Source: Rhizobium leguminosarum (GTDB lineage: Bacteria > Pseudomonadota > Alphaproteobacteria > Rhizobiales > Rhizobiaceae). Taken from it: a stretch of 64,000 nt of DNA. A program made the position numbers and the translations under genes. How positions within the stretch are numbered: the stretch's first letter is position 1; every line of letters begins with the position of its first letter. Under the pieces are notes generated by a model. That model saw only the letters and a program-made list of their open reading frames with translations. It searched no databases and had not been told where the DNA came from. Below, one piece after another: positions 1-64,000 of this stretch. The DNA is taken from NCBI RefSeq assembly GCF_001679785.1, contig NZ_CP016293.1, forward strand, positions 62,001-126,000. Reading direction: 5' to 3'.

Positions 1-1530
1 CAGGTTGACGTTGACCGCGCCGGAGCCTGCATAGCTGGCGGTGTCGTTGCCATAACCGCCGTCGAGGATGTCCGCGCCGGCGCCGCCCTTCAACACGTCA
101 CTACCGCCGAGACCCTTGAAGGTTTCGTTGCCGCCGTTGGACCGACCGGTATGTGGCAGGATGTCATTGCCGTTGGTGCCGGTGAATACCTTCGTCGGCG
201 TGGTCGGTGTCGTCGGGGCGGTTGGCGTTTCCGGTTGCGTTGGCGTGGTTGGCGTGGTTGGCGTGGTTGGCGTTTCTGGTTGCGTCGGGGCGGTTGGCGT
301 CCCCGGTTGCGTCGGCGTGGTTGGCGTTCCCGGTGTCGAGCTGGAGCCGGATTCGTAGGCACCCATGTCGACAGTTCCAACGACGCGCGCGTGGCCGTCC
401 AGATCGACCGACCCGACGCCGTATTTGGCGGTTCCGCTGTCGATTGCCGCCGAGCCGGAGCCGAGGTGGAAGTTGTCGCTCGCTGCCCCCGAGAATTTCG
501 GGTCGATGCCGAGCTTGTTGCCATTCGCCGCGCTCGGCATCGCGTTGCCGCCGTCGGTCTTGACCGATGCCTGTCCGGCCGTGCCGTTGTAGGTGATGTT
601 GTTGGCCCAGACGACGTTGTTGTTGGTGTAGCTGTCGGTCGACGTGTTATCGATCGCAGTGTTGTTCTTGTTCACCGATGGGTCCGCTACGGCGATGTTG
701 TTGGCCCAGATGTTGTTGCTCGACGCCGAGTTGCTGAGCTCACCGCGCCAGGTGCCGCTGTTCGCCGGGTCCTGATTGTTGTGGTATGCGGTGTTGTTTT
801 TCACCGTGACGGAGTCGCTCCAGGTAACCTGGATGCCTTTGCCGCCGTTCTCGTAGACGAGGTTATTGTCGACCAGGGTCTTGAACGTGTAGTTCGGATG
901 ACCGCTCGTCTGCGTGCTCTGGAAATCGTCGATGATGATGCCGTTGCCGTCGGTGTGCTCACCCGACTTGGTGACGTTATCGTGCGAGATGTTGTCCCGC
1001 ACGATCGTCCGGTAGCCGTCGGTCGAGGTATCGCCGGTGATGTTCCGGTTCTGGTAGATCGAGATGCCCGAGAACCAGCCCGTCGACGCGTTGTTGTAGG
1101 TCTCGTTGCCTTCGATTCTGATGAAGTCCGACTGGTTGAACTGGATGCCGGACTCTCCGCTGCCGTGGACCTTGTTGTTGAGGATCTGGACGTGGTGGAC
1201 ATTGTTCGCTTCGATGCCGTCGCCTTTGGCGCCGCCGATGTCAAAGCCGTCGACTGTCACGTAGTTGGCGTTGACACTGATCGCGTTCCACGAGCCCGCG
1301 GGCGGCCGGATCAGCGCCCCGCCGGGCACTTCCGAGCGCAGCGTGATGTCGGCTGCCGCCGAGCCGTCCGTGTCGATGTTAATAGCCTCGTTGTAGGTCC
1401 CCGCCTTCACCACGACCTCGTCGCCGGGTCTAAGGTTCGCCGACATCGCCTCGCTGATCGTGCGGAAGGGAGAGGAGGTACTGCCGTTACCGCCGTTGCT
1501 GCCAGTCGTTGCTACGTAGTATGTTGTCAT
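1..1530 (-). CDS. Right-handed beta-helix protein with RTX calcium-binding repeats (partial, 3' end beyond window)
   Basis: Reading the minus strand from ATG at 1530 gives 510 uninterrupted codons running off the left edge. The N-terminus (MTTYYVATTGSNGGNG) and the following GTYNEAI, NNIWANNIA and NNKVHGSG stretches are typical of DUF1565/right-handed parallel beta-helix proteins (pectate-lyase or C5-epimerase fold, residues about 1-380). A Thr-Pro-rich linker built on TPTTPTQPETP (about 390-440) leads to glycine/aspartate repeats (GGSDVLKGGAGADILDGG), the nonapeptide signature of RTX/hemolysin-type calcium binding. There is no N-terminal signal peptide, as expected for type I secretion through a C-terminal signal not visible here. 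By family it is probably a secreted polysaccharide-binding or -modifying protein, which fits the neighbouring exopolysaccharide genes. No catalytic residue can be assigned, so lyase, epimerase or adhesin are all possible. Confidence 0.85.
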   Translation of the reverse strand, partial: MTTYYVATTGSNGGNGSTSSPFRTISEAMSANLRPGDEVVVKAGTYNEAINIDTDGSAAADITLRSEVPGGALIRPPAGSWNAISVNANYVTVDGFDIGGAKGDGIEANNVHHVQILNNKVHGSGESGIQFNQSDFIRIEGNETYNNASTGWFSGISIYQNRNITGDTSTDGYRTIVRDNISHDNVTKSGEHTDGNGIIIDDFQSTQTSGHPNYTFKTLVDNNLVYENGGKGIQVTWSDSVTVKNNTAYHNNQDPANSGTWRGELSNSASSNNIWANNIAVADPSVNKNNTAIDNTSTDSYTNNNVVWANNITYNGTAGQASVKTDGGNAMPSAANGNKLGIDPKFSGAASDNFHLGSGSAAIDSGTAKYGVGSVDLDGHARVVGTVDMGAYESGSSSTPGTPTTPTQPGTPTAPTQPETPTTPTTPTTPTQPETPTAPTTPTTPTKVFTGTNGNDILPHTGRSNGGNETFKGLGGSDVLKGGAGADILDGGYGNDTASYAGSGAVNVNL

Positions 1531-2039
1531 GATCTTGTTCCTCAACCCCCGCCCGTTAATATTTGTGGTTAATCCAGCGTTACGGCGGCAGGTTATAGGG
1601 TGACATTTTTGAGGGCGCAACAGCAACGCAACAGTAAGTGCTTGAGAAGCATAGCCTTATTGCTGCCACAATATCCGAATCGATCCAAAGTTACGTTTTG
1701 AAATATTTGGTGAATTTGGAGTCGCCCAAAATGTGGCAGTATTAATATCTCGCTTGCCGCGAGTTATTCTTTCTGCAACCATAGCGACATGCGTGCATTG
1801 AAAACTTTAGAAAAACCTGATGGGCGTGGCTGAATTGCTCCCGCCAAATGCGGAATCGCCATTTTTTTTTGAATTTGGCAATTTTGGGCGGCCTCGCCTT
1901 AACAATTGGTGCTGATTGAATGGTAATGGGAGGTCGACCGTATCGATTCGACCAACCCATTTCGCAGCATTTCAAGCGCCACCGCTTTCCGTCGAGATCA
2001 TCTGGCATGTGGGTGTGACTACACTTTCCGTTTCCGCTG

Positions 2040-2168
2040 ATCCTTCCTTATGTCGACAATCTGCTTGCCGAGCGTGATATCGATGTCTCGTTCCAGACCG
2101 TGTCTGAGTGGGCGACTAAGTCCGGCCGCTGGTGCGAGACCTCGGAACGGTGGCGCTTAGATCTGTAG
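2040..2168 (+). pseudogene. IS6-family transposase remnant
   Basis: A plus-strand frame here reads PYVDNLLAERDIDVSFQTVS followed by EWATKSGR. This resembles the conserved N-terminal region of IS6/IS26-type transposases, where 'VEELLAERGxxVSYETVRRW' precedes the catalytic domain. The frame ends at a stop near 2168 and the DDE catalytic part is missing, so it is a dead fragment. The assignment rests on motif similarity alone. Confidence 0.5.
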
Positions 2169-2424
2169 CCGGGGAAGTCCCCTCTATGAGATCCAGCTTG
2201 CTCCGTCGGCTGACCCGGCTTGGATCGATCCGGTGTGCAAGATGCATGCACCATATTCATCTCATAAGCGGGCCGCCCCGCAGGGTCCCTGGCTTTTCTC
2301 GCCGCGTTGTAAAGAAGCATATCGACGGTTCTGCCGCAGACCTTCCGGCAGTTCCGGTAGAAGATCAACGGTAGCGGACGCTGCCTCCCTAGAGCGTGGC
2401 GACGATTTAACTATTTGAGCCACA

Positions 2425-2580
2425 TTGCGATTGCTGCGAGCTTGGCCAATCCCATGACGTTCACGAGCAGTTTGTCTTATCGCGTCGAAACTGTTTGAGC
2501 TTGCTGTAGAAGCGCTCGATGCGATTGCGCTCCTTAGAGGTCTGCGTCATGGGCGCGCTGCACTTTCGGTTGCGCTTTGG
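2425..2580 (-). pseudogene. IS5-family transposase C-terminal remnant, frameshifted
   Basis: The minus strand reads TSKERNRIERFYSKLKQFRR and then, in a second frame, VMGLAKLAAIAMWLK before a stop. These match the C-terminal part of IS5-family transposases (the 'RNxIERxFxKLKxFRR' catalytic-Glu region followed by the hydrophobic tail). One frameshift separates the halves and the upstream part is absent. It marks past transposition next to the polysaccharide locus. Confidence 0.6.
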
Positions 2581-2712
2581 CGCGATGACGAACCGCGTTC
2601 GGCTATGCCGAGGTCAAACCGCTCTTCGGGACAGCGCTCATCAAAAAGAGCAGCCTGGCAAGCAGTGAGGGTACATCGCCTTACTTCGAATATGTAACCT
2701 ATCTCGGCGTAA

Positions 2713-2742
2713 GACGTAGAAACATGAAGTCTCTTCTACGTC
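2713..2742. promoter_or_regulatory. 9-bp inverted repeat upstream of the polysaccharide genes
   Basis: GACGTAGAA and TTCTACGTC are exact reverse complements separated by 12 bases, ending about 80 bases before the start codon at 2824. Position and symmetry suit an operator for a dimeric regulator. There is no U-run, so it is not a terminator. No named regulator can be assigned. Confidence 0.4.
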
Positions 2743-2823
2743 CAATAGTTAGAGCCGCAAGTATGGAGGCAATCGTCTTGGCAGCATATTCTGATGACAG
2801 TTTAGATCGCGAAAGCGTAGGTC

Positions 2824-3690
2824 ATGAGAAAGCAATCCGCAGACAGAAGCCAAGATTCAGTTCTCAACCAAACGGGTTCTTCAGAATCTATTAATGTCCT
2901 TGGTGTTCGCATTTCGGCAGTTAATCTAAAGAGTGCCACCGGATTTATTCAAAAAGCGATCGAAGACGGTAGGAAGGAATATGTGTGCGTTCGCGACGCG
3001 CACGGCGTGGTCCGGTGTCAAGATGATCCCGAGCTCCGGTCGATACATAACCGGGCCTTCCTCGTAACACCCGATGGCATGCCGTTGGTATGGGCATTGA
3101 AGCGTGCCGGTCATGCGGAAAGCGACAGGGTCTATGGACCTGACCTGATGTTATCCGTTTTCGATGCCGGCAGCTCCAAGGGCTTGCGCCATTTCCTTTA
3201 TGGCGCAACGGCCGAAACGCTCGAACAGCTGCAGGCGCGCCTTCTCGCAAAATTTCCGCAAGCACGGATCGTCGGCTCCTATGCGCCACCTTTTCGCAAA
3301 CTGTCGACGCGGGAGGAAACGGAGATTGCTGACCAGCTCAATCGATCGGGCGCCGATATCATCTGGGTCGGGCTGAGCAGTCCCAAGCAGGAACTCTGGA
3401 TGGCGCGCATGCGCGATCGTCTGGAAGCATCGATGCTCATCGGTGTCGGAGCCGCATTCGATTTCCACGCCGGCCTCAAGCGGCAGGCTCCAAGGATCAT
3501 TCAAAGAAGCGGCTTCGAATGGGCGTTTCGTCTTTTATGCGAGCCGCGACGGCTGTGGCGGCGCTATGCGGTCGTCGTGCCGACCTTCATCTCACTGACG
3601 GCATTCCAGAGACTAGGGCTTCGGAAGTTTCCGATCGAAGACGCGGTTTTTGGACCAAGCGCGCCAAAAGAAGCAGCTGCAAAGGTGTAA
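2824..3690 (+). CDS. WecG/TagA/CpsF-family glycosyltransferase
   Basis: A 288-residue protein matching the WecG/TagA/CpsF family (GT26), which adds the second sugar (for example an N-acetylmannosamine-type residue) to an undecaprenyl-linked acceptor at the inner membrane. Visible features are an NLKSATGFI start of the Rossmann-like core, the TPDGMPLVWALK motif with the conserved aspartate near residue 85, and VGLSSPKQELWMA near residues 180-195. The length is slightly above the 240-260 usual for the family because of a 25-residue N-terminal extension. The stop lies just before the next start (3698), so the two are probably co-transcribed. The donor sugar cannot be deduced. Confidence 0.85.
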   Translation: MRKQSADRSQDSVLNQTGSSESINVLGVRISAVNLKSATGFIQKAIEDGRKEYVCVRDAHGVVRCQDDPELRSIHNRAFLVTPDGMPLVWALKRAGHAESDRVYGPDLMLSVFDAGSSKGLRHFLYGATAETLEQLQARLLAKFPQARIVGSYAPPFRKLSTREETEIADQLNRSGADIIWVGLSSPKQELWMARMRDRLEASMLIGVGAAFDFHAGLKRQAPRIIQRSGFEWAFRLLCEPRRLWRRYAVVVPTFISLTAFQRLGLRKFPIEDAVFGPSAPKEAAAKV

Positions 3691-3697
3691 AGCCATC

Positions 3698-5191
3698 ATG
3701 TCCTTATTTGCGTCGCCAGCAATGACACCGAGGCCGCCGAAGGCAGCCACATCAAATGACATGACGTCGCGGGCGATTGCGGCAGGTTCCGTGCCGCCCA
3801 TAGCAGCTAAGACCGCCGATCCCTTCGACCGGGCAGGGCTGTATATGCCCGTCGCACTACGGAGTCGGCTTCCTCGGCTTGCAACCTCGTCCTTCCTGGT
3901 CGCCGGCGACATTGCAAGCTATTTGGTTGCCTATTTTGTTGTCCTGTCCTTTTTCCCCAGTGGTTTGGAGGGCACGCTGGCGGAGCGTACGTTCACGATC
4001 GCAGCATTCGCCGCGATTATTCTTTACACATCGGCCGGCCTCTATCCTGGGTATCGGTTGCATGACCATGAACATCTGCGGCGGCGCACGGTCGCTGGCG
4101 TCAAGGTGGCTGTCCTGGCGGCGTTTGGGGCAATTATCCTGCCGGAGGGGGAACGACTGCTGCTTGCCGTCATTGGGTTCCTCGCTCTCGGGCTGATTGT
4201 TCAGCCATTTGGGCATTGGCTTGCACGGAGCCTGTGCTGGAAACTTGGAATCTGGGGGGAGCGCGCGGTTGTCATAGGGGGAGGCGACCTTACTCCCGCT
4301 CTCGTGGCGCATTTCAAGAACCACTGGCAGTATGGCATCAGGCCGGAGGCCATCTCCCTCGATAGTTTGGAGGCATTGCCCGATGGCGGGCCATCCATTG
4401 CCGTGATTGCAGGCGCCACAGGCGCGCTTGCACCCGATTTGGCGGCGATGCGTCGGAAGTTCGCCGAAGTCATTTTGCTGTCCGATACGCCGAGCCTCAA
4501 GGTAAGCGGATTGCGACCCGCGGATGTCGGCGGAGAGATCGGTATTCGCCTTATCAACAGTGGGAGTTCACTCAACTCGGACTTGGTTCGCCGGATCCTC
4601 GATCTCGCAATCGCCATCCCTGCATCGATCGTCGTCGCCCCATTCATCGCGTTTGCAGCGGCTGCAATCTATGCCATTGATCCAGGCCCCGTCTTCTTCT
4701 GGCACACCAGGGAGGGGCGGTCCGGCAAGCCGGTGCACGTCCTGAAATTGAGGACGATGTATCAGGATGCAGAGCAGCGCCTTGAAGCAGTCTTCCGAGA
4801 TGACCCTAACATGCGCGCCGAGTGGTTGAGCCACTTCAAGCTCAAGGACGATCCGCGCGTCCTTCCGGTTATAGGACATATGCTGCGCTCTTCGAGCATC
4901 GATGAGCTGCCGCAATTGGCAAACATCATTGCGGGGCAGATGGCCATCGTCGGACCGCGTCCGTTTCCAGAATATCACCTCTCAGCGATGGATAGCGAAT
5001 TTCGTGACAAGCGGCGTTCGGTAACACCGGGGCTGACGGGCCTCTGGCAAATATCCGAACGAAGCAATGCGGACATCGAACTGCAGCAGCAACTCGACGA
5101 GTTCTACATCGACAACCGGTCCCTGTGGTTCGACTGCCAAATTCTTCTCAGCACAATCCCTGCGGTCTTCAAGCGCAGGGGAGCCTACTGA
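3698..5191 (+). CDS. Undecaprenyl-phosphate sugar-phosphate transferase (WbaP/ExoY type)
   Basis: This is the priming enzyme of polysaccharide repeat-unit synthesis; it moves a hexose-1-phosphate from a UDP-sugar to undecaprenyl phosphate. About five hydrophobic segments occupy the N-terminal two thirds, then comes a PF02397 transferase core: a membrane hairpin ([18 protein letters not shown]), [33 protein letters not shown] and [15 protein letters not shown] chose ATG at 3698 (497 aa) because AAAGGTG stands at ribosome-binding distance; an in-frame upstream start at 3650 would overlap the previous gene by 41 bases. With the CpsF-like enzyme upstream it supplies the first two steps of lipid-linked assembly. 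The exact hexose (galactose or glucose) is not determinable. Confidence 0.9.
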
Positions 5192-5237
5192 CCATCCTCG
5201 CTTCCGCGGGGCAACCATCAACAACGGAGCATTTCCA

Positions 5238-6281
5238 ATGCACGGACAAAAGCGAATTATGGTAACCGGCGGCACCGGGTTTCTGGGATCATTCCTGTGC
5301 GAAAGGCTTTTGCGAGAGGGCAATGACGTCCTCTGCGTGGACAATTACTACACCGGTTCGCGCGACAATGTGCTGCATCTTCTTGACGATCCTCGCTTCG
5401 AGGTGCTCCGCCATGACATTACCTTCCCGCTCTATGTAGAGGTCGACGAGATCTACAACCTCGCCTGCCCGGCATCTCCGGTCCACTATCAGCACGACCC
5501 CGTGCAGACTGTGAAGACCAATGTGCACGGGGCCATCAATATGCTCGGCTTGGCAAAACGCACCAAGGCGAAGATCTTCCAGGCATCCACGAGTGAAGTT
5601 TATGGCGATCCGGCAGTCCACCCTCAACCCGAGGAGTATCGAGGGAGCGTAAATCCCATAGGACCGCGGGCATGTTATGACGAAGGCAAGCGGTGCGCCG
5701 AGACGCTGTTCTTCGACTATCATCGTCAATATGGCGTGGAAATCCGGGTGGCGCGGATCTTCAATACCTACGGGCCGCGCATGCAGACCAATGACGGCCG
5801 TGTCGTCTCCAATTTCATCGTTCAGGCGCTTCGAAACGAGCCGATCACCATCTTTGGCAACGGCAGGCAAACACGATCCTTCTGCTATGTGGACGACCTG
5901 ATCGACGGCTTTATCCGTCTGATGGCGGCGCCCGCTGGGGTTACAGGCCCCATCAATCTCGGCAACCCGGGAGAATTCCAGGTCCGTGAATTGGCAGAAA
6001 TGGTGATCGAAATGACCGGATCGAAGTCCGGCATCGTCTTCAAGGATCTGCCAGTTGACGATCCGACACAGCGCAAGCCCGATATCAGCCGCGCCAGGCA
6101 ACAACTGGGCTGGCAGCCGAAGGTGAATCTTCGTGAGGGGCTTGAGAGAACGATCGCCTATTTCGAGTGGAAGCTTTCCGGCGGCGTAAAGAACAGGCTT
6201 AGCGTCAAGTCCTCGCAAGAGGCTTATCCGCATCTGGCGTCTGCCAACGTCGAACTCACTGCTCCTGAAGCCATTCGATAG
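5238..6281 (+). CDS. UDP-glucuronate decarboxylase-like SDR epimerase/dehydratase (UDP-xylose synthase type)
   Basis: A 347-residue extended short-chain dehydrogenase. It has the NAD-binding TGGTGFLGS motif (residues 9-17), the [10 protein letters not shown] segment carrying the active-site Thr/Ser, and the YxxxK pair in [30 protein letters not shown] matches UDP-glucuronate decarboxylases closely, so it most likely converts UDP-glucuronate to UDP-xylose (or the 4-keto-pentose) for the polysaccharide. ATG 5238 is preceded by GGAG at good spacing; a longer frame reaching back to 5067 overlaps the upstream gene and has no support. A related dTDP-glucose dehydratase activity is less likely given the motif set. 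Confidence 0.88.
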
Positions 6282-6285
6282 GGAC

Positions 6286-8127
6286 ATGAATAGCACCGTT
6301 GATGATCGAAAGCCGCGGCTCGTTTTTTTTCAATGGGACCATCAGCCCAATGCGAACGCGGCCGGTTACCTGCTGCTGCACATGCAGCAGCAGGTCAAAT
6401 GCCTCGCAACACATTTCGATGTCGTCGTCATTAACCGCGACTGCGATTATGCAGAGATATGCGACAGGTACGAACCGGACCTGACGCTGTTTGAAAGCGG
6501 TTATCGGTCGCATGGTTCGCGTCGGATAAAAATCACCAACACCAATGCCCATATCGCCGTTCCCAAGCTTGGCCTTCATAACGCCGACGCATGGTGCGAT
6601 CGACGCGCGGGCTTCCTTTCCGATATGGAGCAGTGGGGCATCGAGGCGTATTTCGCGATCGCAACGATGGCTCCGGAATATATGCCGGCGGTGAAGGAGA
6701 ATCTGTTCGTCTGGCCAAATTTCATCGATCCCGAAGTCTACCACGACTATGGCCAGCAGAAGGTCATCCCGGCCATGCTCACAGGTCAGGCCTACGGCCT
6801 TTATCCCTGGCGACAGACGGTCTTTCCGATGATCCGCGACCGTTACCCCTGCCTGGTCTCGCCGCAACACGCCTATGAGAGCAAGCTAGCTTCCCAGCTC
6901 CTGTCTGGAGAGGCTTATGCGCGCGCGCTCAACGCGAGCCTCGTCGTCCCCACATGCGGCACTATGGGCGGCGAGGTCGTGCGCAAGCATTTTGAGATCC
7001 CCGGGGCAAAGGCCTGTCTCGTGACGGAACGCACGGCAGCCGTGGAGGCAGCCGGCTTTGTCGATATGGAGAACTGTGTCTTTGTTGACGGGCGCAACGT
7101 CGTCGAGCGACTGGACCACCTTTTTGCCCATCCCGACGAAATACGGCGTATCACGAGAGCCGGTTACAGCTTGATCCACTCGTGTCATACGTTGAGCCAC
7201 AGGCCGCAAATATATCAGTGGTTCATGCTGAACAAGGGCCTGCAGTTCGGTGAAAAGATCATCCAGTCCGGCCCCTTCGGCGATCTTGCAAAGGTCCAGC
7301 GGATCTCCAAGCAAGAGAGCGTCCATATCGTAGGGGAAGCGAGCGATCGCGCTTTACTGAAGCAGGGCGACTTGCTTCTCGAGCAGGGCAGGGTTGAAGA
7401 GGCCAAGCAGTGCTACGCGCGCTGCCTGGACTATGTATCCTACCTGCCCGAAGCCAAATTCCGCCTTGCCGTCTGTGCATTGCAGGAGGGCGACGCCGGG
7501 CGCGCTTATGACCTTCTGGTGGACCTGGTCAAGGTGACCATGACCGAATATGGGGCACTCAACCCGGATCCGGTCGAGTGGGCGTACTTCCTTCTCGCTT
7601 TGATCTGCAGAGGCCAGTTTGAGCGGGCGCGGAGGCTGCAAGATTTCTATCCATCTCTATCCCACGACGAATTCAGGCGCGTGCGCCTCGTCATCGCGCA
7701 ACTCGGTCGCTCAGGCGATGGGGTCGTCTCCGGACGGTATGGCAGCGATCGAAAAAGCATTCATCAGCTTCCCGATCGGAGCGATTCCGACTGGCTTGTA
7801 TGGTTCTCCGATATTCTTGAGCGGTGTCAGCAGCCAGATCCTGCAAATGTTCTTCGTCACGCTCCCGTCGGCGGAAGCGGCGCCAGTGAGAAAGTAACAT
7901 CTCTACACTTCAAACGTGATGCTAGTTGGCGTCCGCGACTATATTCAGGCATCGATGGCCTGATGGTCAGACTGCGCCTGAATGGCCTGAGGCCGAATGT
8001 ACCGCCGCTGCCTGAGTTCCGATATTTCTGGCATCTTGCGCGGGGTCTGGTCCCCCGTTCGCAGAGAGGCCCGTTGCGCAGGATCCGAACGGCGCTTTCC
8101 AGGCTTCCGATGGGCACCGGCAATTAG
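6286..8127 (+). CDS. CgeB-like glycosyltransferase with TPR segment
   Basis: A 613-residue soluble protein whose first 350 residues look like a GT-B glycosyltransferase of the CgeB/DUF3880 group: LFESGYRSHGSRRI in the N-terminal half, and in the C-terminal half EIPGAKACLVTERTAAVEAA, then ENCVFVDG with a following helix (RITRAGYSLIHSCHT). Residues about 355-430 form TPR-like helices (LLKQGDLLLEQGRVEEAKQC), which may mediate contact with other assembly proteins. It starts five bases after the decarboxylase gene, suggesting translational coupling. It probably adds a sugar to the lipid-linked repeat unit; donor and acceptor are unknown. CgeB proteins are known from Bacillus spore-coat polysaccharide. 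Confidence 0.72.
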   Translation: MNSTVDDRKPRLVFFQWDHQPNANAAGYLLLHMQQQVKCLATHFDVVVINRDCDYAEICDRYEPDLTLFESGYRSHGSRRIKITNTNAHIAVPKLGLHNADAWCDRRAGFLSDMEQWGIEAYFAIATMAPEYMPAVKENLFVWPNFIDPEVYHDYGQQKVIPAMLTGQAYGLYPWRQTVFPMIRDRYPCLVSPQHAYESKLASQLLSGEAYARALNASLVVPTCGTMGGEVVRKHFEIPGAKACLVTERTAAVEAAGFVDMENCVFVDGRNVVERLDHLFAHPDEIRRITRAGYSLIHSCHTLSHRPQIYQWFMLNKGLQFGEKIIQSGPFGDLAKVQRISKQESVHIVGEASDRALLKQGDLLLEQGRVEEAKQCYARCLDYVSYLPEAKFRLAVCALQEGDAGRAYDLLVDLVKVTMTEYGALNPDPVEWAYFLLALICRGQFERARRLQDFYPSLSHDEFRRVRLVIAQLGRSGDGVVSGRYGSDRKSIHQLPDRSDSDWLVWFSDILERCQQPDPANVLRHAPVGGSGASEKVTSLHFKRDASWRPRLYSGIDGLMVRLRLNGLRPNVPPLPEFRYFWHLARGLVPRSQRGPLRRIRTALSRLPMGTGN

Positions 8128-8146
8128 CTGTGGGCGCACATGCAGA

Positions 8147-8195
8147 CAGCCTCACCTGGAGAGGGCGTGCATGACAAACTTCCCAGGTGAGGCTG
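8147..8195. terminator. 13-bp inverted repeat between convergent genes
   Basis: CAGCCTCACCTGG (8147-8159) and its exact complement (8183-8195) flank a 23-base loop in the gap between the convergent glycosyltransferase and LuxR genes. Its position suits transcript-end protection or termination in both directions. There is no T-run, so intrinsic termination is uncertain. Confidence 0.4.
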
Positions 8196-8301
8196 AAGAT
8201 GCAATCGGGGACTCGGTGGCGTATTTGTCGCGCAGCCACCGAGGATGTTTAGAGCGAGAATGCGCTTGTGATGCGATGCAAGATCTGATCGGTCGATCCC
8301 G

Positions 8302-9078
8302 TCAGCACAGGCTGTTTGTCGCAGAGCCGCCCGAAAGAAAAAGATCGTTGAGCTTGAACACGACTTCCGTTCTGTTCGTCGCTTTGACCTTTTTCATAAT
8401 ATTGCGAACATGCACCTTTACAGTGCTTTCTCGCAGGTTGAGCTCATAAGCGATAATTTTGTTTGCCTTTCCGCGTCGGAGCGCCTCCACGACTTCGACT
8501 TGACGATCCGTGAATATGCCGGCTAGGGGGCGTGCGGTCGAATTGCTCGAGTCCAGCAAGTGACGCATGGCGAACAGAGCGCTTGCAGGCACAAAAATTC
8601 CTCCTGCCACCGACAGCGCGATCAGCTCCATACAGACGCTGACGCTGACTGAGGCGGGTATGAACCCTTTGGCTCCGTACTCAAGTGCCCTAACGATTTG
8701 ACCGAAATCGTCGCTATCGGCCAATACGATGAGTGGCGTCGATGCGAATTCCGACGAAAGCTTCCGGATTTGCTCCGAAACCGTCGGTTCATCGATCTTT
8801 TTGCCGCCGACGTTCAAAAGGATTGCCGAAAGCGGAGGATATTCGTCGCGCTTCTGCTTCCACTCCTCAATTGATCCAAAAGCCAGAATCTGCAAATCCG
8901 CTTTTTGGGCAGCCATGCATTGCGCCAGGCATTGACGATCGAGCTCACGATTATCGAGAATGACAAGCGAATGCGTGTGTCTTCCCGGCGCGGCAGATGT
9001 GTTCGGATTATCTATCCTGAGGGGAAGAGCTACGCTCTCCTGCCTGAGGTCCAAATTCGGTATAAGTGCTGAATTCAC
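8302..9078 (-). CDS. LuxR/FixJ-type response regulator with degenerate receiver domain
   Basis: A 258-residue regulator if started at GTG 9078, which has a strong GGGGAGGG upstream; an in-frame start at 9138 is possible. Residues about 35-150 resemble a receiver fold (LVILDNRELDRQCL, then ILLNVGG where the phospho-acceptor Asp normally lies, then PLIVLADSDD and ALEYGAKGFIPAS). The Asp is replaced by Asn, so control by phosphorylation is doubtful. Residues about 190-250 form a GerE helix-turn-helix (FTDRQVEVVEALRRGKANKI, then STVKVHVRNIMKK). It is divergent from the amino-sugar operon and convergent with the glycosyltransferase gene, so it likely controls this polysaccharide locus. Confidence 0.85.
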   Translation of the reverse strand: MNSALIPNLDLRQESVALPLRIDNPNTSAAPGRHTHSLVILDNRELDRQCLAQCMAAQKADLQILAFGSIEEWKQKRDEYPPLSAILLNVGGKKIDEPTVSEQIRKLSSEFASTPLIVLADSDDFGQIVRALEYGAKGFIPASVSVSVCMELIALSVAGGIFVPASALFAMRHLLDSSNSTARPLAGIFTDRQVEVVEALRRGKANKIIAYELNLRESTVKVHVRNIMKKVKATNRTEVVFKLNDLFLSGGSATNSLC

Positions 9079-9628
9079 AGCTTCACCCTCCCCTAACACG
9101 TTACGCTCAACTAAGGCCCGAGTACCAACCCCTCTCAATACGGGGGTTTAGGAAACTCTAAAGTAGGAATCGAATACCACAATTCGCCGAGCGTTACAGT
9201 AGCTAATATAGGCTAAGTACTACACAGATTCCGTAAATGGATAAGATATTGAAGATAAGCCTGAGTATAGACCTAGGTCTTACTAGAGAGCTTGCGGGAT
9301 AGTCTCTGTTGTTGCGTCGCCGTTTGGCGATGAACCCCTAAATGCATGGAAACCATCGCTGTCTCCGACGTAAGCCAGCCGACGAGTGCGGGGGTAACCC
9401 CACCACCAATGATGGTCAGGGGTATAAACCAGGGCGTAAGTCGTCTTAAGTAGATACGCCTTTCGGCGGATAAGCTTAAACGTTTTGTTTCTTTACTCAG
9501 ATGAAGAAAACAATTCTCTTTGGAATGGAGAGAAGTATTTCTCCTGTTGGTGTGAAGCCTTGGACGCAATCGAACGATTATTTGTTTGACTGAAAATCGG
9601 GCCTGTTAGGAGTAGGGAGTTTGCAGGG
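9079..9628. other. Divergent promoter region between luxR-type gene and amino-sugar operon
   Basis: About 550 bases without a credible gene. It should hold the promoters for both flanking units. Visible are an AT-rich stretch at 9150-9280, a 12-bp palindrome (listed separately), a short GGGGTTA/TAACCCC-like hairpin near 9390, and a purine-rich AGGAGTAGGGAG tract just ahead of ATG 9629. A long untranslated leader or small RNA is possible but cannot be shown. Confidence 0.5.
9269..9280. promoter_or_regulatory. 12-bp perfect palindrome AGACCTAGGTCT
   Basis: A perfectly symmetrical 12-mer in the divergent control region, about 190 bases upstream of the regulator start and 350 upstream of the operon start. 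It is a candidate operator for a dimeric regulator, possibly the adjacent LuxR-type protein. Position and symmetry are the only evidence. Confidence 0.25.
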
Positions 9629-10132
9629 ATGATTGCATCAAACGTCAAGCTGGGTGAAGGCAGCGTCATCCACCATCGAGATCTTGTGAATCTCTACGGC
9701 TGCACGATCGGAGCAGGAACCCGCATCGGCACCTTCGTCGAGATTCAGAAGAACGTCATCGTCGGAGAAGACTGTAAGATCTCCAGCCATTCCTTCCTCT
9801 GTGAGGGCGTGACCCTGGAAGATGGCGTGTTCATAGGCCACGGGGTCATGTTTACGAACGACACCTACCCGCGCGCCGTCAATCGGGATGGCAGCCTGCA
9901 GACGGAGGCCGACTGGATTCTCATCCCCACGCTTGTCAAGCGCCTCGCATCGATCGGCAGCAACGCCACAATTCTGCCCGGCGTGACGATCGGAGAGGCT
10001 GCCCAGGTCGGAGCGGGAGCGGTTGTAACAAAGGATGTGCCGGATGGCGCCATCGTCGCGGGCGTTCCAGCCAGGGTTATCGGCCGTGTCAATGACGGGC
10101 CAGTCGACATGCACGCGTTGGAGGGAATGTGA
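9629..10132 (+). CDS. Left-handed beta-helix acyltransferase (WlbB/WbpD-like)
   Basis: A 167-residue hexapeptide-repeat protein. The repeats (IGAGTRIGTFVEIQKNVIVG, then CKISSHSFLCEGVTLEDGVF) and the tail GAGAVVTKDVPDGAIVAGVP give a left-handed beta-helix that binds acetyl-CoA and acts as a trimer. GHGVMFTNDTYPRA closely resembles the active-site loop of WbpD/WlbB enzymes, which N-acetylate the 3-amino group of UDP-2-acetamido-3-amino sugars. The oxidoreductase and DegT aminotransferase that follow complete the set expected for a 3-acylamino sugar. It opens an operon whose genes overlap by a few bases. Confidence 0.82.
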   Translation: MIASNVKLGEGSVIHHRDLVNLYGCTIGAGTRIGTFVEIQKNVIVGEDCKISSHSFLCEGVTLEDGVFIGHGVMFTNDTYPRAVNRDGSLQTEADWILIPTLVKRLASIGSNATILPGVTIGEAAQVGAGAVVTKDVPDGAIVAGVPARVIGRVNDGPVDMHALEGM

Positions 10133-11169
10133 TGATCGGCATCGCTGTTGTTGGGTATGGATATTGGGGGCCGAACCTGGTTCGCAACATCTCGGAGGCA
10201 GCCGGAGCGCACCTCGTTTCTGTCTGTGATCTCAATGTTGACCGGTTGGCGGCTGTCAAAAGCCGCTACCCCGCCGTGACGATCACCGATGATTTCGAGG
10301 AAGTGCTGCGTGATCCAAGAGTGGATGCCATCGCTATCGCGACGCCGGTCTTCACCCATTTCAAGCTTGCAATGCAGGCTATGATGGCCGGAAAGCATGT
10401 CTTCGTCGAAAAGCCGATGGCATCGACGACGGAGGAAGCTTCGCGGATGGTCGAAGAGGCCACACGCCGACGACTCGTGCTGGCGGTGGATCACACCTTC
10501 GTTCATACCGGCGCCGTCCGCAAGATGCGTGAACTGGTCGAGAACGGCTTGGGCGACATGTATTATTATGACTCGGTTCGGGTCAATCTGGGGCTCTTTC
10601 AGCATGATGTCAGCGTCATCTGGGACCTCGCGGTGCATGATCTCTCCATCCTGGACCATGTTGTGCAGGAAAGGCCGGTGGCTGTTTCAGCGACAGGCAT
10701 GAGCCATGTCCTCGGCGAGCCGGAAAACATCGCCTATCTGACGCTCTTCTTCGAAAGCAAGCTCATCGCACACATCCACGTCAATTGGCTGGCGCCGGTC
10801 AAGGTGCGCCGCACGCTGATCGGTGGCAGCAACAAGATGATCGTTTACGACGATCTGGAGCCCAGCGAAAAAATCAAGATCTACGACAAGGGCATCACGT
10901 TGAACCCCAATTCTCAGGCTTACGGCGAGAAGGTGCACCAGATGATGGTCGGCTACCGCAGCGGCGACATGTGGGCGCCCAAGCTCGATATGACCGAAGC
11001 ACTGAAACGCGAACTGGATCAGTTCGTCGACTGCATCGAGCAGAATTCGCGGCCCATTACAGACGGCCATGCTGGCCTGCGCGTCGTTCGGATTCTGGAA
11101 GCAGCAAGCCGGTCGTTGGCCCAGCGCGGTCGCATCATCGAGCTCGAAGAGGCAAGGCGCATCGCATGA
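10132..11169 (+). CDS. Gfo/Idh/MocA-family sugar dehydrogenase
   Basis: A 345-residue NAD(P)-dependent oxidoreductase. The dinucleotide-binding motif is [12 protein letters not shown] (residues about 7-18), followed by the family EKP motif ([12 protein letters not shown]) and [12 protein letters not shown] carrying the conserved His of the catalytic part. Within this operon it probably oxidises C3 of a UDP-sugar so the DegT enzyme can transaminate it, the role of WlbA/WbpB. ATG 10132 follows GGAGGG with six bases of spacing and is preferred over GTG 10129. The previous stop codon overlaps the start. Confidence 0.85.
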
Positions 11170-12268
11170 TCCCGTTCCTGGACATTAAGGCACAGTATCA
11201 ATCAATCAAGGGTGAGATCGACGCCGCCGTGCTCGGCGTCCTCGCCTCGGGGCAATACGTATTGGGCGACGAGGTCGCGCGTTTCGAGCAGGAATTCGCC
11301 GACTATTGCAACGTCAAGCATGCGATAGCCGTCAACACCGGAACGAGTGCCTTGCATCTTGCCCTCCTTGCGGCGGGCGTTGGCCCGGGCGATGAGGTCA
11401 TCACCGTGCCATTCACGTTCGTCGCAACCGTGTCGGCGATCTGCTACACCGGCGCACGACCCGTGTTCGTCGATGTTGAGCTCGTGACACTCACGATGGA
11501 TCCGGCTGAAGTCGAGGCAAAGATTACTCCCCGGACCAAGGCCATTGTTCCCGTCCACCTCTACGGTCAAATGGCCGATATGGACGCGATCAAGGCAATT
11601 GCCGAGCGCCACGGGATACCCGTCATCGAAGACGCCTGCCAGGCCCATGGCGCGCAATATAAAGGCCACCGCGCCGGCAGCATCGGCCTATCCGGCTGCT
11701 TCAGCTTCTATCCGGGCAAAAACCTCGGCGCCTGCGGCGAGGGGGTATGGTCGTTACCAATGACGATGATCAGGCCAAGACGATGCGCATGCTGCGAGAC
11801 TGGGGTCAGGAGCAGCGCTATCACCATCTGCTGAAAGGCTTTAACTATCGCATGGACGCGATTCAAGGCGCGATCCTGCGTGTCAAGCTCCGGCACCTTG
11901 AAGCCTGGACCGAGGCGCGTCGCACGCATGCGCGCCGCTACTCCTCGCTGCTTGCCGGATCGACGGTTTTGACGACCCCTGTCGAAGCAGCCGACCGGCG
12001 TCACGTCTATCATGTCTATGCCATAAGAAGCCGTGATCGCGATGGGCTTCAGCGCCTGCTCAGCGCGGAAGGCATTCCGTCCGGGCTCCATTATCCCATC
12101 CCTGTTCATCTGCAGAAAGCCCATGCCGACCTTGGTTACCAGGCCGGGGATTTCCCGGTCTCGGAAGCCGCGGCACGGGAGGTCCTGTCGCTGCCGATCT
12201 ATCCAGAGATGCCTGTACGACACGTTGACCAGGTGGTCGCCGCGCTGGAGTACGCCTATGTCAGTTAA
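11166..12268 (+). pseudogene. DegT/DnrJ/EryC1 aminotransferase, broken by a one-base frameshift
   Basis: The first frame (from ATG 11166) gives an N-terminal PLP aminotransferase of about 192 residues: [49 protein letters not shown] and [14 protein letters not shown] with the PLP-binding Lys. The frame is lost in the five-G run at 11741-11745, and the second frame resumes with [20 protein letters not shown] and runs to 12268. A sixth G would restore the usual [10 protein letters not shown] and an intact protein of about 367 residues. By family it transaminates a 3-keto UDP-sugar. Either the gene is inactivated or the G-run is mis-sequenced. It overlaps both neighbours by a few bases, so it sits inside an operon. 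Confidence 0.85.
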
Positions 12269-12977
12269 CCGCGCCGGCGAGGCTCGACTGGTGCAGGCGG
12301 TCCATGGTCGCCATGAAAGGCCGGCAGATCCTGGCTACCAAACTGGGTTGGTCGAAGAACTCAGACAATCATACGGGCGCGCTGGCCTGATAGACCTCTA
12401 TGGCCGTTTCGCCACAGGCGACGGGGTCGTCGACACTCTGATGCGGAAAGCCATTTGGCAAGCGATCACGCGGAGCTGCGGCACCGGACTGCAGGTTGCG
12501 GGCGGCGCCGGTTTCAAACATCCGGAAACGTTTGAAATCGGCAATGGCGTGTTCATCGGCGCTCAGGCCTATATCCAGGGCCGCTTCGACGGCACTTGCG
12601 TGATCGGCGACAATGTCTGGATCGGCCCGATGGCCTATTTCGATGCACGCGACCTGGTTATCGAGGATTGTGTCGGCTGGGGCCCTGGCGCCAAGGTGCT
12701 TGGCTCGACCCACACAGCACTGCCGGTGGATGTGCCAATCATTCGCACGGATCTCGAAATCAAACCGGTCCGCATCGGCGCATGGGCCGATATTGGAACG
12801 AATGCAACTGTTCTTCCCGGCGTGAGCATCGGAAAAGGGGCGATCGTCGGAGCGGGTGCAGTCGTTGTTTCCGATGTCGAACCGTTTTCAGTCGTGGCGG
12901 GTGTGCCGGCGAAGTTCATACGCTGGCGCACGGAAGCCGATCCTGTGCTGGATATATCGCATGGAGGAAGATCGTGA
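12258..12977 (+). CDS. Hexapeptide-repeat acyltransferase (galactoside/antibiotic acetyltransferase type)
   Basis: A 239-residue protein with an N-terminal helical part and a left-handed beta-helix from about residue 75: FEIGNGVFIGAQAYIQGRFD, CVIGDNVWIGP, IGAWADIGTNATVLPGVSIG and GAGAVVVSDVEPFSVVAGVP. LGSTHTALPVDVPIIRTD places the catalytic-type His after the loop, as in LacA/VatD-type acetyltransferases. It probably O- or N-acetylates a sugar of the polysaccharide. ATG 12258 lies inside the end of the aminotransferase gene; the longer frame from 12033 is a shadow. The substrate is unknown. Confidence 0.82.
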   Translation: MSVNRAGEARLVQAVHGRHERPADPGYQTGLVEELRQSYGRAGLIDLYGRFATGDGVVDTLMRKAIWQAITRSCGTGLQVAGGAGFKHPETFEIGNGVFIGAQAYIQGRFDGTCVIGDNVWIGPMAYFDARDLVIEDCVGWGPGAKVLGSTHTALPVDVPIIRTDLEIKPVRIGAWADIGTNATVLPGVSIGKGAIVGAGAVVVSDVEPFSVVAGVPAKFIRWRTEADPVLDISHGGRS

Positions 12978-13948
12978 GAAATCAACGGGTACTCATTACC
13001 GGCGGAGCCGGCCTGATCGGGTCGCATATCGCCGATCTCGTCGCATTGGAGAAGCCGCGGGAGATTATCATCCTCGACAACTTCGTGCGCGGACGCCGGG
13101 ACAATCTCAGCACGGCAATAGGTGGCGGGTCCGTCAACATCATTGAGGGAGATATCCGTGACAGAGCCTTGTTGGCGAGAACCTTCGAGGGCGTGGACAT
13201 CGTCTTTCACCAGGCGGCCATCCGCATCACGCAATGCGCGGAAGACCCACGGCTTGCTTTCGATGTGCTGGCCGAAGGCACGTTCAACGTTCTCGAAGCT
13301 GCCGTAAAGGCAGGCGTGTCGAAAGTCGTCGCTGCCTCTTCTGCCTCTGTGCTGGGTTTGGCCGAAAGCTTTCCGACCACCGAAGCGCATCATCCCTATA
13401 ATAACAGGACGATCTACGGCGCGGCCAAGACGTTTAACGAGGGGCTGCTTCGCAGCTTTGCGGAGATGTACGGCCTGCGCTATGTGGCACTGCGCTATTT
13501 CAACGTATACGGGCCGCGAATGGACGTTTACGGCGCCTATACCGAAGTGCTGATCCGCTGGATGGAGCGTTTGGCGACCGGAATGCCACCCCTCATCTAT
13601 GGAGACGGCAGCCAGACGATGGACTTCGTCGATGCACGTGACATCGCCCGGGCAAACCTGCTGGCTGCGAAGAGCGATGTCACGGATGAAGTGTTCAACG
13701 TCGCGAGCGGCAGGGAAATAAGCCTCCTGGAACTCGCGCAGATGCTGAGCAGTATCATGGGGGTCTCACTCGAACCGCAGCACAAAGAAGCCCGCGCGGT
13801 AAACGGCGTAACCCGTCGCCTTGCCGATATCAGCAAGGCCGAGAAACTCCTGGGCTTCAAAGCGGAAATATCGATGGAACAAGGGCTTCGCGACCTTGTC
13901 GCCTGGTGGAAGATGAAGACCGATGCGGCAGGAGGGCAAGCTGCATGA
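12974..13948 (+). CDS. NAD-dependent sugar epimerase (extended SDR)
   Basis: A 324-residue extended short-chain dehydrogenase: NAD-binding TGGAGLIGSHIADL, then VFHQAAIRITQCAEDP, a Ser-containing VAASSASVLG strand, and YGAAK as the YxxxK pair, followed by ALRYFNVYGPRMD. It resembles UDP-glucose/UDP-GlcNAc 4-epimerases of the WbpP group and would interconvert C4 stereochemistry or form a 4-keto sugar. The GTG start is preceded by GGAGGAAG at good spacing and overlaps the upstream stop by four bases. With the aminotransferase that follows, it could make a 4-amino sugar, but the exact product is inferred. Confidence 0.85.
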   Translation: MRNQRVLITGGAGLIGSHIADLVALEKPREIIILDNFVRGRRDNLSTAIGGGSVNIIEGDIRDRALLARTFEGVDIVFHQAAIRITQCAEDPRLAFDVLAEGTFNVLEAAVKAGVSKVVAASSASVLGLAESFPTTEAHHPYNNRTIYGAAKTFNEGLLRSFAEMYGLRYVALRYFNVYGPRMDVYGAYTEVLIRWMERLATGMPPLIYGDGSQTMDFVDARDIARANLLAAKSDVTDEVFNVASGREISLLELAQMLSSIMGVSLEPQHKEARAVNGVTRRLADISKAEKLLGFKAEISMEQGLRDLVAWWKMKTDAAGGQAA

Positions 13949-15159
13949 GCACGTCTCTATCAATAATTCCGGTCGCCAAGCCGGTCCTCGGAGAAGAGGA
14001 GGCCGAGGCCGCGCGCCGCGTCATTCTGTCAGGATGGGTGACGCAGGGGCCGGAAGTCGCGGCCTTCGAGAGCGAATTCGCTGCCTTTGTCGGCGCTGCA
14101 CATGCCTGCGCCGTTTCAAACTGCACGACTGCACTGCATCTCGCCTTGATGGCGGTAGGTATCGGTGCCGGTGATGAAGTCATTACGGTCAGTCATTCGT
14201 TCATCGCCACCGCGAACGCGATCAGATACTGCGATGGCGTGCCTGTCTTTATCGACATCGAGGCGGACGGTTACAATATCGACCCTAGCCTGATCGAAAG
14301 GGCAATCACGTCCCGGACCAAGGCAATCCTGTGCGTGCATCAGCTTGGCATGCCTTGCGATCTTCGCCCTGTCGTTGAGATCGGGAAGCGCCTCTCGATA
14401 CCGGTCATCGAGGATGCGGCGTGCGCAACGGGAAGCGAAATCCTTTGGGATGGAAATTGGGAAAAAATTGGCAGGTCGCATGGCGACATTGCCTGCTTCT
14501 CCTTCCACCCCCGTAAGGTCGTCACGACCGGTGATGGCGGCATGTTGACTACGGCCAATCCCGAGTATGACCGAAAATTTCGCCTCTGGCGCCAGCATGG
14601 CATGAGCGTCACCGACGCCGTCCGTCACGGGTCGAGGCAGGTGATCTTTGAAGACTATGATGAACTAGGCTACAACTACCGCATGACTGACCTTCAGGCG
14701 GCGGTCGGACGGGTGCAACTGCGGCGGCTGCCGGAGCTGATTGCGCAACGCCGGCGGCTTGCCGAGCAGTATATAGAGCGCCTGTCCACGATCCCTGGGA
14801 TCTCACCGGTCGAGCCGCATTGGGCCCGCAGCAACTGGCAGAGCTTTTGCGTGAGATTGCCTGATGCCGTCGACCAGCGGACGGTCATGCAGGCACTGCT
14901 CGATCAGGGGATCTCGACCCGGCGCGGTGTGATGAATATTCATCTGGAAGGTGCCTATTCCGACCAGAGTTCTCATCGTGCTGCCACAAGCCTGAAGCGA
15001 AGCGTGGCAGCGCAGCGGCAAACGATAATCCTGCCGCTTTATGCTCAGATGACGGATCTCGACATCGTCAGGGTTGTCGAAGCACTTCGAAGCTCATTGG
15101 CTGAGGCGGCCAGCATACCCGCCGCCGTACAGCACGATCGGGACATCGCTCTTGTATGA
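13945..15159 (+). CDS. DegT/DnrJ/EryC1 family sugar aminotransferase
   Basis: A 404-residue PLP-dependent aminotransferase, intact, unlike the frameshifted DegT gene upstream. Motifs: NCTTALHLALMAVGIGAGDE, VIEDAACATGSE with the cofactor-contacting Asp, SFHPRKVVTTGDGGM with the Schiff-base Lys, and GYNYRMTDLQAAVGRVQL. It resembles perosamine/4-amino-4,6-dideoxy-sugar synthases and probably aminates the keto product of the epimerase next door. The start at 13945 follows GGAGGGCAAG and overlaps the previous stop by four bases. It ends the operon; a strong hairpin follows 45 bases later. Confidence 0.88.
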   Translation: MSTSLSIIPVAKPVLGEEEAEAARRVILSGWVTQGPEVAAFESEFAAFVGAAHACAVSNCTTALHLALMAVGIGAGDEVITVSHSFIATANAIRYCDGVPVFIDIEADGYNIDPSLIERAITSRTKAILCVHQLGMPCDLRPVVEIGKRLSIPVIEDAACATGSEILWDGNWEKIGRSHGDIACFSFHPRKVVTTGDGGMLTTANPEYDRKFRLWRQHGMSVTDAVRHGSRQVIFEDYDELGYNYRMTDLQAAVGRVQLRRLPELIAQRRRLAEQYIERLSTIPGISPVEPHWARSNWQSFCVRLPDAVDQRTVMQALLDQGISTRRGVMNIHLEGAYSDQSSHRAATSLKRSVAAQRQTIILPLYAQMTDLDIVRVVEALRSSLAEAASIPAAVQHDRDIALV

Positions 15160-15202
15160 TTTCCTGATTGCGTGATGCAATTCTCGTTGTGCCGCAGGGC
15201 CT

Positions 15203-15231
15203 AATGCGCATCGCCTCGATGCGCATTTTTT
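15203..15231. terminator. Bidirectional intrinsic terminator
   Basis: AATGCGCATCG and its exact complement form an 11-bp stem with a 3-base loop, followed by a run of five T on the plus strand; the mirrored AA start gives weaker function on the other strand. It lies between the convergent aminotransferase and flippase genes and should end both transcripts. Confidence 0.88.
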
Positions 15232-15232
15232 A

Positions 15233-16741
15233 TTAGGCAAATTTCGCGATCCATCCTCTGATCACTGCGGGCATCATCTCGGGCGGAAGAAGCTGGATCA
15301 GCATGCGAAGCGAGTAGATCCCCGTCAGAGCTACGGCCAAGGCGCCGATGCCTATCGCCGGCCATAACGGCAAGACCCAAAATGCCGAAAATACCAACAC
15401 CGATGCAGGTAGGAAAAGCAGCACGTGCCTGCGGTTGGCTGCGGACCCGCGGAAGCCGGTAAGCCGCCGCACGATCACGTAAATGAGGATGCTATGCCAG
15501 ACGTAGAGGCCGAAAAACGCCATGCCGGCTCCTGGCGTACCGAACTTCGATACGAAGTGCCATGCCAGCCCTACATGCACGAGCGTGGCCGCCACCTCCG
15601 TCCAGAAGAAAATGGCTTGTGCACGCTTCGCCAAGATGATGAAACCCATTGGCCACGCGATGATCCTGAGCATCATGCCAAGGCAGATCCAGCGCAAGAG
15701 ATCCACCGCGCCATGAAACTCCGAAGAATAGAACAGGCTCATCATGAGCGGCGCCAGCGTCAACGTGGCGAGCAGACCGGGGCCGGCAAGAAGGATGCTG
15801 ATTTCCATCTGTTCATTGACCAGGCGGTTGCATTCGGCATGATTGTCCGCAGTCGTGGTCAGGCGCGGATAGAAGTCCGTTCCCATCGCCTGCAAAATGA
15901 AGCCGGCATACAGACCGCCCAACCCCCAGGCCGCCTGATACAATCCTGCGGCCATCACGCCCCCGTCCTTGAATACGATGATGCGGATCGCATAGGCCGC
16001 GCCGAAGGTCAGAAGTCCGCTCGCCATGAACACGGCGCCGAATCTCAGCAGAGGTGCCCACTCTTGACCAAATTGGCGAGCCGACATTCGCGGCGAGTGT
16101 GCGCCTATCCGTCTGCTGTACCACCAGGTGGAGAGTGTTGTGACGGCCGCAATCGCTACGACCGACGGTGCGATCGCCTGCGTGCCGAACAGGTAAACTA
16201 GTGGGACGGTGATCACCGTGCCGAAAAAACCTATGAGCACATTGATGCGGGCAAGATTTGCGATGCCACGTAAGCCCTGGATCAACGCCGTCTGCCCGGA
16301 CGACACTATCCGGAAAAATACAGCGAGCGAGAGCAGCGCGATGCCACCGGCGTGCTGGTAGTCGCCGAAGGTGAAATCCGAGACTGGAAATGCCAGCGCC
16401 GCAAGAAGGAGCGCGCCAAGCAGGCCGAGTATTATCGATATGCGTCTCAGCGCTTTCGCCGACTGTGCGATCCTCGCTTCGTCTCCGGTACCGGCGGCCT
16501 CGGCGACCTGGCGCACCCCGCTGCCGCCTAGTCCCAGACCAGCCGCCGTTTGCGCGATATCGACGATTGACTGGTAGAGGCCCATGAGCCCCACGCCTTC
16601 TGGCCCAAGCAGAACGGCCAGCGCCTTGTTACGAATGACGCTTAGAGCGACGTTCACGAGCGAGGAACCGCCCATCAGCATCGTCGACTTGAGGATCTGG
16701 GTATAAGTCTGCCCACTGGCTGGGATCATGCGCAAAGTCAT
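15233..16741 (-). CDS. Wzx-type polysaccharide flippase (O-antigen translocase family)
   Basis: A 502-residue, highly hydrophobic protein with about 12-14 predicted membrane segments. STMLMGGSSLVNVALSVIRN at the N-terminus and NKALAVLLGPEGVGLMGLYQ are hallmarks of the WzxE/polysaccharide-biosynthesis family in the MOP exporter superfamily, which moves undecaprenyl-linked repeat units across the inner membrane. ATG 16741 has AAGGA at seven-base spacing; the longer frame from 16744 uses TTG. It faces the amino-sugar operon and would flip the unit built by those enzymes. The C-terminal half is less conserved but retains the hydrophobic pattern. Confidence 0.88.
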   Translation of the reverse strand: MTLRMIPASGQTYTQILKSTMLMGGSSLVNVALSVIRNKALAVLLGPEGVGLMGLYQSIVDIAQTAAGLGLGGSGVRQVAEAAGTGDEARIAQSAKALRRISIILGLLGALLLAALAFPVSDFTFGDYQHAGGIALLSLAVFFRIVSSGQTALIQGLRGIANLARINVLIGFFGTVITVPLVYLFGTQAIAPSVVAIAAVTTLSTWWYSRRIGAHSPRMSARQFGQEWAPLLRFGAVFMASGLLTFGAAYAIRIIVFKDGGVMAAGLYQAAWGLGGLYAGFILQAMGTDFYPRLTTTADNHAECNRLVNEQMEISILLAGPGLLATLTLAPLMMSLFYSSEFHGAVDLLRWICLGMMLRIIAWPMGFIILAKRAQAIFFWTEVAATLVHVGLAWHFVSKFGTPGAGMAFFGLYVWHSILIYVIVRRLTGFRGSAANRRHVLLFLPASVLVFSAFWVLPLWPAIGIGALAVALTGIYSLRMLIQLLPPEMMPAVIRGWIAKFA

Positions 16742-16983
16742 CAACTATCCTTAGCCGCTATGCTGTGGGGCGGGATCTCCGGCGCGTCGCCGACATATTG
16801 CCCAACGCCGCTTCGGAGATACGCGGCACAGGCATTCCTGTTGGGCAGGAAGCGAATTCAAGACCTGGTCGGGTTTATGGCAGCTTGTATCAAGAGCTAT
16901 TTCTCTCGCGCTGGTGGTCTGAGCGCCTTGGCGCTGGTCAATCGCCCACTGCGAGTTCGTTTGCAATACATGCTTTTCGCGGG

Positions 16984-18297
16984 TCACTGGCTTGCCTGAC
17001 TGGCGCGTGTTTCAGTTTCACGCGGCAGGTCGGCGGGCGCGGCCTGAGACACCCGATCCGCAATGCGGGTTCGAACGACCCTCACAACATCACCCGGGAT
17101 CAGTGCCGTTGTTTCGGAGGCCTGGAACTGCCTGATTTGCCCTTCGCTTCGCCGGCTCACCGTAAACGTCAGCGGGAGCGCCTCGTCGGTGATATTCGAG
17201 CTTCCCCCTGCCGCGAGGTCATCGAGAAGCAGTTTTTGCGTCATCTCGCGCTTCAATTTGAGCTGGTCGAGACTTGCCTGTTCCGACTGCAATTCGGAAG
17301 CGACTTCGCTTCGCCGCGTATCATAAAGCCCCTCAAGATTTCGCGTTGTCTCACTGATCGCCTGACGGCCCCGCATGATGGCAGTGACAAGGTCGAGCCG
17401 ATCGGAGCGGTAGGTGGTGAGCAACCGTTCCAGATCCAATTGACGCGACGAAACGGTGAGGCCTTTCGAAACCAGCGTTTTGACGCTGGTCAGCTGGTCC
17501 TCGATCGATTTGATATTGTCCTCCGAGCCCTGCACCTTCTCGCCCAGCATGCCGACTTCACTGTTCAAAAGATCACGCAATTCCGTGAGCGCCTTCGACT
17601 GCCTGTCCAGCGCATTTGCCCGAGCCTGAAAAATGACCCGTTCCTCGTTGTATATTCCCGCGGCGTATTGCTGATCGACGCCGAGCGTCCGATCGAACGT
17701 TATCTCCTTTGCCCCGGTCATCTCTGCTTGGAGCCGTGCTAATTTGGCAGTGCTGCGCAGCAGGGAGTGGTCGATTTCCCGCAGCTCGCCCGCGAGTTTG
17801 ATCGTCTGCGATTGCTGCAGACTTGTGGCGCGGAACGGGCCGCCGCTCATTGCCAGGGATTGCAGGACGGTAAGTCCTGAGCGGAATTTGTACTGCCCAG
17901 GCGTGGTTACGTCTCCGACGACATAGATTGGCGGGTATTCGAGAATTTCGATGGTGACCGCGGGTGGCTGAACCAATCCGATTTTTTCTTGCAGACGCTT
18001 GGCAATCTCGTTGGTGAGGCTGGTGTTATCGCGATTGCCGACGGAAACGGATCCAAGAAAGGGCAAAAAGACAGCGCCTTCATCCGAGACGGTATATTCG
18101 CCGCCAAGCGCATCCCATCGTTCATATTGGCCTTTGGACTGCATCCATTGGACAATCGTCAGACGGATTTTCGTTTGCGGAGCAAAAGCAGTGTCATCGG
18201 CGAGAGCCGGCGGCACAGCTCCGGCAAGAAAGACGAGTGTACTGATGACAAGCGTCGCCGGAAAGAACACGTTAAGAACGCGATACGATAGCTTCAT
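16984..18297 (-). CDS. ExoF-like polysaccharide export protein with coiled-coil
   Basis: A 437-residue periplasmic/outer-membrane export component. An N-terminal signal peptide (VFFPATLVISTLVFLAGAV, probable cleavage after ALA) precedes a Poly_export domain (residues about 40-120: DALGGEYTVSDEGAVFLPFL) and an SLBB-like segment (YPPIYVVGDVTTPGQYKFRS). Residues about 170-360 are predicted long helices rich in Leu, Gln, Lys and Glu, as in S. meliloti ExoF. It would open the path for the polymer through the envelope. There is no obvious lipobox Cys, unlike classical Wza. It is transcribed on the same strand as the flippase, 240 bases upstream of it. Confidence 0.85.
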   Translation of the reverse strand: MKLSYRVLNVFFPATLVISTLVFLAGAVPPALADDTAFAPQTKIRLTIVQWMQSKGQYERWDALGGEYTVSDEGAVFLPFLGSVSVGNRDNTSLTNEIAKRLQEKIGLVQPPAVTIEILEYPPIYVVGDVTTPGQYKFRSGLTVLQSLAMSGGPFRATSLQQSQTIKLAGELREIDHSLLRSTAKLARLQAEMTGAKEITFDRTLGVDQQYAAGIYNEERVIFQARANALDRQSKALTELRDLLNSEVGMLGEKVQGSEDNIKSIEDQLTSVKTLVSKGLTVSSRQLDLERLLTTYRSDRLDLVTAIMRGRQAISETTRNLEGLYDTRRSEVASELQSEQASLDQLKLKREMTQKLLLDDLAAGGSSNITDEALPLTFTVSRRSEGQIRQFQASETTALIPGDVVRVVRTRIADRVSQAAPADLPRETETRASQASQ

Positions 18298-18961
18298 TTA
18301 CATGTCCAGCCTGCAAAAGCGTCCTTACACGGACACCGGTTCAATGCCTTAGGCGCTACGCGAGCATCGGGCGCCAGGTCCGAAGCCGCAATGCCAGTGT
18401 GCAATCTGGCGAAGCCTTGAGGAAGGTGGCGGTTGTTTGCTTCGCCTTATCACTATTGATGAGGTGGAGGAGGGGGCTTAGCCTAAACCGAGTAGGAACA
18501 TATACCTTCGGCGCGGTACAGAGGCATCGGCCCGGGAAACCAGGAGGTCATGCGCGCAGGAAGAGGCGCGCTGGAGCATGTCGCGCAAAAGTATGCAGCG
18601 GTTTTGCGCTAACGACATGCGTAAAAACAAAGTTCTAAAGCGCGACGCGCTTTAGCCGCGAAGGACAGCGATCCCTCGCGGCAGAGCCGTCGTGTTTGGA
18701 TCGTTGATTTTGCAAGTCGATGATATTGGCCGGCGGCGTCGCCTTATCAGTCGGCGCAAAGAAAAAAGCCTCCAAACGAACACCTTGCGTGTCTCGCCCG
18801 TCACGTCGTCCATGCCAACACTGCGGTTTGTCCAAAGGATGCCGCCTGTAAAGCAAAAGGCGTAGGACCTACTCGCTTATTTTTGGGCTATCATTCAGGG
18901 CTTCGTAACAAACGATCCCCGTAGATTCGATCCCGATAATCTCGCGAGAGAAGGCCCCGCC
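18298..18961. other. Divergent intergenic region with palindromic repeat
   Basis: A 664-base gap between the divergently transcribed export gene and the first giant gene. It contains a two-part palindromic repeat (listed separately) and no credible gene. Both promoters should lie here. A purine-rich GAGAGAAGG stands just ahead of ATG 18962. Confidence 0.6.
18576..18655. repeat. Rhizobium-type palindromic repeat pair
   Basis: GCATGTCG (18576) pairs with CGACATGC (18613-18620) around a GCAAAAGTAT/GCGGTTTTGCGC inner arm, and CTAAAGCGCG/CGCGCTTTAG (18635-18655) forms a second hairpin. This combination has the look of the intergenic palindromic repeats dispersed in Rhizobium chromosomes and plasmids. 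The family assignment is from memory of similar sequences and was not searched. Confidence 0.65.
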
Positions 18962-20791
18962 ATGTATCGCAACGCTCGCCGGTGGACATCACGCTCACTC
19001 CTGCTGGATTCGTTGGTTCCCCGATGGTTGACCGTCGGCGGAAAGGGAAGGCCTCGCAAGCCTGCCGATAAGCGCGAGGATAGTGCTCAACTTGCGACAT
19101 CCGTGCAAACGGCGGATGGAAACAAGCATGATGGTACGCTTGTCGACAATCCCTACAACAACGCGGCGATCAATGAGCATGATGTTGGACAGAGAGCGGG
19201 CGTGATCGGCGACGCAGATGGTCGGGCCGATAGCAACCACCCAGCGCCGCCCTTGCCCGCCCTGCCTAACGCTTTCGCAGCAAATCGCCAGACAGGGGTT
19301 CGAAACGGGGACACTGCCGCGTCTCGGTTGTTCGCCCACACGCCTGGTTTTGCAGGTTTCGAGCGGGACGCGCACGGAGTCGCATTCGGGGCTCGATCGT
19401 CCCTCTATCGCAGCTACGCTGGAATGAGCCTCATAGGCGACGATCCTTTGGCTCCGTATTTGCCGCAAAGCCCTGCACCGAGAGTTTCGGGAGAAGGTTC
19501 TGCCGCGGTGACGGGCGAGCGTGCTCACTCGGGCAACGTCGTCATCCTCGAATCGAGCCCGTCAGCGCAGGCGACTGCGCATCAGACTGGCGCGGATTCA
19601 CTGGCGTTTGGCATGCCCTTTGGTGTGTGCGGATGCGGCTACTTTACCTCCCCCACGCGGATTCTCGATTGGGCCCATGGCGGCGCCATGCTTCAACAGG
19701 ACGGCCAATTGCCGGGCACCAGGCTGACCGAGGGGCCGGACTTTGTATCGACGATCAAGCGGGCCATCAGCGCCTCGGCCAGCGACCCGCTTCTCGATCG
19801 TAATCTGTCCCCTCTCTCGGGCTGGCGCGGAACCGCAACGTGGACGGATTCGACGATCTTGAACGGATCGTTGCCAGGCGGCGGAGAGACCGGAACGGGC
19901 ACCGCCACATCCAAGGGCATCGGCATCCTTTCCGGCTCGGTGACGACGCCACCTTCTACGCAGCGGTCGTTGACGACGCAAAATCTGGCGGCCGCGGCTG
20001 CGGCCAGCAACCTGATCGTGCTGGAAAACCAGAAGCAGGGTAACCCGGAGAGCGAGTGGGGCATCGACGGTGCCGGTAGCTCCAACATCGAGGGATTTGC
20101 GACCGACATCAGCGTCGACAACGGCAAGACGATCAGCTTCAAGATCAATACCAATTCCACCAATTATCGGATCGACATATACCGGCTCGGCTATTATGGC
20201 GGCATGGGCGCCCGCAAGGTCGACACCATTCAGCATACCGGATTGCAGACTCAGCCAAATCCGTTGCGCAACGCCTCGACCGGCACGGTGGATGCCGGCA
20301 ACTGGGCCGTGTCGGCCTCGTGGACTGTACCGGAGGACTCCGTCTCGGGCGTCTATATCGCCAAGCTCGTGCGTCAGGATGGCACCTCCGGCCAAAATCA
20401 TATCCCGTTCATCGTGCGCGACGACGACAGCCGCAGCGACATCGTCTTCCAGACGGCAGACCAGACCTGGCAAGCTTACAACGGTTGGGGTGGGGCAAAC
20501 TTCTATGGCGGCAACGGTCCGGCGACGGGGCAGGGTGCTGGTCGCGCCTATGCGGTCAGCTATAACCGGCCGATTGCGACCCGCGGGGCGTGGGAACCGT
20601 TGCCGGCCCGCAGGATTATCTGTTCGGCGCCGAATATGCGGGCATCTACTGGCTGGAACAGAACGGCTATGACGTCTCCTACCTGTCGGGTGTCGACGCC
20701 GACCGCTATGGCAGCCTGTTGCTCAATCACAAGACCTATGTTGATGCCGGGCATGACGAATACTGGTCTGGACAGCAGCGGACCAATGTAG
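18962..20791 (+). CDS. Giant secreted protein 1, N-terminal part (frame lost near 20586)
   Basis: From ATG 18962 the frame gives about 350 residues of low-complexity, probably disordered sequence without a signal peptide. It then enters an N,N-dimethylformamidase-like domain (LENQKQGNPESEWGIDGAGS, then YRIDIYRLGYYGGMGARKVD, then FQTADQTWQAYNGWGGANFY) that matches giant protein 2 (36782-42121) closely. After YNRPIATRG, near 20586, the frame no longer follows the homologue; the domain continues in the next frame. The last 68 residues (to 20791) are a wrong-frame tail. One additional G in the 20585-20588 run would join both parts into a protein of about 2,350 residues. A sequencing error or a real inactivation are both possible. 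Confidence 0.75.
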   Translation: MYRNARRWTSRSLLLDSLVPRWLTVGGKGRPRKPADKREDSAQLATSVQTADGNKHDGTLVDNPYNNAAINEHDVGQRAGVIGDADGRADSNHPAPPLPALPNAFAANRQTGVRNGDTAASRLFAHTPGFAGFERDAHGVAFGARSSLYRSYAGMSLIGDDPLAPYLPQSPAPRVSGEGSAAVTGERAHSGNVVILESSPSAQATAHQTGADSLAFGMPFGVCGCGYFTSPTRILDWAHGGAMLQQDGQLPGTRLTEGPDFVSTIKRAISASASDPLLDRNLSPLSGWRGTATWTDSTILNGSLPGGGETGTGTATSKGIGILSGSVTTPPSTQRSLTTQNLAAAAAASNLIVLENQKQGNPESEWGIDGAGSSNIEGFATDISVDNGKTISFKINTNSTNYRIDIYRLGYYGGMGARKVDTIQHTGLQTQPNPLRNASTGTVDAGNWAVSASWTVPEDSVSGVYIAKLVRQDGTSGQNHIPFIVRDDDSRSDIVFQTADQTWQAYNGWGGANFYGGNGPATGQGAGRAYAVSYNRPIATRGAWEPLPARRIICSAPNMRASTGWNRTAMTSPTCRVSTPTAMAACCSITRPMLMPGMTNTGLDSSGPM

Positions 20792-23700
20792 AAGCAGCGC
20801 GCGATGCGGGCGTCAACCTGATGTTCTGGAGCGGTAACGAGGTCTATTGGCGCACCCGTTGGGGCAATGCCTATAGCGCCGACGGCACGCCCTATCGCAC
20901 TCTGATCTCCTATAAGGAGACCTGGTCGCCGAGCGCCAGCATCGACCCTTCCAACGAATGGACAGGCACATTCCGTGATCCGCGCCTCAGCCCACCCGCC
21001 ATCGGCGGCGGCAATCCGGAAAACTCGCTGACCGGGCAGCTGTTCCAGGTCGATGATGTCGGCAGCAATCTCCAGGCGATCACTATTCCTTATGACGACG
21101 CCAATCTGCGTTTCTGGCGCAATACGAACGTTGCCAATCTACAGCCTGGCCAGACGGCAACGCTTACCAAGAACTATCTTGGTTACGAATGGGACGAAGC
21201 GGTCGATAACGGCTTCGACCCGGCCGGCCTCGTCAAGCTGTCGTCGACGACGGTTCCGGTCAGCACCTATTTGCTCGACTACGGAAACACGACCGGCAAT
21301 GGGACCTCGACCCACAATCTGACGCTCTATCGTGCGCCCAGCGGTGCATTGGTGTTCGGCGCCGGTACCGTCTACTGGACATGGGGCCTGAGCGACAATC
21401 ACGACCTCACGGCGACTCCGACGGACCCGCGCGTGCAGCAGGCGATGGTCAATCTGCTTGCCGATATGGGCATTCAGCCCGGGACGCTGCAATCCGGGCT
21501 GATCGCCGCGACCGGCTCTACGGACCAGGTTGCTCCGACCTCCGTCATCACCGTACCCGCGACGGCGGCCGTTGGATCCACCGTTACAATTACAGGTACC
21601 GCTGCCGACACGGGCGGCGGGGTCGTCGCCGGTGTCGAAGTTTCCACCGACAACGGGGCGAGCTGGCATCCGGCGACAGGCGATGAGAACTGGACCTATA
21701 GCTGGTCGCCGCAGGTCGCCGGTAGCTACACCATCCGCTCCCGCGCCGTTGACGACAATATCAACCTCGAAACGCCCTCGTCCGGACGTACGGTCACCGT
21801 CAGTGGGCCGAGCTACACGTCTCTCTTCGGTTCGGCGACGCCAGCGGTCGTCAATACAAACGATTCGTCAGCCGTCGAACTCGGGGTCCGCTTCCAAACC
21901 TCTGTGGCAGGGACTGTCAGCGGTGTTCGTTTCTACAAGGGCAGCCAGGATACGGGCACGCACACCGGTTCACTCTGGTCGAGCACCGGCACGCGGCTTG
22001 CGACCCTCACCTTCACCAACGAGACCGCAAGCGGCTGGCAGGCCGCATATTTTTCCAGTCCAGTGGCGTTGACGCCCGGACAGACCTACACGGCGTCGTA
22101 CCACACGAATGCCGGTCGTTACTCGACAACCACCAACTATTTCGTCTCGAACGTAACCAGCGGGCCGCTGACGGCGCCGGCGAGTGGTAATGGCGTGTAC
22201 AGATACGGCAGCACCAGCCTGTACCCTACTGCCAGCTTCAGCTCGACGAATTATTGGGTCGATGTGATGTTCAATCCGTCGGCCTCCAACACGACGCCGA
22301 CGGCAGTTGCCGATGCGGGGGATGCGACTGAGAAGGGTGGCGTGGCCAACGGTTCGGGCGGCGTGGTTGCCAGCGGCAACGTGCTGACCAACGACACCGA
22401 TGCGGATGCCGGTGACACCAAGGCGGTCACGGCGATCCGCTTCGGCGCTACATCAGGTACGCTCGGCACGGCGCTGAATGGCACCTATGGCAGTCTCGTG
22501 CTCAGCGCATCGGGCGTCTATAGCTATGCCGTCAACGAGGCCAATGCTGCCGTGCAGGCGCTGCGGCAGTCGACCAACACGCTGAGCGATGTCTTCAGCT
22601 ATACGATGCGGGATACCGCCGGCGCCACCGCCACGGCAAACCTGACCGTCACCATCCATGGCGCCAACGATGCGCCGGTGCTGGCTGTCCAGACGGCTAG
22701 CCAGAACGCCACCGTCGGCTCTGCCTTCTCGTTCACGCTGCCGACGACGACCTTCACCGATGTCGACAGCGGCGAGACGCTGGCCTATGCGGCAACGTCT
22801 GCCGACGGCACGGCGCTGCCTGCCTGGTTGAGCTTCAATGCCTCGACGAGGACCTTCTCCGGAACGGCGACGACATCAGGTACCTATGGCGTCAGGGTGA
22901 CGGCAACCGACCTTGGCGGCCTCAGCGCCAACGAAACCTTCAACATCGCCGTGTCGACAACACCGAACACGACGCCGACGGCGGTTGCCGATGCGGGGGA
23001 TGCGACCGAGAAGGGTGGCGTGGCCAATGGCTCGGGCGGCGTGGTTGCCAGCGGCAATGTGCTGACCAACGACACCGATGCGGATGCCGGTGACACCAAG
23101 GCGGTCACGGCGATCCGCTTCGGCACCACAACCGGTACGCTCGGCACGGCACTGAACGGCACCTATGGCAGTCTCGTGCTCAGCGCATCGGGCGTCTATA
23201 GCTATGCCGTCAACGAGAGCAATGCTGCCGTGCAGGCGCTGCGGCAGTCGACCAACACGCTGAGCGATGTCTTCAGCTATACGATGCGGGATACCGCCGG
23301 CGCCACCGCCACGGCAAACCTGACCGTCACCATCCATGGCGCCAACGATGCGCCGGTGCTGGCTGTCCAGACGGCCGCCCAGAACGCTACCGTCGGCTCT
23401 GCCTTCTCGTTCACGCTGCCGACGACGACCTTCACCGATGTCGACAGCGGCGAGACGCTGGCCTATGCGGCAACGTCTGCCGACGGCACGGCGCTGCCTG
23501 CCTGGCTCGCCTTCAACGCCACGACGCGGACGTTCAGCGGCACGCCGACGACATCAGGCACCTACGGCGTCAGGGTGACGGCAACCGATCTTGGCGGCCT
23601 TGCCGCCAACGAGACCTTCAATATCACTGCGACAGTGGCGCCTGCGACCTACAGCCTGTTTAACGCCTCCAGCACACCGGCCCAGACGAACCTCAACGAC

Positions 23701-26007
23701 GGTCAGCAGCTCGAGGTCGGCGTCAAGTTCCAGTCGAACGTTATCGGTGATATTACCGCCATCAAGTTCTACCGCAGCGCCAACGACAACGGACAGAACG
23801 TCGTCGATCTGTGGACCACGACAGGCACCAAGCTTGCCACCGCCACCTTCTCCAACACCACGGCAAGCGGCTGGCAGACGGTGAACTTTACAACGCCTGT
23901 CACCATCGCCGCCAACACCACCTATATCGCGTCCTACCACACCACCGGCGCTTACGTGGCAACTAACAATTTCTATACGACCGCCGTCACCAGTGGTCCG
24001 CTGACGGCCCAGTCGAGCGCTGTCGCCGGCGGCAACGGCGTCTATGCCTACGGCGGATCTGCCACCGTAGGCATTTTCCCGAATGCCACCTTCAACGCTG
24101 CCAATTATTGGGCCGATGTGGTCTTCCGTCCGGCATCGACAACACCGAACACGACGCCGACGGCGGTTGCCGATGCGGGGGATGCGACCGAGAAGGGTGG
24201 CGTGGCCAATGGCTCGGGCGGCGTGGTTGCCAGCGGCAATGTGCTGACCAACGACACCGATGCGGATGCCGGTGACACCAAGGCGGTCACGGCGATCCGC
24301 TTCGGCACCACAACCGGTACGCTCGGCACGGCACTGAACGGCACCTATGGCAGTCTCGTGCTCAGCGCATCGGGCGTCTATAGCTATGCCGTCAACGAGA
24401 GCAATGCTGCCGTGCAGGCGCTGCGGCAGTCGACCAACACGCTGAGCGATGTCTTCAGCTATACGATGCGGGATACCGCCGGCGCCACCGCCACGGCAAA
24501 CCTGACCGTCACCATCCATGGCGCCAACGATGCGCCGGTGCTGGCTGTCCAGACGGCTAGCCAGAACGCCACCGTCGGCTCTGCCTTCTCGTTCACGCTG
24601 CCGACGACGACCTTCACCGATGTCGACAGCGGCGAGACGCTGGCCTATGCGGCAACGTCTGCCGACGGCACGGCGCTGCCTGCCTGGTTGAGCTTCAATG
24701 CCTCGACGAGGACCTTCTCCGGAACGGCGACGACATCAGGTACCTATGGCGTCAGGGTGACGGCAACCGACCTTGGCGGCCTCAGCGCCAACGAAACCTT
24801 CAACATCGCCGTGTCGACAACACCGAACACGACGCCGACGGCGGTTGCCGATGCGGGGGATGCGACCGAGAAGGGTGGCGTGGCCAATGGCTCGGGCGGC
24901 GTGGTTGCCAGCGGCAATGTGCTGACCAACGACACCGATGCGGATGCCGGTGACACCAAGGCGGTCACGGCGATCCGCTTCGGCACCACAACCGGTACGC
25001 TCGGCACGGCACTGAACGGCACCTATGGCAGTCTCGTGCTCAGCGCATCGGGCGTCTATAGCTATGCCGTCAACGAGAGCAATGCTGCCGTGCAGGCGCT
25101 GCGGCAGTCGACCAACACGCTGAGCGATGTCTTCAGCTATACGATGCGGGATACCGCCGGCGCCACCGCCACGGCAAACCTGACCGTCACCATCCATGGC
25201 GCCAACGATGCGCCGGTGCTGGCTGTCCAGACGGCCGCCCAGAACGCTACCGTCGGCTCTGCCTTCTCGTTCACGCTGCCGACGACGACCTTCACCGATG
25301 TCGACAGCGGCGAGACGCTGGCCTATGCGGCAACGTCTGCCGACGGCACGGCGCTGCCTGCCTGGCTCGCCTTCAACGCCACGACGCGGACGTTCAGCGG
25401 CACGCCGACGACATCAGGCACCTACGGCGTCAGGGTGACGGCAACCGATCTTGGCGGCCTTGCCGCCAACGAGACCTTCAATATCACTGCGACAGTGGCG
25501 CCTGCGACCTACAGCCTGTTTAACGCCTCCAGCACACCGGCCCAGACGAACCTCAACGACGGTCAGCAGCTCGAGGTCGGCGTCAAGTTCCAGTCGAACG
25601 TTATCGGTGATATTACCGCCATCAAGTTCTACCGCAGCGCCAACGACAACGGACAGAACGTCGTCGATCTGTGGACCACGACAGGCACCAAGCTTGCCAC
25701 CGCCACCTTCTCCAACACCACGGCAAGCGGCTGGCAGACGGTGAACTTTACAACGCCTGTCACCATCGCCGCCAACACCACCTATATCGCGTCCTACCAC
25801 ACCACCGGCGCTTACGTGGCAACTAACGGCTTCTTCACCAACGGCGTCAGCAACGGTCCGCTGTCGGCGCTGTCCAGCGCTGCGGCTGGCGGCAACGGCG
25901 TCTATGCCTACGGCGGATCTGCCACCACAGGTCTCTTCCCGACCAGCACCTTTGACTCGGCAAACTATTATGCCGATGTGGTCTTCCGGCCGCAGCTCGC
26001 AGCTTGA
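20590..26007 (+). CDS. Giant secreted protein 1, main part: dimethylformamidase-like, Ig-like and DUF4082 repeats
   Basis: An 1805-residue frame continuing the protein begun at 18962; its GTG start is artificial. Residues about 1-310 finish the N,N-dimethylformamidase-like catalytic region, with [11 protein letters not shown] and [13 protein letters not shown] conserved in both paralogues (the founding enzyme has a Tyr/Glu-ligated iron). An Ig-like domain (about 317-405) and a first DUF4082 domain (about 407-562) follow. Then come two VCBS plus putative-Ig units, a second DUF4082, two more units and a third DUF4082, in two nearly identical 620-residue blocks. The C-terminus is VVFRPQLAA. No signal peptide is seen; a type I exporter lies at 43882-47465. 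By domain content it is a secreted metal-dependent amidase-like adhesin or matrix protein; the substrate is unknown. Confidence 0.82.
22288..26001 (+). repeat. 1,860-bp tandem duplication inside giant gene 1
   Basis: Bases 22288-24147 and 24148-26001 are near-identical direct repeats with a constant offset of 1,860 bases (for example matching sequence at 23644 and 25504). Each copy holds two related 678-base units plus one DUF4082 domain. Identity breaks down only after about 25828, in the last DUF4082 domain. Such arrays readily expand or contract by recombination, and they can be collapsed in an assembly. Confidence 0.9.
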
Positions 26008-26057
26008 CGCGTCGAACGAGGTTAGAGACGGTTTCGAATGAGGCTTATAAAACGCAA

Positions 26058-27281
26058 ATGACAGTCGCTCCGAATGCCCTCATTCAAGGGATGCCGATAA
26101 ACAGCATCGACCGGCTGCCGGTCACAGTGCTCTCGGGTTTTCTCGGCGCCGGAAAGACGACGCTTCTCAGCCACGTGTTGACCAATCGCGAGGGCCTGCG
26201 GGTCGCCGTCATCGTCAACGATATGAGCGAAGTGAACATAGACGCCAGTCTTATTCGAGACGGCGGCTGTAACCTGTCGCATACGACGGAGACGTTGATC
26301 GAGCTCAGCAATGGCTGCATATGCTGCACCCTGCGCAACGATCTCCTGACGGAAGTGCGGCGACTGGCCGAAGAGGGGCGATACGACTATCTGTTGATAG
26401 AGGGGACCGGCATTGCGGAGCCATGTCCTATCGCGGCAACCTTTTCATTCCGTGACGAGAACGGTGTTTCGCTCTCCGATTTTGCGAAACTCGACACGAT
26501 GGTGACCGTCGTCGACGCCGCAAGCCTCTTGGCCGATTACAGCAGCGCTGATCTGCTTCGCGATCGCGGACTGCAGCGGGACGGTGACGACCGGCGCACA
26601 CTCATCGACTTGTTGGTCGACCAGATCGAGTTTGCCGATATTGTCGTGATCAACAAGATCTCGGATGCGACCGAAGAGGTCCGCGCGGAAGTCCGCAAGA
26701 CGGTGGCTGCACTCAACCCGGATGCCCGCCAGGTGGAGACGGACTTCGGCAAGGTTTCTCTTGCAACCGTCCTCGACACGGGCCTCTTCGATGAAGCAAA
26801 AGCCGCCGCTCACCCGTTGTGGCACAAGGAACTGTACAATCCGGGCGACCATGTTCCGGAGACGGAGGAATACGGGGTATCGAGCTTTGTCTATCGCGCG
26901 AGACGTCCCTTCGACCCCAAGCGGTTTCGAGCATTCCTGGACGAGCCCTGGCCGGGGGTAATCCGCGCCAAAGGCCATTTCTGGCTTGCCACGCGCCCGC
27001 GTCACGTGGGTTTGATGTCGGCTGCCGGGGTACAACGGCGCTGTGAACCTATGGGGCTCTGGTGGGCAGCCGTTCCCCGACAAGACTGGCCCAGCCATCA
27101 ACAGTTTCGTCAGCATCTCGAGAGTCGATGGGACAGCGCTTGGGGCGACCGTCGGCAGGAGCTCGTGTTCATCGGTGTGGACATGGACGAGACAGGTGTC
27201 CGCACCGCGTTGGACGACTGCCTGGCCAGCTCGGACCCGCGGGACTGGTCGGCTCTCGAAGATCCGTTTCCGGCCTGGTAG
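26058..27281 (+). CDS. CobW/COG0523 G3E-family GTPase, copy 1
   Basis: A SIMIBI GTPase of about 408 residues. Walker A is [16 protein letters not shown], the metal-binding CxCC motif lies in [14 protein letters not shown], and EGTGIAEP and VVINKISD complete the G3E signature. CobW_C follows after about residue 265 ([20 protein letters not shown]). COG0523 proteins insert or store Zn, Co or Fe in client proteins in a GTP-dependent way. The gene begins about 50 bases after giant gene 1, and an identical pairing occurs for copy 2, so the client may be the giant protein's metal site. Start uncertain: 26058 or 26091. Closely similar to the copy at 42170. Confidence 0.88.
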
Positions 27282-27430
27282 CACGGGACGCGGGAGTACC
27301 GGTGCGTGTTTCACTAATTTCGGGACAGCGATTCCGCTAATTCCGGGACAGTCTCGGACGTGGATTTAAGGTCGATTTTCGCAAGCGCCGTTCTGGCAGA
27401 TTGCCTCCTCATCATCGGTTGAGAGGGGCC

Positions 27431-28984
27431 ATGCCAAGACGGAAGCAAGCGAGACGAACGACAGTGAAAGACATTCGATCGATACTGCGACTGACGCACG
27501 AGCAGGGCCTTTCGGTTCGCGCCGTTTCGGAACGCCTGAAGATCAGCAAAACCTCTGTGGCGACGTATCTGTTGCGAGCGAGGGAGACCGGACTTTCGGT
27601 CTGGCCGTTGCCTGCGGGCCTGGACGATGATGCCGCGCTGGAGCGACATCTTTTCCGGCGCGTTGGCCGGCCGCCACAGGACTTGGTCGAGCCGGATTGG
27701 CGGTCCGTTTCCGCCGAGCTGAAGCGCAAGGGTGTAACGCTGACGCTGCTCTGGCAGGAATACAGGGCGAGCCATCCCGACGGCTACGGCTACACATGGT
27801 TTTGCGACCGTTTTGCCGTCTTCGAACGCCGCGCTCACGCGACGTTCCGCAACCGTCATGAGGCGGGCGCGGTGATGCAGACGGATTATGCCGGCCACAC
27901 CATCCCCATCATCGACCCTTCGACCGGCGTCATCCATTCGGCACAAATCTTTGTGGCGATGCTTCCCGCCTCGTCGTTGACATTCGCCTGTGCCAGCTTC
28001 AGCCAGAAACTGCCGGACTGGATCGAGGGCCAGGAACGCGCGCTGAGCTTCTTCGGCGGCGTCACGAAGGCGATCGTGTGCGACAACCTGAAGGCAGGCG
28101 TCGCCAAGGCGCTGTGGTTCGAGCCGACGCTCAACGCCACCTTCGCTGCTATGGCCGAACATTACGATACGACCATCCTGCCGACCAGAAGCCGCAAGCC
28201 GCGTGACAAAGCCAAGGTCGAAGGTGCAGTGCTGATCGTCGAGCGCTGGATATTGGCTCGCCTCAGAAACCGACGCTTCTTCAGTCTGGCTGATCTGAAT
28301 GCCGCGATCTCGGTTCTGCTTGACGACTTGAACAACCGCCCGATGCGCCACATCGGAAAGTCGCGCCGAGACCTGTTCGAGGAGGTAGAGAGAAAGGCGC
28401 TTGCGCCGCTGCCAGCAACGCCGTTCGACTATGCGGAATGGAAATCGGCGAAGGTCCATCCCGATTACCATGTCGAGGTCGACAAGACCTTCTACTCTGT
28501 GCCGCACCGCTTGATCGGCCGACAGGTTGATGTGCGTCTGACCCACCGGGTGGTCGAGGTATTTCTCGATCACAAGCGGATTGCCAGCCATATCAGGCGT
28601 TCTCAGCGATCCGGGCATGTGACGGTCAACGAGCATATGCCCAAATCCCACCAGCGTTATGCCAACACGACGCCGGCATCGCTTTTGAACCAGGCGGCAA
28701 GGATCGGGGTGAACACCGCCATTCTGGTCGAGCGGATGATGCGCGATCGTCCTCATCCCGAACAAGGATATCGCTCGGCCTTCGGCATTCTGTCCCTTGC
28801 CCGCCGTTACGAGACGGATCGCCTGGAAGCGGCGTGCGAGCGGGCGCTGGTCATCAACTCCATCACCTATTCCTCTGTCGCCGCCATTCTCAAATCCGGT
28901 CTCGATCGAACCAAACCCCAGACAGACCCGGCAAAACCCACCCCGCCGCACACCAACATCCGCGGCGGCTCCTATTACCAGTGA
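27431..28984 (+). CDS. istA: IS21 transposase IstA
   Basis: A 517-residue DDE transposase. An N-terminal helix-turn-helix ([20 protein letters not shown]) is followed by the rve integrase core: [37 protein letters not shown] and [20 protein letters not shown] give the D, D and E residues. The C-terminal part ([20 protein letters not shown]) is the family's Mu-type beta domain. ATG 27431 follows GAGAGGGG. It works with IstB directly downstream. Confidence 0.93.
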
Positions 28985-29000
28985 AGGAAAGGAAAGACCC

Positions 29001-29777
29001 ATGCTGACACATCCAACCCTCGATCAGATGCAGGCCCTTGGCCTTGCCGGAATGGCAACGGCCTATCGCGAACTTGCCGCTCAGAACAACAGCAGCGATC
29101 TCAGCCGCGACGAGTGGCTCGGCCTGATGCTCGATCGGGAAACGGCTCTGCGATCCGACAAGCGCCTGACCAACCGGCTTGCAGCTTCAAAGCTCCGCTT
29201 TCCCGACGCCTGCATCGAGAACATCGACTTTGCCGCTCATCGTGGTCTCGACCGCCGCAACACTCTGTCGCTTGCGCAAGGGGCGTGGTTGAAGGCACAT
29301 GAGAATATGATCATCACCGGCCAGACCGGCACGGGAAAAACCTGGCTCGCCTGCGCCTTCGGCCGTCAGGCTGCCCGGCTCGATCATTCCATCCTCTACC
29401 TGCGTATGCCGCGTCTGTTCGAAGATCTGGGCCTTGCCAGGCTTGACGGCCGCTTTCCACGCCTGGTCGACAAACTCGCCCGCGTCCAGTTGCTGATCCT
29501 CGACGACTGGGGAACGCACACGCTCACAGATCAACAACGCCTCGACCTGCTGGAAATCTTCGAGGAACGCTATCGCCGGAAATCAACGCTCATCACCGCG
29601 CAGCTTCCTGTCGCCCAGTGGCATGACATGATCGGAGAACCGACCATCGCAGACGCAATCCTCGATCGGATCATCCACAATGCGCACCGCATTGCCCTTG
29701 AAGGCGACAGCATGCGACGGCAAAAAACACCATCCCACTTGACCGGCGCTGAAAACGGCGAAATCAATCGCTCATGA
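29001..29777 (+). CDS. istB: IS21 helper ATPase IstB
   Basis: A 258-residue AAA+ ATPase related to DnaC. Walker A is [20 protein letters not shown], Walker B is [12 protein letters not shown], and [15 protein letters not shown] precedes the P-loop as in other IstB proteins. It assembles on target DNA and stimulates strand transfer by IstA. AAGGAAAGGAAAG ahead of ATG 29001 is a clear ribosome-binding site, 16 bases after the istA stop codon. Confidence 0.93.
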
Positions 29778-29944
29778 CTTCAACCAGGCAGGCGAAAATC
29801 GACCACACCATGCTGTCCCGGAATTAGTGAAACCACTGTCCGCGATTTAGTGAAACGACTGTCCCGTTCTTCCGAAATACGCAAGTACCGGCTCGACCGG
29901 CCGGACCGGCGAGACAATACCGAACTAGTACCACGCCACAGAGA

Positions 29945-31060
29945 TTATGACTCTTTGACGGGGTAAGCTTTACGGAGCTTTTTGCGGGCATTTTCGGTTG
30001 TGAACATCCATTGGATCTTTGCGCCGTGGGCGTTGCGTTGCTGCTCCCAGGCTGCGACTTCGGCGATTATGGTGTCTTTGTTGTCGATACGACGGTCGAG
30101 GCATTGGCTACGCAGGACACCGATCTCGATCTCGACCATGTTGAGCCAACTGGCGTGCTTGGGCGTGTGGTGGAACTCCAGTCGCTTCAGCACCCTTCGA
30201 GCTTGCGGGGCGGGAAATGCGTCGTAAAGCGCCCCGGCGGAATGAGTGGAGAGGTTGTCCATCACCACGCGGATGATCGGCGCGTCGGGATAATCGACGT
30301 CGACCAGTTCGCGCATGCACTCGGCGAAGTCTTGGTTGGTTCGCCGATCGGTGACCTTCACCCTGCGCCAGGGCCGGTGGGCGTCCATGAAGACAAACAG
30401 ATTGACCGTGCCGTTTCGGCGATACTCGCAATCGTAGCGTTCAAGCTGGCCAGGCTTGGCCGCAATGGGCTCGCGCACTTCGCCGATGAGTTGGGTCGGG
30501 CTCTCGTCGAAGCAGACCACGGGCCTTTGTGGATCAGGCGTTTCTGCGTAGAGGTCGAGAACATCCTCCATGCGCGCGACGTATTCCCCATCGATCTTTG
30601 GGATGCACCACATGTCTTTGCGCCAAGGCTTGAGATGGTTCTCAGCCAGCCGGCGACGCACGGTCTCCGAGGACAACTGGTCATGATCGGTGAGCCGGAC
30701 CATCTCATCTGCCAGAAGCTCCAGGGTCCAGCGGGCTCGCCCGGGCGGCGGCTTTGAGCAGGCGGTCGCTACCAACAGCGCCTCCTCCTTGCTCGATAGC
30801 TTGCGCTCAACACCCGGGCGCGGTTCTTCGCTGAGCGCCCCTTCCAGATTGGCTTCCACAAACCGGCGTTTGGTCCGGTAAATCGTCGATCCGCTGACGT
30901 TCAAGGTTGCCGCGATCACCTCGTCGCTGAAGCCTTCGTTCGCTGCGACCAGGATCTGGGCGCGCTTGATCTTGCGCGACCTGTGGCACCCCCCGCTCAA
31001 CAAAGCGGCCAGTTGGTCACGTTCCGATTGGCTAAGCTCTATGTGAAACTTTATATTCAT
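29945..31060 (-). CDS. IS630-family transposase
   Basis: A 371-residue DDE transposase. The N-terminal helix-turn-helix includes KRAQILVAANEGFSDEVIAA and SGSTIYRTKRRFVE; the catalytic core has CFDESPTQLIGE, IRVVMDNLSTHSAGAL and FHHTPKHASWLNMVEIEI, giving the D, D and E residues. ATG 31060 lies behind a perfect AGGAGG. A longer in-frame extension to 31180 overlaps the divergent passenger gene and is not supported. Confidence 0.93.
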   Translation of the reverse strand: MNIKFHIELSQSERDQLAALLSGGCHRSRKIKRAQILVAANEGFSDEVIAATLNVSGSTIYRTKRRFVEANLEGALSEEPRPGVERKLSSKEEALLVATACSKPPPGRARWTLELLADEMVRLTDHDQLSSETVRRRLAENHLKPWRKDMWCIPKIDGEYVARMEDVLDLYAETPDPQRPVVCFDESPTQLIGEVREPIAAKPGQLERYDCEYRRNGTVNLFVFMDAHRPWRRVKVTDRRTNQDFAECMRELVDVDYPDAPIIRVVMDNLSTHSAGALYDAFPAPQARRVLKRLEFHHTPKHASWLNMVEIEIGVLRSQCLDRRIDNKDTIIAEVAAWEQQRNAHGAKIQWMFTTENARKKLRKAYPVKES

Positions 31061-31088
31061 CGACACCTCCTTCAGCGTGGAGACGCAG

Positions 31089-31373
31089 ATGAATCCCAAA
31101 ATGAGTCCCTCACTTGACCCGCAAGCCGCAACGGCAAGACGGGGCCTTACGCAGATCCAAGGCCAGTACCTGGCCTTCATCTACGCCTACAGCCGCATCT
31201 TCAAACAGCCTCCGGCCGAAGCCGACATGCGTCGCCACTTCGGCGTTACGGCTCCGTCTGTTCACCAGATGGTGCTGACCCTCGAGAAGGCGGGTTTTAT
31301 ATCTCGCGTGCCAGGCGCCGCACGCAGCATCCAACTTCTCATCCCACCAGAAGCCCTGCCAATTCTACGATAA
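31089..31373 (+). CDS. LexA-type winged-helix passenger protein of the IS630 element
   Basis: A 94-residue protein whose core (LTQIQGQYLAFIYAYSRIFK, then MRRHFGVTAPSVHQMVLTLE, then KAGFISRVPGAARSIQLLIP) matches the LexA DNA-binding domain. The C-terminal autoprotease domain of true LexA is missing, so it cannot be an SOS repressor of the ordinary type. It lies inside the IS630 terminal repeats, divergent from the transposase with a 28-base gap, so it probably regulates transposase expression. GTG 31077 is an alternative start. Confidence 0.75.
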   Translation: MNPKMSPSLDPQAATARRGLTQIQGQYLAFIYAYSRIFKQPPAEADMRRHFGVTAPSVHQMVLTLEKAGFISRVPGAARSIQLLIPPEALPILR

Positions 31374-31421
31374 GACAAACCGTCATAATCTCTGTGGCGT
31401 GGTACTAGCCCGCATCTCTCA

Positions 31422-33335
31422 GTGCGCCCCGACGGCGCGTAACACCAGTGGAGGAAGGTTCCACCCAGATAATTGTCGATAGGTCTGGTAGCTGACGAGC
31501 GGCTTGGCAGGGTAACCGGCCGGGCCGAAGCCTCGTGACAAAGGCCGCCTTGGGCGGTTGAGCAATCCAGTGGGCCGTAACGAGTGTGAAGCCTGAGCAG
31601 GCCTCGAAAGTGAAGATGCGGATGCCGACCCTCCTGAGATTAGGGGAAGGCAGCACGAGCGGGGAAGAAATCGACGAGCGCACCCGCTCGATTCGCCGGG
31701 GTAGTGGGCACGGCACGCTGGAAAGGTGGTGCGGGTAATCGGGGGAGACCCGTCCCGGGCGAGGGTAGCGGCCTCAACGGCGTGCTTGGCACGCCGGTCT
31801 GGAGCGGGAGTCGGACAGGGTCATACTACTGCTGAGGCCGGGTAATGCCGGTGGAGGGAAGGCCCCTGACTTCTGGTGTGCTTTTGACGATGATGAGGTG
31901 GAGGTGATTGGCGATGAGCCTGCAAACGCCTGATAAGATCCGGACTCTTCAGAGGAAGCTGTATCGTAAAGCGAAGGCGGAGCCTGCCTTCCGCTTTTAC
32001 GCTCTCTACGACAAGATCTGTCGCGACGACATTCTGTACCATGCCTATCGGCTAGCCCGCTCCAATGCTGGTTCGCCGGGCGTCGACGGCGTGACGTTCG
32101 CGCGGATCGAGGCGGCGGGAGCGCAGGAGTGGCTGGCGGGACTGCGCGAGGAACTCGTTTCGAAAACGTATCGGCCCCAACTGGTACGACGGGTCATGCT
32201 ACCAAAGCCTGGAGGTGGAGAAAGGCCGCTCGGTATTCCGACTATTCGGGATCGTGTCGTCCAGACTGCCGCCAAGCTGGTGCTTGAACCGATCTTCGAG
32301 GCGGATTTCGAGGATAGCGCCTATGGCTATCGCCCCAATCGGGGTGGTGGTCAGGCGGTCAAGGAGGTGCACCGGCTAATATGCCGGGGTTACACCGATG
32401 TGGTCGACGCTGATTTGTCGGGATATTTCGACTCGATTCCGCACGCGGACCTTCTACGATCCGTGGCCCGCAGGGTCGTCGACAGGCATGTGCTGCATCT
32501 TATCAAGATGTGGCTGAAAGCGCCTGTTGAAGAACGGGATGGCGACGGCAAGCGGCGCATGAGTGGTGGTCGCAACGCAACGAGCGGAACGCCTCAGGGC
32601 GGTGTCGCGAGTCCGATGCTGGCCAACATCTACATGAACCGTTTCCTGAAGCATTGGCGGCAGACCGCACGGGGAGAAGCGTTCCAAGCCCACGTCGTTT
32701 CCTACGCCGACGACTTCGTCATCCTCAGCCGTGGTTATGCGGAAGAGGCTCTGTCGTGGACGCGGCTGGTTATGGCGAAGCTCGGGCTCACCCTCAATGA
32801 GGCGAAAACCTCGGTGAGGAATGCACGACAGGAGCATTTCGACTTCCTTGGCTATAGCTTTGGCCCCGAGCATTTTCGCAAGGATGGTCATTGGTATCTG
32901 GGCGCAAGCCCATCTCGGAAAAGTGTCCAGCGGCTCAAGAAAAAGGTGAGCGATTTGCTCGTGCCCGGTGAGATGGGGACATGGCCCGACGTGCGGAACC
33001 GGCTCAACCGCCTTTTGCGCGGCTGGTCGACCTACTTCGGTTATGGCTCCCGCCTTCCGGCATATCGGGCGGTCGACAACCATGTTTACGAGCGTGTGCG
33101 AAACTTCCTCACGCGGCGGCACAAGGTGGCAGGGCGCGGGTCGCACCGTTTCTCCGATGACTATGTCTTTGGAGAGGGCGGTGTGCTGCGCCTTCGACGC
33201 GTCCACATCGGGCCACCTCCGAGAGCTATGCGGTGAAGCCAGTCGGAAAGCCGGATGCCGGAAATCGGCACGTCCGGTTTGACGAGCGGGGACAGGAAAC
33301 GGGACTCATGTCACCGCGCCTGTCCTCGACTCTAC
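31422..33335 (+). mobile_element. Group II intron with ORF
   Basis: The 5' end GTGCGCCCCGAC at 31422 fits the group II consensus. The 3' region has a clear domain V (33249-33279: AGCC triad, GAAA tetraloop, two-base CG bulge, paired GGTT) and a domain VI helix (GGGACAGG paired with CCTGTCC) ending in TCTAC at 33335. About 490 bases of structured RNA precede the reverse transcriptase in domain IV. It is inserted next to the IS630 end and IS1380 sequence, in keeping with the habit of rhizobial introns of using insertion sequences as homing sites. Ends are accurate to a few bases. Confidence 0.85.
31914..33236 (+). CDS. ltrA: Group II intron reverse transcriptase/maturase
   Basis: A 440-residue intron-encoded protein. 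Reverse transcriptase blocks are visible: PGVDGVTFARIEA, KPGGGERPLGIPTIRDRVVQ, GYRPNRGGGQAVKEV, VDADLSGYFDSIPHADLL, GTPQGGVASPMLANIYMNRF and the catalytic SYADDFVIL. The maturase X domain follows (GWSTYFGYGSRLPAYRAVDN). I see no HNH endonuclease at the C-terminus, as in RmInt1-type proteins that target replication forks. ATG 31914 has GGAGG nine bases upstream. Confidence 0.92.
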   Translation: MSLQTPDKIRTLQRKLYRKAKAEPAFRFYALYDKICRDDILYHAYRLARSNAGSPGVDGVTFARIEAAGAQEWLAGLREELVSKTYRPQLVRRVMLPKPGGGERPLGIPTIRDRVVQTAAKLVLEPIFEADFEDSAYGYRPNRGGGQAVKEVHRLICRGYTDVVDADLSGYFDSIPHADLLRSVARRVVDRHVLHLIKMWLKAPVEERDGDGKRRMSGGRNATSGTPQGGVASPMLANIYMNRFLKHWRQTARGEAFQAHVVSYADDFVILSRGYAEEALSWTRLVMAKLGLTLNEAKTSVRNARQEHFDFLGYSFGPEHFRKDGHWYLGASPSRKSVQRLKKKVSDLLVPGEMGTWPDVRNRLNRLLRGWSTYFGYGSRLPAYRAVDNHVYERVRNFLTRRHKVAGRGSHRFSDDYVFGEGGVLRLRRVHIGPPPRAMR

Positions 33336-34973
33336 CAGCGCCTGTGGCGTTGGTTGACGTTGGGCTGTTGGCGGCGGTCGGGGCTGGGCTCCCCGCCGAA
33401 GACGCGGGCGGTCGTCGCCGCGATGTTGGGCGTTTTGTCTGGTCCGGCGATGTATCCTCTGTCGTTGGCGGGAAGGGCTCGGGTCCGGCGGCATCATCGG
33501 GCCGCGGCGCATATTCGGGCGTGAGCCAGGGCAAATTCCTCGGCATATGGGCAGGCCGAAGCCATCGCCACCTTGATGCGGCGGACGGAGATGCGGACCT
33601 GGGCGCCGATCTTCAAGAGCTTCAATCGGATCGTGCCGCAGGTGGCATCGGCAAGGCGGCTACCGGTGAGGCCGAGGCGGCGTAGCGCACAGATCAGCAC
33701 ATAGGCCAAGGATGCAAACCAGAGCCGCAACTGATTGGCGCGCATGGTGTGGGCGCTGGTGCGGTCGGCATAGAGATCGAGCTGGCATTCCTTGATGCGG
33801 TTCTCCATATCGCCACGGGCGCAGTAAAGCTCCTCGTAAAGCGGTTGTGCCGCCCAGTATTCCGGTTCCAGCGAGGTGACGATGAAGCGCGGATTGGCCC
33901 CCGCCATCGTCCATTCGGCCTTGGCCACCACCCGCCGCCGGCATGACCAGCTGCCCTTCGTCGACCACAGGAAGTCGCGGAAGACGCGGGCAGCCTGGCC
34001 GGCCGCTTGCCTTGGCCGCAAGGCTCGCTTCCTCCAGGGCCTCGGCGATCTTCTCTTCCAACCGCTTGTTGCGGGCAAGGCCAAAGACATAGTCGACGCC
34101 GTTTGCCTCGCACCAGTCCATCAGTTCGTCGCGGGCAAAGCCGGAATCGGCCCGCAGGATGATGCGGACGTTGGGCCAGCGCGCGCGGATCTGCTTGACG
34201 ATCCGCCCGACCTCCTCGACCGCGCCGGCGCTGGCGTCGATATTGGAGCGTCGCAGCTTGGCCGAAAGCAGATGCCGGCCGCAAAAGATGTAGAGCGGCA
34301 AATAGCAATAGCCGTCATAATAGCCGTGGAAGAACCGCCCTTCCTGATGGCCGTGCAGCGGATCGTCGGTGGCGTCGAGATCGAGCACGATCTCCTCCGG
34401 CGGCCTGTCGTGTGCGTCCACGAACAGCTCCACGAATAGCGCTTCCAGCGCCCCTGCGTCATAGGCGATCTTATGATAGCGCGTCGGCGCGCCGGGGCGG
34501 CCGTGCTCCAGCCGGTTCAACGTGGATTTGCCGGCAAGCACCGCACAGTCTTGTCGCTTCGGCGTCAGCCGCTCCGACAGCAGCGCAAGTACCGGGTCGT
34601 GGCGCAGCGTGTCGTGATCGTCGACATCCTCATAGCCCAGCGCGATCGCTGCAATGCGCTGCCCGACCAGCGTGCGCATGCTGTGGACCGTGCACTTGCG
34701 ATCGCGGCCATCAATGAAGCAGCCGGCCACCCGGTCGAATAGCCCGATGGCCCCATCGACGTGGCGAAGCAGCAGCGCACCGGCATCCGAGGTGATCGCG
34801 CCGCCGTCAAAACCAGCGATAACTTTGTGGCCGTCGAAGCCTTTAAATCCGAACTGCGCGGAGATACAGTGTGTTTGCATCGGGCCTCCGTAACGAATCT
34901 GGTAAGCCTTTGTCGTAAAAGCAGTTTCTCAGATTCGCAGGCCCGATGCACCCCTTACTTTGAGAGATTCGGG
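33336..34973 (-). mobile_element. IS1380-family element, copy 1 (degenerate)
   Basis: Holds a frameshifted IS1380 transposase and shares its right end (GATGCACCCCTTACTTTGAG) and its left non-coding region (GCGGCATCATCGGGCCGCGG) with copy 2. The left boundary is unclear because the group II intron and IS630 lie there. The right end near 34973 is inferred from similarity with copy 2. Confidence 0.7.
33494..34880 (-). pseudogene. IS1380 transposase, frameshifted
   Basis: The N-terminal 290 residues (MQTHCISAQFGFKGFDGHKV and GAITSDAGALLLRHVDGAIG) are in one frame and the C-terminal 165 (ARVFRDFLWSTKGSWSCRRR, then CARGDMENRIKECQLDLYAD) in another. The break lies near 34000, where copy 2 reads SGLAARVFVDF. 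Both parts are very similar to the intact copy at 35144-36526, so a one-base indel inactivates this one. It could still be supplied in trans by copy 2. Confidence 0.88.
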
Positions 34974-34991
34974 CGCCCGCTTTTCTCACCG

Positions 34992-36619
34992 CCTGGCAGT
35001 TTTGGCTCTATAGTTGAAGCTAGTCGGCTGCGGTTTTAGGGCGTGGCATTGAAGGCGAGCGCAGGGGCGCCGCGGCGTGCGGCGATTGGAGTTTGTGCGA
35101 TGTATCCTGTGTTGTTGGCGGTCGGGGTTTCGATCCTGCGGCATCATCGGGCCGCGGCGCATATTCGGGCGTGTGCCCGGATGAATTCGTCGGCATAGGG
35201 GCAAGCCGACGTCATCGCCACTTTGATGCGGCGCACCGAGACGCGAACCTGCGCGCCGATTTTCAAAAGCTTCAGCCTGATGGTGCCGCAGGTGGCCTCG
35301 GCGAGCCGGGTATGGACAAGGCCGAGGCGGCGCAGGGCGCAGATCAGGACATAGGCAAACGAGGCGAACCAGAGCCGCAGTTGATTGGCGCGCATGGTAT
35401 GGGCACTGGTGCGGTCGGCGTAGAGGTCGAGCTGGCATTCCTTAATCCGGTTTTCCATATCGCCGCGAGCGCAGTAGAGATCCTCGTAAAGCGCCTGTGG
35501 CGCCCAGCACGCCGGTTTGAGGGAGGTCACGATGAAGCGCGGATTGGCGCCCAGCAGGGTCCATTCGGCCTTTCCGACGACCCGCCTGCGGCGTGTCCAA
35601 CTGTCTTTCGTCGACCACATGAAGTCGACAAAGACGCGGGCTGCCAGGCCGCTTGCCTTGGATGACAGGCGCGCTTCCTCCAAGGCCGAGGCGATCTGCC
35701 CTTCCAGCCGCGAGTTGCGCGCCAGGCCAAAGACATAATCGATCTGATTGCTCTCGCACCAGTCCATCAGTTCGTCGCGAGCAAAGCCGGAATCGGCACG
35801 CAGGACGATGCGCACGTTCGGCCAGCTTTGGCGGATCTGCCCGATGATGCGATCGAGTTCGGCTACCGATCCTGCGCTGGCGTCAATGTTCGAACGCCGC
35901 AGCTTGGCCGAAAGCAGGTGGCGGCCACAGAAGATGTAGAGTGGCAAATAGCAATGGCAGCCATAATAGCCATGGAAGAATGTCCCCTCCTGGTGGCCGT
36001 GCAGCGGATCGTCGGTGGCATCGAGATCGAGCACGATTTCCTCAGGCGGCCTGTCGTGGGCCTCCAGGAACAGGTCGACAAACAGGGCTTCCAGCGCTTG
36101 CCTGTCGTAACCGATCTTGTGATAGCGCGTCGGCGCCCCGAGGCGCCCATGCTCCAGTCGGTTCAGCGTCGACTTGCCGGCAAGGACCGCACAGTCTTGC
36201 CGCTTCGGCGTCAGGCTCTGCGACAAAAGCCCAAGAACGGGATCGTGGCGCAGCGTGTCATGGTCATCGACGTCCTCGTATCCCAAGGCGATCGCGGCGA
36301 TGCGCTGGCCAACCAGCGTGCGCACGCTGTGGACCGTGCAAGCCGGATCGCGACCATCGACAAAGCACGCCGCCACCCGGTCGAACAGGCCGATGGCTCT
36401 GTCGACATGGCGAAGGAGCAAGGCGCCGGCATCTGAGGTGATCGCTCCGCCGTCGAAATCTGCCACAACTTTGTGGCCGTCGAAGCCTTCAAATTCAAGC
36501 TGCGCGCGGATACACTGTGTCTGCATCGGACCCCGTCTTTCAATCTGATAACTCTTTGTTGCAAAAGCAGTTTCTCAGATTCTTGGGGCCGATGCACCCC
36601 TTACTTTGAGATATTCAGG
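34992..36619 (-). mobile_element. IS1380-family element, copy 2 (intact)
   Basis: Bounded by CCTG...CAGG-type ends near 34992 and 36619 and carrying an intact transposase. Right-end sequence GATGCACCCCTTACTTTGAG is shared with copy 1. The element ends just where the region upstream of giant gene 2 begins, so it may have removed or replaced that gene's original promoter or 5' end. Boundaries are approximate. Confidence 0.72.
35144..36526 (-). CDS. IS1380-family transposase
   Basis: A 460-residue DDE transposase. FDGGAITSDAGALLLRHVDR, PPEEIVLDLDATDDPLHGHQ, RIVLRADSGFARDELMDWCE and LYCARGDMENRIKECQLDLY carry the conserved residues of the IS1380 group, including catalytic Asp residues and the Glu in MENRIKE. 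Full family length and uninterrupted, so probably functional. Confidence 0.93.
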   Translation of the reverse strand: MQTQCIRAQLEFEGFDGHKVVADFDGGAITSDAGALLLRHVDRAIGLFDRVAACFVDGRDPACTVHSVRTLVGQRIAAIALGYEDVDDHDTLRHDPVLGLLSQSLTPKRQDCAVLAGKSTLNRLEHGRLGAPTRYHKIGYDRQALEALFVDLFLEAHDRPPEEIVLDLDATDDPLHGHQEGTFFHGYYGCHCYLPLYIFCGRHLLSAKLRRSNIDASAGSVAELDRIIGQIRQSWPNVRIVLRADSGFARDELMDWCESNQIDYVFGLARNSRLEGQIASALEEARLSSKASGLAARVFVDFMWSTKDSWTRRRRVVGKAEWTLLGANPRFIVTSLKPACWAPQALYEDLYCARGDMENRIKECQLDLYADRTSAHTMRANQLRLWFASFAYVLICALRRLGLVHTRLAEATCGTIRLKLLKIGAQVRVSVRRIKVAMTSACPYADEFIRAHARICAAAR

Positions 36620-36841
36620 CTAGAATTCCTCTTCACCCAGAGTCGGCCGCTGAGCAGTAGCCGGAGGCAGCTTTGCGGCCTTGTCGGTCGGGTATGCGGT
36701 GAGGGTCATCATATCGGAGTACGGAGTATCACCCACATACCCCAGATTGCTGTCGTACATTCCCATACGAAAGCTGGCAGGATGAAGCCTTCCAATGTCG
36801 GTCGACGGGAAACGGGGACGCCACTCTTGCTCAGATTTCAT
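36620..36841 (-). CDS. Small protein or gene fragment of unknown function
   Basis: A 73-residue frame (MKSEQEWRPRFPSTDIGRLH, with GYVGDTPYSDMMTLTAYPTD and ending GEEEF) whose composition looks protein-like rather than random. I do not recognise it. Its stop codon lies at the IS1380 border, so it may be the remnant of a longer gene truncated by that insertion. It overlaps the uncertain 5' end of giant gene 2 on the other strand, so both cannot be right in full. No good ribosome-binding site is seen. Confidence 0.3.
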   Translation of the reverse strand: MKSEQEWRPRFPSTDIGRLHPASFRMGMYDSNLGYVGDTPYSDMMTLTAYPTDKAAKLPPATAQRPTLGEEEF

Positions 36842-39800
36842 GTGAGGAATCGCGAATATCTAAGTACTGCCGGCGGCACGCCGAGCGTCTGTCACCCACC
36901 CTCCGTCTGGACCGCACTGCTTGGAACTGCGACCGTGGTGTCTTCAAGCACTCAGGGTCCCTACGGTTTTGCCAATCAGGGCAGCGCAACCGTCCAATCC
37001 TCCTTCTCCGGCACGGTCACATCTTCCCTGATATCATCAGGCGACATGCAATCCCCCGCATCGTCAACGGCGATGCCGGCGCGTGCGAGAGATAGCGGCG
37101 CGCAAGACGGTTTTACCAAGACGGCGTCGGCTGCGACGGTGTTCCAGACGCCTTCCTCGACATCGCAACGCACCGTCCTTGCCCCGGATCCGTCCGAGGA
37201 GGCTGCGACACTGCCTGCCGCTCCCGCGCTTACCGGTGTTACCACCGATGCCGACACTGGAAGCACCAAGACGGCGCCGCCGGTCAGCTCTTCCAGCAGT
37301 CTCGGCACGACTTCGTTGCGCCTTCAGGCCTCGATAGCATCTATCTCTCTGGAGCCGAGCCAGGACGTTTCTGCTGAGACGACCGCGGCCCCGACGGCAC
37401 TGGGGGCACTGGCGGCACCGGTGGCGCCGATGGCGGCGGTTTCGGCTGCGGCGACACCCAACAAGATCGCGCTCGAAAACCTGAAGCAGGGCAACCCGAT
37501 CAGCGAGTGGGGTCTGGAGGGCGATGGCGGCGGCACCATCCAGGGCTTCGCCACCGAAATCAGCACGAATATTGGCCAGACGGTCGATTTCAAGATCGCC
37601 ACCGATTCAACCCACTACCGCATCGATATTTACCGCATTGGCTATTACGGCGGGGCCGGCGCGCGCAAGGTCGACTCGATCGAGCAATCGCTGACATCGG
37701 CGCAGATCCAGCCGCACCCGATCGTCGACATGTCGCTCGGCCTCATCGATTGCGGCAACTGGTCGGTATCGGCGAGCTGGCAGATTCCCGACGATGCCGT
37801 CTCGGGCGTCTATTTCGCCAAGCTGGTGCGCGAGGATGGCACCGAGGATGCAAGCATCATCCCCTTCGTCGTGCGCGACGACGCCTCCACCAGCGATATC
37901 GTCTTCCAGACATCCGATACCACCTGGCAGGCCTATAATGCCTGGGGCGGCGCCAGCCTCTATTATGGCGAAGTCCCGGTCGATCCGGCCGACATGATCG
38001 GCTACCTGCCGCCGAACTGCAGCTGCGGGCTGACCGCGATCGGCCGTGCCTCGGCCGTCAGCTACAACCGCCCGATCATCACCAATACCAGCCCGATCGG
38101 CGGCCCGCATGATTTCGTCTTCGGCGTCGAGTCTTCGGCGATCCAGTGGCTGGAGCAGAACGGCTACGATGTTTCCTATATCTCCGGCGTCGATGCGACG
38201 CGTAGCGGCAGCCTGCTGCTGAACCATGATGCCTATCTCTCTGTCGGTCATGACGAATACTGGTCGGCCGAGCAGCGCGCCAATGTCGAGGCGGCCCGCG
38301 ATGCGGGTGTGAACCTCGCCTTCTGGAGCGGCAACGAGTGCTACTGGAAGGTGCGCTGGGAAAGCAGCATCGACGGCAGCGGCCAGGCCTATCGCACCAT
38401 GGTCTGTTACAAGGAGACCTGGGGCACGAGCACTGATCCGAGCGCTACCGGCACCGGCACCTGGCGCGATCCGCGCTATGCCGATCCGGGACAGGAGCCG
38501 GAGAATTCGCTAACCGGCACGATGTTCCAGGTGGACAGCTACCGTTCCGATACGATCACCATCCCCTACGACTATTCGAACCTGCGCTTCTGGCGCAACA
38601 CCGATGTCGCCGAGCTTGAGGAGGGCGAGACCTATAATCTGGTGCAGAACCTGCTCGGTTACGAGTGGGATTCCGACGTCGAAAACGGCTTCCGGCCGGA
38701 TGGCCTCATCAACCTGTCGCTCTCCTCGATCGCGGTCAGCACCTATCTGCGCGACTACGGCACGACGGTCGGCGATGCGGTGGCGACCCACAGCCTCACC
38801 ATGTACCGGGCCGAAAGCGGCGCGCTCGTCTTCGGTGCCGGCACCGTCTTCTGGTCCTGGGGCCTGAATGCCAACCACCAGGGAGCGCAGACGCCGACCG
38901 ATCCCAACGTGCAGCAGGCGATGGTCAACATGTTCGCGGACATGGGCATCCAGCCGACCACGCTCGATGCGAGCCTGATCCTCGCGACCCAATCGACCGA
39001 CGCGTTGAAGCCGACCTCGTCGATCTCGTCGCCGATCATTGGCGCCAGCTTCGTTGAGGGGCAGCGCGTCACCATCACCGGCACGGCGCAGGATTTCGGC
39101 GGCGGCATCATTGCCGGTGTGGAGGTTTCCACCGACGGTGGCCAGCACTGGTTCAAGGCCACCGGCCGCGAAAGCTGGAGCTATAACTGGGTCGTCCAGG
39201 CAAGCGGCACCTATACGATCCTGTCGCGCGCCGTCGACGACAGCGTCAATCTGGAGGCACCATCGGCCGGCAAACAGGTCACTGTTACCCTGCCGGGCAC
39301 ACAGGGCCTGTGGACGCTGGCGGAAAAGCCCGCGGTCGAAACGGCGATCGATCGCGATCCGGTCGAGCTCGGCCTGCGCTTCCAGGCGACGACGGCAGGC
39401 TCCGTGCAGGGCATCCGCTTCTACAAGGGCTTCTACAATACCGGCGACCACGTCGTCAGCCTCTGGTCCGGCAACGGAACCCTGCTTGCAACCGGCGTGT
39501 CGGTGGGTGAATCGCTCTCCGGCTGGCAGACGGTGATGTTCTCCTCGCCGATCCAGATCGCCGCCGGTACGACCTATGTGGCCTCCTATCACAGCAATGG
39601 ATTCTTCTCCGTCACCGAGAACTATTTCAGCGAGCCCTATGCCAGCGGCGCGCTGAAGGCCGTCGATGGCGGCGGCGTCTTTGCCTATAGCGGCACCAGC
39701 ACGTTCCCCGGTCAGAGCCCCGGCGGCTCGAACTATTGGGTGGATGTGGTCTTCGACGCCGGCCCGAACAGCCAGCCGGTCGCCACCGACGACAGCGGGC

Positions 39801-42121
39801 TGATCATCGGCCACAACGGAACGCTTGTTATCTCGATTGCCGCACTCGTCGCAAATGATGTCGATGCCAATGGCGATGCGCTGACCATCACCGCCGTTGG
39901 CAATGCCCTCAACGGCACGGTTGCTCTCAACACGCAGACCGGAACCATCACCTTCACGCCGGCTAATAACTATTCAGGCCCGGCAAGCTTCGCCTACACG
40001 CTGTCGGACGGGCGCGGCGGTACGGATCAGGGCAATGTCAGCCTCACCGTTCAGGCCGCTCCGGCCGGCGAGACGCTGTTTACGGGAAGCGAGGGGCCGA
40101 CCGGCGGCAGCTTCAACGACAATACGGCGATGGAACTCGGCATGAAGTTCGTCGCTTCCTCAAACGGCACGATCTCGGGCATCCGCTATTACAAGGCTGC
40201 CGGCGATACCAGCGTGCATACCGGCTCCATCTGGAGGGCCGACGGCACGCTCGTCGCCACGGTCACCTTCACCAACGAGTCGCTCTCCGGGTGGCAGACG
40301 GCAACCTTCTCCACGCCGCTGCAGATCACGGCGGGTGCGACCTATGTCGCCTCCTACCACACGACCGGCAGCTATGTGGCGACCGCAGGCTATTTCAACA
40401 CGGCTCATACCAACGGCTCGCTGACGGCGCTGGCCGGCACGAACGGCGTCTATGCGGTCGGATCGGGCTCGACCTTCCCGACCCAGAGCTACCAGTCGTC
40501 GAATTACTGGGTCGATGTCGTCTTCAACCAGTCGACGGGCAATACGGTGCCGGTTGCCGCCAACGACAACGGCTACACGACCTATGCCAACACAGCCCTG
40601 TCGATTGCCGCTGCCAACCTGCTTGCCAATGACAGCGATGGCGATGGCGACCCGCTGAGCATTACCGGCGCAAATGGCGCGGTCAACGGAACGGTGACGT
40701 ATAACAGCCAGACCAACACGGTGATCTTCACGCCGAACTCAGGCTATACCGGCGTCGCAAGCTTTTCCTATTCGATCTCGGACGGGCAAGGCGGCACGGC
40801 TTCGGCCACCGTCAGCCTCACGGTCAATTCGCAGCCCGGCGGCGGCACGACCTCGAGCCTGTTTACCAGCGCCGACACGTCGGGGGTTACCGCCGCCAAT
40901 GATGCCAACTCGGTCGAACTTGGCGTCAAGTTCATCGCTTCCGCCAACGGCCAGATCACGGGGCTCACCTATTACAAGAGCGCTCAGGATACCGGCACGC
41001 ATGTCGGCTCGCTCTGGACCACGAACGGCCAGCTCCTTGGCCAGGCAACCTTCATCAACGAGACGGCAAGCGGCTGGCAGACGGTTTCGTTCACGCAGCC
41101 GATCAATGTCACGGCCGGCGTTACCTATGTGGCGAGCTACCATTCCAACGGCTTCTATTCGGCAACCGCGAATTACTTCACGACAGACTATACGAGCGGC
41201 GCGCTGACGGCGCCGGCAAGTTCGGTCAGCGGCGGCAACGGCGTCTATGCCTATGGCACGGTCAGCCTGTTCCCGACCGCCTCCTACAATGCCAGCAATT
41301 ACTGGGTGGACGTGCTCTATCAGCAGGGCGCTCAGAATGCGGTTCCGGTCGCAGCCAATGACAGCGGCTACTCGACCAATACGGGCACGCCGATCACCAT
41401 CCAGGCCTCGGCGCTGCTTTCAAACGACAGCGATGCCGATGGCGATCCACTCACGATCACCGGTGTCAGCGGCGCCGTCAACGGCTCGGTCGCCTACAAT
41501 GCCCAGGCCCAGACGGTGACCTTCACGCCGACCGCAGGCTATTCGGGACCGGCGAGCTTCAGCTACGCGATATCAGACGGCAAGGGCGGCACGGCCACGG
41601 CCCAGGTTGCGCTCACCATCAACAACCCGGCTGCAGGCCCGGAGCAGAACCTCTTTGCCGCCAATGCGATGCCTGCAATCGTCTCCACCAACGACAATCA
41701 GCAGGTCAATCTCGGCATGAAGTTCCAGGCCGATACTGCAGGCTGGATCACCGGCATCCGCTTCCACAAGGGCACCGACAATACAGGCCCGCACAACGGC
41801 TATCTCTGGACTGCCTCGGGCACGCTGCTCGGCAGCGTCGCCTTCAGCAACGAAACGGCAAGCGGCTGGCAGACCGCGACACTCACCCAGCAGGTGGAGG
41901 TCGCCGCGGACACGACCTACGTCGTTTCCTACAGCACCAACGGCAATTATTCGGCGACCGGCAACTACTTCAGCGCCGATGTGACGAATGGCGACCTCAG
42001 GGCGCTCAGCGGCAGCAACGGCGTCTATGCCTATGGCTCGAGCGGGCTGTTCCCCAGCGCCAGCTATAACAGCACAAACTACTATGTGGACGTAGCATTC
42101 AGACCGCAGCTCGCGGCGTAA
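36782..42121 (+). CDS. Giant secreted protein 2: dimethylformamidase-like, Ig-like, cadherin-like and DUF4082 domains
   Basis: About 1780 residues, paralogous to giant protein 1. A Ser/Thr/Ala-rich N-terminus of about 225 residues without a signal peptide precedes the N,N-dimethylformamidase-like region ([73 protein letters not shown]) to about residue 740. An Ig-like domain follows, then four DUF4082 domains (about 840, 1097, 1358, 1620) alternating with three cadherin-like domains (DALTITAVGNALNGTVALNT, SFAYTLSDGRGG). The end is VAFRPQLAA, as in protein 1. The frame is open back to 36473 inside the IS1380 element. ATG 36782 is a guess; GTG 36842 or ATG 37047 are alternatives, and the true 5' end may be lost. 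Probably exported by the transporter at 43882-47465. Confidence 0.82.
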   Translation: MKPSNVGRRETGTPLLLRFHVRNREYLSTAGGTPSVCHPPSVWTALLGTATVVSSSTQGPYGFANQGSATVQSSFSGTVTSSLISSGDMQSPASSTAMPARARDSGAQDGFTKTASAATVFQTPSSTSQRTVLAPDPSEEAATLPAAPALTGVTTDADTGSTKTAPPVSSSSSLGTTSLRLQASIASISLEPSQDVSAETTAAPTALGALAAPVAPMAAVSAAATPNKIALENLKQGNPISEWGLEGDGGGTIQGFATEISTNIGQTVDFKIATDSTHYRIDIYRIGYYGGAGARKVDSIEQSLTSAQIQPHPIVDMSLGLIDCGNWSVSASWQIPDDAVSGVYFAKLVREDGTEDASIIPFVVRDDASTSDIVFQTSDTTWQAYNAWGGASLYYGEVPVDPADMIGYLPPNCSCGLTAIGRASAVSYNRPIITNTSPIGGPHDFVFGVESSAIQWLEQNGYDVSYISGVDATRSGSLLLNHDAYLSVGHDEYWSAEQRANVEAARDAGVNLAFWSGNECYWKVRWESSIDGSGQAYRTMVCYKETWGTSTDPSATGTGTWRDPRYADPGQEPENSLTGTMFQVDSYRSDTITIPYDYSNLRFWRNTDVAELEEGETYNLVQNLLGYEWDSDVENGFRPDGLINLSLSSIAVSTYLRDYGTTVGDAVATHSLTMYRAESGALVFGAGTVFWSWGLNANHQGAQTPTDPNVQQAMVNMFADMGIQPTTLDASLILATQSTDALKPTSSISSPIIGASFVEGQRVTITGTAQDFGGGIIAGVEVSTDGGQHWFKATGRESWSYNWVVQASGTYTILSRAVDDSVNLEAPSAGKQVTVTLPGTQGLWTLAEKPAVETAIDRDPVELGLRFQATTAGSVQGIRFYKGFYNTGDHVVSLWSGNGTLLATGVSVGESLSGWQTVMFSSPIQIAAGTTYVASYHSNGFFSVTENYFSEPYASGALKAVDGGGVFAYSGTSTFPGQSPGGSNYWVDVVFDAGPNSQPVATDDSGLIIGHNGTLVISIAALVANDVDANGDALTITAVGNALNGTVALNTQTGTITFTPANNYSGPASFAYTLSDGRGGTDQGNVSLTVQAAPAGETLFTGSEGPTGGSFNDNTAMELGMKFVASSNGTISGIRYYKAAGDTSVHTGSIWRADGTLVATVTFTNESLSGWQTATFSTPLQITAGATYVASYHTTGSYVATAGYFNTAHTNGSLTALAGTNGVYAVGSGSTFPTQSYQSSNYWVDVVFNQSTGNTVPVAANDNGYTTYANTALSIAAANLLANDSDGDGDPLSITGANGAVNGTVTYNSQTNTVIFTPNSGYTGVASFSYSISDGQGGTASATVSLTVNSQPGGGTTSSLFTSADTSGVTAANDANSVELGVKFIASANGQITGLTYYKSAQDTGTHVGSLWTTNGQLLGQATFINETASGWQTVSFTQPINVTAGVTYVASYHSNGFYSATANYFTTDYTSGALTAPASSVSGGNGVYAYGTVSLFPTASYNASNYWVDVLYQQGAQNAVPVAANDSGYSTNTGTPITIQASALLSNDSDADGDPLTITGVSGAVNGSVAYNAQAQTVTFTPTAGYSGPASFSYAISDGKGGTATAQVALTINNPAAGPEQNLFAANAMPAIVSTNDNQQVNLGMKFQADTAGWITGIRFHKGTDNTGPHNGYLWTASGTLLGSVAFSNETASGWQTATLTQQVEVAADTTYVVSYSTNGNYSATGNYFSADVTNGDLRALSGSNGVYAYGSSGLFPSASYNSTNYYVDVAFRPQLAA

Positions 42122-42169
42122 AGCCCGCGAGCATGTAAGGCCAAGCATCTGTAAAGGGTAATGAGATCG

Positions 42170-43402
42170 ATGATGGGTGCAGACAACAGATTGCCGGTAA
42201 CGGTTCTCGCCGGGTTTCTCGGCGCCGGCAAGACGACTGTCCTCAATCATGTCCTGAGCAATCGTGAGGGTCGCCGGGTTGCTGTCATCGTCAACGATAT
42301 GAGCGAGGTCAACATCGATGCGGATCTCGTGCGCGAGGGGGGTGCAGACCTCTTGCGCACGGACGAGACGCTGGTAGAGCTCACCAATGGATGCATCTGT
42401 TGCACTCTGCGCGACGATCTCCTGAGCGAGGTCCGCCGGCTCGCTAGCGCCGGCCGCTTCGACTATCTGCTGATCGAGGGCACCGGCATTGCCGAGCCGC
42501 TGCCGGTCGCAGCCACCTTCTCCTTCCGCGACGAGAGCGGGGCAGCACTCTGCGATGTCGCGCGGCTCGACACCATGGTTTCCGTCGTCGATGCGGTCAA
42601 TCTTCTCGCCGATTACCAGAGTGCCGAGTTCCTTGCCGATCGCGGCGAAAGGCGTGACGGGGACGATGAGCGCAAGCTCGTCGAACTCCTCGTCGAGCAG
42701 ATCGAATTTTCCGACGTCGTCATCATCAATAAGGCAGGCGATGTGCCGCCCGCAATGCTGTCGGAGGTTCGCCGGGTCGTCGCGGCGCTCAATCCGGATG
42801 CCCGCATCATCGAGGCGGCCTTCGGTCAGGTGCCGCTTGGCGCGATCATGGATACCGGGCTCTTCAGCGAGGCGAAGGCCGCCCGCCATCCGTTCTGGCA
42901 CAAGGAGCTTTACGGCTGGGGCGACCACGTGCCGGAGACCGAGGAATACGGCATTGCGAGCTTCGTCTATCGCAGCCGCCGGCCTTTCGATCCCGCACGG
43001 CTGAGCCGCGTGATCGAGCAGCCATTACCCGGCATCATCAGGGCGAAAGGGCATTTCTGGCTGGCGACCCGGCCGGACGAGATCGGCCTGTTGTCGATTG
43101 CCGGCACGCAATGCCGCATCGAGAACAGGGGGTTCTGGTGGGCCTCGGTGCCGCGGGCGCACTGGCCGCGCCATCCGCAATTCCGCCAGTTGCTTGACCG
43201 GCATTGGGATGACGTCTGGGGCGACCGTCGTCAGGAGCTGGTCTTCATCGGCTCCGGCTTCGACGAGGCGGCGATCCGTGCTGCGCTCGACGATTGCCTG
43301 GCCGGGGAGGAGACGGGTTTCGATCCGCAGACCGCCATCGGCCTTCGCGATCCGTTTCCGGCATGGCGGCACGATACTCACGCATCGGACCGAAAAGTGT
43401 GA
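42170..43402 (+). CDS. CobW/COG0523 G3E-family GTPase, copy 2
   Basis: A 410-residue paralogue of the GTPase at 26058, again directly behind a giant DUF4082 protein. Walker A ([16 protein letters not shown]), CxCC ([14 protein letters not shown]), EGTGIAEP and VIINKAGD are all present, as is the C-terminal [20 protein letters not shown] segment. The last residues after FPAW ([11 protein letters not shown]) are encoded by a palindromic repeat at 43383-43425 that has replaced the original stop; copy 1 stops right after FPAW. Starts at 42161, 42170 and 42173 are in frame; 42170 has AAGGG at 11 bases. Likely role as for copy 1: supplying metal to a secreted client. Confidence 0.88.
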
Positions 43403-43425
43403 AGCGGTTTTCGGATAGTCCGATG
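43383..43425. repeat. Palindromic repeat overlapping the CobW 3' end
   Basis: CATCGGAC and GTCCGATG close a stem with inner CCGAAAAGTGTGA / AGCGGTTTTCGG arms. It shares the CGAAAAGTGTGA(A)GCGGTTTTCGG core, in opposite orientation, with the repeat at 57998-58047, so both belong to one dispersed family. The GTPase frame ends inside it at 43402. Confidence 0.8.
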
Positions 43426-43475
43426 TGTCGACTCAAAGGTGAACAGGTTTTGATTATCAACCAGAGGAGAGAACA

Positions 43476-43784
43476 ATGAGCAACGAACTTTATGCAGATG
43501 GCATCGGCGAGATCACAATCACGGGAACGATCGTGCGCATCGACCTGATGTCGCTCTCGGCCACCGATCGTGACGCCAACAACAATCCGAAGCCGGTCTT
43601 CCGCCAGCGCATCATCATGCCGATCGATGCCTTCGCCAATGCGGTCGATCTCATGCAGAAGGCGCTTGGCGGGTTGGTCGAGGCGGGTGCGGTCCGTCGC
43701 ATCGGCGATATGCCAGCTGCGGCGGCTGCCGATATCCAGACGGTGCAGGCCGGCGCTTCGAACGCCTCGCCGAACTTCAACTGA
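43476..43784 (+). CDS. Small protein of unknown function between CobW and the type I exporter
   Basis: A 102-residue soluble protein (MSNELYADGIGEITITGTIV, then PVFRQRIIMPIDAFANAVDL, then a Ala-rich tail). A strong AGAGGAGAG precedes ATG 43476. The pattern of beta strands, an 'RIIMPIDAF' strand-turn and a helix loosely resembles DUF3467-type small proteins, but I do not recognise it with confidence. Its position between the GTPase and the secretion transporter suggests a role in the same process, for example as an export or assembly factor; that is inference. Confidence 0.7.
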   Translation: MSNELYADGIGEITITGTIVRIDLMSLSATDRDANNNPKPVFRQRIIMPIDAFANAVDLMQKALGGLVEAGAVRRIGDMPAAAAADIQTVQAGASNASPNFN

Positions 43785-43795
43785 TAAAACAGGTC

Positions 43796-43836
43796 TAGAG
43801 CGCCGTGCGTCCATTCGGACGCACAAAGACGCTCTA
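43796..43836. repeat. Palindromic repeat
   Basis: TAGAGCG pairs with CGCTCTA and the inner TGCGTCC with GGACGCA around an ATTC loop. It lies between the small gene and the ABC transporter gene and has the form of the short palindromic repeats dispersed in Rhizobium genomes. It could also act as a transcript attenuator or stabiliser. Confidence 0.8.
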
Positions 43837-43881
43837 ACTTTTCAAATCGAAGCCTCGGTCTCGTATTGTTTCGGGTGGGCC

Positions 43882-46026
43882 ATGAGTGGTTTTCTGCATA
43901 CCAACCTGCACTGTCTTGCGCTCGTCGCGCGTCATCACGGCGTCGATCTTGCTCCTGAACGACTGCAGCACGATTATGCCGTCGGCAACGATCCCGTTGC
44001 CATGCGGCAGCTGCTGCGTATGGCCAAGGATGCCGGCCTCAGGGCAAGGCATCTGACGCTCGACTGGCGATCCCTGTTCCAACTCGGCGAGGCCTTCCCG
44101 GTGCTCGCCGAGCTGACGAACGGCAACTGGGTGGTCATCGCCGGCGCTGTCGGGAGCGGGGAGGATGAGAGAATCCGCGTTCTCGACCCGCTGGCATCAC
44201 GCGCCGAGGTGATGATGCTCAGCGAAGAGCAGTTCGCAAAGGCCTGGCTCGGATCGGTGATCCTGCTGAAGCGCAACTATCGCATGTCCGATGAGGACCG
44301 GCCCTTCGGCTTCCGCTGGTTTGTCCCCGAGATCATCAAGCAGCGCAGCTTCTTCCGCGACGTCGCGCTCGCCGCCTTCGTGCTCTACGGGCTGGGCCTG
44401 ACGACGCCGATCTTCTTTCAGCTCGTCATCGACAAGGTGCTGGTGCATCAGAGCTATGCGACGCTGACGGTTTTGACGGCGGGCATTGCGATCGCGCTCG
44501 TCTTCGACGCGACGTTCACCTTCCTGCGCCGCTATCTGCTGCTTTATGCGACAAACAGGATCGATATTCGCGTCGCGACTCGCACCTTCGGCCATCTGCT
44601 CAACCTGCCGATCGCGCTCTTCGAACAGGCCTCGGCCGGCGTTCTCGTCAAGCACATGCAGCAGACCGGGCGCATCCGCGAATTCCTGACCGGCCGGCTG
44701 TTTCTCACGCTCTTAGACGGCGTTTCGCTGCTGGTCTTCGTGCCGATCCTGCTTCTCTACAGCGTCAAACTGACGCTTGTCGTGCTCGGTTTCGCCGCCC
44801 TTGTCGGGCTCGTGGTGATGATGCTCGTCGGGCCGTTCCAGCGCCGGTTGCAGGCGCTCTACCAAGCCGAAGGCGACCGGCAGGCATTGCTGGTGGAAAC
44901 CGTGCACGGCATGCGCACCGTCAAATCGCTGGCGTTGGAGCCGCGCCAGCGCAAGGTGTGGGACGATTATTCGGCGCAGGCGATCTCCGTGCGTTTCCGC
45001 GTCGACAAGATCTCGACCATCGCCCAGGCGATGACCGGACTGCTGGAGAAGCTGATGAGCGTCGCGATCATCGGCCTCGGCGCGCTCGATGTCTTCAGCG
45101 GCGCGATGACGATCGGCGCGCTGGTCGCCTTCAACATGCTCGCCGGCCGGGTCTCGGGACCACTGGTGCAGATCGTCACCATGGTGCACGAATATCAGGA
45201 AGTCGCGCTCTCCGTGCGCATGCTCGGCGAGATCATGAACCAGCGGCCGGAGCAGGCGGGCCGCGGGCGAGGTGTTCGGCCGCATCTGCAGGGCCGCATC
45301 GAATTCGACAGGGTCAGCTTCCGTTACGGCCCGGATAGCGCGCCGGCGCTCGACAATGTCTCCTTCGCCATTCCGGCGGGCTGCCTCTTCGGCGTGGTCG
45401 GTAAGAGTGGCTCGGGCAAGACGACGATCACAAGGCTCATCCAGGGACTCTATCAGAGCCAGGAAGGCCTCGTGCGCATGGATGGCTATGACAGCCGCGA
45501 GATCGACCTCGTGCATCTGAGAACGAGCATCGGCGTCGTGCTGCAGGACAGTTTCCTGTTTCGCGGCTCGGTGCGCGAGAATATTGCCGCCGCCAAGCCC
45601 GATGCCAGCATCGAGGAAATCATGGAAGTCGCCCGCATTGCCGGCGCCGAGGAGTTCATCGAGCGCCTGCCGCGCGGCTTTGACACGATGCTGGAGGAAA
45701 ACGCCTCCAACCTGTCAGGCGGCCAGAGGCAGCGGCTTGCCATTGCCCGCGCGCTGATCACCGATCCGAAGCTGTTGATCTTCGACGAGGCGACGAGTGC
45801 GCTCGACCCTGACAGCGAGGCGATCATCCGCGAGAATCTGAGCCGCATCGCTGCCGGCCGCACCGTCATCATCGTCTCGCACCGACTTTCGACGCTCGTC
45901 GATGCCGATGCCATTCTCGTCATCGAGCGTGGCAAGGTCGCCGATATCGGCCGGCACGATCAGCTTGTATCGCGCTGCATGACCTATCGTCACCTGTGGT
46001 CCCAGCAGATGAGGCAGGTCGCATGA
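43882..46026 (+). CDS. Type I secretion ABC transporter (HlyB/PrtD-like with inactive C39-like domain)
   Basis: A 714-residue inner-membrane exporter. Residues 1-130 form a C39-peptidase-like domain (MSGFLHTNLHCLALVARHHG) in which Thr replaces the catalytic Cys, as in HlyB, where the domain holds unfolded substrate instead of cutting it. Six membrane segments occupy about 155-420 (PIFFQLVIDKVLVHQSYATL). The ATPase domain has VGKSGSGKTTITRLIQG, the LSGGQRQRLAIARAL signature, LLIFDEATSALD and the H-loop SHRLSTL. With the HlyD-like protein it should export unfolded proteins lacking signal peptides; the giant proteins upstream are obvious candidates. A TolC partner is not in view. Confidence 0.92.
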   Translation: MSGFLHTNLHCLALVARHHGVDLAPERLQHDYAVGNDPVAMRQLLRMAKDAGLRARHLTLDWRSLFQLGEAFPVLAELTNGNWVVIAGAVGSGEDERIRVLDPLASRAEVMMLSEEQFAKAWLGSVILLKRNYRMSDEDRPFGFRWFVPEIIKQRSFFRDVALAAFVLYGLGLTTPIFFQLVIDKVLVHQSYATLTVLTAGIAIALVFDATFTFLRRYLLLYATNRIDIRVATRTFGHLLNLPIALFEQASAGVLVKHMQQTGRIREFLTGRLFLTLLDGVSLLVFVPILLLYSVKLTLVVLGFAALVGLVVMMLVGPFQRRLQALYQAEGDRQALLVETVHGMRTVKSLALEPRQRKVWDDYSAQAISVRFRVDKISTIAQAMTGLLEKLMSVAIIGLGALDVFSGAMTIGALVAFNMLAGRVSGPLVQIVTMVHEYQEVALSVRMLGEIMNQRPEQAGRGRGVRPHLQGRIEFDRVSFRYGPDSAPALDNVSFAIPAGCLFGVVGKSGSGKTTITRLIQGLYQSQEGLVRMDGYDSREIDLVHLRTSIGVVLQDSFLFRGSVRENIAAAKPDASIEEIMEVARIAGAEEFIERLPRGFDTMLEENASNLSGGQRQRLAIARALITDPKLLIFDEATSALDPDSEAIIRENLSRIAAGRTVIIVSHRLSTLVDADAILVIERGKVADIGRHDQLVSRCMTYRHLWSQQMRQVA

Positions 46027-47465
46027 ACCCGCATACCAGAAAACCCAGCGAAAACCTGCCTGTTCCGTCAGGCAAAGGCCCTTCAGACAAGGGGCCCTCG
46101 GGGAAGGGCAGGGAGCTTGTCGCCCGCCCGCCGTTGCCGCCGGCAATTGCCGAATTCCAGTCCGACGCCGTCGAGCTCGAGGAGCGCGCGCCGCCGCGCA
46201 TTGCACGGATGACGCTCTACTGCGTGACGGCGCTGATTGTTTCGGCGATCATCTGGGCCTCGGTCTCGTCGATCGATGAGGTGGTGATTGCGCCCGGCAA
46301 GCTCGTCACCACCCAACCGACCATCGTCGTCCAGCCGCTCGAAACCTCGATCATCCGCACGATCGAGGTGAAGGCCGGGGAAGTGGTGCATGCCGGGCAG
46401 ACGCTCGCGACCCTCGACGCCACGTTCAGCCAGGCCGATGTCGACCAGCAGCAGGCGAAGTTCTCCGCCCTCGACGCCCAGGTGAGGCGCATCGAGGCCG
46501 AGCTTGCCGGCGACGACTACACGAAGATGGCGGGAGATACGCCCGACCAGGTGCTGCAGGCGCAGCTCTTCGGCCAGCGACAGGCCTTCTACATGGCGCA
46601 GCTGCAGAATTTCGAGCAGCAGATCGCCGGCCAGTCGGCCGCTCTTGCGGCAAGCAGGAACCAGGAGGCCGTGCTCAACGACAGGCGCGATGGGCTCTCG
46701 CAGATCGAGGCAGCGCGGGAGCGGCTCTATGACAAGCAGAGCGGCTCGCTGATCACGCTGCTGGGCTCGCGTGACGCCCGCCTCGACGTCGAGTCCGACC
46801 TGACCGCTGTCCGCGGGCGGGCCGACGAGGCCGCCCACGCCTATGCCAAGCTCCGAGCCGACCGCCAGGCCTTCATCGAGGATTTCCGCCGCGCCGCAAT
46901 GGAGCAGCTGGTGGAATTGCGCGGCCAGCGCGACATGGCTGACGAGGAGCTGAAAAAGATGGAACTGCGCCGCAACATGGTGGCGCTGACCGCACCCGCC
47001 GATGCCGTCGTCCTCGATCTCGCCCAGCGCTCGGTCGGTTCAGTGGTGCGCGAGGCGGAACCGGTCGTGACGCTGGTGCCGATCAACGTGCCGCTCGAAG
47101 CCGAAGTCTCGATCAACACCCGCGACATCGGCCGCGTGGCCGTCGGCAAGGAAGCCCGCATCAAGCTCGACGCCTATCCCTTCCAGAAATACGGCACCGC
47201 CTCGGGCGAGGTGAGAACCATCAGCCAGGACACCTTCCTCACCGGCCAACAGGAGCAGACAGAGACCCCGAGCCAGCCGGCCGCCCCCTTCTTCAAGGCG
47301 CGGATCCTGCTTGCCGATACCCGGCTGAATGCCGCAGGTATGCCGGTGCGGCTGCTTCCCGGCATGACCGTGTCCACGGAAATCAAGGTCGGCAAACGTA
47401 CGGTGATCTCCTATTTCCTGTATCCGCTGCTGCGTGGCCTCGATAACGCAATACGCGAACCGTAA
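46023..47465 (+). CDS. HlyD-family membrane fusion protein of the type I exporter
   Basis: A 480-residue periplasmic adaptor: a cytoplasmic tail, one membrane segment (YCVTALIVSAIIWASVSSID, about residues 68-87), a lipoyl-like half (PGKLVTTQPTIVVQPLETSI), a long coiled coil (about 140-330, e.g. QLQNFEQQIAGQSAALAASR), the second lipoyl half (PADAVVLDLAQRSVGSVVRE) and a beta-barrel domain to GMTVSTEIKVGKRTVISYFL. The last motif is the HlyD family signature. It overlaps the transporter gene by four bases, so both subunits are translationally coupled. Confidence 0.92.
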   Translation: MNPHTRKPSENLPVPSGKGPSDKGPSGKGRELVARPPLPPAIAEFQSDAVELEERAPPRIARMTLYCVTALIVSAIIWASVSSIDEVVIAPGKLVTTQPTIVVQPLETSIIRTIEVKAGEVVHAGQTLATLDATFSQADVDQQQAKFSALDAQVRRIEAELAGDDYTKMAGDTPDQVLQAQLFGQRQAFYMAQLQNFEQQIAGQSAALAASRNQEAVLNDRRDGLSQIEAARERLYDKQSGSLITLLGSRDARLDVESDLTAVRGRADEAAHAYAKLRADRQAFIEDFRRAAMEQLVELRGQRDMADEELKKMELRRNMVALTAPADAVVLDLAQRSVGSVVREAEPVVTLVPINVPLEAEVSINTRDIGRVAVGKEARIKLDAYPFQKYGTASGEVRTISQDTFLTGQQEQTETPSQPAAPFFKARILLADTRLNAAGMPVRLLPGMTVSTEIKVGKRTVISYFLYPLLRGLDNAIREP

Positions 47466-47476
47466 GACGTGACGGA

Positions 47477-47761
47477 TCAGTTCGCCCCGACGAGATCCCG
47501 TGTGAGCTTCGAGGCAGATATTTCGCATCCCATAGCTACGCCTGACCTGCCCGTATGTCGGTGAAGTCGGATTTGCCCTCGGAAGCGCGAGAGCATCGAC
47601 GCCGCATCGCTCGTCCGGATCCGATCCAGCAGCCGGCGCACCTGTCGTGTGCTCAAGCCCAGAACATGCGCCGCCGAGACCAGCGTCGTCCAACCGTGAA
47701 CGACCTTCGATAAAACCTCGATCCGCTGCAGATCACGCTCGCTCATCGCAATCAGTCCCAT
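47477..47761 (-). pseudogene. ISNCY-family transposase N-terminal fragment
   Basis: Residues 1-55 (MSERDLQRIEVLSKVVHGWT and GLSTRQVRRLLDRIRTSDAA) match the N-terminal helix-turn-helix of ISNCY transposases; the sequence then diverges and stops at 95 residues. The rest of the gene is missing. Terminal-repeat-like sequence (TTCCAACTTTGCAGAAACAG, then GACACTTCAACTTTGC) lies upstream at 47801-47837. Confidence 0.7.
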
Positions 47762-47860
47762 CCGCAACCTCCACCGTCATCAAACCCGGGGAGTGTGACA
47801 TTCCAACTTTGCAGAAACAGGACACTTCAACTTTGCGGCTACAACAAATTGTCAAAGCTG

Positions 47861-49573
47861 ATTAGATGCGCGACGCTGTCAGCCGGTTAGAAACGCGACA
47901 CTTGCGCTTCGGATTAGCCGCCGATCCGACCGGCTGGACCGGGTTGCAAGGGAGGAGCGGGGGCGGGTGAGGAACACCCTTCGGCTTTAGCTTTGAGACT
48001 ATGAGTGCAGGCGATCATTCCGCGGCCTCCATGCGCGCCAGCGCCTTCTGCCTTTTTGCGATGACCTCCGGATCATTCATGAAGTCCGTCCGCCGGCCAG
48101 GCTTGCGGCCACGCTTCTGATAACCATTGCCCTGGCTGCCATCGGGAATACCGAACATATGATCCGTCTGGCCGGTGCGGCGAGGGCCGCTCTTACTGCG
48201 CTGCTGTTCCCGCCCAGCCTGCAGCTCGGCGACGACGGAAAGCATGTCGTCGAGACGCTTGTTCTCGACAACCTCTGCCCGGTGGACCGACCGCAATGTA
48301 TCGAAGGTTCTGTAGGGCAGGGTGAAGCTCTCGTGCATGATCTCGAGGCGGCCGTCCGGGTAGTCGCAGACAACGACCTTCTTTCCCGCCAGCCCTCTGG
48401 CCCGCTCCGTCGGATCGAGAATGAACAAGACCTTGTCGTAACGGAGCGTCAGGGACTGCGACAGTGTGCGGACTTCCTTGCGGCACATGGCGCCATCGAG
48501 ATTCTCATGCGCGGCAAGCGGCCGGTGCATGTCCTTCGGATTGCGTGGCGGTTTGCCAAAACGGGAATTGAAATCCGCAATGAATTCTGATGCATAGCCG
48601 TTGGCCGCCTCGATCGTATCGATGCCGCGAAGCCGCATCTCCTTGACCAGCCGGTCCTGCAGCGTCTGGTTGGCGCGTTCCACACGGCCCTTTGCCTGCG
48701 GAGTATTGGCGCAGATGATGTCGATGTTCAGCTCATAAAGCGCACGACCAAACTGCGTCAGGCCGCTCGTGCGGTCTTTCTCCGACGCATGGGTCGAACG
48801 AAAGACACCATGCTTGTCGCTGTAGAAGGCCAGAGGTTTACCCCATTGCTGCAGATAAGCCTTTGTCGCATGCAGGTAGTCGAACGTGTTCTCTGACCCA
48901 GCGAACCGCAGATGCAGCAACTTGCCGGTGGCGTCATCGATATAGACAAGCAGGGCGCATTTGGGACCACGGTTCTCAAACCACCAGTGATGCGATCCAT
49001 CGATCTGCACGAGTTCGCCGAAACAGTCGCGCCGGCCGCGCGGCTGGAAAACCCGCTGCTTACGCTCACGCCGCGAGATCCAGATGCCGGCCTCGGTCAT
49101 CCATTGCCGCAGCGTCTCCTTGGCGACCGAGATCTGATGCAGTTCCATCAGCTTCTCGCGCGCCAGCGTCGGACCGAAATCCAGATAGCGCTCCCGGATC
49201 AGATCCAGCGCCGCATTGCGAAACTCCTCGCTGTGGCGCCGGTTGCTCGGCTGTGATCGCTTCTTGGAAACAAGGCCGGCTGGACCATTCCGGTCATAAG
49301 CCTGCAGCAGCCGATGGACCTGACTTCGACTGAGGTCGAGCAGTTCGGCGGCCTGGACGACGCTCAGGCGCTCGTCACGAATCTTCTGGATAACTTCGAG
49401 GCGATGCAATTCTTTCTGCGACATGGTGATCATAAAGGACATGACGACTCCGACCGCTCATGGTCTCGACCAGGCTGAAGATCGTCATCCTTGCTCCCGA
49501 CGTTGGCATTGACCAGTGCGTAGAGAGGCGAGACTGTCGCATCTCTAACTGGCCCAACTGTCGCATTACTAAA
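47861..49573 (-). mobile_element. ISNCY-family insertion sequence
   Basis: The intact transposase is framed by related inverted ends, each double: ATTAGATGCGCGACGCTGTC and TTAGAAACGCGACACTTGCG on the left, and on the right the inverted equivalents (TTAGTAATGCGACAGTTGG, TTAGAGATGCGACAGTC). It inserted beside an older ISNCY fragment. Confidence 0.75.
48015..49442 (-). CDS. ISNCY-family transposase
   Basis: A 475-residue transposase. The N-terminal helix-turn-helix (LSVVQAAELLDLSRSQVHRL) is followed by an rve core with LVQIDGSHHWWFENRGPKCA, FYSDKHGVFRS and NTPQAKGRVERANQTLQDRL, giving the D, D and E residues. The basic C-terminus (KRGRKPGRRTDF) is typical. Full length, so likely active. Confidence 0.92.
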   Translation of the reverse strand: MSFMITMSQKELHRLEVIQKIRDERLSVVQAAELLDLSRSQVHRLLQAYDRNGPAGLVSKKRSQPSNRRHSEEFRNAALDLIRERYLDFGPTLAREKLMELHQISVAKETLRQWMTEAGIWISRRERKQRVFQPRGRRDCFGELVQIDGSHHWWFENRGPKCALLVYIDDATGKLLHLRFAGSENTFDYLHATKAYLQQWGKPLAFYSDKHGVFRSTHASEKDRTSGLTQFGRALYELNIDIICANTPQAKGRVERANQTLQDRLVKEMRLRGIDTIEAANGYASEFIADFNSRFGKPPRNPKDMHRPLAAHENLDGAMCRKEVRTLSQSLTLRYDKVLFILDPTERARGLAGKKVVVCDYPDGRLEIMHESFTLPYRTFDTLRSVHRAEVVENKRLDDMLSVVAELQAGREQQRSKSGPRRTGQTDHMFGIPDGSQGNGYQKRGRKPGRRTDFMNDPEVIAKRQKALARMEAAE

Positions 49574-49979
49574 TAGCCGCTACACAAATTTGCGGCGTAA
49601 CGGATATTATGGAACATAAGAGTGCTCCTGTCTCGAAGCGAGACTTCGTTGATTGAACCAGCTGGCGACGCTGGTCGAACGGCCTAGCAAGCCTGAAATG
49701 AAGGATTGGCCTGGCATGGGTGAATTCGCAGTCTACATAGCCGTATGGCCAGCGTTGTCACATTTTGTTGCATTGCAAGATGCCCTCGGCAGGACTAACT
49801 AAAGGCCTCAAAATGGTTGCGAAGAATGCGCCGCTTTGACTAGCAAGCCTCTGAAATGACTTAGTATACGATTGCTCTGAAGCCTTCCTGCATTACTGGA
49901 ACTTAATCTGCCCTGTGCAGCTCGATGGCCTTCTCTGTGTTATTTGTTAGCAGCTGCAGCATTTGAGGAAAAGCTTCCC
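49574..49979. other. Intergenic region, no gene seen
   Basis: About 400 AT-richer bases between the ISNCY end and the lipase gene. They should contain the promoter of the lipase operon. No open frame with protein character and no clear repeat were found. Confidence 0.6.
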
Positions 49980-51116
49980 GTGAGTACTATTCCGACAGAG
50001 AAAACCGTGCTGGTGTTTCAGGGCGGTGGTGCTCTGGGTGCCTACCAGGCCGGCGCTTACGAAGCTTTGCATGAGGCTGGCATCCGCCCCGACTGGCTGG
50101 CCGGGATATCTATCGGTTCGATCAACTCAGCCATCATTGCCGGAAGCCCCGTCGATCAGCGTGTCGATAACCTCAGGACCTTCTGGCATCGGGTCTCGTC
50201 CGGACTGCCCGGCCATTTTCTCGGCAATGGCAATGCGATGCGCAAATGGTTCAACGAATCCTCCGCTTTTCTGGGGTCTTTGACCGGCGTTCCCGGCTTT
50301 TTCACGCCGCGCGTCTTTGCGCCATGGAACATCCCGGGCGATCCGATGGCCGCGATCAGCCTTTACGACACCGCGCCGTTGCAGGAGACCCTCGCCGGTC
50401 TCGTCGATTTCGACCTGATCAATTCCGGTGCCATCCGTCTCAGCCTCGGCGCTGTCGATGTTGTTAGCGGCAACTTCAATTATTTCGACAACCGCGATTG
50501 TGCTTTTTCGCCCAAACACGTGGCCGCCTCCGGGGCGTTGCCGCCGGGTTTTGCGCCCGTCGAGATCGACGGCCGCTATTATTGGGATGGAGGTATCGTT
50601 TCCAACACGCCGCTGCAGCGCATTCTCGGTGGTAGCGAGTTGGAGGCTGATCTCTGCATCTTCCAGGTCGATTTGTTCAGCGCCAAGGGCGTGCTGCCGA
50701 AGGATGTCTTTGACGTAGGTGCCCGCGAGAAGGAAATCCGTTTTTCCAGCCGCACGCGGCTCAACACCGACCAGTTCCGCAAGCTTCAGTCGGTGCGCAT
50801 GGCGGCCAAGAGGCTGACTGAAAAGCTGCCGCCTGAGCTGAAGGACGATCCCGATGCGAGGCTCCTTGAAAAGATCGGCAATGATTGCGCCGTGACCATG
50901 GTGCACCTGATCTATCGGCATGCCGCCTATGAAACCGGATCCAAGGACTATGAGTTTTCGCGGCTCTCCGTGGAGGAACACTGGAGGGCCGGCCATGACG
51001 ATGTGGTCGAGACGCTAAACCATCCAGATTGGCTCGACCGAACGCGTCCGACCAATGGGATACGGATTTTCGACCTTGCCGAGCAACGCCTGCGTGGGAA
51101 AAACCATGAAAATTGA
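49980..51116 (+). CDS. Patatin-like phospholipase
   Basis: A 378-residue serine hydrolase of the patatin/RssA group. The oxyanion-hole [16 protein letters not shown] (about residues 15-30), the nucleophile elbow GISIGS and the catalytic Asp in [10 protein letters not shown] form the Ser-Asp dyad. The C-terminal region matches DUF3734-containing patatins. With the acetoacetate decarboxylase and hydroxybutyrate dehydrogenase downstream it may release fatty or hydroxy acids from lipid or polyhydroxybutyrate granules. GTG 49980 follows GAGGAAAAG; an in-frame TTG 36 bases upstream is less likely. It overlaps the next gene by 11 bases. Confidence 0.87.
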
Positions 51117-51846
51117 AGATGTCGTTCGCAATGCCTTTGCCATGCCGCTGACCAGTCCATCCTACCCGCCAGGGCCGTATCGGTTCGTCAATCGCGAATA
51201 TATGATCATCACCTATCGCACCGATCCGGAGGCCCTGCGCCGGGTCGTGCCGGAGCCGCTGCAGTTCGATGAGCCGCTGGTGAAATACGAATTCATCCGC
51301 ATGCCGGACTCGACCGGGTTTGGCGACTATACCGAATCCGGCCAGGTCATCCCGGTGACCTATCAAGGCGTACACGGCGGTTACGTGCATTCTATGTACC
51401 TCAACGACGACGCGCCGATCGCCGGTGGCCGCGAGATTTGGGGCTTTCCGAAGAAACTGGCCGAGCCGTCGCTGACATCCGTCAAGGATGCGCTGGTCGG
51501 CACGCTCGACTATGGCGGTCAGCGCGTCGCCACCGCAACGATGGGCTTCAAGCATCGGACACTCGACAAGGCGAAAATCCTCGAAAGCCTGAAGCAGCCG
51601 AATTTCATGCTGAAGATCATTCCACATGTCGATTGCACACCGCGCATCTGCGAGCTGGTGCGCTACTATCTTGAGGACCTGACGGTGAAGGGCGCGTGGG
51701 AAGGTCCGGGCGCCCTGGCGCTGTTTCCGCATGCGCTGGCGCCGGTCGCCGACCTGCCGGTGCTTGAGGTCAAATCCGCCATCCATATTCTCTCGGACCT
51801 GACGCTGGGCCTCGGCGAAGTGGTCCATGATTATTTTGCAAAATAA
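51106..51846 (+). CDS. adc: Acetoacetate decarboxylase
   Basis: A 246-residue protein of the ADC family, which converts acetoacetate to acetone and CO2 through a Schiff base. [13 protein letters not shown] contains the paired lysines of the active site; [18 protein letters not shown] at the N-terminus is typical of the family, and the length matches. It lies between the lipase and the 3-hydroxybutyrate dehydrogenase, so substrate can come from ketone-body oxidation. Confidence 0.92.
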
Positions 51847-51857
51847 GGAGTCCAACC

Positions 51858-52640
51858 ATGAAGCTCAGGGACAAGGTCTGCATCGTCACCGGGTCGGCCA
51901 GCGGTATCGGACTGGCGATCGCTAAAAAATACGTTTCGGAAGGTGCCAAGGTCGTCATTGCTGACCTGAAGCTCGATGCGGCGCAAGCGGCGGCCAAGGA
52001 TCTGACGGCTGCCGGCCCAGGCGAGGCGATCGGTCTTGCGATGGACGTGACCAGCGAGGAAGCCGTGAACGCCGGCGTCGCCGCCGTCGTAGCCAAGTGG
52101 GGCCGTGTGGACGTGCTCGTCTCCAATGCCGGCATCCAGATCGTCAACAAGATCGAGGACTACGCCTTTTCCGACTGGAAGAAGATGCTCGCCATCCATC
52201 TCGATGGCGCGTTCCTCACCACCAAGGCTTGCGTTCCACATATGAAGGCGCAGAAGGGCGGCGCGATCATCTATATGGGTTCGGTGCATTCGCATGAGGC
52301 TTCGCCGCTGAAATCGGCCTACGTCACCGCCAAGCACGGCTTGCTCGGCCTTGCTCGCGTGGTCGCCAAAGAAGGCGGACCGGATGGCGTGCGCGCCAAC
52401 GTCATCTGCCCCGGCTTCGTCCGGACGCCGCTCGTCGACAAGCAAATTCCGGAACAGGCAAAGGAACTCGGAATTTCCGAAGACGAGGTCATCAAGAAGA
52501 TAATGCTCGGTGGCACTGTGGATGCACAGTTTACCACGGTCGACGATGTCGCCGAAGTGGCGCTGCTGTTTGCCGGTTTCGAGACCAATGCTCTCACCGG
52601 CCAGTCACTCGTCGTCAGCCATGGCTGGTACATGCAGTAA
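51858..52640 (+). CDS. bdhA: 3-hydroxybutyrate dehydrogenase
   Basis: A 260-residue classical SDR oxidising D-3-hydroxybutyrate to acetoacetate with NAD. Motifs: [15 protein letters not shown] for cofactor binding, SNAGIQ, the catalytic Ser in [20 protein letters not shown] with YVTAK, and [20 protein letters not shown], which is characteristic of hydroxybutyrate dehydrogenases. It starts 11 bases after the decarboxylase, behind AAGGAG. It ends the operon. Rhizobia keep poly-3-hydroxybutyrate stores, so a role in their use is likely. Confidence 0.88.
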
Positions 52641-52749
52641 CGGTCTCGCTGAGGCATCGCATCTGGGTCCGTCAAGGCTCAACGCTGTTGAATGTGCCGT
52701 CGATGCCGCGTTGCCTGCATATGGGAAGACCTCCGGCTTCGACCGCAGC

Positions 52750-55725
52750 TTACTCCGCCGCCGGCCCGTAGAGGCCAAGCTGCTCGAGAAGCGCCCGCTG
52801 CCGGCCGGCATTTTCGGCCAGCAGACCGGTATAGCGATCGATGATCCGGTCGCGGTGGCTCGGGTCGGAGACAACGGAGAGCGCGCCGACGATCGCCGCG
52901 ACCTTTTCCGAGGTCCGCCGTAATTCGTCCAGCAGTTCGGAATTGCCGCAGATCTCGCTGACCACCCGCTTCGTCACCCTGCCGATTCCGGCCGGTGTGC
53001 GGCCGCCTGCCGAGACATACCCTTCCGGCAGATCACCCTTCAGATTGGTGACCGACTTGAAGCGGATGACATCGAAGATCTGATCGACCGCCTGCTTGGC
53101 GCCGGTCACCCGAGAAGGATGGTCGGTATCGGCGGCGGCGTGCGGCAGCAGTTCCAGCTTGCCCTTATGGCGCTCTTCGAGTGGCAGATAGGGAACCATC
53201 GGTCCGCTGAGCTTGCCGGTTACTGCATCCTTGAAGAGATCGGCGTCGATTGCCGCATGGGCAATCTTTCCTGATGACAGCGCCCGGTCGAGCGCTGCCA
53301 CATCGACGACCTCGCCCCGGTCGTAGTTGACCAGCACCGCACCATCGTTCATCGCGCCGAGAACCCGCGTGTCGACCACCCCTGCGTTGGAGTAACCGCC
53401 CGTCGCAGCATCCAGCCGGCCGAGACCGATATGGACCGAGAGCACGTCGGCGCCGGTCGCCGCTTCAACCGGACTTGCGGCGTAATCGAAGCCTTCCGAC
53501 TCGATCCAGCCTTGGTGATGTTGGCGTGCGTAGATCGCCACCTTCATGCCGAAAGCCTTGGCAAGCTTGGCGACTTCGCGGCCGATATTGCCGTAGCCGA
53601 GAATGGCGATTTTCCGACCCTCCAGCTTGGCGGTCGGGAAATCCTTGAGCTGGCGCCCGGTATCAAAGTCGCCGTTGGCGACCATCTGGTGCAGCCTGTC
53701 GACGGGCAGGTCGGGAACAACCTTGAGGATTGCCTTCATCGCCATCTGGGCAGTCGCCCGGCTGTTGATGCCGGGCGTGTTCATCAAAGGCGCCTCGCCG
53801 CCCTCGCCGTTGCCGCCGCCCCAGGAGGCCGAGCCCATATTGCCGGTCCCCGCGCCGATGCGCACGCCGCCGAACGGGAAGACGGAAGCCTTCGAGATGA
53901 AGGTCGCCGCCGCGATCAGCGCGTCATACTGGCCCTTGTCCGTCTGCGGCAGGATTTCGGCCTCGGTGCTGAGATTTGGCTGGTAGAAGAAATGGATGCG
54001 GCCCTTTTCCAGCGCCGCCCTGTCGCCGATCGGGCCGGCATGGAAGACGCCGCCCTTTTCCTCGACATAGGTCCTGATCTCGCTGTCGTCGGGCTCCCCA
54101 TCGGCGCCGAGGCGCAGGCCGACCAGATCGGCGATCAGCACCGTATAGGCGTGTTCGGGATCGTCCTTGCGGACCATCGCGCCGGCTTTCACGGGTGCTG
54201 CGAACGTGACCCCCTGCTTTGCCAGTTCCTCCTCGAACACGACGACCTTGGCGCGCAGATAGGCATATTGCAGGTTCTCCAGCAGCGCAACGATATCGGC
54301 CGGCTCGCGGATGCCGCCGACCCAGGCGCGGTAGTCGCCGGGCGTTCCCGGGAATGCGTTGACGTAACGCGCCGCGTCGAGGCCGGGCTCAAACGCGCCG
54401 TTCGGATGGGTAAAGCCTTCATAGCCGAGCAGTTGCTTCGAACGAGCGATAATGCGGGCATGGATCGCAGGATCGGTGATGCCCGCATCCTCCACCTTTA
54501 GCAGCGTCACCGCCGCGCCGCGCCGCTCGGCATCGGTGACGGTCAGCGAAAAAAGCGGGTGCGAATCGACCCAGCCGTCGATCACCGCCCGATTGGCCGC
54601 AGACCGCTTGTTGAGCTCGACCAGCGAGCCGACCCGCGCCTCGGACTGCAGGAGGCCGAAGGTGGTTTCGGCAAAGGCAAGCGCGCTGTAGGTGTTGATG
54701 ACGCCGCCGAGCATACGGTCTTCCGCGGCATCGTAAAACGGCCCGGCATCCACGGATCGCTTGGCGGAAAGCGGCCGCCGCGCATCGATCGGCGGCGCGA
54801 TCTTGAGCTGGCGCGGGATCGCCCAGGACGGATCCTGCTGGTTCTTCTCCACGAGCGCCAGGGCATGCGGCGTGAAGGAGGCGACGAAATACCCCGATAC
54901 CCCGCCGATCGCCTTTTGAAACGGCATGAACAAGCAGCATTTCGCCATCACGGCGTCGACCCACTCGGGCTCCCAAGGCATGGCACCCAGCATCGACGTC
55001 GCGTCGAACACTGCATGGCGGTTTGCCGGATCGCCATCGATCCAGTTCAGCAGCTCGTGGATCTCGCGGCTGGTATAAGCATTGGCGCCGGTCGTCTCGT
55101 GGCCGACGCCGACGAAGATCGACACACCAAGAGCGGACAGCTCGGCGGCCGTCGGGATCACACCCTCGGAGGCGGCAAAATGAATGCGGCTCTCGCAGCC
55201 TTTTTCGGCGAAGCGCTGCATCTCGATCAGCTGCGTGGCCCAGGACTGACGGAAGAAGCCTGCCGTGCGGGCCGGATCGCTTTCCGGGCGCGGCGTATCG
55301 ACGTAGACGCGCTGCGAGGCGTCGTTGGCGTTCGTCAGGTGCTGGACGCAGACGGTATAGCCGCTGTGACCGCCGCCGAGTCCCACAGCCATCCGGTTCG
55401 TCTTCGGGAAGTGGAAATAGCGGTGGATCGCCCGCATCATGTCGGTCAGAATTTTATCCGCCGGGTAGCCGCGATGCATGCTGCGGGAAATTTCGGCGGT
55501 GGTGAAGCCGCCGATATCGTTGCCCCTGTCGTCGAACTTGCGATAGGTCTTCTCGATCCATCTATCGAAAGCGATGCGCCGCAGGCGGCTATCCACTTCG
55601 TCGGTGGTCGCATCGGTGATCGGACCGACGCCGAAAAACGGATTGGACGGCAGCTTCGGTGCTCCCGACTTCGTCAGTCGGAGCGCTTCAAGTCGCTGTT
55701 CCTGCATCTGCTCGATATTTTTCAT
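52750..55725 (-). CDS. Fusion protein: SerC-like aminotransferase plus SerA-like 2-hydroxyacid dehydrogenase
   Basis: A 991-residue fusion. The N-terminal half (about 1-480) is a class V/phosphoserine-transaminase-like fold with VGLGGGHSGYTVCVQHL, DATSMLGAMPWEP and FMPFQKAIGGVSGYFVASF, whose Gln-Lys matches the PLP site. The C-terminal half (about 520-900) is a D-isomer-specific 2-hydroxyacid dehydrogenase: INSRATAQMAMKAI, NAD-binding LGYGNIGREVAKLAKAFGMK, NYDRGEVVDVAALDRAL with the catalytic Arg, and LLPHAAADT with the His. Separately these would be the second and first steps of serine synthesis from 3-phosphoglycerate, though a different hydroxyacid/keto acid pair is possible. No C-terminal ACT domain is recognised. 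It is convergent with bdhA. Confidence 0.82.
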   Translation of the reverse strand: MKNIEQMQEQRLEALRLTKSGAPKLPSNPFFGVGPITDATTDEVDSRLRRIAFDRWIEKTYRKFDDRGNDIGGFTTAEISRSMHRGYPADKILTDMMRAIHRYFHFPKTNRMAVGLGGGHSGYTVCVQHLTNANDASQRVYVDTPRPESDPARTAGFFRQSWATQLIEMQRFAEKGCESRIHFAASEGVIPTAAELSALGVSIFVGVGHETTGANAYTSREIHELLNWIDGDPANRHAVFDATSMLGAMPWEPEWVDAVMAKCCLFMPFQKAIGGVSGYFVASFTPHALALVEKNQQDPSWAIPRQLKIAPPIDARRPLSAKRSVDAGPFYDAAEDRMLGGVINTYSALAFAETTFGLLQSEARVGSLVELNKRSAANRAVIDGWVDSHPLFSLTVTDAERRGAAVTLLKVEDAGITDPAIHARIIARSKQLLGYEGFTHPNGAFEPGLDAARYVNAFPGTPGDYRAWVGGIREPADIVALLENLQYAYLRAKVVVFEEELAKQGVTFAAPVKAGAMVRKDDPEHAYTVLIADLVGLRLGADGEPDDSEIRTYVEEKGGVFHAGPIGDRAALEKGRIHFFYQPNLSTEAEILPQTDKGQYDALIAAATFISKASVFPFGGVRIGAGTGNMGSASWGGGNGEGGEAPLMNTPGINSRATAQMAMKAILKVVPDLPVDRLHQMVANGDFDTGRQLKDFPTAKLEGRKIAILGYGNIGREVAKLAKAFGMKVAIYARQHHQGWIESEGFDYAASPVEAATGADVLSVHIGLGRLDAATGGYSNAGVVDTRVLGAMNDGAVLVNYDRGEVVDVAALDRALSSGKIAHAAIDADLFKDAVTGKLSGPMVPYLPLEERHKGKLELLPHAAADTDHPSRVTGAKQAVDQIFDVIRFKSVTNLKGDLPEGYVSAGGRTPAGIGRVTKRVVSEICGNSELLDELRRTSEKVAAIVGALSVVSDPSHRDRIIDRYTGLLAENAGRQRALLEQLGLYGPAAE

Positions 55726-56091
55726 GATCTGCCTATCGGTTTGAAAGGAAGGTGGTCGAGGCGGCCAAGGTCGTGGTTATGGTATCGCGTTTCGACCATT
55801 GCCTGAATGATCTTTCCTGTGCAAAACGCGTGGCCGAAACCCCTTCGAGGGCTGCGGCAAGAGTCGACTCCACCAGGGTGGATATGAGTGATGCATTCCC
55901 CTATGCGGTTGCCGCGATCACAAAGACGCCCCTCGTGCCACCCTTTCGACAACCCGCCATCGGCTGCCGGTTTCGCGTGGTGCCGCGCGGATATTGGCAT
56001 TGCAGGCAATCTCTGATCTAGTCTGCAACTCTCTCGGCCCGGCGCTCCAGCCGCAGGCTCCTACATTCAAAACGAGCGAGAGCTGTATTTC
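55726..56091. other. Divergent promoter region, no gene seen
   Basis: The gap between the divergently transcribed fusion gene and the amidase gene. No credible gene. It should contain both promoters; no clear operator symmetry was found. Confidence 0.55.
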
Positions 56092-57003
56092 ATGACCACT
56101 CACCGCTTCATTCCGACGAGCTTTCACAATGTTATCGGCTCTCTTTCGCCGGCCCTGCATATCGCCGACGGCGATACCGTCGCCACCGAGACGCTCGACG
56201 CTGCCGGGCATGATAAAGACGGCGTCAAGCAGGCATCCGGCCCCAATCCGATGAACGGCCCGATCTTCGTGGAAGGTGCCGAGCCCGGGGATGCGCTGAA
56301 GGTCGAGATCATCAGCATGATCCCGACCAGGGACACGGGTTTTACCCGCAGCGTCGTCGCCGCCAATGTGGTCGATCCTGAAGCGGTTCGCGACCTGCCG
56401 CCGCGCGATATCGCCATCTGGGCGATCGACCGCGAATCCCTGACAGTCCGGCTTTCCGAAACGGTTGCAGGTCTTGAAAATTTCGTTCTGCCTCTCGCCC
56501 CGATGATCGGCTGTTTCGGCGTGGCGCCTAGCCTCGGCCAGGCGATATCGACCGCAACCAGTGGCGAATATGGCGGCAACATGGACTATCGGCTGTTCGG
56601 CCCCGGCACCACGGTCCGCTTGCCCGTAGCGGCCCCCGGCGCCTTGTTCTTTCTCGGCGACTGCCATGCCGTGCAAGGGGATGGCGAGATCGTCGGAACC
56701 GGCGTCGAGACGACGTTCGAGGTCACGGTGCGGCTGACGGTGGAAAAGAAGGCCGGACTGGTCTGGCCGCGCGGGGAAACGGCCGAAGACATCTTCACCA
56801 TCGGCAACGCCCGGCCCCTCGATCAGGCGCTCCAGCACGCGACCAGCGAGATGCTGAACTGGCTGGCGTCGGATTACGGCCTGGACAGGACGGCGGCCAG
56901 CCATCTGCTCGGCCAGGTGGTGCGCTATGATGTCGGCAACGTCTTCGACCCGGCCTATACGATCGCCTGCCGTGTCGCCAAGAAATGGCTGCTTCGCCGG
57001 TAG
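56092..57003 (+). CDS. Acetamidase/formamidase family protein
   Basis: A 303-residue member of the FmdA/AmdA family, cytosolic hydrolases that release ammonia from short amides. Family features include GPNPMNGPIFVEGAEPGDAL near residue 50, LAPMIGCFGVAPS, EYGGNMDYRLFGPGTTVRLP and FFLGDCHAVQGDGEIVGTG with the metal-binding DCH. The length fits the shorter branch of the family. It ends 12 bases before the convergent hydrolase gene. The natural substrate is not known. Confidence 0.87.
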   Translation: MTTHRFIPTSFHNVIGSLSPALHIADGDTVATETLDAAGHDKDGVKQASGPNPMNGPIFVEGAEPGDALKVEIISMIPTRDTGFTRSVVAANVVDPEAVRDLPPRDIAIWAIDRESLTVRLSETVAGLENFVLPLAPMIGCFGVAPSLGQAISTATSGEYGGNMDYRLFGPGTTVRLPVAAPGALFFLGDCHAVQGDGEIVGTGVETTFEVTVRLTVEKKAGLVWPRGETAEDIFTIGNARPLDQALQHATSEMLNWLASDYGLDRTAASHLLGQVVRYDVGNVFDPAYTIACRVAKKWLLRR

Positions 57004-57015
57004 GCGACCCCTTCC

Positions 57016-57930
57016 TCAATCGTGCCGGGACAGGAAACCGGAAACGGTCGCCAGGCAAAGCTGCTTTTCCTCGACATGCGGCATATGGCTGGAGTTTTCG
57101 AAGAGAACCCATTCGCAGCCGGGAACGCGTTCGAGATAAGGCCTTACCACCAGGGGCGTCGCCTCGTCGTATTTTCCCGAGATCAGCAGCGTCGGGGCTT
57201 CGATGCGGTCGAGCCTGTTCTCGATCGTCCAGTCCTTCATCGTACCGATGACGTGAAATTCGGTCGGGCCGTTCATGTTGCGGTAGACGGTGTTGTCTTC
57301 GTCCATGATCGCAAAGGTCCGCGCCACTTCAGGCGGCCACGGCACCACGCGGCAGACATGGCGGTCATAGAAGACGCGTGAGGCGGCGATATAGTCCGGA
57401 TCGGTAAGGCGTCCCGCCAGCTCATGCTTCAGCAGCGTGTCCTGCACCTCTTTCGGCAGTTCCTGCCTCAGCCGGTTCGCCTCCGAAACCCAGGTATGCA
57501 TGTTGGCCGGCGAGTTGGCGATGACAAGGGCTTTCAGGCCTTGCGGCCGGCGCACCGCATGTTCGGCGCCGAGCATGCCGCCCCAGGACTGGCCGAGGAA
57601 GGCATAGTGCTGCTGGATGCCGAGATGGGAAAGCAGTGCGTCCAACTCCTCGAGGAACAGGCCGACGGTCCAGAAATCCGGGCCCTTTTCCGGAAGTCGG
57701 GTGGAATTGCCATTGCCGAGCTGGTCGTAATGGATGACCGGTCGGCCGTCGAGGGCGGCGATATCCTTGAAGGAATCGACATAATCATGGGTGCAGCCAG
57801 GCCCGCCATGGGCGACGACGAGAGGCAGCTTGCTGCTCTCCAGCGAGCCGGTGACCCGATACCAGGTGCGATAATCGCGAAAAGGCAGGTAAGCTTCTTT
57901 GGTCGTGACTTCGCCCACCGGTGTCTCCAT
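57016..57930 (-). CDS. Proline-iminopeptidase-family alpha/beta hydrolase, copy 1
   Basis: A 304-residue alpha/beta hydrolase. The oxyanion-hole [10 protein letters not shown], the nucleophile elbow [13 protein letters not shown], Asp in [10 protein letters not shown] and His in [10 protein letters not shown] form the catalytic triad. It belongs to the proline iminopeptidase/L-amino-acid amidase group, which frees N-terminal proline or amino acids from peptides and amides. It lies downstream of the LuxR solo on the same strand, separated by palindromic repeats. Similar hydrolases flank plant-signal-sensing LuxR solos in other bacteria. Confidence 0.87.
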
Positions 57931-57934
57931 CTCC

Positions 57935-58047
57935 TAGAACAGGATGACTTTGGGCCCCTTCGGCCAAAATCTGAATCCTGTTCTAAATTAAATAGTTAGA
58001 GCACGATGTCGTCCGAAAACCGCTCACACTTTTCGGCATCATGCTCT
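57935..58047. repeat. Two adjacent palindromic repeats
   Basis: First, TAGAACAGGAT (57935) pairs with ATCCTGTTCTA (to 57985) around TTTGGGCC/GGCCAAAA arms. Second, AGAGCACGATG (57998) pairs with CATCATGCTCT (to 58047) around CCGAAAACCGCTCACACTTTTCGG arms; the core is shared with the repeat at 43383-43425. They lie between the LuxR and hydrolase genes and could attenuate read-through. Confidence 0.82.
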
Positions 58048-58093
58048 GGCAATGATGAAAACCATAACGCGGCGGCGACGGTGAAGGCAGCTA

Positions 58094-58906
58094 TCACAAG
58101 TTATAGGGCGGCCAATTATGGGTCGGCCGGTCTTCGAGCAGGCGGTAGTGGGTGGCGCGCACCACGGCCTGGGTTCGGTTACGGGCGCCGAGTTTCTTTG
58201 TCGCGGCGTTCAAATGCATCACGACAGTCGGTATGGAACGATCGATGATGCGGGAAATTTCCTTGGCGGAGTAGCCTTCCGCCGAATGGCGCAGGCATTC
58301 CCGTTCCCGCTCGGTCAGGCGGATGGTGCCGACGCTCTTTGCCCGCGTGTCGAACAGCGAATAGGCGGTCTCATGGAAAACATGGGCAAGCAGGTTGAAG
58401 TCGGCGATATAGCGCAGAGCGTGCCGTTCGAAATCTTTGTTCCGGCCGAAGCGGATACCGGTGACGGTTGCATAGTCGCCGCGTGGCATATGAACCGGAA
58501 CGGTGACGCCGGTCGACATATCGCGTTCGCTCAAATAGCGCGTCACCGGCGCGGTGTCGTCGTTCATGAAACGGTTGATCAGCGTGTCAGCGTCCGGATC
58601 GTAGTTCCAGAAGAAAGGTGCGGAGGTGCGTAGCGCCACCTGCTGCACCGGATCGATACGGAAATAGCCGCGATTGAACCAGTAGTCGTGCATGTCGTCT
58701 GAGATATTCCGCAGCTTCAGCAGTGATGGTATCATGATCGCGCCGTCGAGATCGTAGGGAACGGGTGTATAGTCGTAGATCAACGCCTCGAAGCCGATCT
58801 GCTTCATCGCCTCGAAGGCCTGGTCGATCCGGCCGTCCAGAGTTTCGTGCGCTGTAAACTGCCGTCTGATCGTTCCGATGTCGTCAAGAATGGGGTCGTC
58901 AAGCAT
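58094..58906 (-). CDS. LuxR solo of the plant-associated subfamily (OryR/PsoR/PipR-like)
   Basis: A 270-residue regulator: an autoinducer-binding domain (about 20-165) and a GerE helix-turn-helix (about 200-260: LTERERECLRHSAEGYSAKE). Around the conserved IDPV motif the residues equivalent to TraR Trp57 and Tyr61 are Met and Trp (MHDYWFNRGYFRIDPV), while Asp70, Pro71 and Trp85 (SAPFFW) are kept. This Met/Trp pair is the known signature of LuxR solos from plant-associated bacteria, which respond to plant compounds instead of acyl-homoserine lactones. No luxI gene is in the window. ATG 58906 follows GGGAGC; an upstream in-frame extension to 59011 is unlikely. Flanked by two peptidase genes and a peptide transporter. 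Confidence 0.88.
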   Translation of the reverse strand: MLDDPILDDIGTIRRQFTAHETLDGRIDQAFEAMKQIGFEALIYDYTPVPYDLDGAIMIPSLLKLRNISDDMHDYWFNRGYFRIDPVQQVALRTSAPFFWNYDPDADTLINRFMNDDTAPVTRYLSERDMSTGVTVPVHMPRGDYATVTGIRFGRNKDFERHALRYIADFNLLAHVFHETAYSLFDTRAKSVGTIRLTERERECLRHSAEGYSAKEISRIIDRSIPTVVMHLNAATKKLGARNRTQAVVRATHYRLLEDRPTHNWPPYNL

Positions 58907-58940
58907 GGGCTGCTCCCGGGGTTCGGCATTGCGGCCCACC

Positions 58941-58956
58941 CTATCACTTCTTATAG
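58941..58956. promoter_or_regulatory. Candidate LuxR-solo operator between luxR and the second hydrolase gene
   Basis: CTAT and ATAG form an imperfect dyad (CTATCACTTCTTATAG) in the 130-base gap between the divergent regulator and hydrolase starts, where a lux-box-like site is expected. Weak support: only position and partial symmetry. Confidence 0.25.
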
Positions 58957-59036
58957 CTGGCACTGAATGCGGATTAAGGTAAAAATTTAGCCGTGCCCAA
59001 ATATTGAGCAAGCGAAATCTTCTGCCGGAGCGATCA

Positions 59037-59927
59037 ATGTGGCGTGAAATACGGCCGGACGAGCGATTCGAGATCGATGTCGATGGCTATCGCGTCGTTG
59101 CCTATAGTTTCGGGACCGGCAGCGAGACGGTTTTTTGCCTGAACGGCGGGCCGGGCCTGCCCTGTGATTACTTGCGCGAGACGCATTCCTGTCTCGTCGA
59201 CAAGGGCTATCGCGTCGTCGCCTTCGATCAACTCGGCACCGGCGCCTCCGACCGGCCGGACGATCTCACGCTCTGGACGATCGGCCGTTATGTCGAGGAG
59301 ACGGAGACGGTGCGCAAGGCGCTGGGGCTCGGCAAGGTCCACATGCTCGGCCATTCCTGGGGCGGCTGGCTGGCGATCGAATATGCGCTGACCTATCCAG
59401 AAAACCTCAAGACGCTGATCCTCGAAGATACCGTCGCCGACATGCCGCATCTGATCTCGGAACTGGAACGGCTGCGCGCAGCGCTCGGTCCCGAAACCGT
59501 CTCGATGATGCAGAAGCACGAGGCGCAGGGCACTTATAATCATCCGGAGTATCTCGCTGCCGTCACCATCCTCAACTACCGCCATGTCTGCCGTCTGCCG
59601 GAATGGCCGGCACCGGTGCGCCGCTCGCTCGACGATTGGAACATGGCGCCCTACGAGACGATGCAGGGACCGAACGAGTTTCTCTATATCGGCAATCTCA
59701 AGGACTGGAACCGCATCCCCGACCTGCCGCGGCTGACGCTGCCGGTGCTCATCACGACGGGAGAGCATGACGAGTTGACGCCGGCCTGTGCGCTCAGGAT
59801 GAAGCTTGCGCTGCCGGATGCCGAGCTGAAGGTATTTGCCAATGCCAGCCACATGCCGTTCTATGAGAACCCGCAGGATTATTATCCGGCGCTTCTCGAT
59901 TTTCTCGCCCGGCACGAGGCAGGCTGA
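59037..59927 (+). CDS. Proline-iminopeptidase-family alpha/beta hydrolase, copy 2
   Basis: A 296-residue paralogue of the 57016-57930 enzyme with NGGPGLPCDYLRE, GHSWGGWLAIEYALTYPENL, Asp in TTGEHDELTP and His in NASHMPFYENP. It is divergent from the LuxR solo and only 51 bases upstream of a peptide transporter operon, so hydrolysis and uptake of peptides or amides are probably coupled. ATG 59037 follows GGAG at seven bases; the frame from 59004 would need a TTG. In this family the substrates range from Pro-peptides to amino-acid amides. Confidence 0.88.
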   Translation: MWREIRPDERFEIDVDGYRVVAYSFGTGSETVFCLNGGPGLPCDYLRETHSCLVDKGYRVVAFDQLGTGASDRPDDLTLWTIGRYVEETETVRKALGLGKVHMLGHSWGGWLAIEYALTYPENLKTLILEDTVADMPHLISELERLRAALGPETVSMMQKHEAQGTYNHPEYLAAVTILNYRHVCRLPEWPAPVRRSLDDWNMAPYETMQGPNEFLYIGNLKDWNRIPDLPRLTLPVLITTGEHDELTPACALRMKLALPDAELKVFANASHMPFYENPQDYYPALLDFLARHEAG

Positions 59928-59978
59928 TGCAACAGGAAGCGGACCGAACCAGACGAAGACAAAGGGGCGATCGCCGTC

Positions 59979-60917
59979 ATGCATCGCTATAAATTCGTTC
60001 TGACGCGACCGCTGCAGTTCCTGCCCGTGATCTTCGGCATCAGCGTCATCACCTTCATTCTGGTCCGGTTGATCCCCGGTGATCCCGCACGCAACATCCT
60101 CGGCACGCGCGCGACGCCGGCGGCTCTCGCCAGCATCCGCGCCCAATACGGCCTCGATCAGCCGATGTGGCTGCAATATGTCTATTTCCTCAAGAACCTC
60201 GCCAATGGCGAGATGGGCAAGTCGATCCTCTACAAGATCGACGTGCTGAAGCTGATCGTCACCCGTATCGAGCCGACGCTTGCGCTCGTCGTCTCCAGCG
60301 TCGTGCTTTCGGTCCTGATCGCGGTGCCGATGTCGGCGATCGCCGCGCGCAATGCCGGCCGGGCGCCGGATCATGCGGTGCGCATCGTCTCGACCTTCGG
60401 CATCGGTTTTCCGCCCTTCTGGCTGGGGTTGATGCTGATCATCCTGTTCAGCGTTGAACTCGGTGTGCTGCCGGTTTCGGGCTATGGTGCAACGATCGGC
60501 GAAAAGCTGTCGCATCTCGTACTGCCGAGCCTGACGGTCGCGCTGTCACTCTCGACCGTGCTGACGCGCAGCCTGCGGGCAGCGATGATCGAGCAACTGA
60601 AATCGGATGTCGCGACGGCGGCGCGCGCCCGCGGCATGCCGGAGGGGATCGTCTTCTGGCGGCATGTCCTGCCGAATTCGCTGGTGCCGACCATCAACCT
60701 GCTTGCCGTCAATATTGGCTGGCTGATCGGCGGCACGGTGGTGGTCGAGAGCGTCTTTGCGCTGCCCGGCATGGGACAGCTGCTCGTCAGGGCGATCTTC
60801 TCACGCGACTATATGGTGGTTCAAGGCGTCGCCATGGTCTTTGCCTGCGCCACCGTGCTTATCAACTTCATTGCCGACATCGTCACTGTCGCCGTCGATC
60901 CGAGGGTGAAGCTATGA
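59979..60917 (+). CDS. Oligopeptide/dipeptide ABC transporter permease (DppB type)
   Basis: A 312-residue inner-membrane permease with about six membrane segments. The N-terminal FLPVIFGISVITFILVRLIP and GDPARNILG are typical of DppB/OppB, and the EAA-type coupling motif is in AARARGMPEGIVFWRHVLPN. It imports peptides or similar solutes delivered by the binding protein at 63491. AAAGGGGCG precedes ATG 59979. Part of the operon 59979-64000. Confidence 0.92.
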   Translation: MHRYKFVLTRPLQFLPVIFGISVITFILVRLIPGDPARNILGTRATPAALASIRAQYGLDQPMWLQYVYFLKNLANGEMGKSILYKIDVLKLIVTRIEPTLALVVSSVVLSVLIAVPMSAIAARNAGRAPDHAVRIVSTFGIGFPPFWLGLMLIILFSVELGVLPVSGYGATIGEKLSHLVLPSLTVALSLSTVLTRSLRAAMIEQLKSDVATAARARGMPEGIVFWRHVLPNSLVPTINLLAVNIGWLIGGTVVVESVFALPGMGQLLVRAIFSRDYMVVQGVAMVFACATVLINFIADIVTVAVDPRVKL

Positions 60918-61765
60918 GCATCGAGGCGATCGCCCCCGCCTCCCCCGGCTGGCGCAGGTTCTTCGGCCGGCGGCCGATGCTTGTGCTCAGTGCCGGCCTG
61001 CTGCTGTTCTTCGTCCTGCTGGCAATCGGCGCGCCCATCGTCGCGCCTTACGACCCGATCATGCAGAATGCCGAGGTGCGCCTGCATGCGCCTTCGCTGT
61101 TGCATCCCTTCGGCACCGACAATTTCGGCCGCGATATCCTCTCCCGCGTCATCTGGGGCGCGCGCCTCGACCTGCAGATGGCACTGATCGGCGTCATCTT
61201 CCCCTTCCTGATCGGCACGACGGTCGGCACGATCGCCGGCTTCTTCGGCGGGATCGTCGATGCGCTGTTCATGCGTCTCGTCGATATCATCCTCGCCTTC
61301 CCCTTCCTGGTGCTGATGCTGTCGATCATCGCGATCCTCGGCCCCGGCCTCGGCAGCTTCTACATCGCCATGGCGCTGGTCGGCTGGGTCTCCTATGCGC
61401 GGCTGATCCGGGCGCAGATGCTGGTGCTGAAAGGCAGCGACTACGCCGTTGCCGCCGTCAGCCTCGGCTTCAGCCGCCCGCGCATCATGTTCCGCCACCT
61501 GCTTCCGAACGCGATTGCCGGCTCGATCGTCTTTTCGATGTCCGATGCGACGCTGGTGCTGCTCAGCGGCGCTGCCGTCAGCTATCTCGGCCTCGGCGTC
61601 CAGCCGCCGATTGCCGAATGGGGTGTCATGGTCGCGGAAGGCCAGAGCTTCATCACGACTGCATGGTGGATCACGCTGTTTCCCGGTCTCTCCATCGTCT
61701 GCCTCGCCTTCGGCTTCAGCATGCTGGGCGACGCGCTCGGCGAACTGCTGGGGGTGCACGAATGA
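60914..61765 (+). CDS. Oligopeptide/dipeptide ABC transporter permease (DppC type)
   Basis: A 283-residue second permease. HPFGTDNFGRDILSRVIWGA is the hallmark DppC/OppC segment, and the coupling motif is AAVSLGFSRPRIMFRHLLPN. Overlaps the upstream permease gene by four bases and the ATPase gene downstream by four, so all are made together. Confidence 0.92.
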   Translation: MSIEAIAPASPGWRRFFGRRPMLVLSAGLLLFFVLLAIGAPIVAPYDPIMQNAEVRLHAPSLLHPFGTDNFGRDILSRVIWGARLDLQMALIGVIFPFLIGTTVGTIAGFFGGIVDALFMRLVDIILAFPFLVLMLSIIAILGPGLGSFYIAMALVGWVSYARLIRAQMLVLKGSDYAVAAVSLGFSRPRIMFRHLLPNAIAGSIVFSMSDATLVLLSGAAVSYLGLGVQPPIAEWGVMVAEGQSFITTAWWITLFPGLSIVCLAFGFSMLGDALGELLGVHE

Positions 61766-63471
61766 GCGGCTCCGTGCTGTCCGTCCGTGATCTCACCGTC
61801 AGGGCGCATGTCGATTCCGGCCCGCGCACGCTGCTCGATGCGGTCTCGCTCGACCTCGGCAAGGGCGAGATTCTCGGTCTCGTCGGCGAGAGCGGCTCGG
61901 GCAAGAGCCTGTTCTGCCGTTCCCTGGTGCGCTTGCTGCCCTCCTCGCTGCTGAAGATCGAAAGCGGTAGCGTGCTGCTCGAAGGGCGGGACCTCATGCG
62001 GATCGACGACGCCGAGATGCTGAAAGTGCGCGGCGGCGAGATCGGCATGATCTTCCAGAACCCGACCAGCCATCTCGACCCGGTGATGCGGATCGGAGAT
62101 CAGATCGCCGAGGGCATCCGCTATCACCAGGGCCTCGGCGCCCGCGAGGCCCGCGCCGCGGCGACGGAAATCCTGGCGCAGGTCGGCTTCCCCGATCCGA
62201 AGCGCCAGTACGATAGCTATCCGCACGAATTTTCCGGGGGCATGCGGCAGCGGGCGATGATCGGCGTGGCGTTGTCCTGCAATCCGAAGATCCTGATCGC
62301 CGACGAGCCGACGACGGCGCTCGACGTGACTATCCAGGCGCAAATCCTGCGGCTGTTGATTGACATTCGCGATCGGCGCGGCCTGTCGATCATTCTGATC
62401 ACCCACGATCTCGGTATAGTCGCCCAGACTTGCGACCGCATCGCCGTGCTGCGCGGCGGCAAGCTCATCGAAGAGGGGCCGAAGCGGACGATCCTGGCGC
62501 GGCCGCAGCATCCCTATACGATCAATCTGATCAACAGCCACCCTTCCATACCGGGCGCGATATCAGCGCCGCTGCTCGAGATTGTCGAGGCCAGCCAACC
62601 GGCGAGGCCATTGCTCGAAATCGATGATCTCCATGTGCGCTTCAGAGCCGGCGGCGCCCTGTTCAGGGGCGGTGCCAAGACAGTCAGCGCCGTTGCCGGC
62701 GTCAGCCTGCAGATCATGCCGGGCGAGACGGTCGGCATCGTCGGCGAATCCGGCAGCGGCAAGAGCACGCTTGCCCGCGCCGTGCTCGGCCTCACACCGC
62801 TTTCCTCGGGTCACGTCACCTTCGACGGCGTCGATCTGGCGCTGCAGAAAAGCGCTGGTCTGGCAAAGCTCAGGCGCGAGACGGCGATGGTCTTCCAGGA
62901 CCCCTACAACGCGCTCAATCCGCGGCTGACGATCGGGCAAATGCTGGCCGAGGTGCTGAAGGTGCAGGGCAAGGTCGCCAAGGCCGATATTCCGGCGCGG
63001 ATCGACGCGCTGCTCGATCTCGTCGGCCTCGAACGCGAATTCGCCGGCCGCAAACCGCGCAGCATGAGCGGCGGCCAGTGCCAGCGCGCCGGCATTGCTC
63101 GAGCCCTCGCCGTCGATCCGAAGCTGATCATCGCCGACGAATGCGTGGCGGCCCTCGACGTCACCATCCAGGCGCAGATCATCGAGCTCTTCCGCGAGCT
63201 CACGGCGAAGATGAACCTCACGCTGATCTTCATCGCCCATGACCTCGCAATCGTCCGCAATCTCTGCGAACGCGTCGTCGTGATGTATCGCGGCGAGATC
63301 GTCGAGGAAGGTCGCTCCGAAGAAGTCTTCGCGCGGCCGAAACATCCCTATACGGCGGCGCTGATCGCCGCCATTCCCGACATCGATCCTGACAAGCGGC
63401 TGCTGCAAGGCGCCGACGGCAAGGACGATCCGCATTCGATGCCGATTCAATCAATCAAACGCATGCCATAA
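61762..63471 (+). CDS. Fused double ATPase of the peptide ABC transporter (DppD-DppF)
   Basis: A 569-residue protein with two ABC ATPase domains in one chain, equal to separate DppD and DppF. First domain: VGESGSGKSLFCRSLVRL, EFSGGMRQRAMIGVAL, ILIADEPTTALD. Second: VGESGSGKSTLARAVLGL, SMSGGQCQRAGIARAL, LIIADECVAALD, where Cys replaces the usual Pro after the Walker B Glu. HPYT repeats near the end of each domain are typical of oligopeptide transporters. The start overlaps the DppC gene. Confidence 0.93.
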   Translation: MSGSVLSVRDLTVRAHVDSGPRTLLDAVSLDLGKGEILGLVGESGSGKSLFCRSLVRLLPSSLLKIESGSVLLEGRDLMRIDDAEMLKVRGGEIGMIFQNPTSHLDPVMRIGDQIAEGIRYHQGLGAREARAAATEILAQVGFPDPKRQYDSYPHEFSGGMRQRAMIGVALSCNPKILIADEPTTALDVTIQAQILRLLIDIRDRRGLSIILITHDLGIVAQTCDRIAVLRGGKLIEEGPKRTILARPQHPYTINLINSHPSIPGAISAPLLEIVEASQPARPLLEIDDLHVRFRAGGALFRGGAKTVSAVAGVSLQIMPGETVGIVGESGSGKSTLARAVLGLTPLSSGHVTFDGVDLALQKSAGLAKLRRETAMVFQDPYNALNPRLTIGQMLAEVLKVQGKVAKADIPARIDALLDLVGLEREFAGRKPRSMSGGQCQRAGIARALAVDPKLIIADECVAALDVTIQAQIIELFRELTAKMNLTLIFIAHDLAIVRNLCERVVVMYRGEIVEEGRSEEVFARPKHPYTAALIAAIPDIDPDKRLLQGADGKDDPHSMPIQSIKRMP

Positions 63472-63490
63472 CAACGAAGGGAACGAACAC

Positions 63491-64000
63491 ATGACAAACA
63501 GGTGGAAATCAATCGGGCTTGCAGCCTTGCTCGCCGGTCTGACGCTCAGCGCAAGCTATGCCGAGGCCGCCGGTGTACTCACCATCGGCCGCCGCGAGGA
63601 TTCGACGACATTCGATCCGATCAAGACCGCGCAGAACATCGACAACTGGGTGTTCTCCAACGTCTACGACGTGCTGATCCGCGTCGACAAGACGGGCACG
63701 AAACTGGAGCCGGGTCTTGCCGAAAGCTGGACCACCTCGGATGACGGGCTGACCTACACGTTCAAGATCCGCGACGCAAAATTCTCGGACGGTTCGCCGC
63801 TGACGGCGGAAGACGCGGCCTACAGCCTGCTGCGCATTCGCGATGACGCAGCCTCGCTCTGGAGCGATTCCTACAAAGTGATCGACACGGCCCTGGCGGC
63901 CGACGCGCACACGCTGACGATCAAGCTCAAGAACCAGTCCGCGCCGTTCCTTTCGACGCTGGCGCTACCGAATGCCTCCGTTATCTCCAAAAAGGGCATG
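63491..64000 (+). CDS. Periplasmic peptide-binding protein of the ABC transporter (partial)
   Basis: The first 170 residues of a family 5 extracellular solute-binding protein, cut by the right edge. A signal peptide (IGLAALLAGLTLSASYAEAA, cleavage probably after YAEA) leads into the mature start VLTIGRREDSTTFDPIKTAQ and DGLTYTFKIRDAKFSDGSPL, typical of DppA/OppA. GAAGGGAACG precedes ATG 63491. As last visible gene of the operon it determines what is imported; candidate cargos are peptides or amides handled by the flanking hydrolases. Confidence 0.92.
   Translation, partial: MTNRWKSIGLAALLAGLTLSASYAEAAGVLTIGRREDSTTFDPIKTAQNIDNWVFSNVYDVLIRVDKTGTKLEPGLAESWTTSDDGLTYTFKIRDAKFSDGSPLTAEDAAYSLLRIRDDAASLWSDSYKVIDTALAADAHTLTIKLKNQSAPFLSTLALPNASVISKKGM

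Follow-up and report, generated by a model that had tools for sequence, protein, structure and literature searches.

A duplicated giant protein/COG0523 GTPase module beside an HlyB/HlyD pair in Rhizobium leguminosarum, and the CxCG tag of its GTPase-linked giants

The locus and its counterparts in other genomes

The window (the whole 64,000-nucleotide stretch of DNA that was analysed) lies on a plasmid of the Rhizobium leguminosarum complex and contains a duplicated module, formed by the gene of a giant protein and that of a COG0523 GTPase, together with an HlyB/HlyD pair (Table 1). The preliminary description of this DNA had proposed two giants with a dimethylformamidase (DMFase)-like region, GHDEYWS and FWSGNE motifs, DUF4082 and Ig-like domains, each giant with a GTPase behind it and the second pair continuing into a 102-residue protein and the HlyB/HlyD genes, and our analysis confirmed all of these features in place. 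Its reading of two whole paralogous giants held for copy 2, whereas copy 1 consists of two overlapping frames in this strain, an apparent frameshift near 20.6 kb dividing its DMFA2_C domain. An intact, single-frame giant 1 is present in relatives (for example, the counterpart L004:21209-27709). Inserted DNA of about 9.3 kb, in which genes for transposases and a group II intron were found, separates GTPase 1 from giant 2 and splits the operon; neither Rhizobium sp. SU303 nor R. johnstonii 3841 has this block.

Table 1. Features of the module, with positions in the window
Feature	Position	Strand	Description
Giant 1, first fragment	18962..20791	+	N-terminal linker with CxCG and first third of DMFA2_C, then frame lost
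CGCG motif of giant 1 (VCGCGYF)	19628..19639	+	Shared with linked relatives
Giant 1, second fragment	20590..26007	+	Rest of DMFA2_C, 3 DUF4082, VCBS/cadherin/He_PIG repeats, C-terminal FRPQLAA
FRPQLAA of giant 1	25984..26004	+	C-terminal heptapeptide, conserved
GTPase 1 (CobW1)	26004..27281	+	ZigA-like COG0523, CxCC motif
Inserted block	27303..36619		Transposases, group II intron; outside module
Giant 2	36782..42121	+	DMFA2_C, 4 DUF4082, cadherin/Ig-like; start taken from the SU303 annotation, open frame begins at 36473
QAYN of giant 2	37928..37939	+	Tyr matches Fe ligand Y399 of DMFase in the alignment
GGASLY of giant 2	37946..37963	+	Last Tyr matches Fe ligand Y440 of DMFase in the alignment
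CSCG motif of giant 2	38018..38029	+	About 20 residues past second Tyr ligand; also in linked relatives
GHDEYWS of giant 2	38246..38266	+	His and Glu match H519 and Fe ligand E521 of DMFase in the alignment
FRPQLAA of giant 2	42098..42118	+	C-terminal heptapeptide, conserved
GTPase 2 (CobW2)	42161..43402	+	ZigA-like COG0523
102-residue accessory protein	43476..43784	+	Conserved SPNFN C-terminus
HlyB-type ABC exporter	43882..46026	+	BltD, pRL90164 in strain 3841; inactive C39-like domain
HlyD family adaptor	45996..47465	+	BltE, pRL90165 in strain 3841; HlyD profile match

Chance is excluded by far for the module, the DNA of copy 1 being matched by 105 plasmid records, in 92 cases over 80% or more. 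The search for co-occurrence suggested with the preliminary description showed that the adjacency of giant, GTPase, small protein, ABC protein and HlyD is conserved: this order was found in 12 of the 44 neighbourhoods of a self-chosen set that includes controls, one of the 12 belonging to another order of the class. Among the best 80 of 128 named loci of the small protein, a GTPase match upstream and an ABC protein downstream were found in 80/80 (one of the upstream matches being a 69-residue remnant) and a DMFA giant upstream in 74/80.

The module is orthologous to genes that have been reported in strain 3841. The preliminary description knew of no account of such a system, but both giants (pRL90159 and pRL90161) and the exporter BltDE were named by Krehenbrink and Downie in 2008 (PMC2275737), where passages of the paper describe them as bacteriocin-like and present the two giants upstream of bltDE, with repeated 140-residue motifs (DUF4082), as predicted type I substrates. 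The terms GTPase, cobW, formamidase, pRL90160, pRL90162 and pRL90163 occur 0 times in its text, and a dead C39-like domain, a conserved tail and CxCG are not described in those passages.

Domains of the giants and of the exporter

The DMFA2_C domain (PF20254) was found in the giants, at 345 bits for giant 2 against a cut-off of 27, and DUF4082 stretches (three in copy 1, four in copy 2), Ig/cadherin-like domains and the GHDEYWS and FWSGNE motifs are present in both copies. This set of domains suggests surface or matrix proteins. Type I substrates do not all need RTX repeats; profile searches of the giants found no RTX family, and no Sec signal was obvious in them. A conserved F[RK]PQLAA-like tail closes the giants, and its QL was found at 105/105 terminal DUF4082 ends versus 0/212 internal ones.

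The DMFA domain is homologous to the large subunit of N,N-dimethylformamidase (6lvb; PMC7686228) and to N-acetyl-(R)-beta-phenylalanine acylase (8i5a), from which the giants differ by their fusion to adhesin-like repeats and by their predicted export. The comparison of Tyr/Glu ligands suggested with the preliminary description showed that both Tyr and the Glu that bind iron in DMFase (Y399, Y440 and E521), and a nearby His, are aligned in 24/24 sequences in two alignment modes, the assignment of Y440 depending on alignment across a gap. The giants thus appear to retain all DMFase iron ligands, and a two-Tyr/one-Glu iron site is predicted. These ligands were also intact in relatives without a linked GTPase (family f3; G650), so that delivery by the GTPase is not required for the site, and the metal ligands were dropped as an explanation for the GTPase.

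The best NCBIfam model for the ABC protein was that of HlyB (TIGR01846), with 675.8 bits for a cut-off of 725.55, and the protein is therefore termed HlyB-like rather than a member of that subfamily model, while the adaptor scored over the curated cut-off of TIGR01843 (319.4 versus 208.65 bits). When the catalytic positions of the C39-like domain were set by alignment with HlyB, the position of the catalytic Cys was occupied by Thr in 96/96 matches and that of the catalytic His by Trp in 94, Cys in 1 and Ser in 1, never by His. With these replacements the domain is catalytically dead, and secretion of the HlyB type fits better than bacteriocin export for this reason. The HlyB/HlyD systems of the CLD class share with the module an ABC protein whose C39-like domain lacks the peptidase residues, and an HlyD adaptor, and a C-terminal, uncleaved signal would be expected in both, with the conserved heptapeptide as the candidate, whereas the giants are without RTX repeats and the operon adds the small protein and the GTPase. 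No Pfam or NCBIfam family was matched by the 102-residue protein, and a fold search, in which a SecB-like chaperone fold was considered, gave no convincing match.

The GTPases and the CxCG tag

The closest named family of the module GTPases is ZigA (NF038288), matched over its full length at 564 and 568 bits, just under the cut-off of 600, which would place them in the zinc branch of COG0523. The metals of the two partners are mismatched, the branch of the GTPases being one of zinc and DMFase being an iron enzyme. Walker A and CxCC were present in 129/129 module GTPases, and these formed one clade (68/69 rows, support 100/97) in a tree of the 86 sequences, out of 149, kept after thinning. The type of giant and the type of GTPase agreed in 91/93 pairs; this pairing table replaced a mirror-tree of GTPase versus DMFA distances (r 0.49, 0/1000 permutations as high) because the set held mis-paired loci with giant 1 off contig.

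The presence of CxCG in the giants followed the presence of the GTPase. All 21 GTPase-linked giants of a first set contained it (0.0135 expected by shuffling), as did 73 of the 74 fully read giants of the named loci, which overlap the 21-giant set in at least five genomes (3841, G765, G661, G567 and G480); the remaining one has CxC without G. CxCG was found in 0/61 unlinked DMFA proteins (sets of 9 + 26 + 2 + 10 + 14), a weak comparison because 42 of these are distant DMFA proteins that fall outside the count of DUF4082 giants. The other 19 are DUF4082 giants, and they include the unlinked giants of a prediction test (0/10). Since tblastn gave no frame in 11/29 and 8/20 loci, these 19 were read at the known match and none had CxCG, a wrong frame being obtained for L026 and L028. 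The set of 14 counts new proteins only, L059, L061 and L066 being repeats of the L025, L031 and L030 proteins. CxC without G was seen in L060 and L076, a remote COG0523 match (33%) lies within the 20-kb stretch of L068, and for loci L006-L034 the GTPase was sought within 1.5 kb only.

CxCG occupies three unrelated positions among the giants, none of them a known iron-ligand position, and two giants, also among the 19, have lost both the GTPase link and the CxCG segment. As the linked set is phylogenetically clustered, the independent events amount to the three placements and this one joint loss. In giants L187, L189 and L191, CxCG is present but no GTPase is adjacent; their genomes keep one beside the exporter elsewhere. 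In the genomes examined, the GTPase adjoins a giant only when this giant has the two-cysteine CxCG tag. This correlation is new. No literature on COG0523 with type I secretion was found, and none of the literature matches listed concerned a CxCG motif or type I secretion.

An association of the GTPase with the export route was also considered. The self-chosen first sample (GTPase and type I system, type I system only, GTPase only, neither: 14/1/1/5) gave a Fisher p of 0.0017. However, in a later sample of family f3, a linked GTPase was missing from 10/13 genomes with giant and small protein, and in 5 of the 10 none of ZigA type was found at E up to 1e-60; this idea was dropped in favour of CxCG as the correlate. 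Ligands and tail were kept in the f3 genomes without a linked GTPase, in which the GTPase is dispensable for the exporter set and for the metal site.

Proposed mechanism and its alternatives

Export, the escort role, the contact between GTPase and CxCG and the identity of the metal are put forward here from sequence comparison. The explanation that we favour, at just short of an even chance for the whole of it, is a type I secretion operon dedicated to the giants, in which the ZigA-like GTPase is their dedicated partner, acting via CxCG. The giants secreted would be matrix or surface proteins of about 180 kDa, each joining a DMFase-family amidohydrolase domain, Ig/cadherin-like spacers and DUF4082 domains that may be lectin-like. 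The tail would be the putative export signal read by the HlyB-type ABC protein, whose dead C39-like domain would serve as a tether for the unfolded chain, and HlyD, with a TolC encoded elsewhere, would complete the channel. We hold it quite probable that the giants are exported by this exporter, and reasonably probable that the 102-residue protein is an export accessory (an escort or adaptor). The GTPase would act in the cytosol, before export, and would either pass metal from its own CxCC site to the giant or remove stray metal from it; that it acts through CxCG has slightly better than an even chance.

Two alternatives concern the exporter. In 2008, BltDE was proposed, from its similarity to the Rzc exporters, to export a bacteriocin-like product, the giants being bacteriocin-like (PMC2275737, in the passages on this exporter); this is very improbable given a C39-like domain with neither the catalytic Cys nor the catalytic His, an ABC protein closest to HlyB and giants whose domains suggest surface or matrix proteins. 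It is quite unlikely that the giants leave through a different system (PrsDE, for example), their neighbourhood with BltDE being historical. The same paper reports, where it deals with this mutant, that mutation of bltD in 3841 left the supernatant protein profile unchanged, and the giants were not among the supernatant bands identified there. The earlier claim that the exporter is needed for secretion is supported by the linkage of a type I exporter and in part contradicted by this mutant. The giants of L120, L122 and L129, which lie elsewhere in the genome, also favour a separate route. However, even in distant genomes the giant and the exporter are accompanied by the small protein and the tail, the small protein co-occurring with a giant in 10/10 f3 genomes tested, while G479, whose giant has a Sec-type N-terminus, is without small protein, adjacent exporter and tail, and G604, also with a Sec-type N-terminus, has no small protein (its tail being off contig).

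The role of the GTPase can be read in other ways. It is unlikely to be a general zinc-homeostasis paralogue of ZigA that travels with the operon because zinc limitation calls for both, without a specific client in the giant: ZigA is the closest family and a GTPase paralogue on the 5-Mb contig adjoins znuA (ZnuA by Pfam), but a Zur-box-like palindrome, searched by a simple pattern scan, was found at 8/9 non-module loci (9 scanned of 20 fetched) and at 0/9 module loci, and the module GTPases differ from ZigA as a separate clade that pairs with giant types, tracks the tag and is tied to a predicted exported protein. The preliminary description had the GTPase load metal before export, which conflicts with the unfolded passage of type I substrates described in part of PMC11026475; loading of a folded site fits less well than a short tag, CxCG, that would chelate metal or serve for docking. 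The same unfolded passage also suits a CxCG acting as a redox or folding element, such as a disulfide formed outside the cell, that the GTPase would keep metal-free and reduced, by stripping rather than delivery, to leave the chain competent for export, as do the iron ligands that are intact without a GTPase and the two Cys of giant 1 types, which have no other Cys downstream of a point 250 residues ahead of the DMFA region. This we find doubtful, the characterised COG0523 proteins Nha3 and ZNG1 being thought to deliver metal (relevant passages of PMC9164220 and PMC10642216). Nha3, the activator of Fe-type nitrile hydratase, is likewise a COG0523 GTPase associated with a single iron enzyme that acts on amides/nitriles, but according to the part of PMC9164220 that treats it, its client is nitrile hydratase, whereas that of the module would be a giant predicted to be exported, and its COG0523 branch differs.

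If the partnership through CxCG involves delivery, a local Cys-x-Cys chelate could survive unfolded transport, which the folded Tyr/Glu site could not. That the metal of the GTPase ends in the DMFase-like site is on the whole not likely, and it is improbable that CxCG is a carry-on tag, charged by the GTPase in the cytosol, whose metal rides the exporter and is passed to the Tyr/Tyr/Glu site outside.

Many sequence clusters of COG0523 are without a characterised member, as stated in the section of PMC9164220 on these clusters, and sequence comparison has here pointed to a class of clients, with a candidate motif in them that held in a separate genome set, and to a small protein that may be an accessory of an HlyB-type exporter. 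The rhizobia with the module are organisms workable at the bench. The locus raises the question of how a metalloenzyme obtains its metal when its chain has to be exported unfolded, and the association of tag and GTPase hints at a novel kind of metal handling for such a protein. The gene set, carried by root-nodule bacteria and related species, appears to be made for secreting giant enzyme-like surface proteins.

Gene order and the inserted DNA

A nucleotide comparison of copy 1 of the module returned 105 matching records, 104 of them from Rhizobium, and the closest DNA was located on plasmids of the Rhizobium leguminosarum complex. In plasmid pRL9 of R. johnstonii 3841 and in Rhizobium sp. SU303, an opposite-strand polysaccharide export gene precedes giant 1 and the order giant 1, GTPase 1, giant 2, GTPase 2, 102-aa small protein, ABC and HlyD is uninterrupted; the insertion of the window is absent from the same genes. 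Giant 2 starts about 160 bases downstream of this mobile-element insertion. As judged by sequence, the small-ABC-HlyD genes of family f3 (L192-L194) are also surrounded by genes for polysaccharide biosynthesis and export. Giant 2-type N-termini (in the window and in L042, L043, L045, L053 and L055) carry a short conserved motif, e.g. LRFHVRNREYLS or IRFNPAQHDYVS, followed by a low-complexity linker.

Positions of features in the window and in compared loci
Feature	Position	Strand	Remarks
Window	bases 62001-126000		of 275-kb contig; genome 8.57 Mb
Polysaccharide biosynthesis and export genes	9629-18297		adjoin module in Rhizobium (SU303 annotation)
Giant 1 frameshift	near 20.6 kb, overlap 20590-20791		this strain; mutation or assembly error; relatives keep intact single frames
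Inserted DNA	27303-36619		transposase genes (one DDE_3, two DDE_Tnp_1_4) and a reverse-transcriptase-bearing group II intron
Open frame at insertion edge	27314-29002	minus	562 residues; no Pfam match
Giant 2-type N-terminus	36782 on
ZigA-like GTPase locus L159	G000:C1:2330000-2338000		Zur-box-like palindrome
HlyD-like proteins of two remote small-ABC systems	L216:5787-7592; L218:14042-15946		N-terminal cyclic-nucleotide-binding domain (Pfam)
Hint_2 protein (Pfam in L120)	L120:14169-15002; L122:12594-13523; L129:14167-15000		conserved, 3' of HlyD where giant not adjacent

The exporter, the C-terminal tail and the small protein

The ABC protein could be aligned with HlyB over nearly its whole length, and the HlyB subfamily model matched it with 676 bits, below the cut-off. 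At the two positions of the C39-like domain which, from the HlyB alignment, we take to be the catalytic Cys and His, the ABC matches carry Thr in 96 of 96 and Trp in 94 of 96 (Cys and Ser in one each). A dead C39-like domain on an HlyB-type ABC protein counts against the bacteriocin interpretation given in 2008. An extract of PMC11026475 describes such HlyB-like domains as binding the unfolded substrate.

The C-termini of the giants in named loci (found via the small protein) all carry QL after the last DUF4082 strand, as in [RK]PQLAA (105/105), and QL was found at none of the 212 internal DUF4082 domain ends of these loci. In ten further f3 giants [PA]QL is followed by just two final residues (10/10), and exporter-linked distant relatives end in QL or similar (PQLSA, PQIAA, THLTA, PTLAA, PLAA). 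Different ends were seen in G479, G522, G632, G550 and G625, genomes without the small protein.

When one genome per species (84,980 species) was scanned by pattern, 128 relatives of the small protein were found, mostly in Rhizobiaceae. Among the best 80 of these 128, a GTPase match lies upstream and an ABC gene downstream in 80/80, and a DMFA giant upstream in 74/80. In two of the six exceptions, L143 and L152, the locus is short or cut; L140 has no nearby giant and only a GTPase remnant, with a DUF4082 frame elsewhere in the genome; the other three (L120, L122, L129) have DUF4082 giants elsewhere. A second small-gene copy, without ABC, lies 3' of three of the five giants read in these last genomes (L187, L189, L191), and L237 is a fourth giant followed in this way. 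These neighbourhoods show that the small protein accompanies exporter and substrate in this module, and we infer that it is an export escort or adaptor. In the remote genomes G112 and G194, which have no DUF4082 matches, the small and ABC genes occur with an HlyD-like gene, and the stretch fetched holds neither a GTPase nor a giant. A sample of the class yielded a relative in 19 of 385 genomes, and no exporter was seen within 1.5 kb of most remote relatives in it. The remote homologue in L218 (G194) has a similar SPNF tail and lies among response-regulator-like genes near an exporter.

Both giants were already named as likely BltDE substrates in 2008, in excerpts of PMC2275737 which also report an unchanged supernatant for the bltD mutant; parts of PMC10925705 restate that paper on pRL90159-pRL90162, pRL90164 and bltDE. 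The terms GTPase, cobW, formamidase, pRL90160, pRL90162 and pRL90163 are absent from the text of PMC2275737, as are 'formamid', 'type I secretion' and HlyD from the COG0523 survey PMC2770081. Our searches found no literature joining COG0523 with type I secretion, and a term search showed DUF4082 to be hardly mentioned.

The linked GTPase and the CxCG tag

GTPases 1 and 2 match the zinc-branch GTPase ZigA over their full length, slightly below the cut-off, and all module GTPases keep Walker A and CxCC (129/129). They group in a single clade (68 of 69 rows, support 100/97), outside which falls only the long-branched G625 row. A search of 80 genomes gave 58 GTPases at E up to 1e-130, 19 of them adjoining a DMFA giant; giant type pairs with GTPase type in 91 of 93 cases (36 GTPases have no DMFA in place). 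A paralogue on the 5-Mb contig adjoins znuA (Pfam), as do, by sequence, similar genes in four more genomes from the genus. A GTTATAnnATAAC-like palindrome was present in 8 of 9 non-module GTPase loci scanned, identical in five of the eight, and in none of the 9 module loci scanned. The ZigA-like gene beside znuA in L159 provides the module GTPases with a natural control.

When the cysteines of 30 DMFA proteins were read, one CxCG was present in 21/21 giants with an adjoining GTPase, a set which includes close relatives and G661_c1, scored as linked across its contig's ends, and any CxC in 0/9 of the others; 0.0135 of the 21 would be expected from shuffling. Where giant 1 and f3 giants have the tag, it is in their N-terminal linker (VCGCGYF or ICGCGYF). 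In giant 2 it falls within a DMFA loop, about 20 residues past the second Tyr ligand (PPNC[SGN]CG), and in G625 a different loop holds it (YCHCGQ). The giants of the named loci, L188/L190, ten new f3 giants and the further DMFA proteins were read after the CxCG idea had formed. In the named loci, 73 of 75 have the tag; one is cut by a contig end and L133 has CxC then Ala. The tag was absent from further DMFA proteins (0/26, plus 0/14 more), from L188 and L190, giant 1 types with no adjacent GTPase whose alignment lacks the CGCG segment (0/2), and from the ten new f3 giants, all of which lack an adjacent GTPase (0/10). The unlinked total is 0/61, including 19 DUF4082 giants, in samples which are phylogenetically clustered, partly self-chosen and combine close and remote relatives. 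L187, L189 and L191 have the tag, and their GTPase lies elsewhere, beside the exporter. An N-terminal element with four Cys, PCGSCTGRACT[VI]CS, is common to six of the ten f3 giants (L239-L244), which have no linked GTPase; it may be a self-sufficient substitute for the tag.

Proposed metal handling before export

The preliminary description proposed that the GTPase loads metal, or protects the metal pool, before export of a metalloenzyme. Since type I substrates cross unfolded, prior loading of the folded, predicted Tyr/Tyr/Glu iron site would not be useful. A two-Cys chelate such as CxCG would be local, and the GTPase could charge it, or keep it empty, before export. Direct zinc transfer from CxCC to client is proposed for ZNG1 (extract of PMC10642216) and iron delivery for Nha3 (part of PMC9164220). 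The GTPase branch points to zinc as the metal of the system, and the enzyme family to iron. Giants that lack the GTPase still have an intact Tyr/Tyr/Glu site, so the CxCG tag, rather than the enzyme site, may be what the GTPase serves.

What the first reader, a model, noticed from the sequence alone, without database searches (positions are those of the whole stretch)
18962..47465. Duplicated module: giant DMFase-like/DUF4082 protein + CobW GTPase, linked to a type I exporter
Seen: two paralogous giant proteins share a dimethylformamidase-like region with conserved GHDEYWS and FWSGNE motifs, DUF4082 domains and Ig-like domains. Each is followed directly by its own COG0523 GTPase, and the second pair continues into a small protein and an HlyB/HlyD pair. 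Known: N,N-dimethylformamidase is an iron enzyme, COG0523 GTPases deliver metals, and HlyB/HlyD pairs export proteins without signal peptides. Inference: a secreted metalloenzyme-adhesin system in which the GTPase loads metal, or protects the metal pool, before export. I know of no description of such a system.
Basis: partly seen in the sequence, partly recalled or inferred. Interest (0 to 1): 0.88.

Follow-up and report, generated by a model that had tools for sequence, protein, structure and literature searches.

The report
Type I-secreted metalloamidase-like protein with paired GTPase
In rhizobia and their kin, a giant, probably secreted protein that keeps the iron-binding residues of dimethylformamidase is mostly encoded beside its own metal-handling GTPase, a small conserved protein and an exporter, so what that GTPase does can now be tested in a well-studied strain.

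Summary
The window is Rhizobium. In strain 3841 the exporter was named BltDE in 2008 and both giants were already predicted substrates (PMC2275737), so that link is not new. The paired GTPases, the dimethylformamidase-type site and the small protein are in none of the passages I read.

New here: (1) 73 of 80 named loci carry giant, GTPase, small protein, HlyB and HlyD; 4 are cut short, 3 differ. (3) The dimethylformamidase ligands (two Tyr, Glu) and catalytic His are invariant in 35 of 35 relatives. (4) Most giants end in a (R/K)PQLAA-type tail.

Against metal loading by the GTPase before export: 47 short relatives have no listed GTPase within 79 kb, three genomes have a giant without any full-length ZigA-type GTPase, and type I substrates cross unfolded (recalled). 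Verdict: a real conserved secretion module and a COG0523 association I found in no paper searched; the GTPase's client is unknown.

The parts
18962..20587 (+). Giant A, first part: N-terminus and first part of the DMFase-like domain, with the two Tyr ligand equivalents
   Evidence: WQAYNGWGGANFY; tblastn of 3841 giant A residues 1-542; DMFA2_C profile 1-139
20587..26007 (+). Giant A, second part, in another frame: HDEYWS, rest of the DMFase-like domain, Big_7 (just below cut-off), 3 DUF4082, VCBS/He_PIG repeats, C-terminal tail RPQLAA
26097..27281 (+). GTPase A, COG0523, ZigA-like (NF038288 568.5 bits, cut-off 600), CxCC present
36706..36781 (+). Conserved non-coding element directly before the giant B start; core GATTGCTGTCGT; GTA-type half-sites in inverted order by eye
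   Evidence: (47 sequences); one exact match in own genome
36782..42121 (+). Giant B (1779 aa): DMFA2_C, Big_7, 4 DUF4082 alternating with cadherin/Big_9-type domains, C-terminal tail RPQLAA
37934..37936 (+). Codon of Tyr385 of giant B, equivalent of DMFase iron ligand Y399
   Evidence: Y399 counted by hand in the alignment
37961..37963 (+). Codon of Tyr394, equivalent of DMFase iron ligand Y440
   Evidence: the 6LVD chain, Y440A, shows the position
38249..38257 (+). Codons of His490, Asp491, Glu492: equivalents of DMFase catalytic H519 and iron ligand E521
   Evidence: the 6LVE chain, E521A, shows the position
42170..43402 (+). GTPase B, COG0523, ZigA-like (563.6 bits, cut-off 600), CxCC present
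43476..43784 (+). Small protein (102 aa), no Pfam, NCBIfam or PHROGs match; conserved before HlyB
43882..46026 (+). HlyB-type ABC exporter (BltD, pRL90164 in 3841) with a C39-like domain
46023..47465 (+). HlyD-type adaptor (BltE, pRL90165 in 3841)
   Evidence: (TIGR01843 319.4 bits, cut-off 208.65)
29945..36526 (.). Transposase genes (29945-31180 -, 33660-34880 -, 35144-36526 -) and a group II intron-type RT gene (31908-33236 +) between the two modules; not there in 3841

Best explanation
The locus is a conserved type I secretion module of the Hyphomicrobiales; in many Rhizobium loci giant and GTPase are present twice, the exporter once. SHOWN by sequence: a giant protein with a dimethylformamidase-type domain whose ligands (two Tyr, Glu) and catalytic His are intact in giant B, and a C-terminal half of DUF4082 and cadherin-like repeats; beside it a ZigA-paralogous GTPase of its own clade, a 102-aa protein and an HlyB/HlyD pair. 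INFERRED: HlyB/HlyD (BltDE) exports the giant unfolded, using its conserved (R/K)PQLAA-type tail and probably helped by the small protein; the repeats fold outside and hold a metal-dependent amidohydrolase at the cell surface or in the polysaccharide matrix. The GTPase stays in the cytoplasm and handles metal for this pathway. I do not think it fills the site before export; more likely it keeps metal off the unexported protein or serves another step of the module.
Against: No secretion, metal or activity data for any member. Giants without an adjacent GTPase keep the ligands (L015, L022, L108, L109). Linked GTPases hardly differ from unlinked ones (2 diagnostic columns at 90/85% conservation), and in six genomes the linked type is the only full-length one listed, so it may be a general factor. 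The window giants have no RTX repeats. The part of the 3841 culture-supernatant table that I saw lists neither giant, and the mutants named there do not include bltD. The 80 loci are the best 80 of 240 and mostly Rhizobium.
Confidence: 0.55

Rival explanations
1. The linked GTPase is a general zinc-homeostasis ZigA that merely sits in this operon; the giant is not its client.
For: GTPase A is 67% identical to the own unlinked ZigA; CxCC and further Cys/His/Asp/Glu positions are shared; in G083, G104, G147, G051, G118 and G145 the listed matches over 500 bits are linked copies next to a giant, plus one at a contig edge in G145; giants in G088, G508 and G512 do without any.
Against: The linked copies form their own group; adjacency holds with the order permuted and in two paralogous modules; no Zur-like site near the giants, while the unlinked copy has one (2 mismatches) and the ZnuA gene beside it an exact one (consensus recalled).
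Confidence: 0.3
2. The GTPase metallates the dimethylformamidase-like site in the cytoplasm before export, like the Fe-type nitrile hydratase activator.
For: Complete ligand set; precedent of Nha3, a COG0523 protein required for an iron enzyme (PMC2770081, passages).
Against: 47 short DMFA2_C hits in 37 genomes have no listed COG0523 match nearer than 79 kb (capped list of 150 rows); ligand-intact giants exist without it; export of a folded metalloprotein by type I is not expected (recalled).
Confidence: 0.2
3. The giants are bacteriocin-like proteins, as suggested in 2008.
For: Proposed in PMC2275737 from the exporter's similarity to bacteriocin/lantibiotic exporters.
Against: The exporter matches HlyB better than bacteriocin transporters (E 9.3e-153 against 2.1e-92); the giants carry an enzyme fold and adhesin-type repeats.
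Confidence: 0.07
4. Giant and GTPase are together by shared descent alone, a frozen neighbourhood without functional link.
For: Most of the 80 named loci are Rhizobium and close kin.
Against: Order reversed in G185, G363, G346; dN/dS 0.02-0.12; only these genes recur among diverse neighbourhoods.
Confidence: 0.1

Closest known systems
BltDE and pRL90159/pRL90161 of Rhizobium leguminosarum bv. viciae 3841 (PMC2275737; passages and one section read)
   Same: Same locus in a close relative; exporter and both giants named, ~140-aa repeats noted (by length and number these should be DUF4082)
   Different: In what I read: no mention of the GTPases, the small protein, the dimethylformamidase-like domain or ligands; exporter called bacteriocin type, here closest to HlyB
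N,N-dimethylformamidase of Paracoccus (6LVB; PMC7686228, passages) and N-acetyl-(R)-beta-phenylalanine acylase (8HUY)
   Different: About 20% identity; here part of a giant with repeats and an exporter; DMFase has a small subunit, none recognised here
ZigA (NF038288) and other COG0523 metallochaperones
   Same: GTPase A 67% identical to the own unlinked ZigA, CxCC, full-length match
   Different: Below the ZigA cut-off (568.5 and 563.6 against 600 bits), own clade, no Zur-like box found
Nha3, activator of Fe-type nitrile hydratase (PMC2770081, passages)
   Same: COG0523 gene encoded beside a non-heme iron enzyme
   Different: There the client is nitrile hydratase (cytoplasmic, recalled); here the presumed client is exported
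BapA/Bap/LapF large adhesins (NF045619)
   Same: VCBS and cadherin-like repeats; giant A 143.5 bits
   Different: Below the cut-off of 180; carries an enzyme domain; RTX repeats only in some relatives

Membership tests
Dimethylformamidase superfamily (PF20254) | Pfam DMFA2_C over its cut-off | tested here: met
   344.6 bits for giant B; 135.1 and 187.6 for the two pieces of giant A; cut-off 27
Dimethylformamidase superfamily (PF20254) | 2-Tyr-1-Glu iron ligands and catalytic His | tested here: met
   Invariant in 35 of 35 rows of A1, mapped through 6LVB/6LVD/6LVE and PMC7686228; in the window's giant A the set is split by the frameshift
Dimethylformamidase superfamily (PF20254) | Fold | tested here: met
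Dimethylformamidase (the enzyme) | Small subunit gene | tested here: inconclusive
   The 102-aa protein has no family match and no clear fold match
Dimethylformamidase (the enzyme) | Amidohydrolase activity, bound iron | not testable with these tools
   needs protein
ZigA (NF038288) | Score over the curated cut-off | tested here: not met
   568.5 and 563.6 against 600 bits
ZigA (NF038288) | Zur box upstream | tested here: not met
   Recalled consensus, up to 2 mismatches: window matches only at 1592, 55776 and 59858, 3 against 2.09 expected; positive control L023
COG0523 | GTPase domain and CxCC motif | tested here: met
   PF02492 and PF07683 over cut-off; GCICC in 134 of 134 ZigA-type sequences
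HlyB-type exporter | Closest solved relative is HlyB | tested here: met
   7SGR best of 508, 9.3e-153
HlyB-type exporter | No peptidase cysteine in the C39-like domain | tested here: inconclusive
   Alignment begins at residue 8 against HlyB 10; one residue beyond it Thr7 would face HlyB residue 9; the role of that residue is recalled
HlyB-type exporter | TIGR01846 over cut-off | tested here: not met
   675.8 against 725.55 bits, best of 188 families
RTX protein | RTX repeats (PF00353) | tested here: not met
   None in either window giant; over cut-off in L079 and L089, listed for P0021, P0030, P0113
Type I secretion substrate | Loss from medium or surface in an exporter mutant | not testable with these tools
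   needs a bltD mutant

The most novel reading that the evidence does not exclude
A dedicated G3E GTPase and a small partner prepare a metalloenzyme for type I export: they keep its 2-Tyr-1-Glu site free of the wrong metal, or charge it, in the cytoplasm, so that an iron amidohydrolase is delivered to the cell surface by a route thought to need unfolded protein. This would be a COG0523 subfamily whose client is a secreted enzyme.
Probability: 0.25. Interest if true: 0.8.

Novelty: new variant of a known kind. Interest (0 to 1): 0.55.

Why it matters
The 2009 survey says that over half of COG0523 may serve unknown proteins (PMC2770081, passage). Here one clade is tied to one other protein family, in an operon that exists in a genetically tractable model strain, so client and metal can be tested directly. 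It also puts a dimethylformamidase-type metal site into a giant, probably exported protein found in many root-nodule bacteria, and adds an uncharacterised small protein that tracks the exporter.

Tried and rejected
Zur regulation of the module: not supported. Iron-box, RpoN and Fur/ICE patterns upstream (recalled): only TGA-N9-TCA matches in four relatives, none in the four window and 3841 regions. Rfam for the upstream element: one hit below the gathering score (18.5 against 40 bits), taken as chance. Regulon of the element: a first pattern had my own spacing error and found nothing; a second found the own site plus two sites with 2 mismatches. The element was found in 47 of the sequences scanned (153 loci and the window), mainly Rhizobium, and not in many more distant B loci. 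Small protein as a known family or as the DMFase small subunit: no support. PDB search with the whole giant hit only an RTX protein; the domain alone and the profile worked. Amide groups of the neighbouring polysaccharide as substrate: an idea only; polysaccharide genes did not recur beside the module in the 25 loci.

Literature: no held paper has both COG0523 and type I secretion; none of the 40 listed, which rank papers with more terms first, has both COG0523 and dimethylformamidase; DUF4082 is in one held paper (listing only); BltDE and its locus tags in two. A four-term search listed ten papers, none with dimethylformamidase. Supplementary files and most subscription papers were not seen, so absence from print is not shown. 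Two tree scripts failed on a pattern and were corrected.

Rows dropped: G029 left out of the giants (32% identical, short frame); five fragmented G089 hits not. The GTPase tree used 57 of 134 sequences; the unlinked ones were picked from the top-scoring full-length matches plus four lower ones.
Full report
IDENTITY. The window lies in a Rhizobium genome (G000:C8:62001-126000): the DMFase-like region of giant B is 98-100% identical to proteins named from R. leguminosarum and R. laguerreae. The matching locus in R. johnstonii 3841 is on pRL9: giant A, GTP-binding protein, giant B, GTP-binding protein, 102-aa hypothetical, ABC exporter, HlyD.

OBSERVATION. Pfam finds DMFA2_C, DUF4082 and Ig/cadherin-type domains in both giants, cobW plus CobW_C in both GTPases, and C39-like, ABC and HlyD domains in the exporter pair. 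tblastn with 3841 proteins corrects the gene starts and shows giant A split at about 20587 between two frames; one base is missing against 3841, and no other locus aligned across the point lacks it. Giant A is also fragmented in L026. A second frameshift, in a sugar aminotransferase at about 11744, makes assembly slips possible.

CONSERVED ADJACENCY. In the window's family sample, 49 of 151 genomes carry PF20254. The 15 B-type giant loci (14 fetched plus the window) all continue into GTPase, HlyB and HlyD on the same strand. Of the A-type giants there, those of the window and of G128 have their GTPase; those of G138, G064 and G088 do not; that of G145 ends near a contig edge, with an A-type GTPase at the edge of another contig. 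Of 80 named loci (the best 80 of 240, so close relatives), 73 have giant, GTPase, small protein, HlyB and HlyD; L035, L060, L063 and L101 are cut short; L100 has giant and GTPase only; L079 and L089 have giant and small protein only; 25 of the 80 also carry a GTPase upstream of giant B. G508 has giant, small protein, HlyB and HlyD without GTPase; G512 has a giant without full-length ZigA-type GTPase, small protein or close HlyB; G285 has a shorter PF20254 protein without any of them nearby. Among 25 diverse loci, proteins of 130 aa or more recurring in 20 or more are giant, GTPase, HlyB and HlyD; one more family recurs in 4.

GTPASES. Both score just below the ZigA cut-off. A tree of 57 sequences puts all 36 linked copies on one side of a branch (100/95) and all 21 unlinked ones, including the window strain's own third copy, on the other. 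A-type Rhizobium copies and those of G185, G363 and G346 group together (100/98), as do their giants (91/95). CxCC is present in 134 of 134 sequences. Only two alignment columns separate linked from unlinked copies, so no change of metal can be read from sequence. The unlinked copy has a Zur-like site before it (2 mismatches) and a ZnuA gene with an exact one beside it; no such site lies near the giants.

METAL SITE. A 35-row alignment of giants and short DMFA2_C proteins finds 6LVB with E 1.6e-109 and the acylase 8I5A with 7.9e-121. The mutant chains 6LVD and 6LVE mark Y440 and E521 in that alignment; Y399 was counted by hand. The three ligands named in PMC7686228 (passages) and its catalytic H519 are invariant in 35 of 35, including four giants without an adjacent GTPase (L015, L022, L108, L109). 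The predicted fold agrees.

SMALL PROTEIN AND TAIL. The 102-aa protein follows the giant in 75 of 80 named loci (L100 and the four cut-short loci lack it). Among 14 genomes searched it is in 7 of 8 with a giant and 0 of 6 without (giant status). Its model is three strands and a helix, pLDDT 76, without clear relatives. Of 106 distinct giant C-termini, 51 end RPQLAA, 29 KPQLAA, 8 RPQLVA, 8 RQQLAA and 10 otherwise; RPQL occurs nowhere inside these proteins. L100, which lacks the adjacent exporter, ends otherwise, but so does L022, which has one.

MECHANISM. Shown: conserved genes, ligands, fold, clade, purifying selection (dN/dS 0.02-0.12 between window and 3841 for giant B and five other genes). 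Two relatives carry RTX repeats over the Pfam cut-off (L079, L089), as type I substrates often do. Inferred: export of the giant by BltDE, folding and metal binding outside, amidohydrolase activity at the surface. Metal loading before export is weakened by the 47 short DMFA2_C hits without a listed COG0523 match nearer than 79 kb, by giants without GTPase, and by the unfolded state of type I substrates (recalled).

KNOWN WORK. PMC2275737 (passages and one section) named bltDE and predicted both giants as substrates, suggesting bacteriocin-like proteins; the review PMC10925705 repeats this (passages). The exporter is closer to HlyB than to bacteriocin transporters. PMC2770081 (passages and part of one section) describes fifteen COG0523 subgroups, including the nitrile hydratase activator; its neighbourhood figure and additional files were not seen, so one of its subgroups could include this clade.

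A recount confirmed 73 of 80 and 25 of 80, added the small protein to all 73, and replaced a by-eye distance check by a computed one; one search added the RTX and ZnuA matches.

Noticed in passing
window 36706-36781: Conserved ~75-base non-coding element before giant B, found in 47 of the sequences scanned and once exactly in the own genome; function unknown
   Followed up: partly
window 11166-12268: Sugar aminotransferase (DegT) gene split by a frameshift against 3841
   Followed up: partly
window 2824-18297: Polysaccharide cluster upstream: glycosyl and sugar transferases, aminotransferase and hexapeptide acyltransferase genes, translocase and Poly_export protein, response regulator; also upstream of the module in 3841
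   Followed up: partly
window 29945-36526: Transposase genes and a group II intron-type RT gene between modules A and B
   Followed up: no
window 27314-29002: Minus-strand ORF of 562 aa without Pfam or NCBIfam match, directly after GTPase A
   Followed up: no
L079 470-5596, L089 7907-14668: Giants with RTX repeats, in L089 also a DUF4347 N-terminus; both keep the small protein without GTPase or HlyB nearby
   Followed up: partly
L026 3257-7205: Giant A broken into several frames in another Rhizobium strain
   Followed up: no
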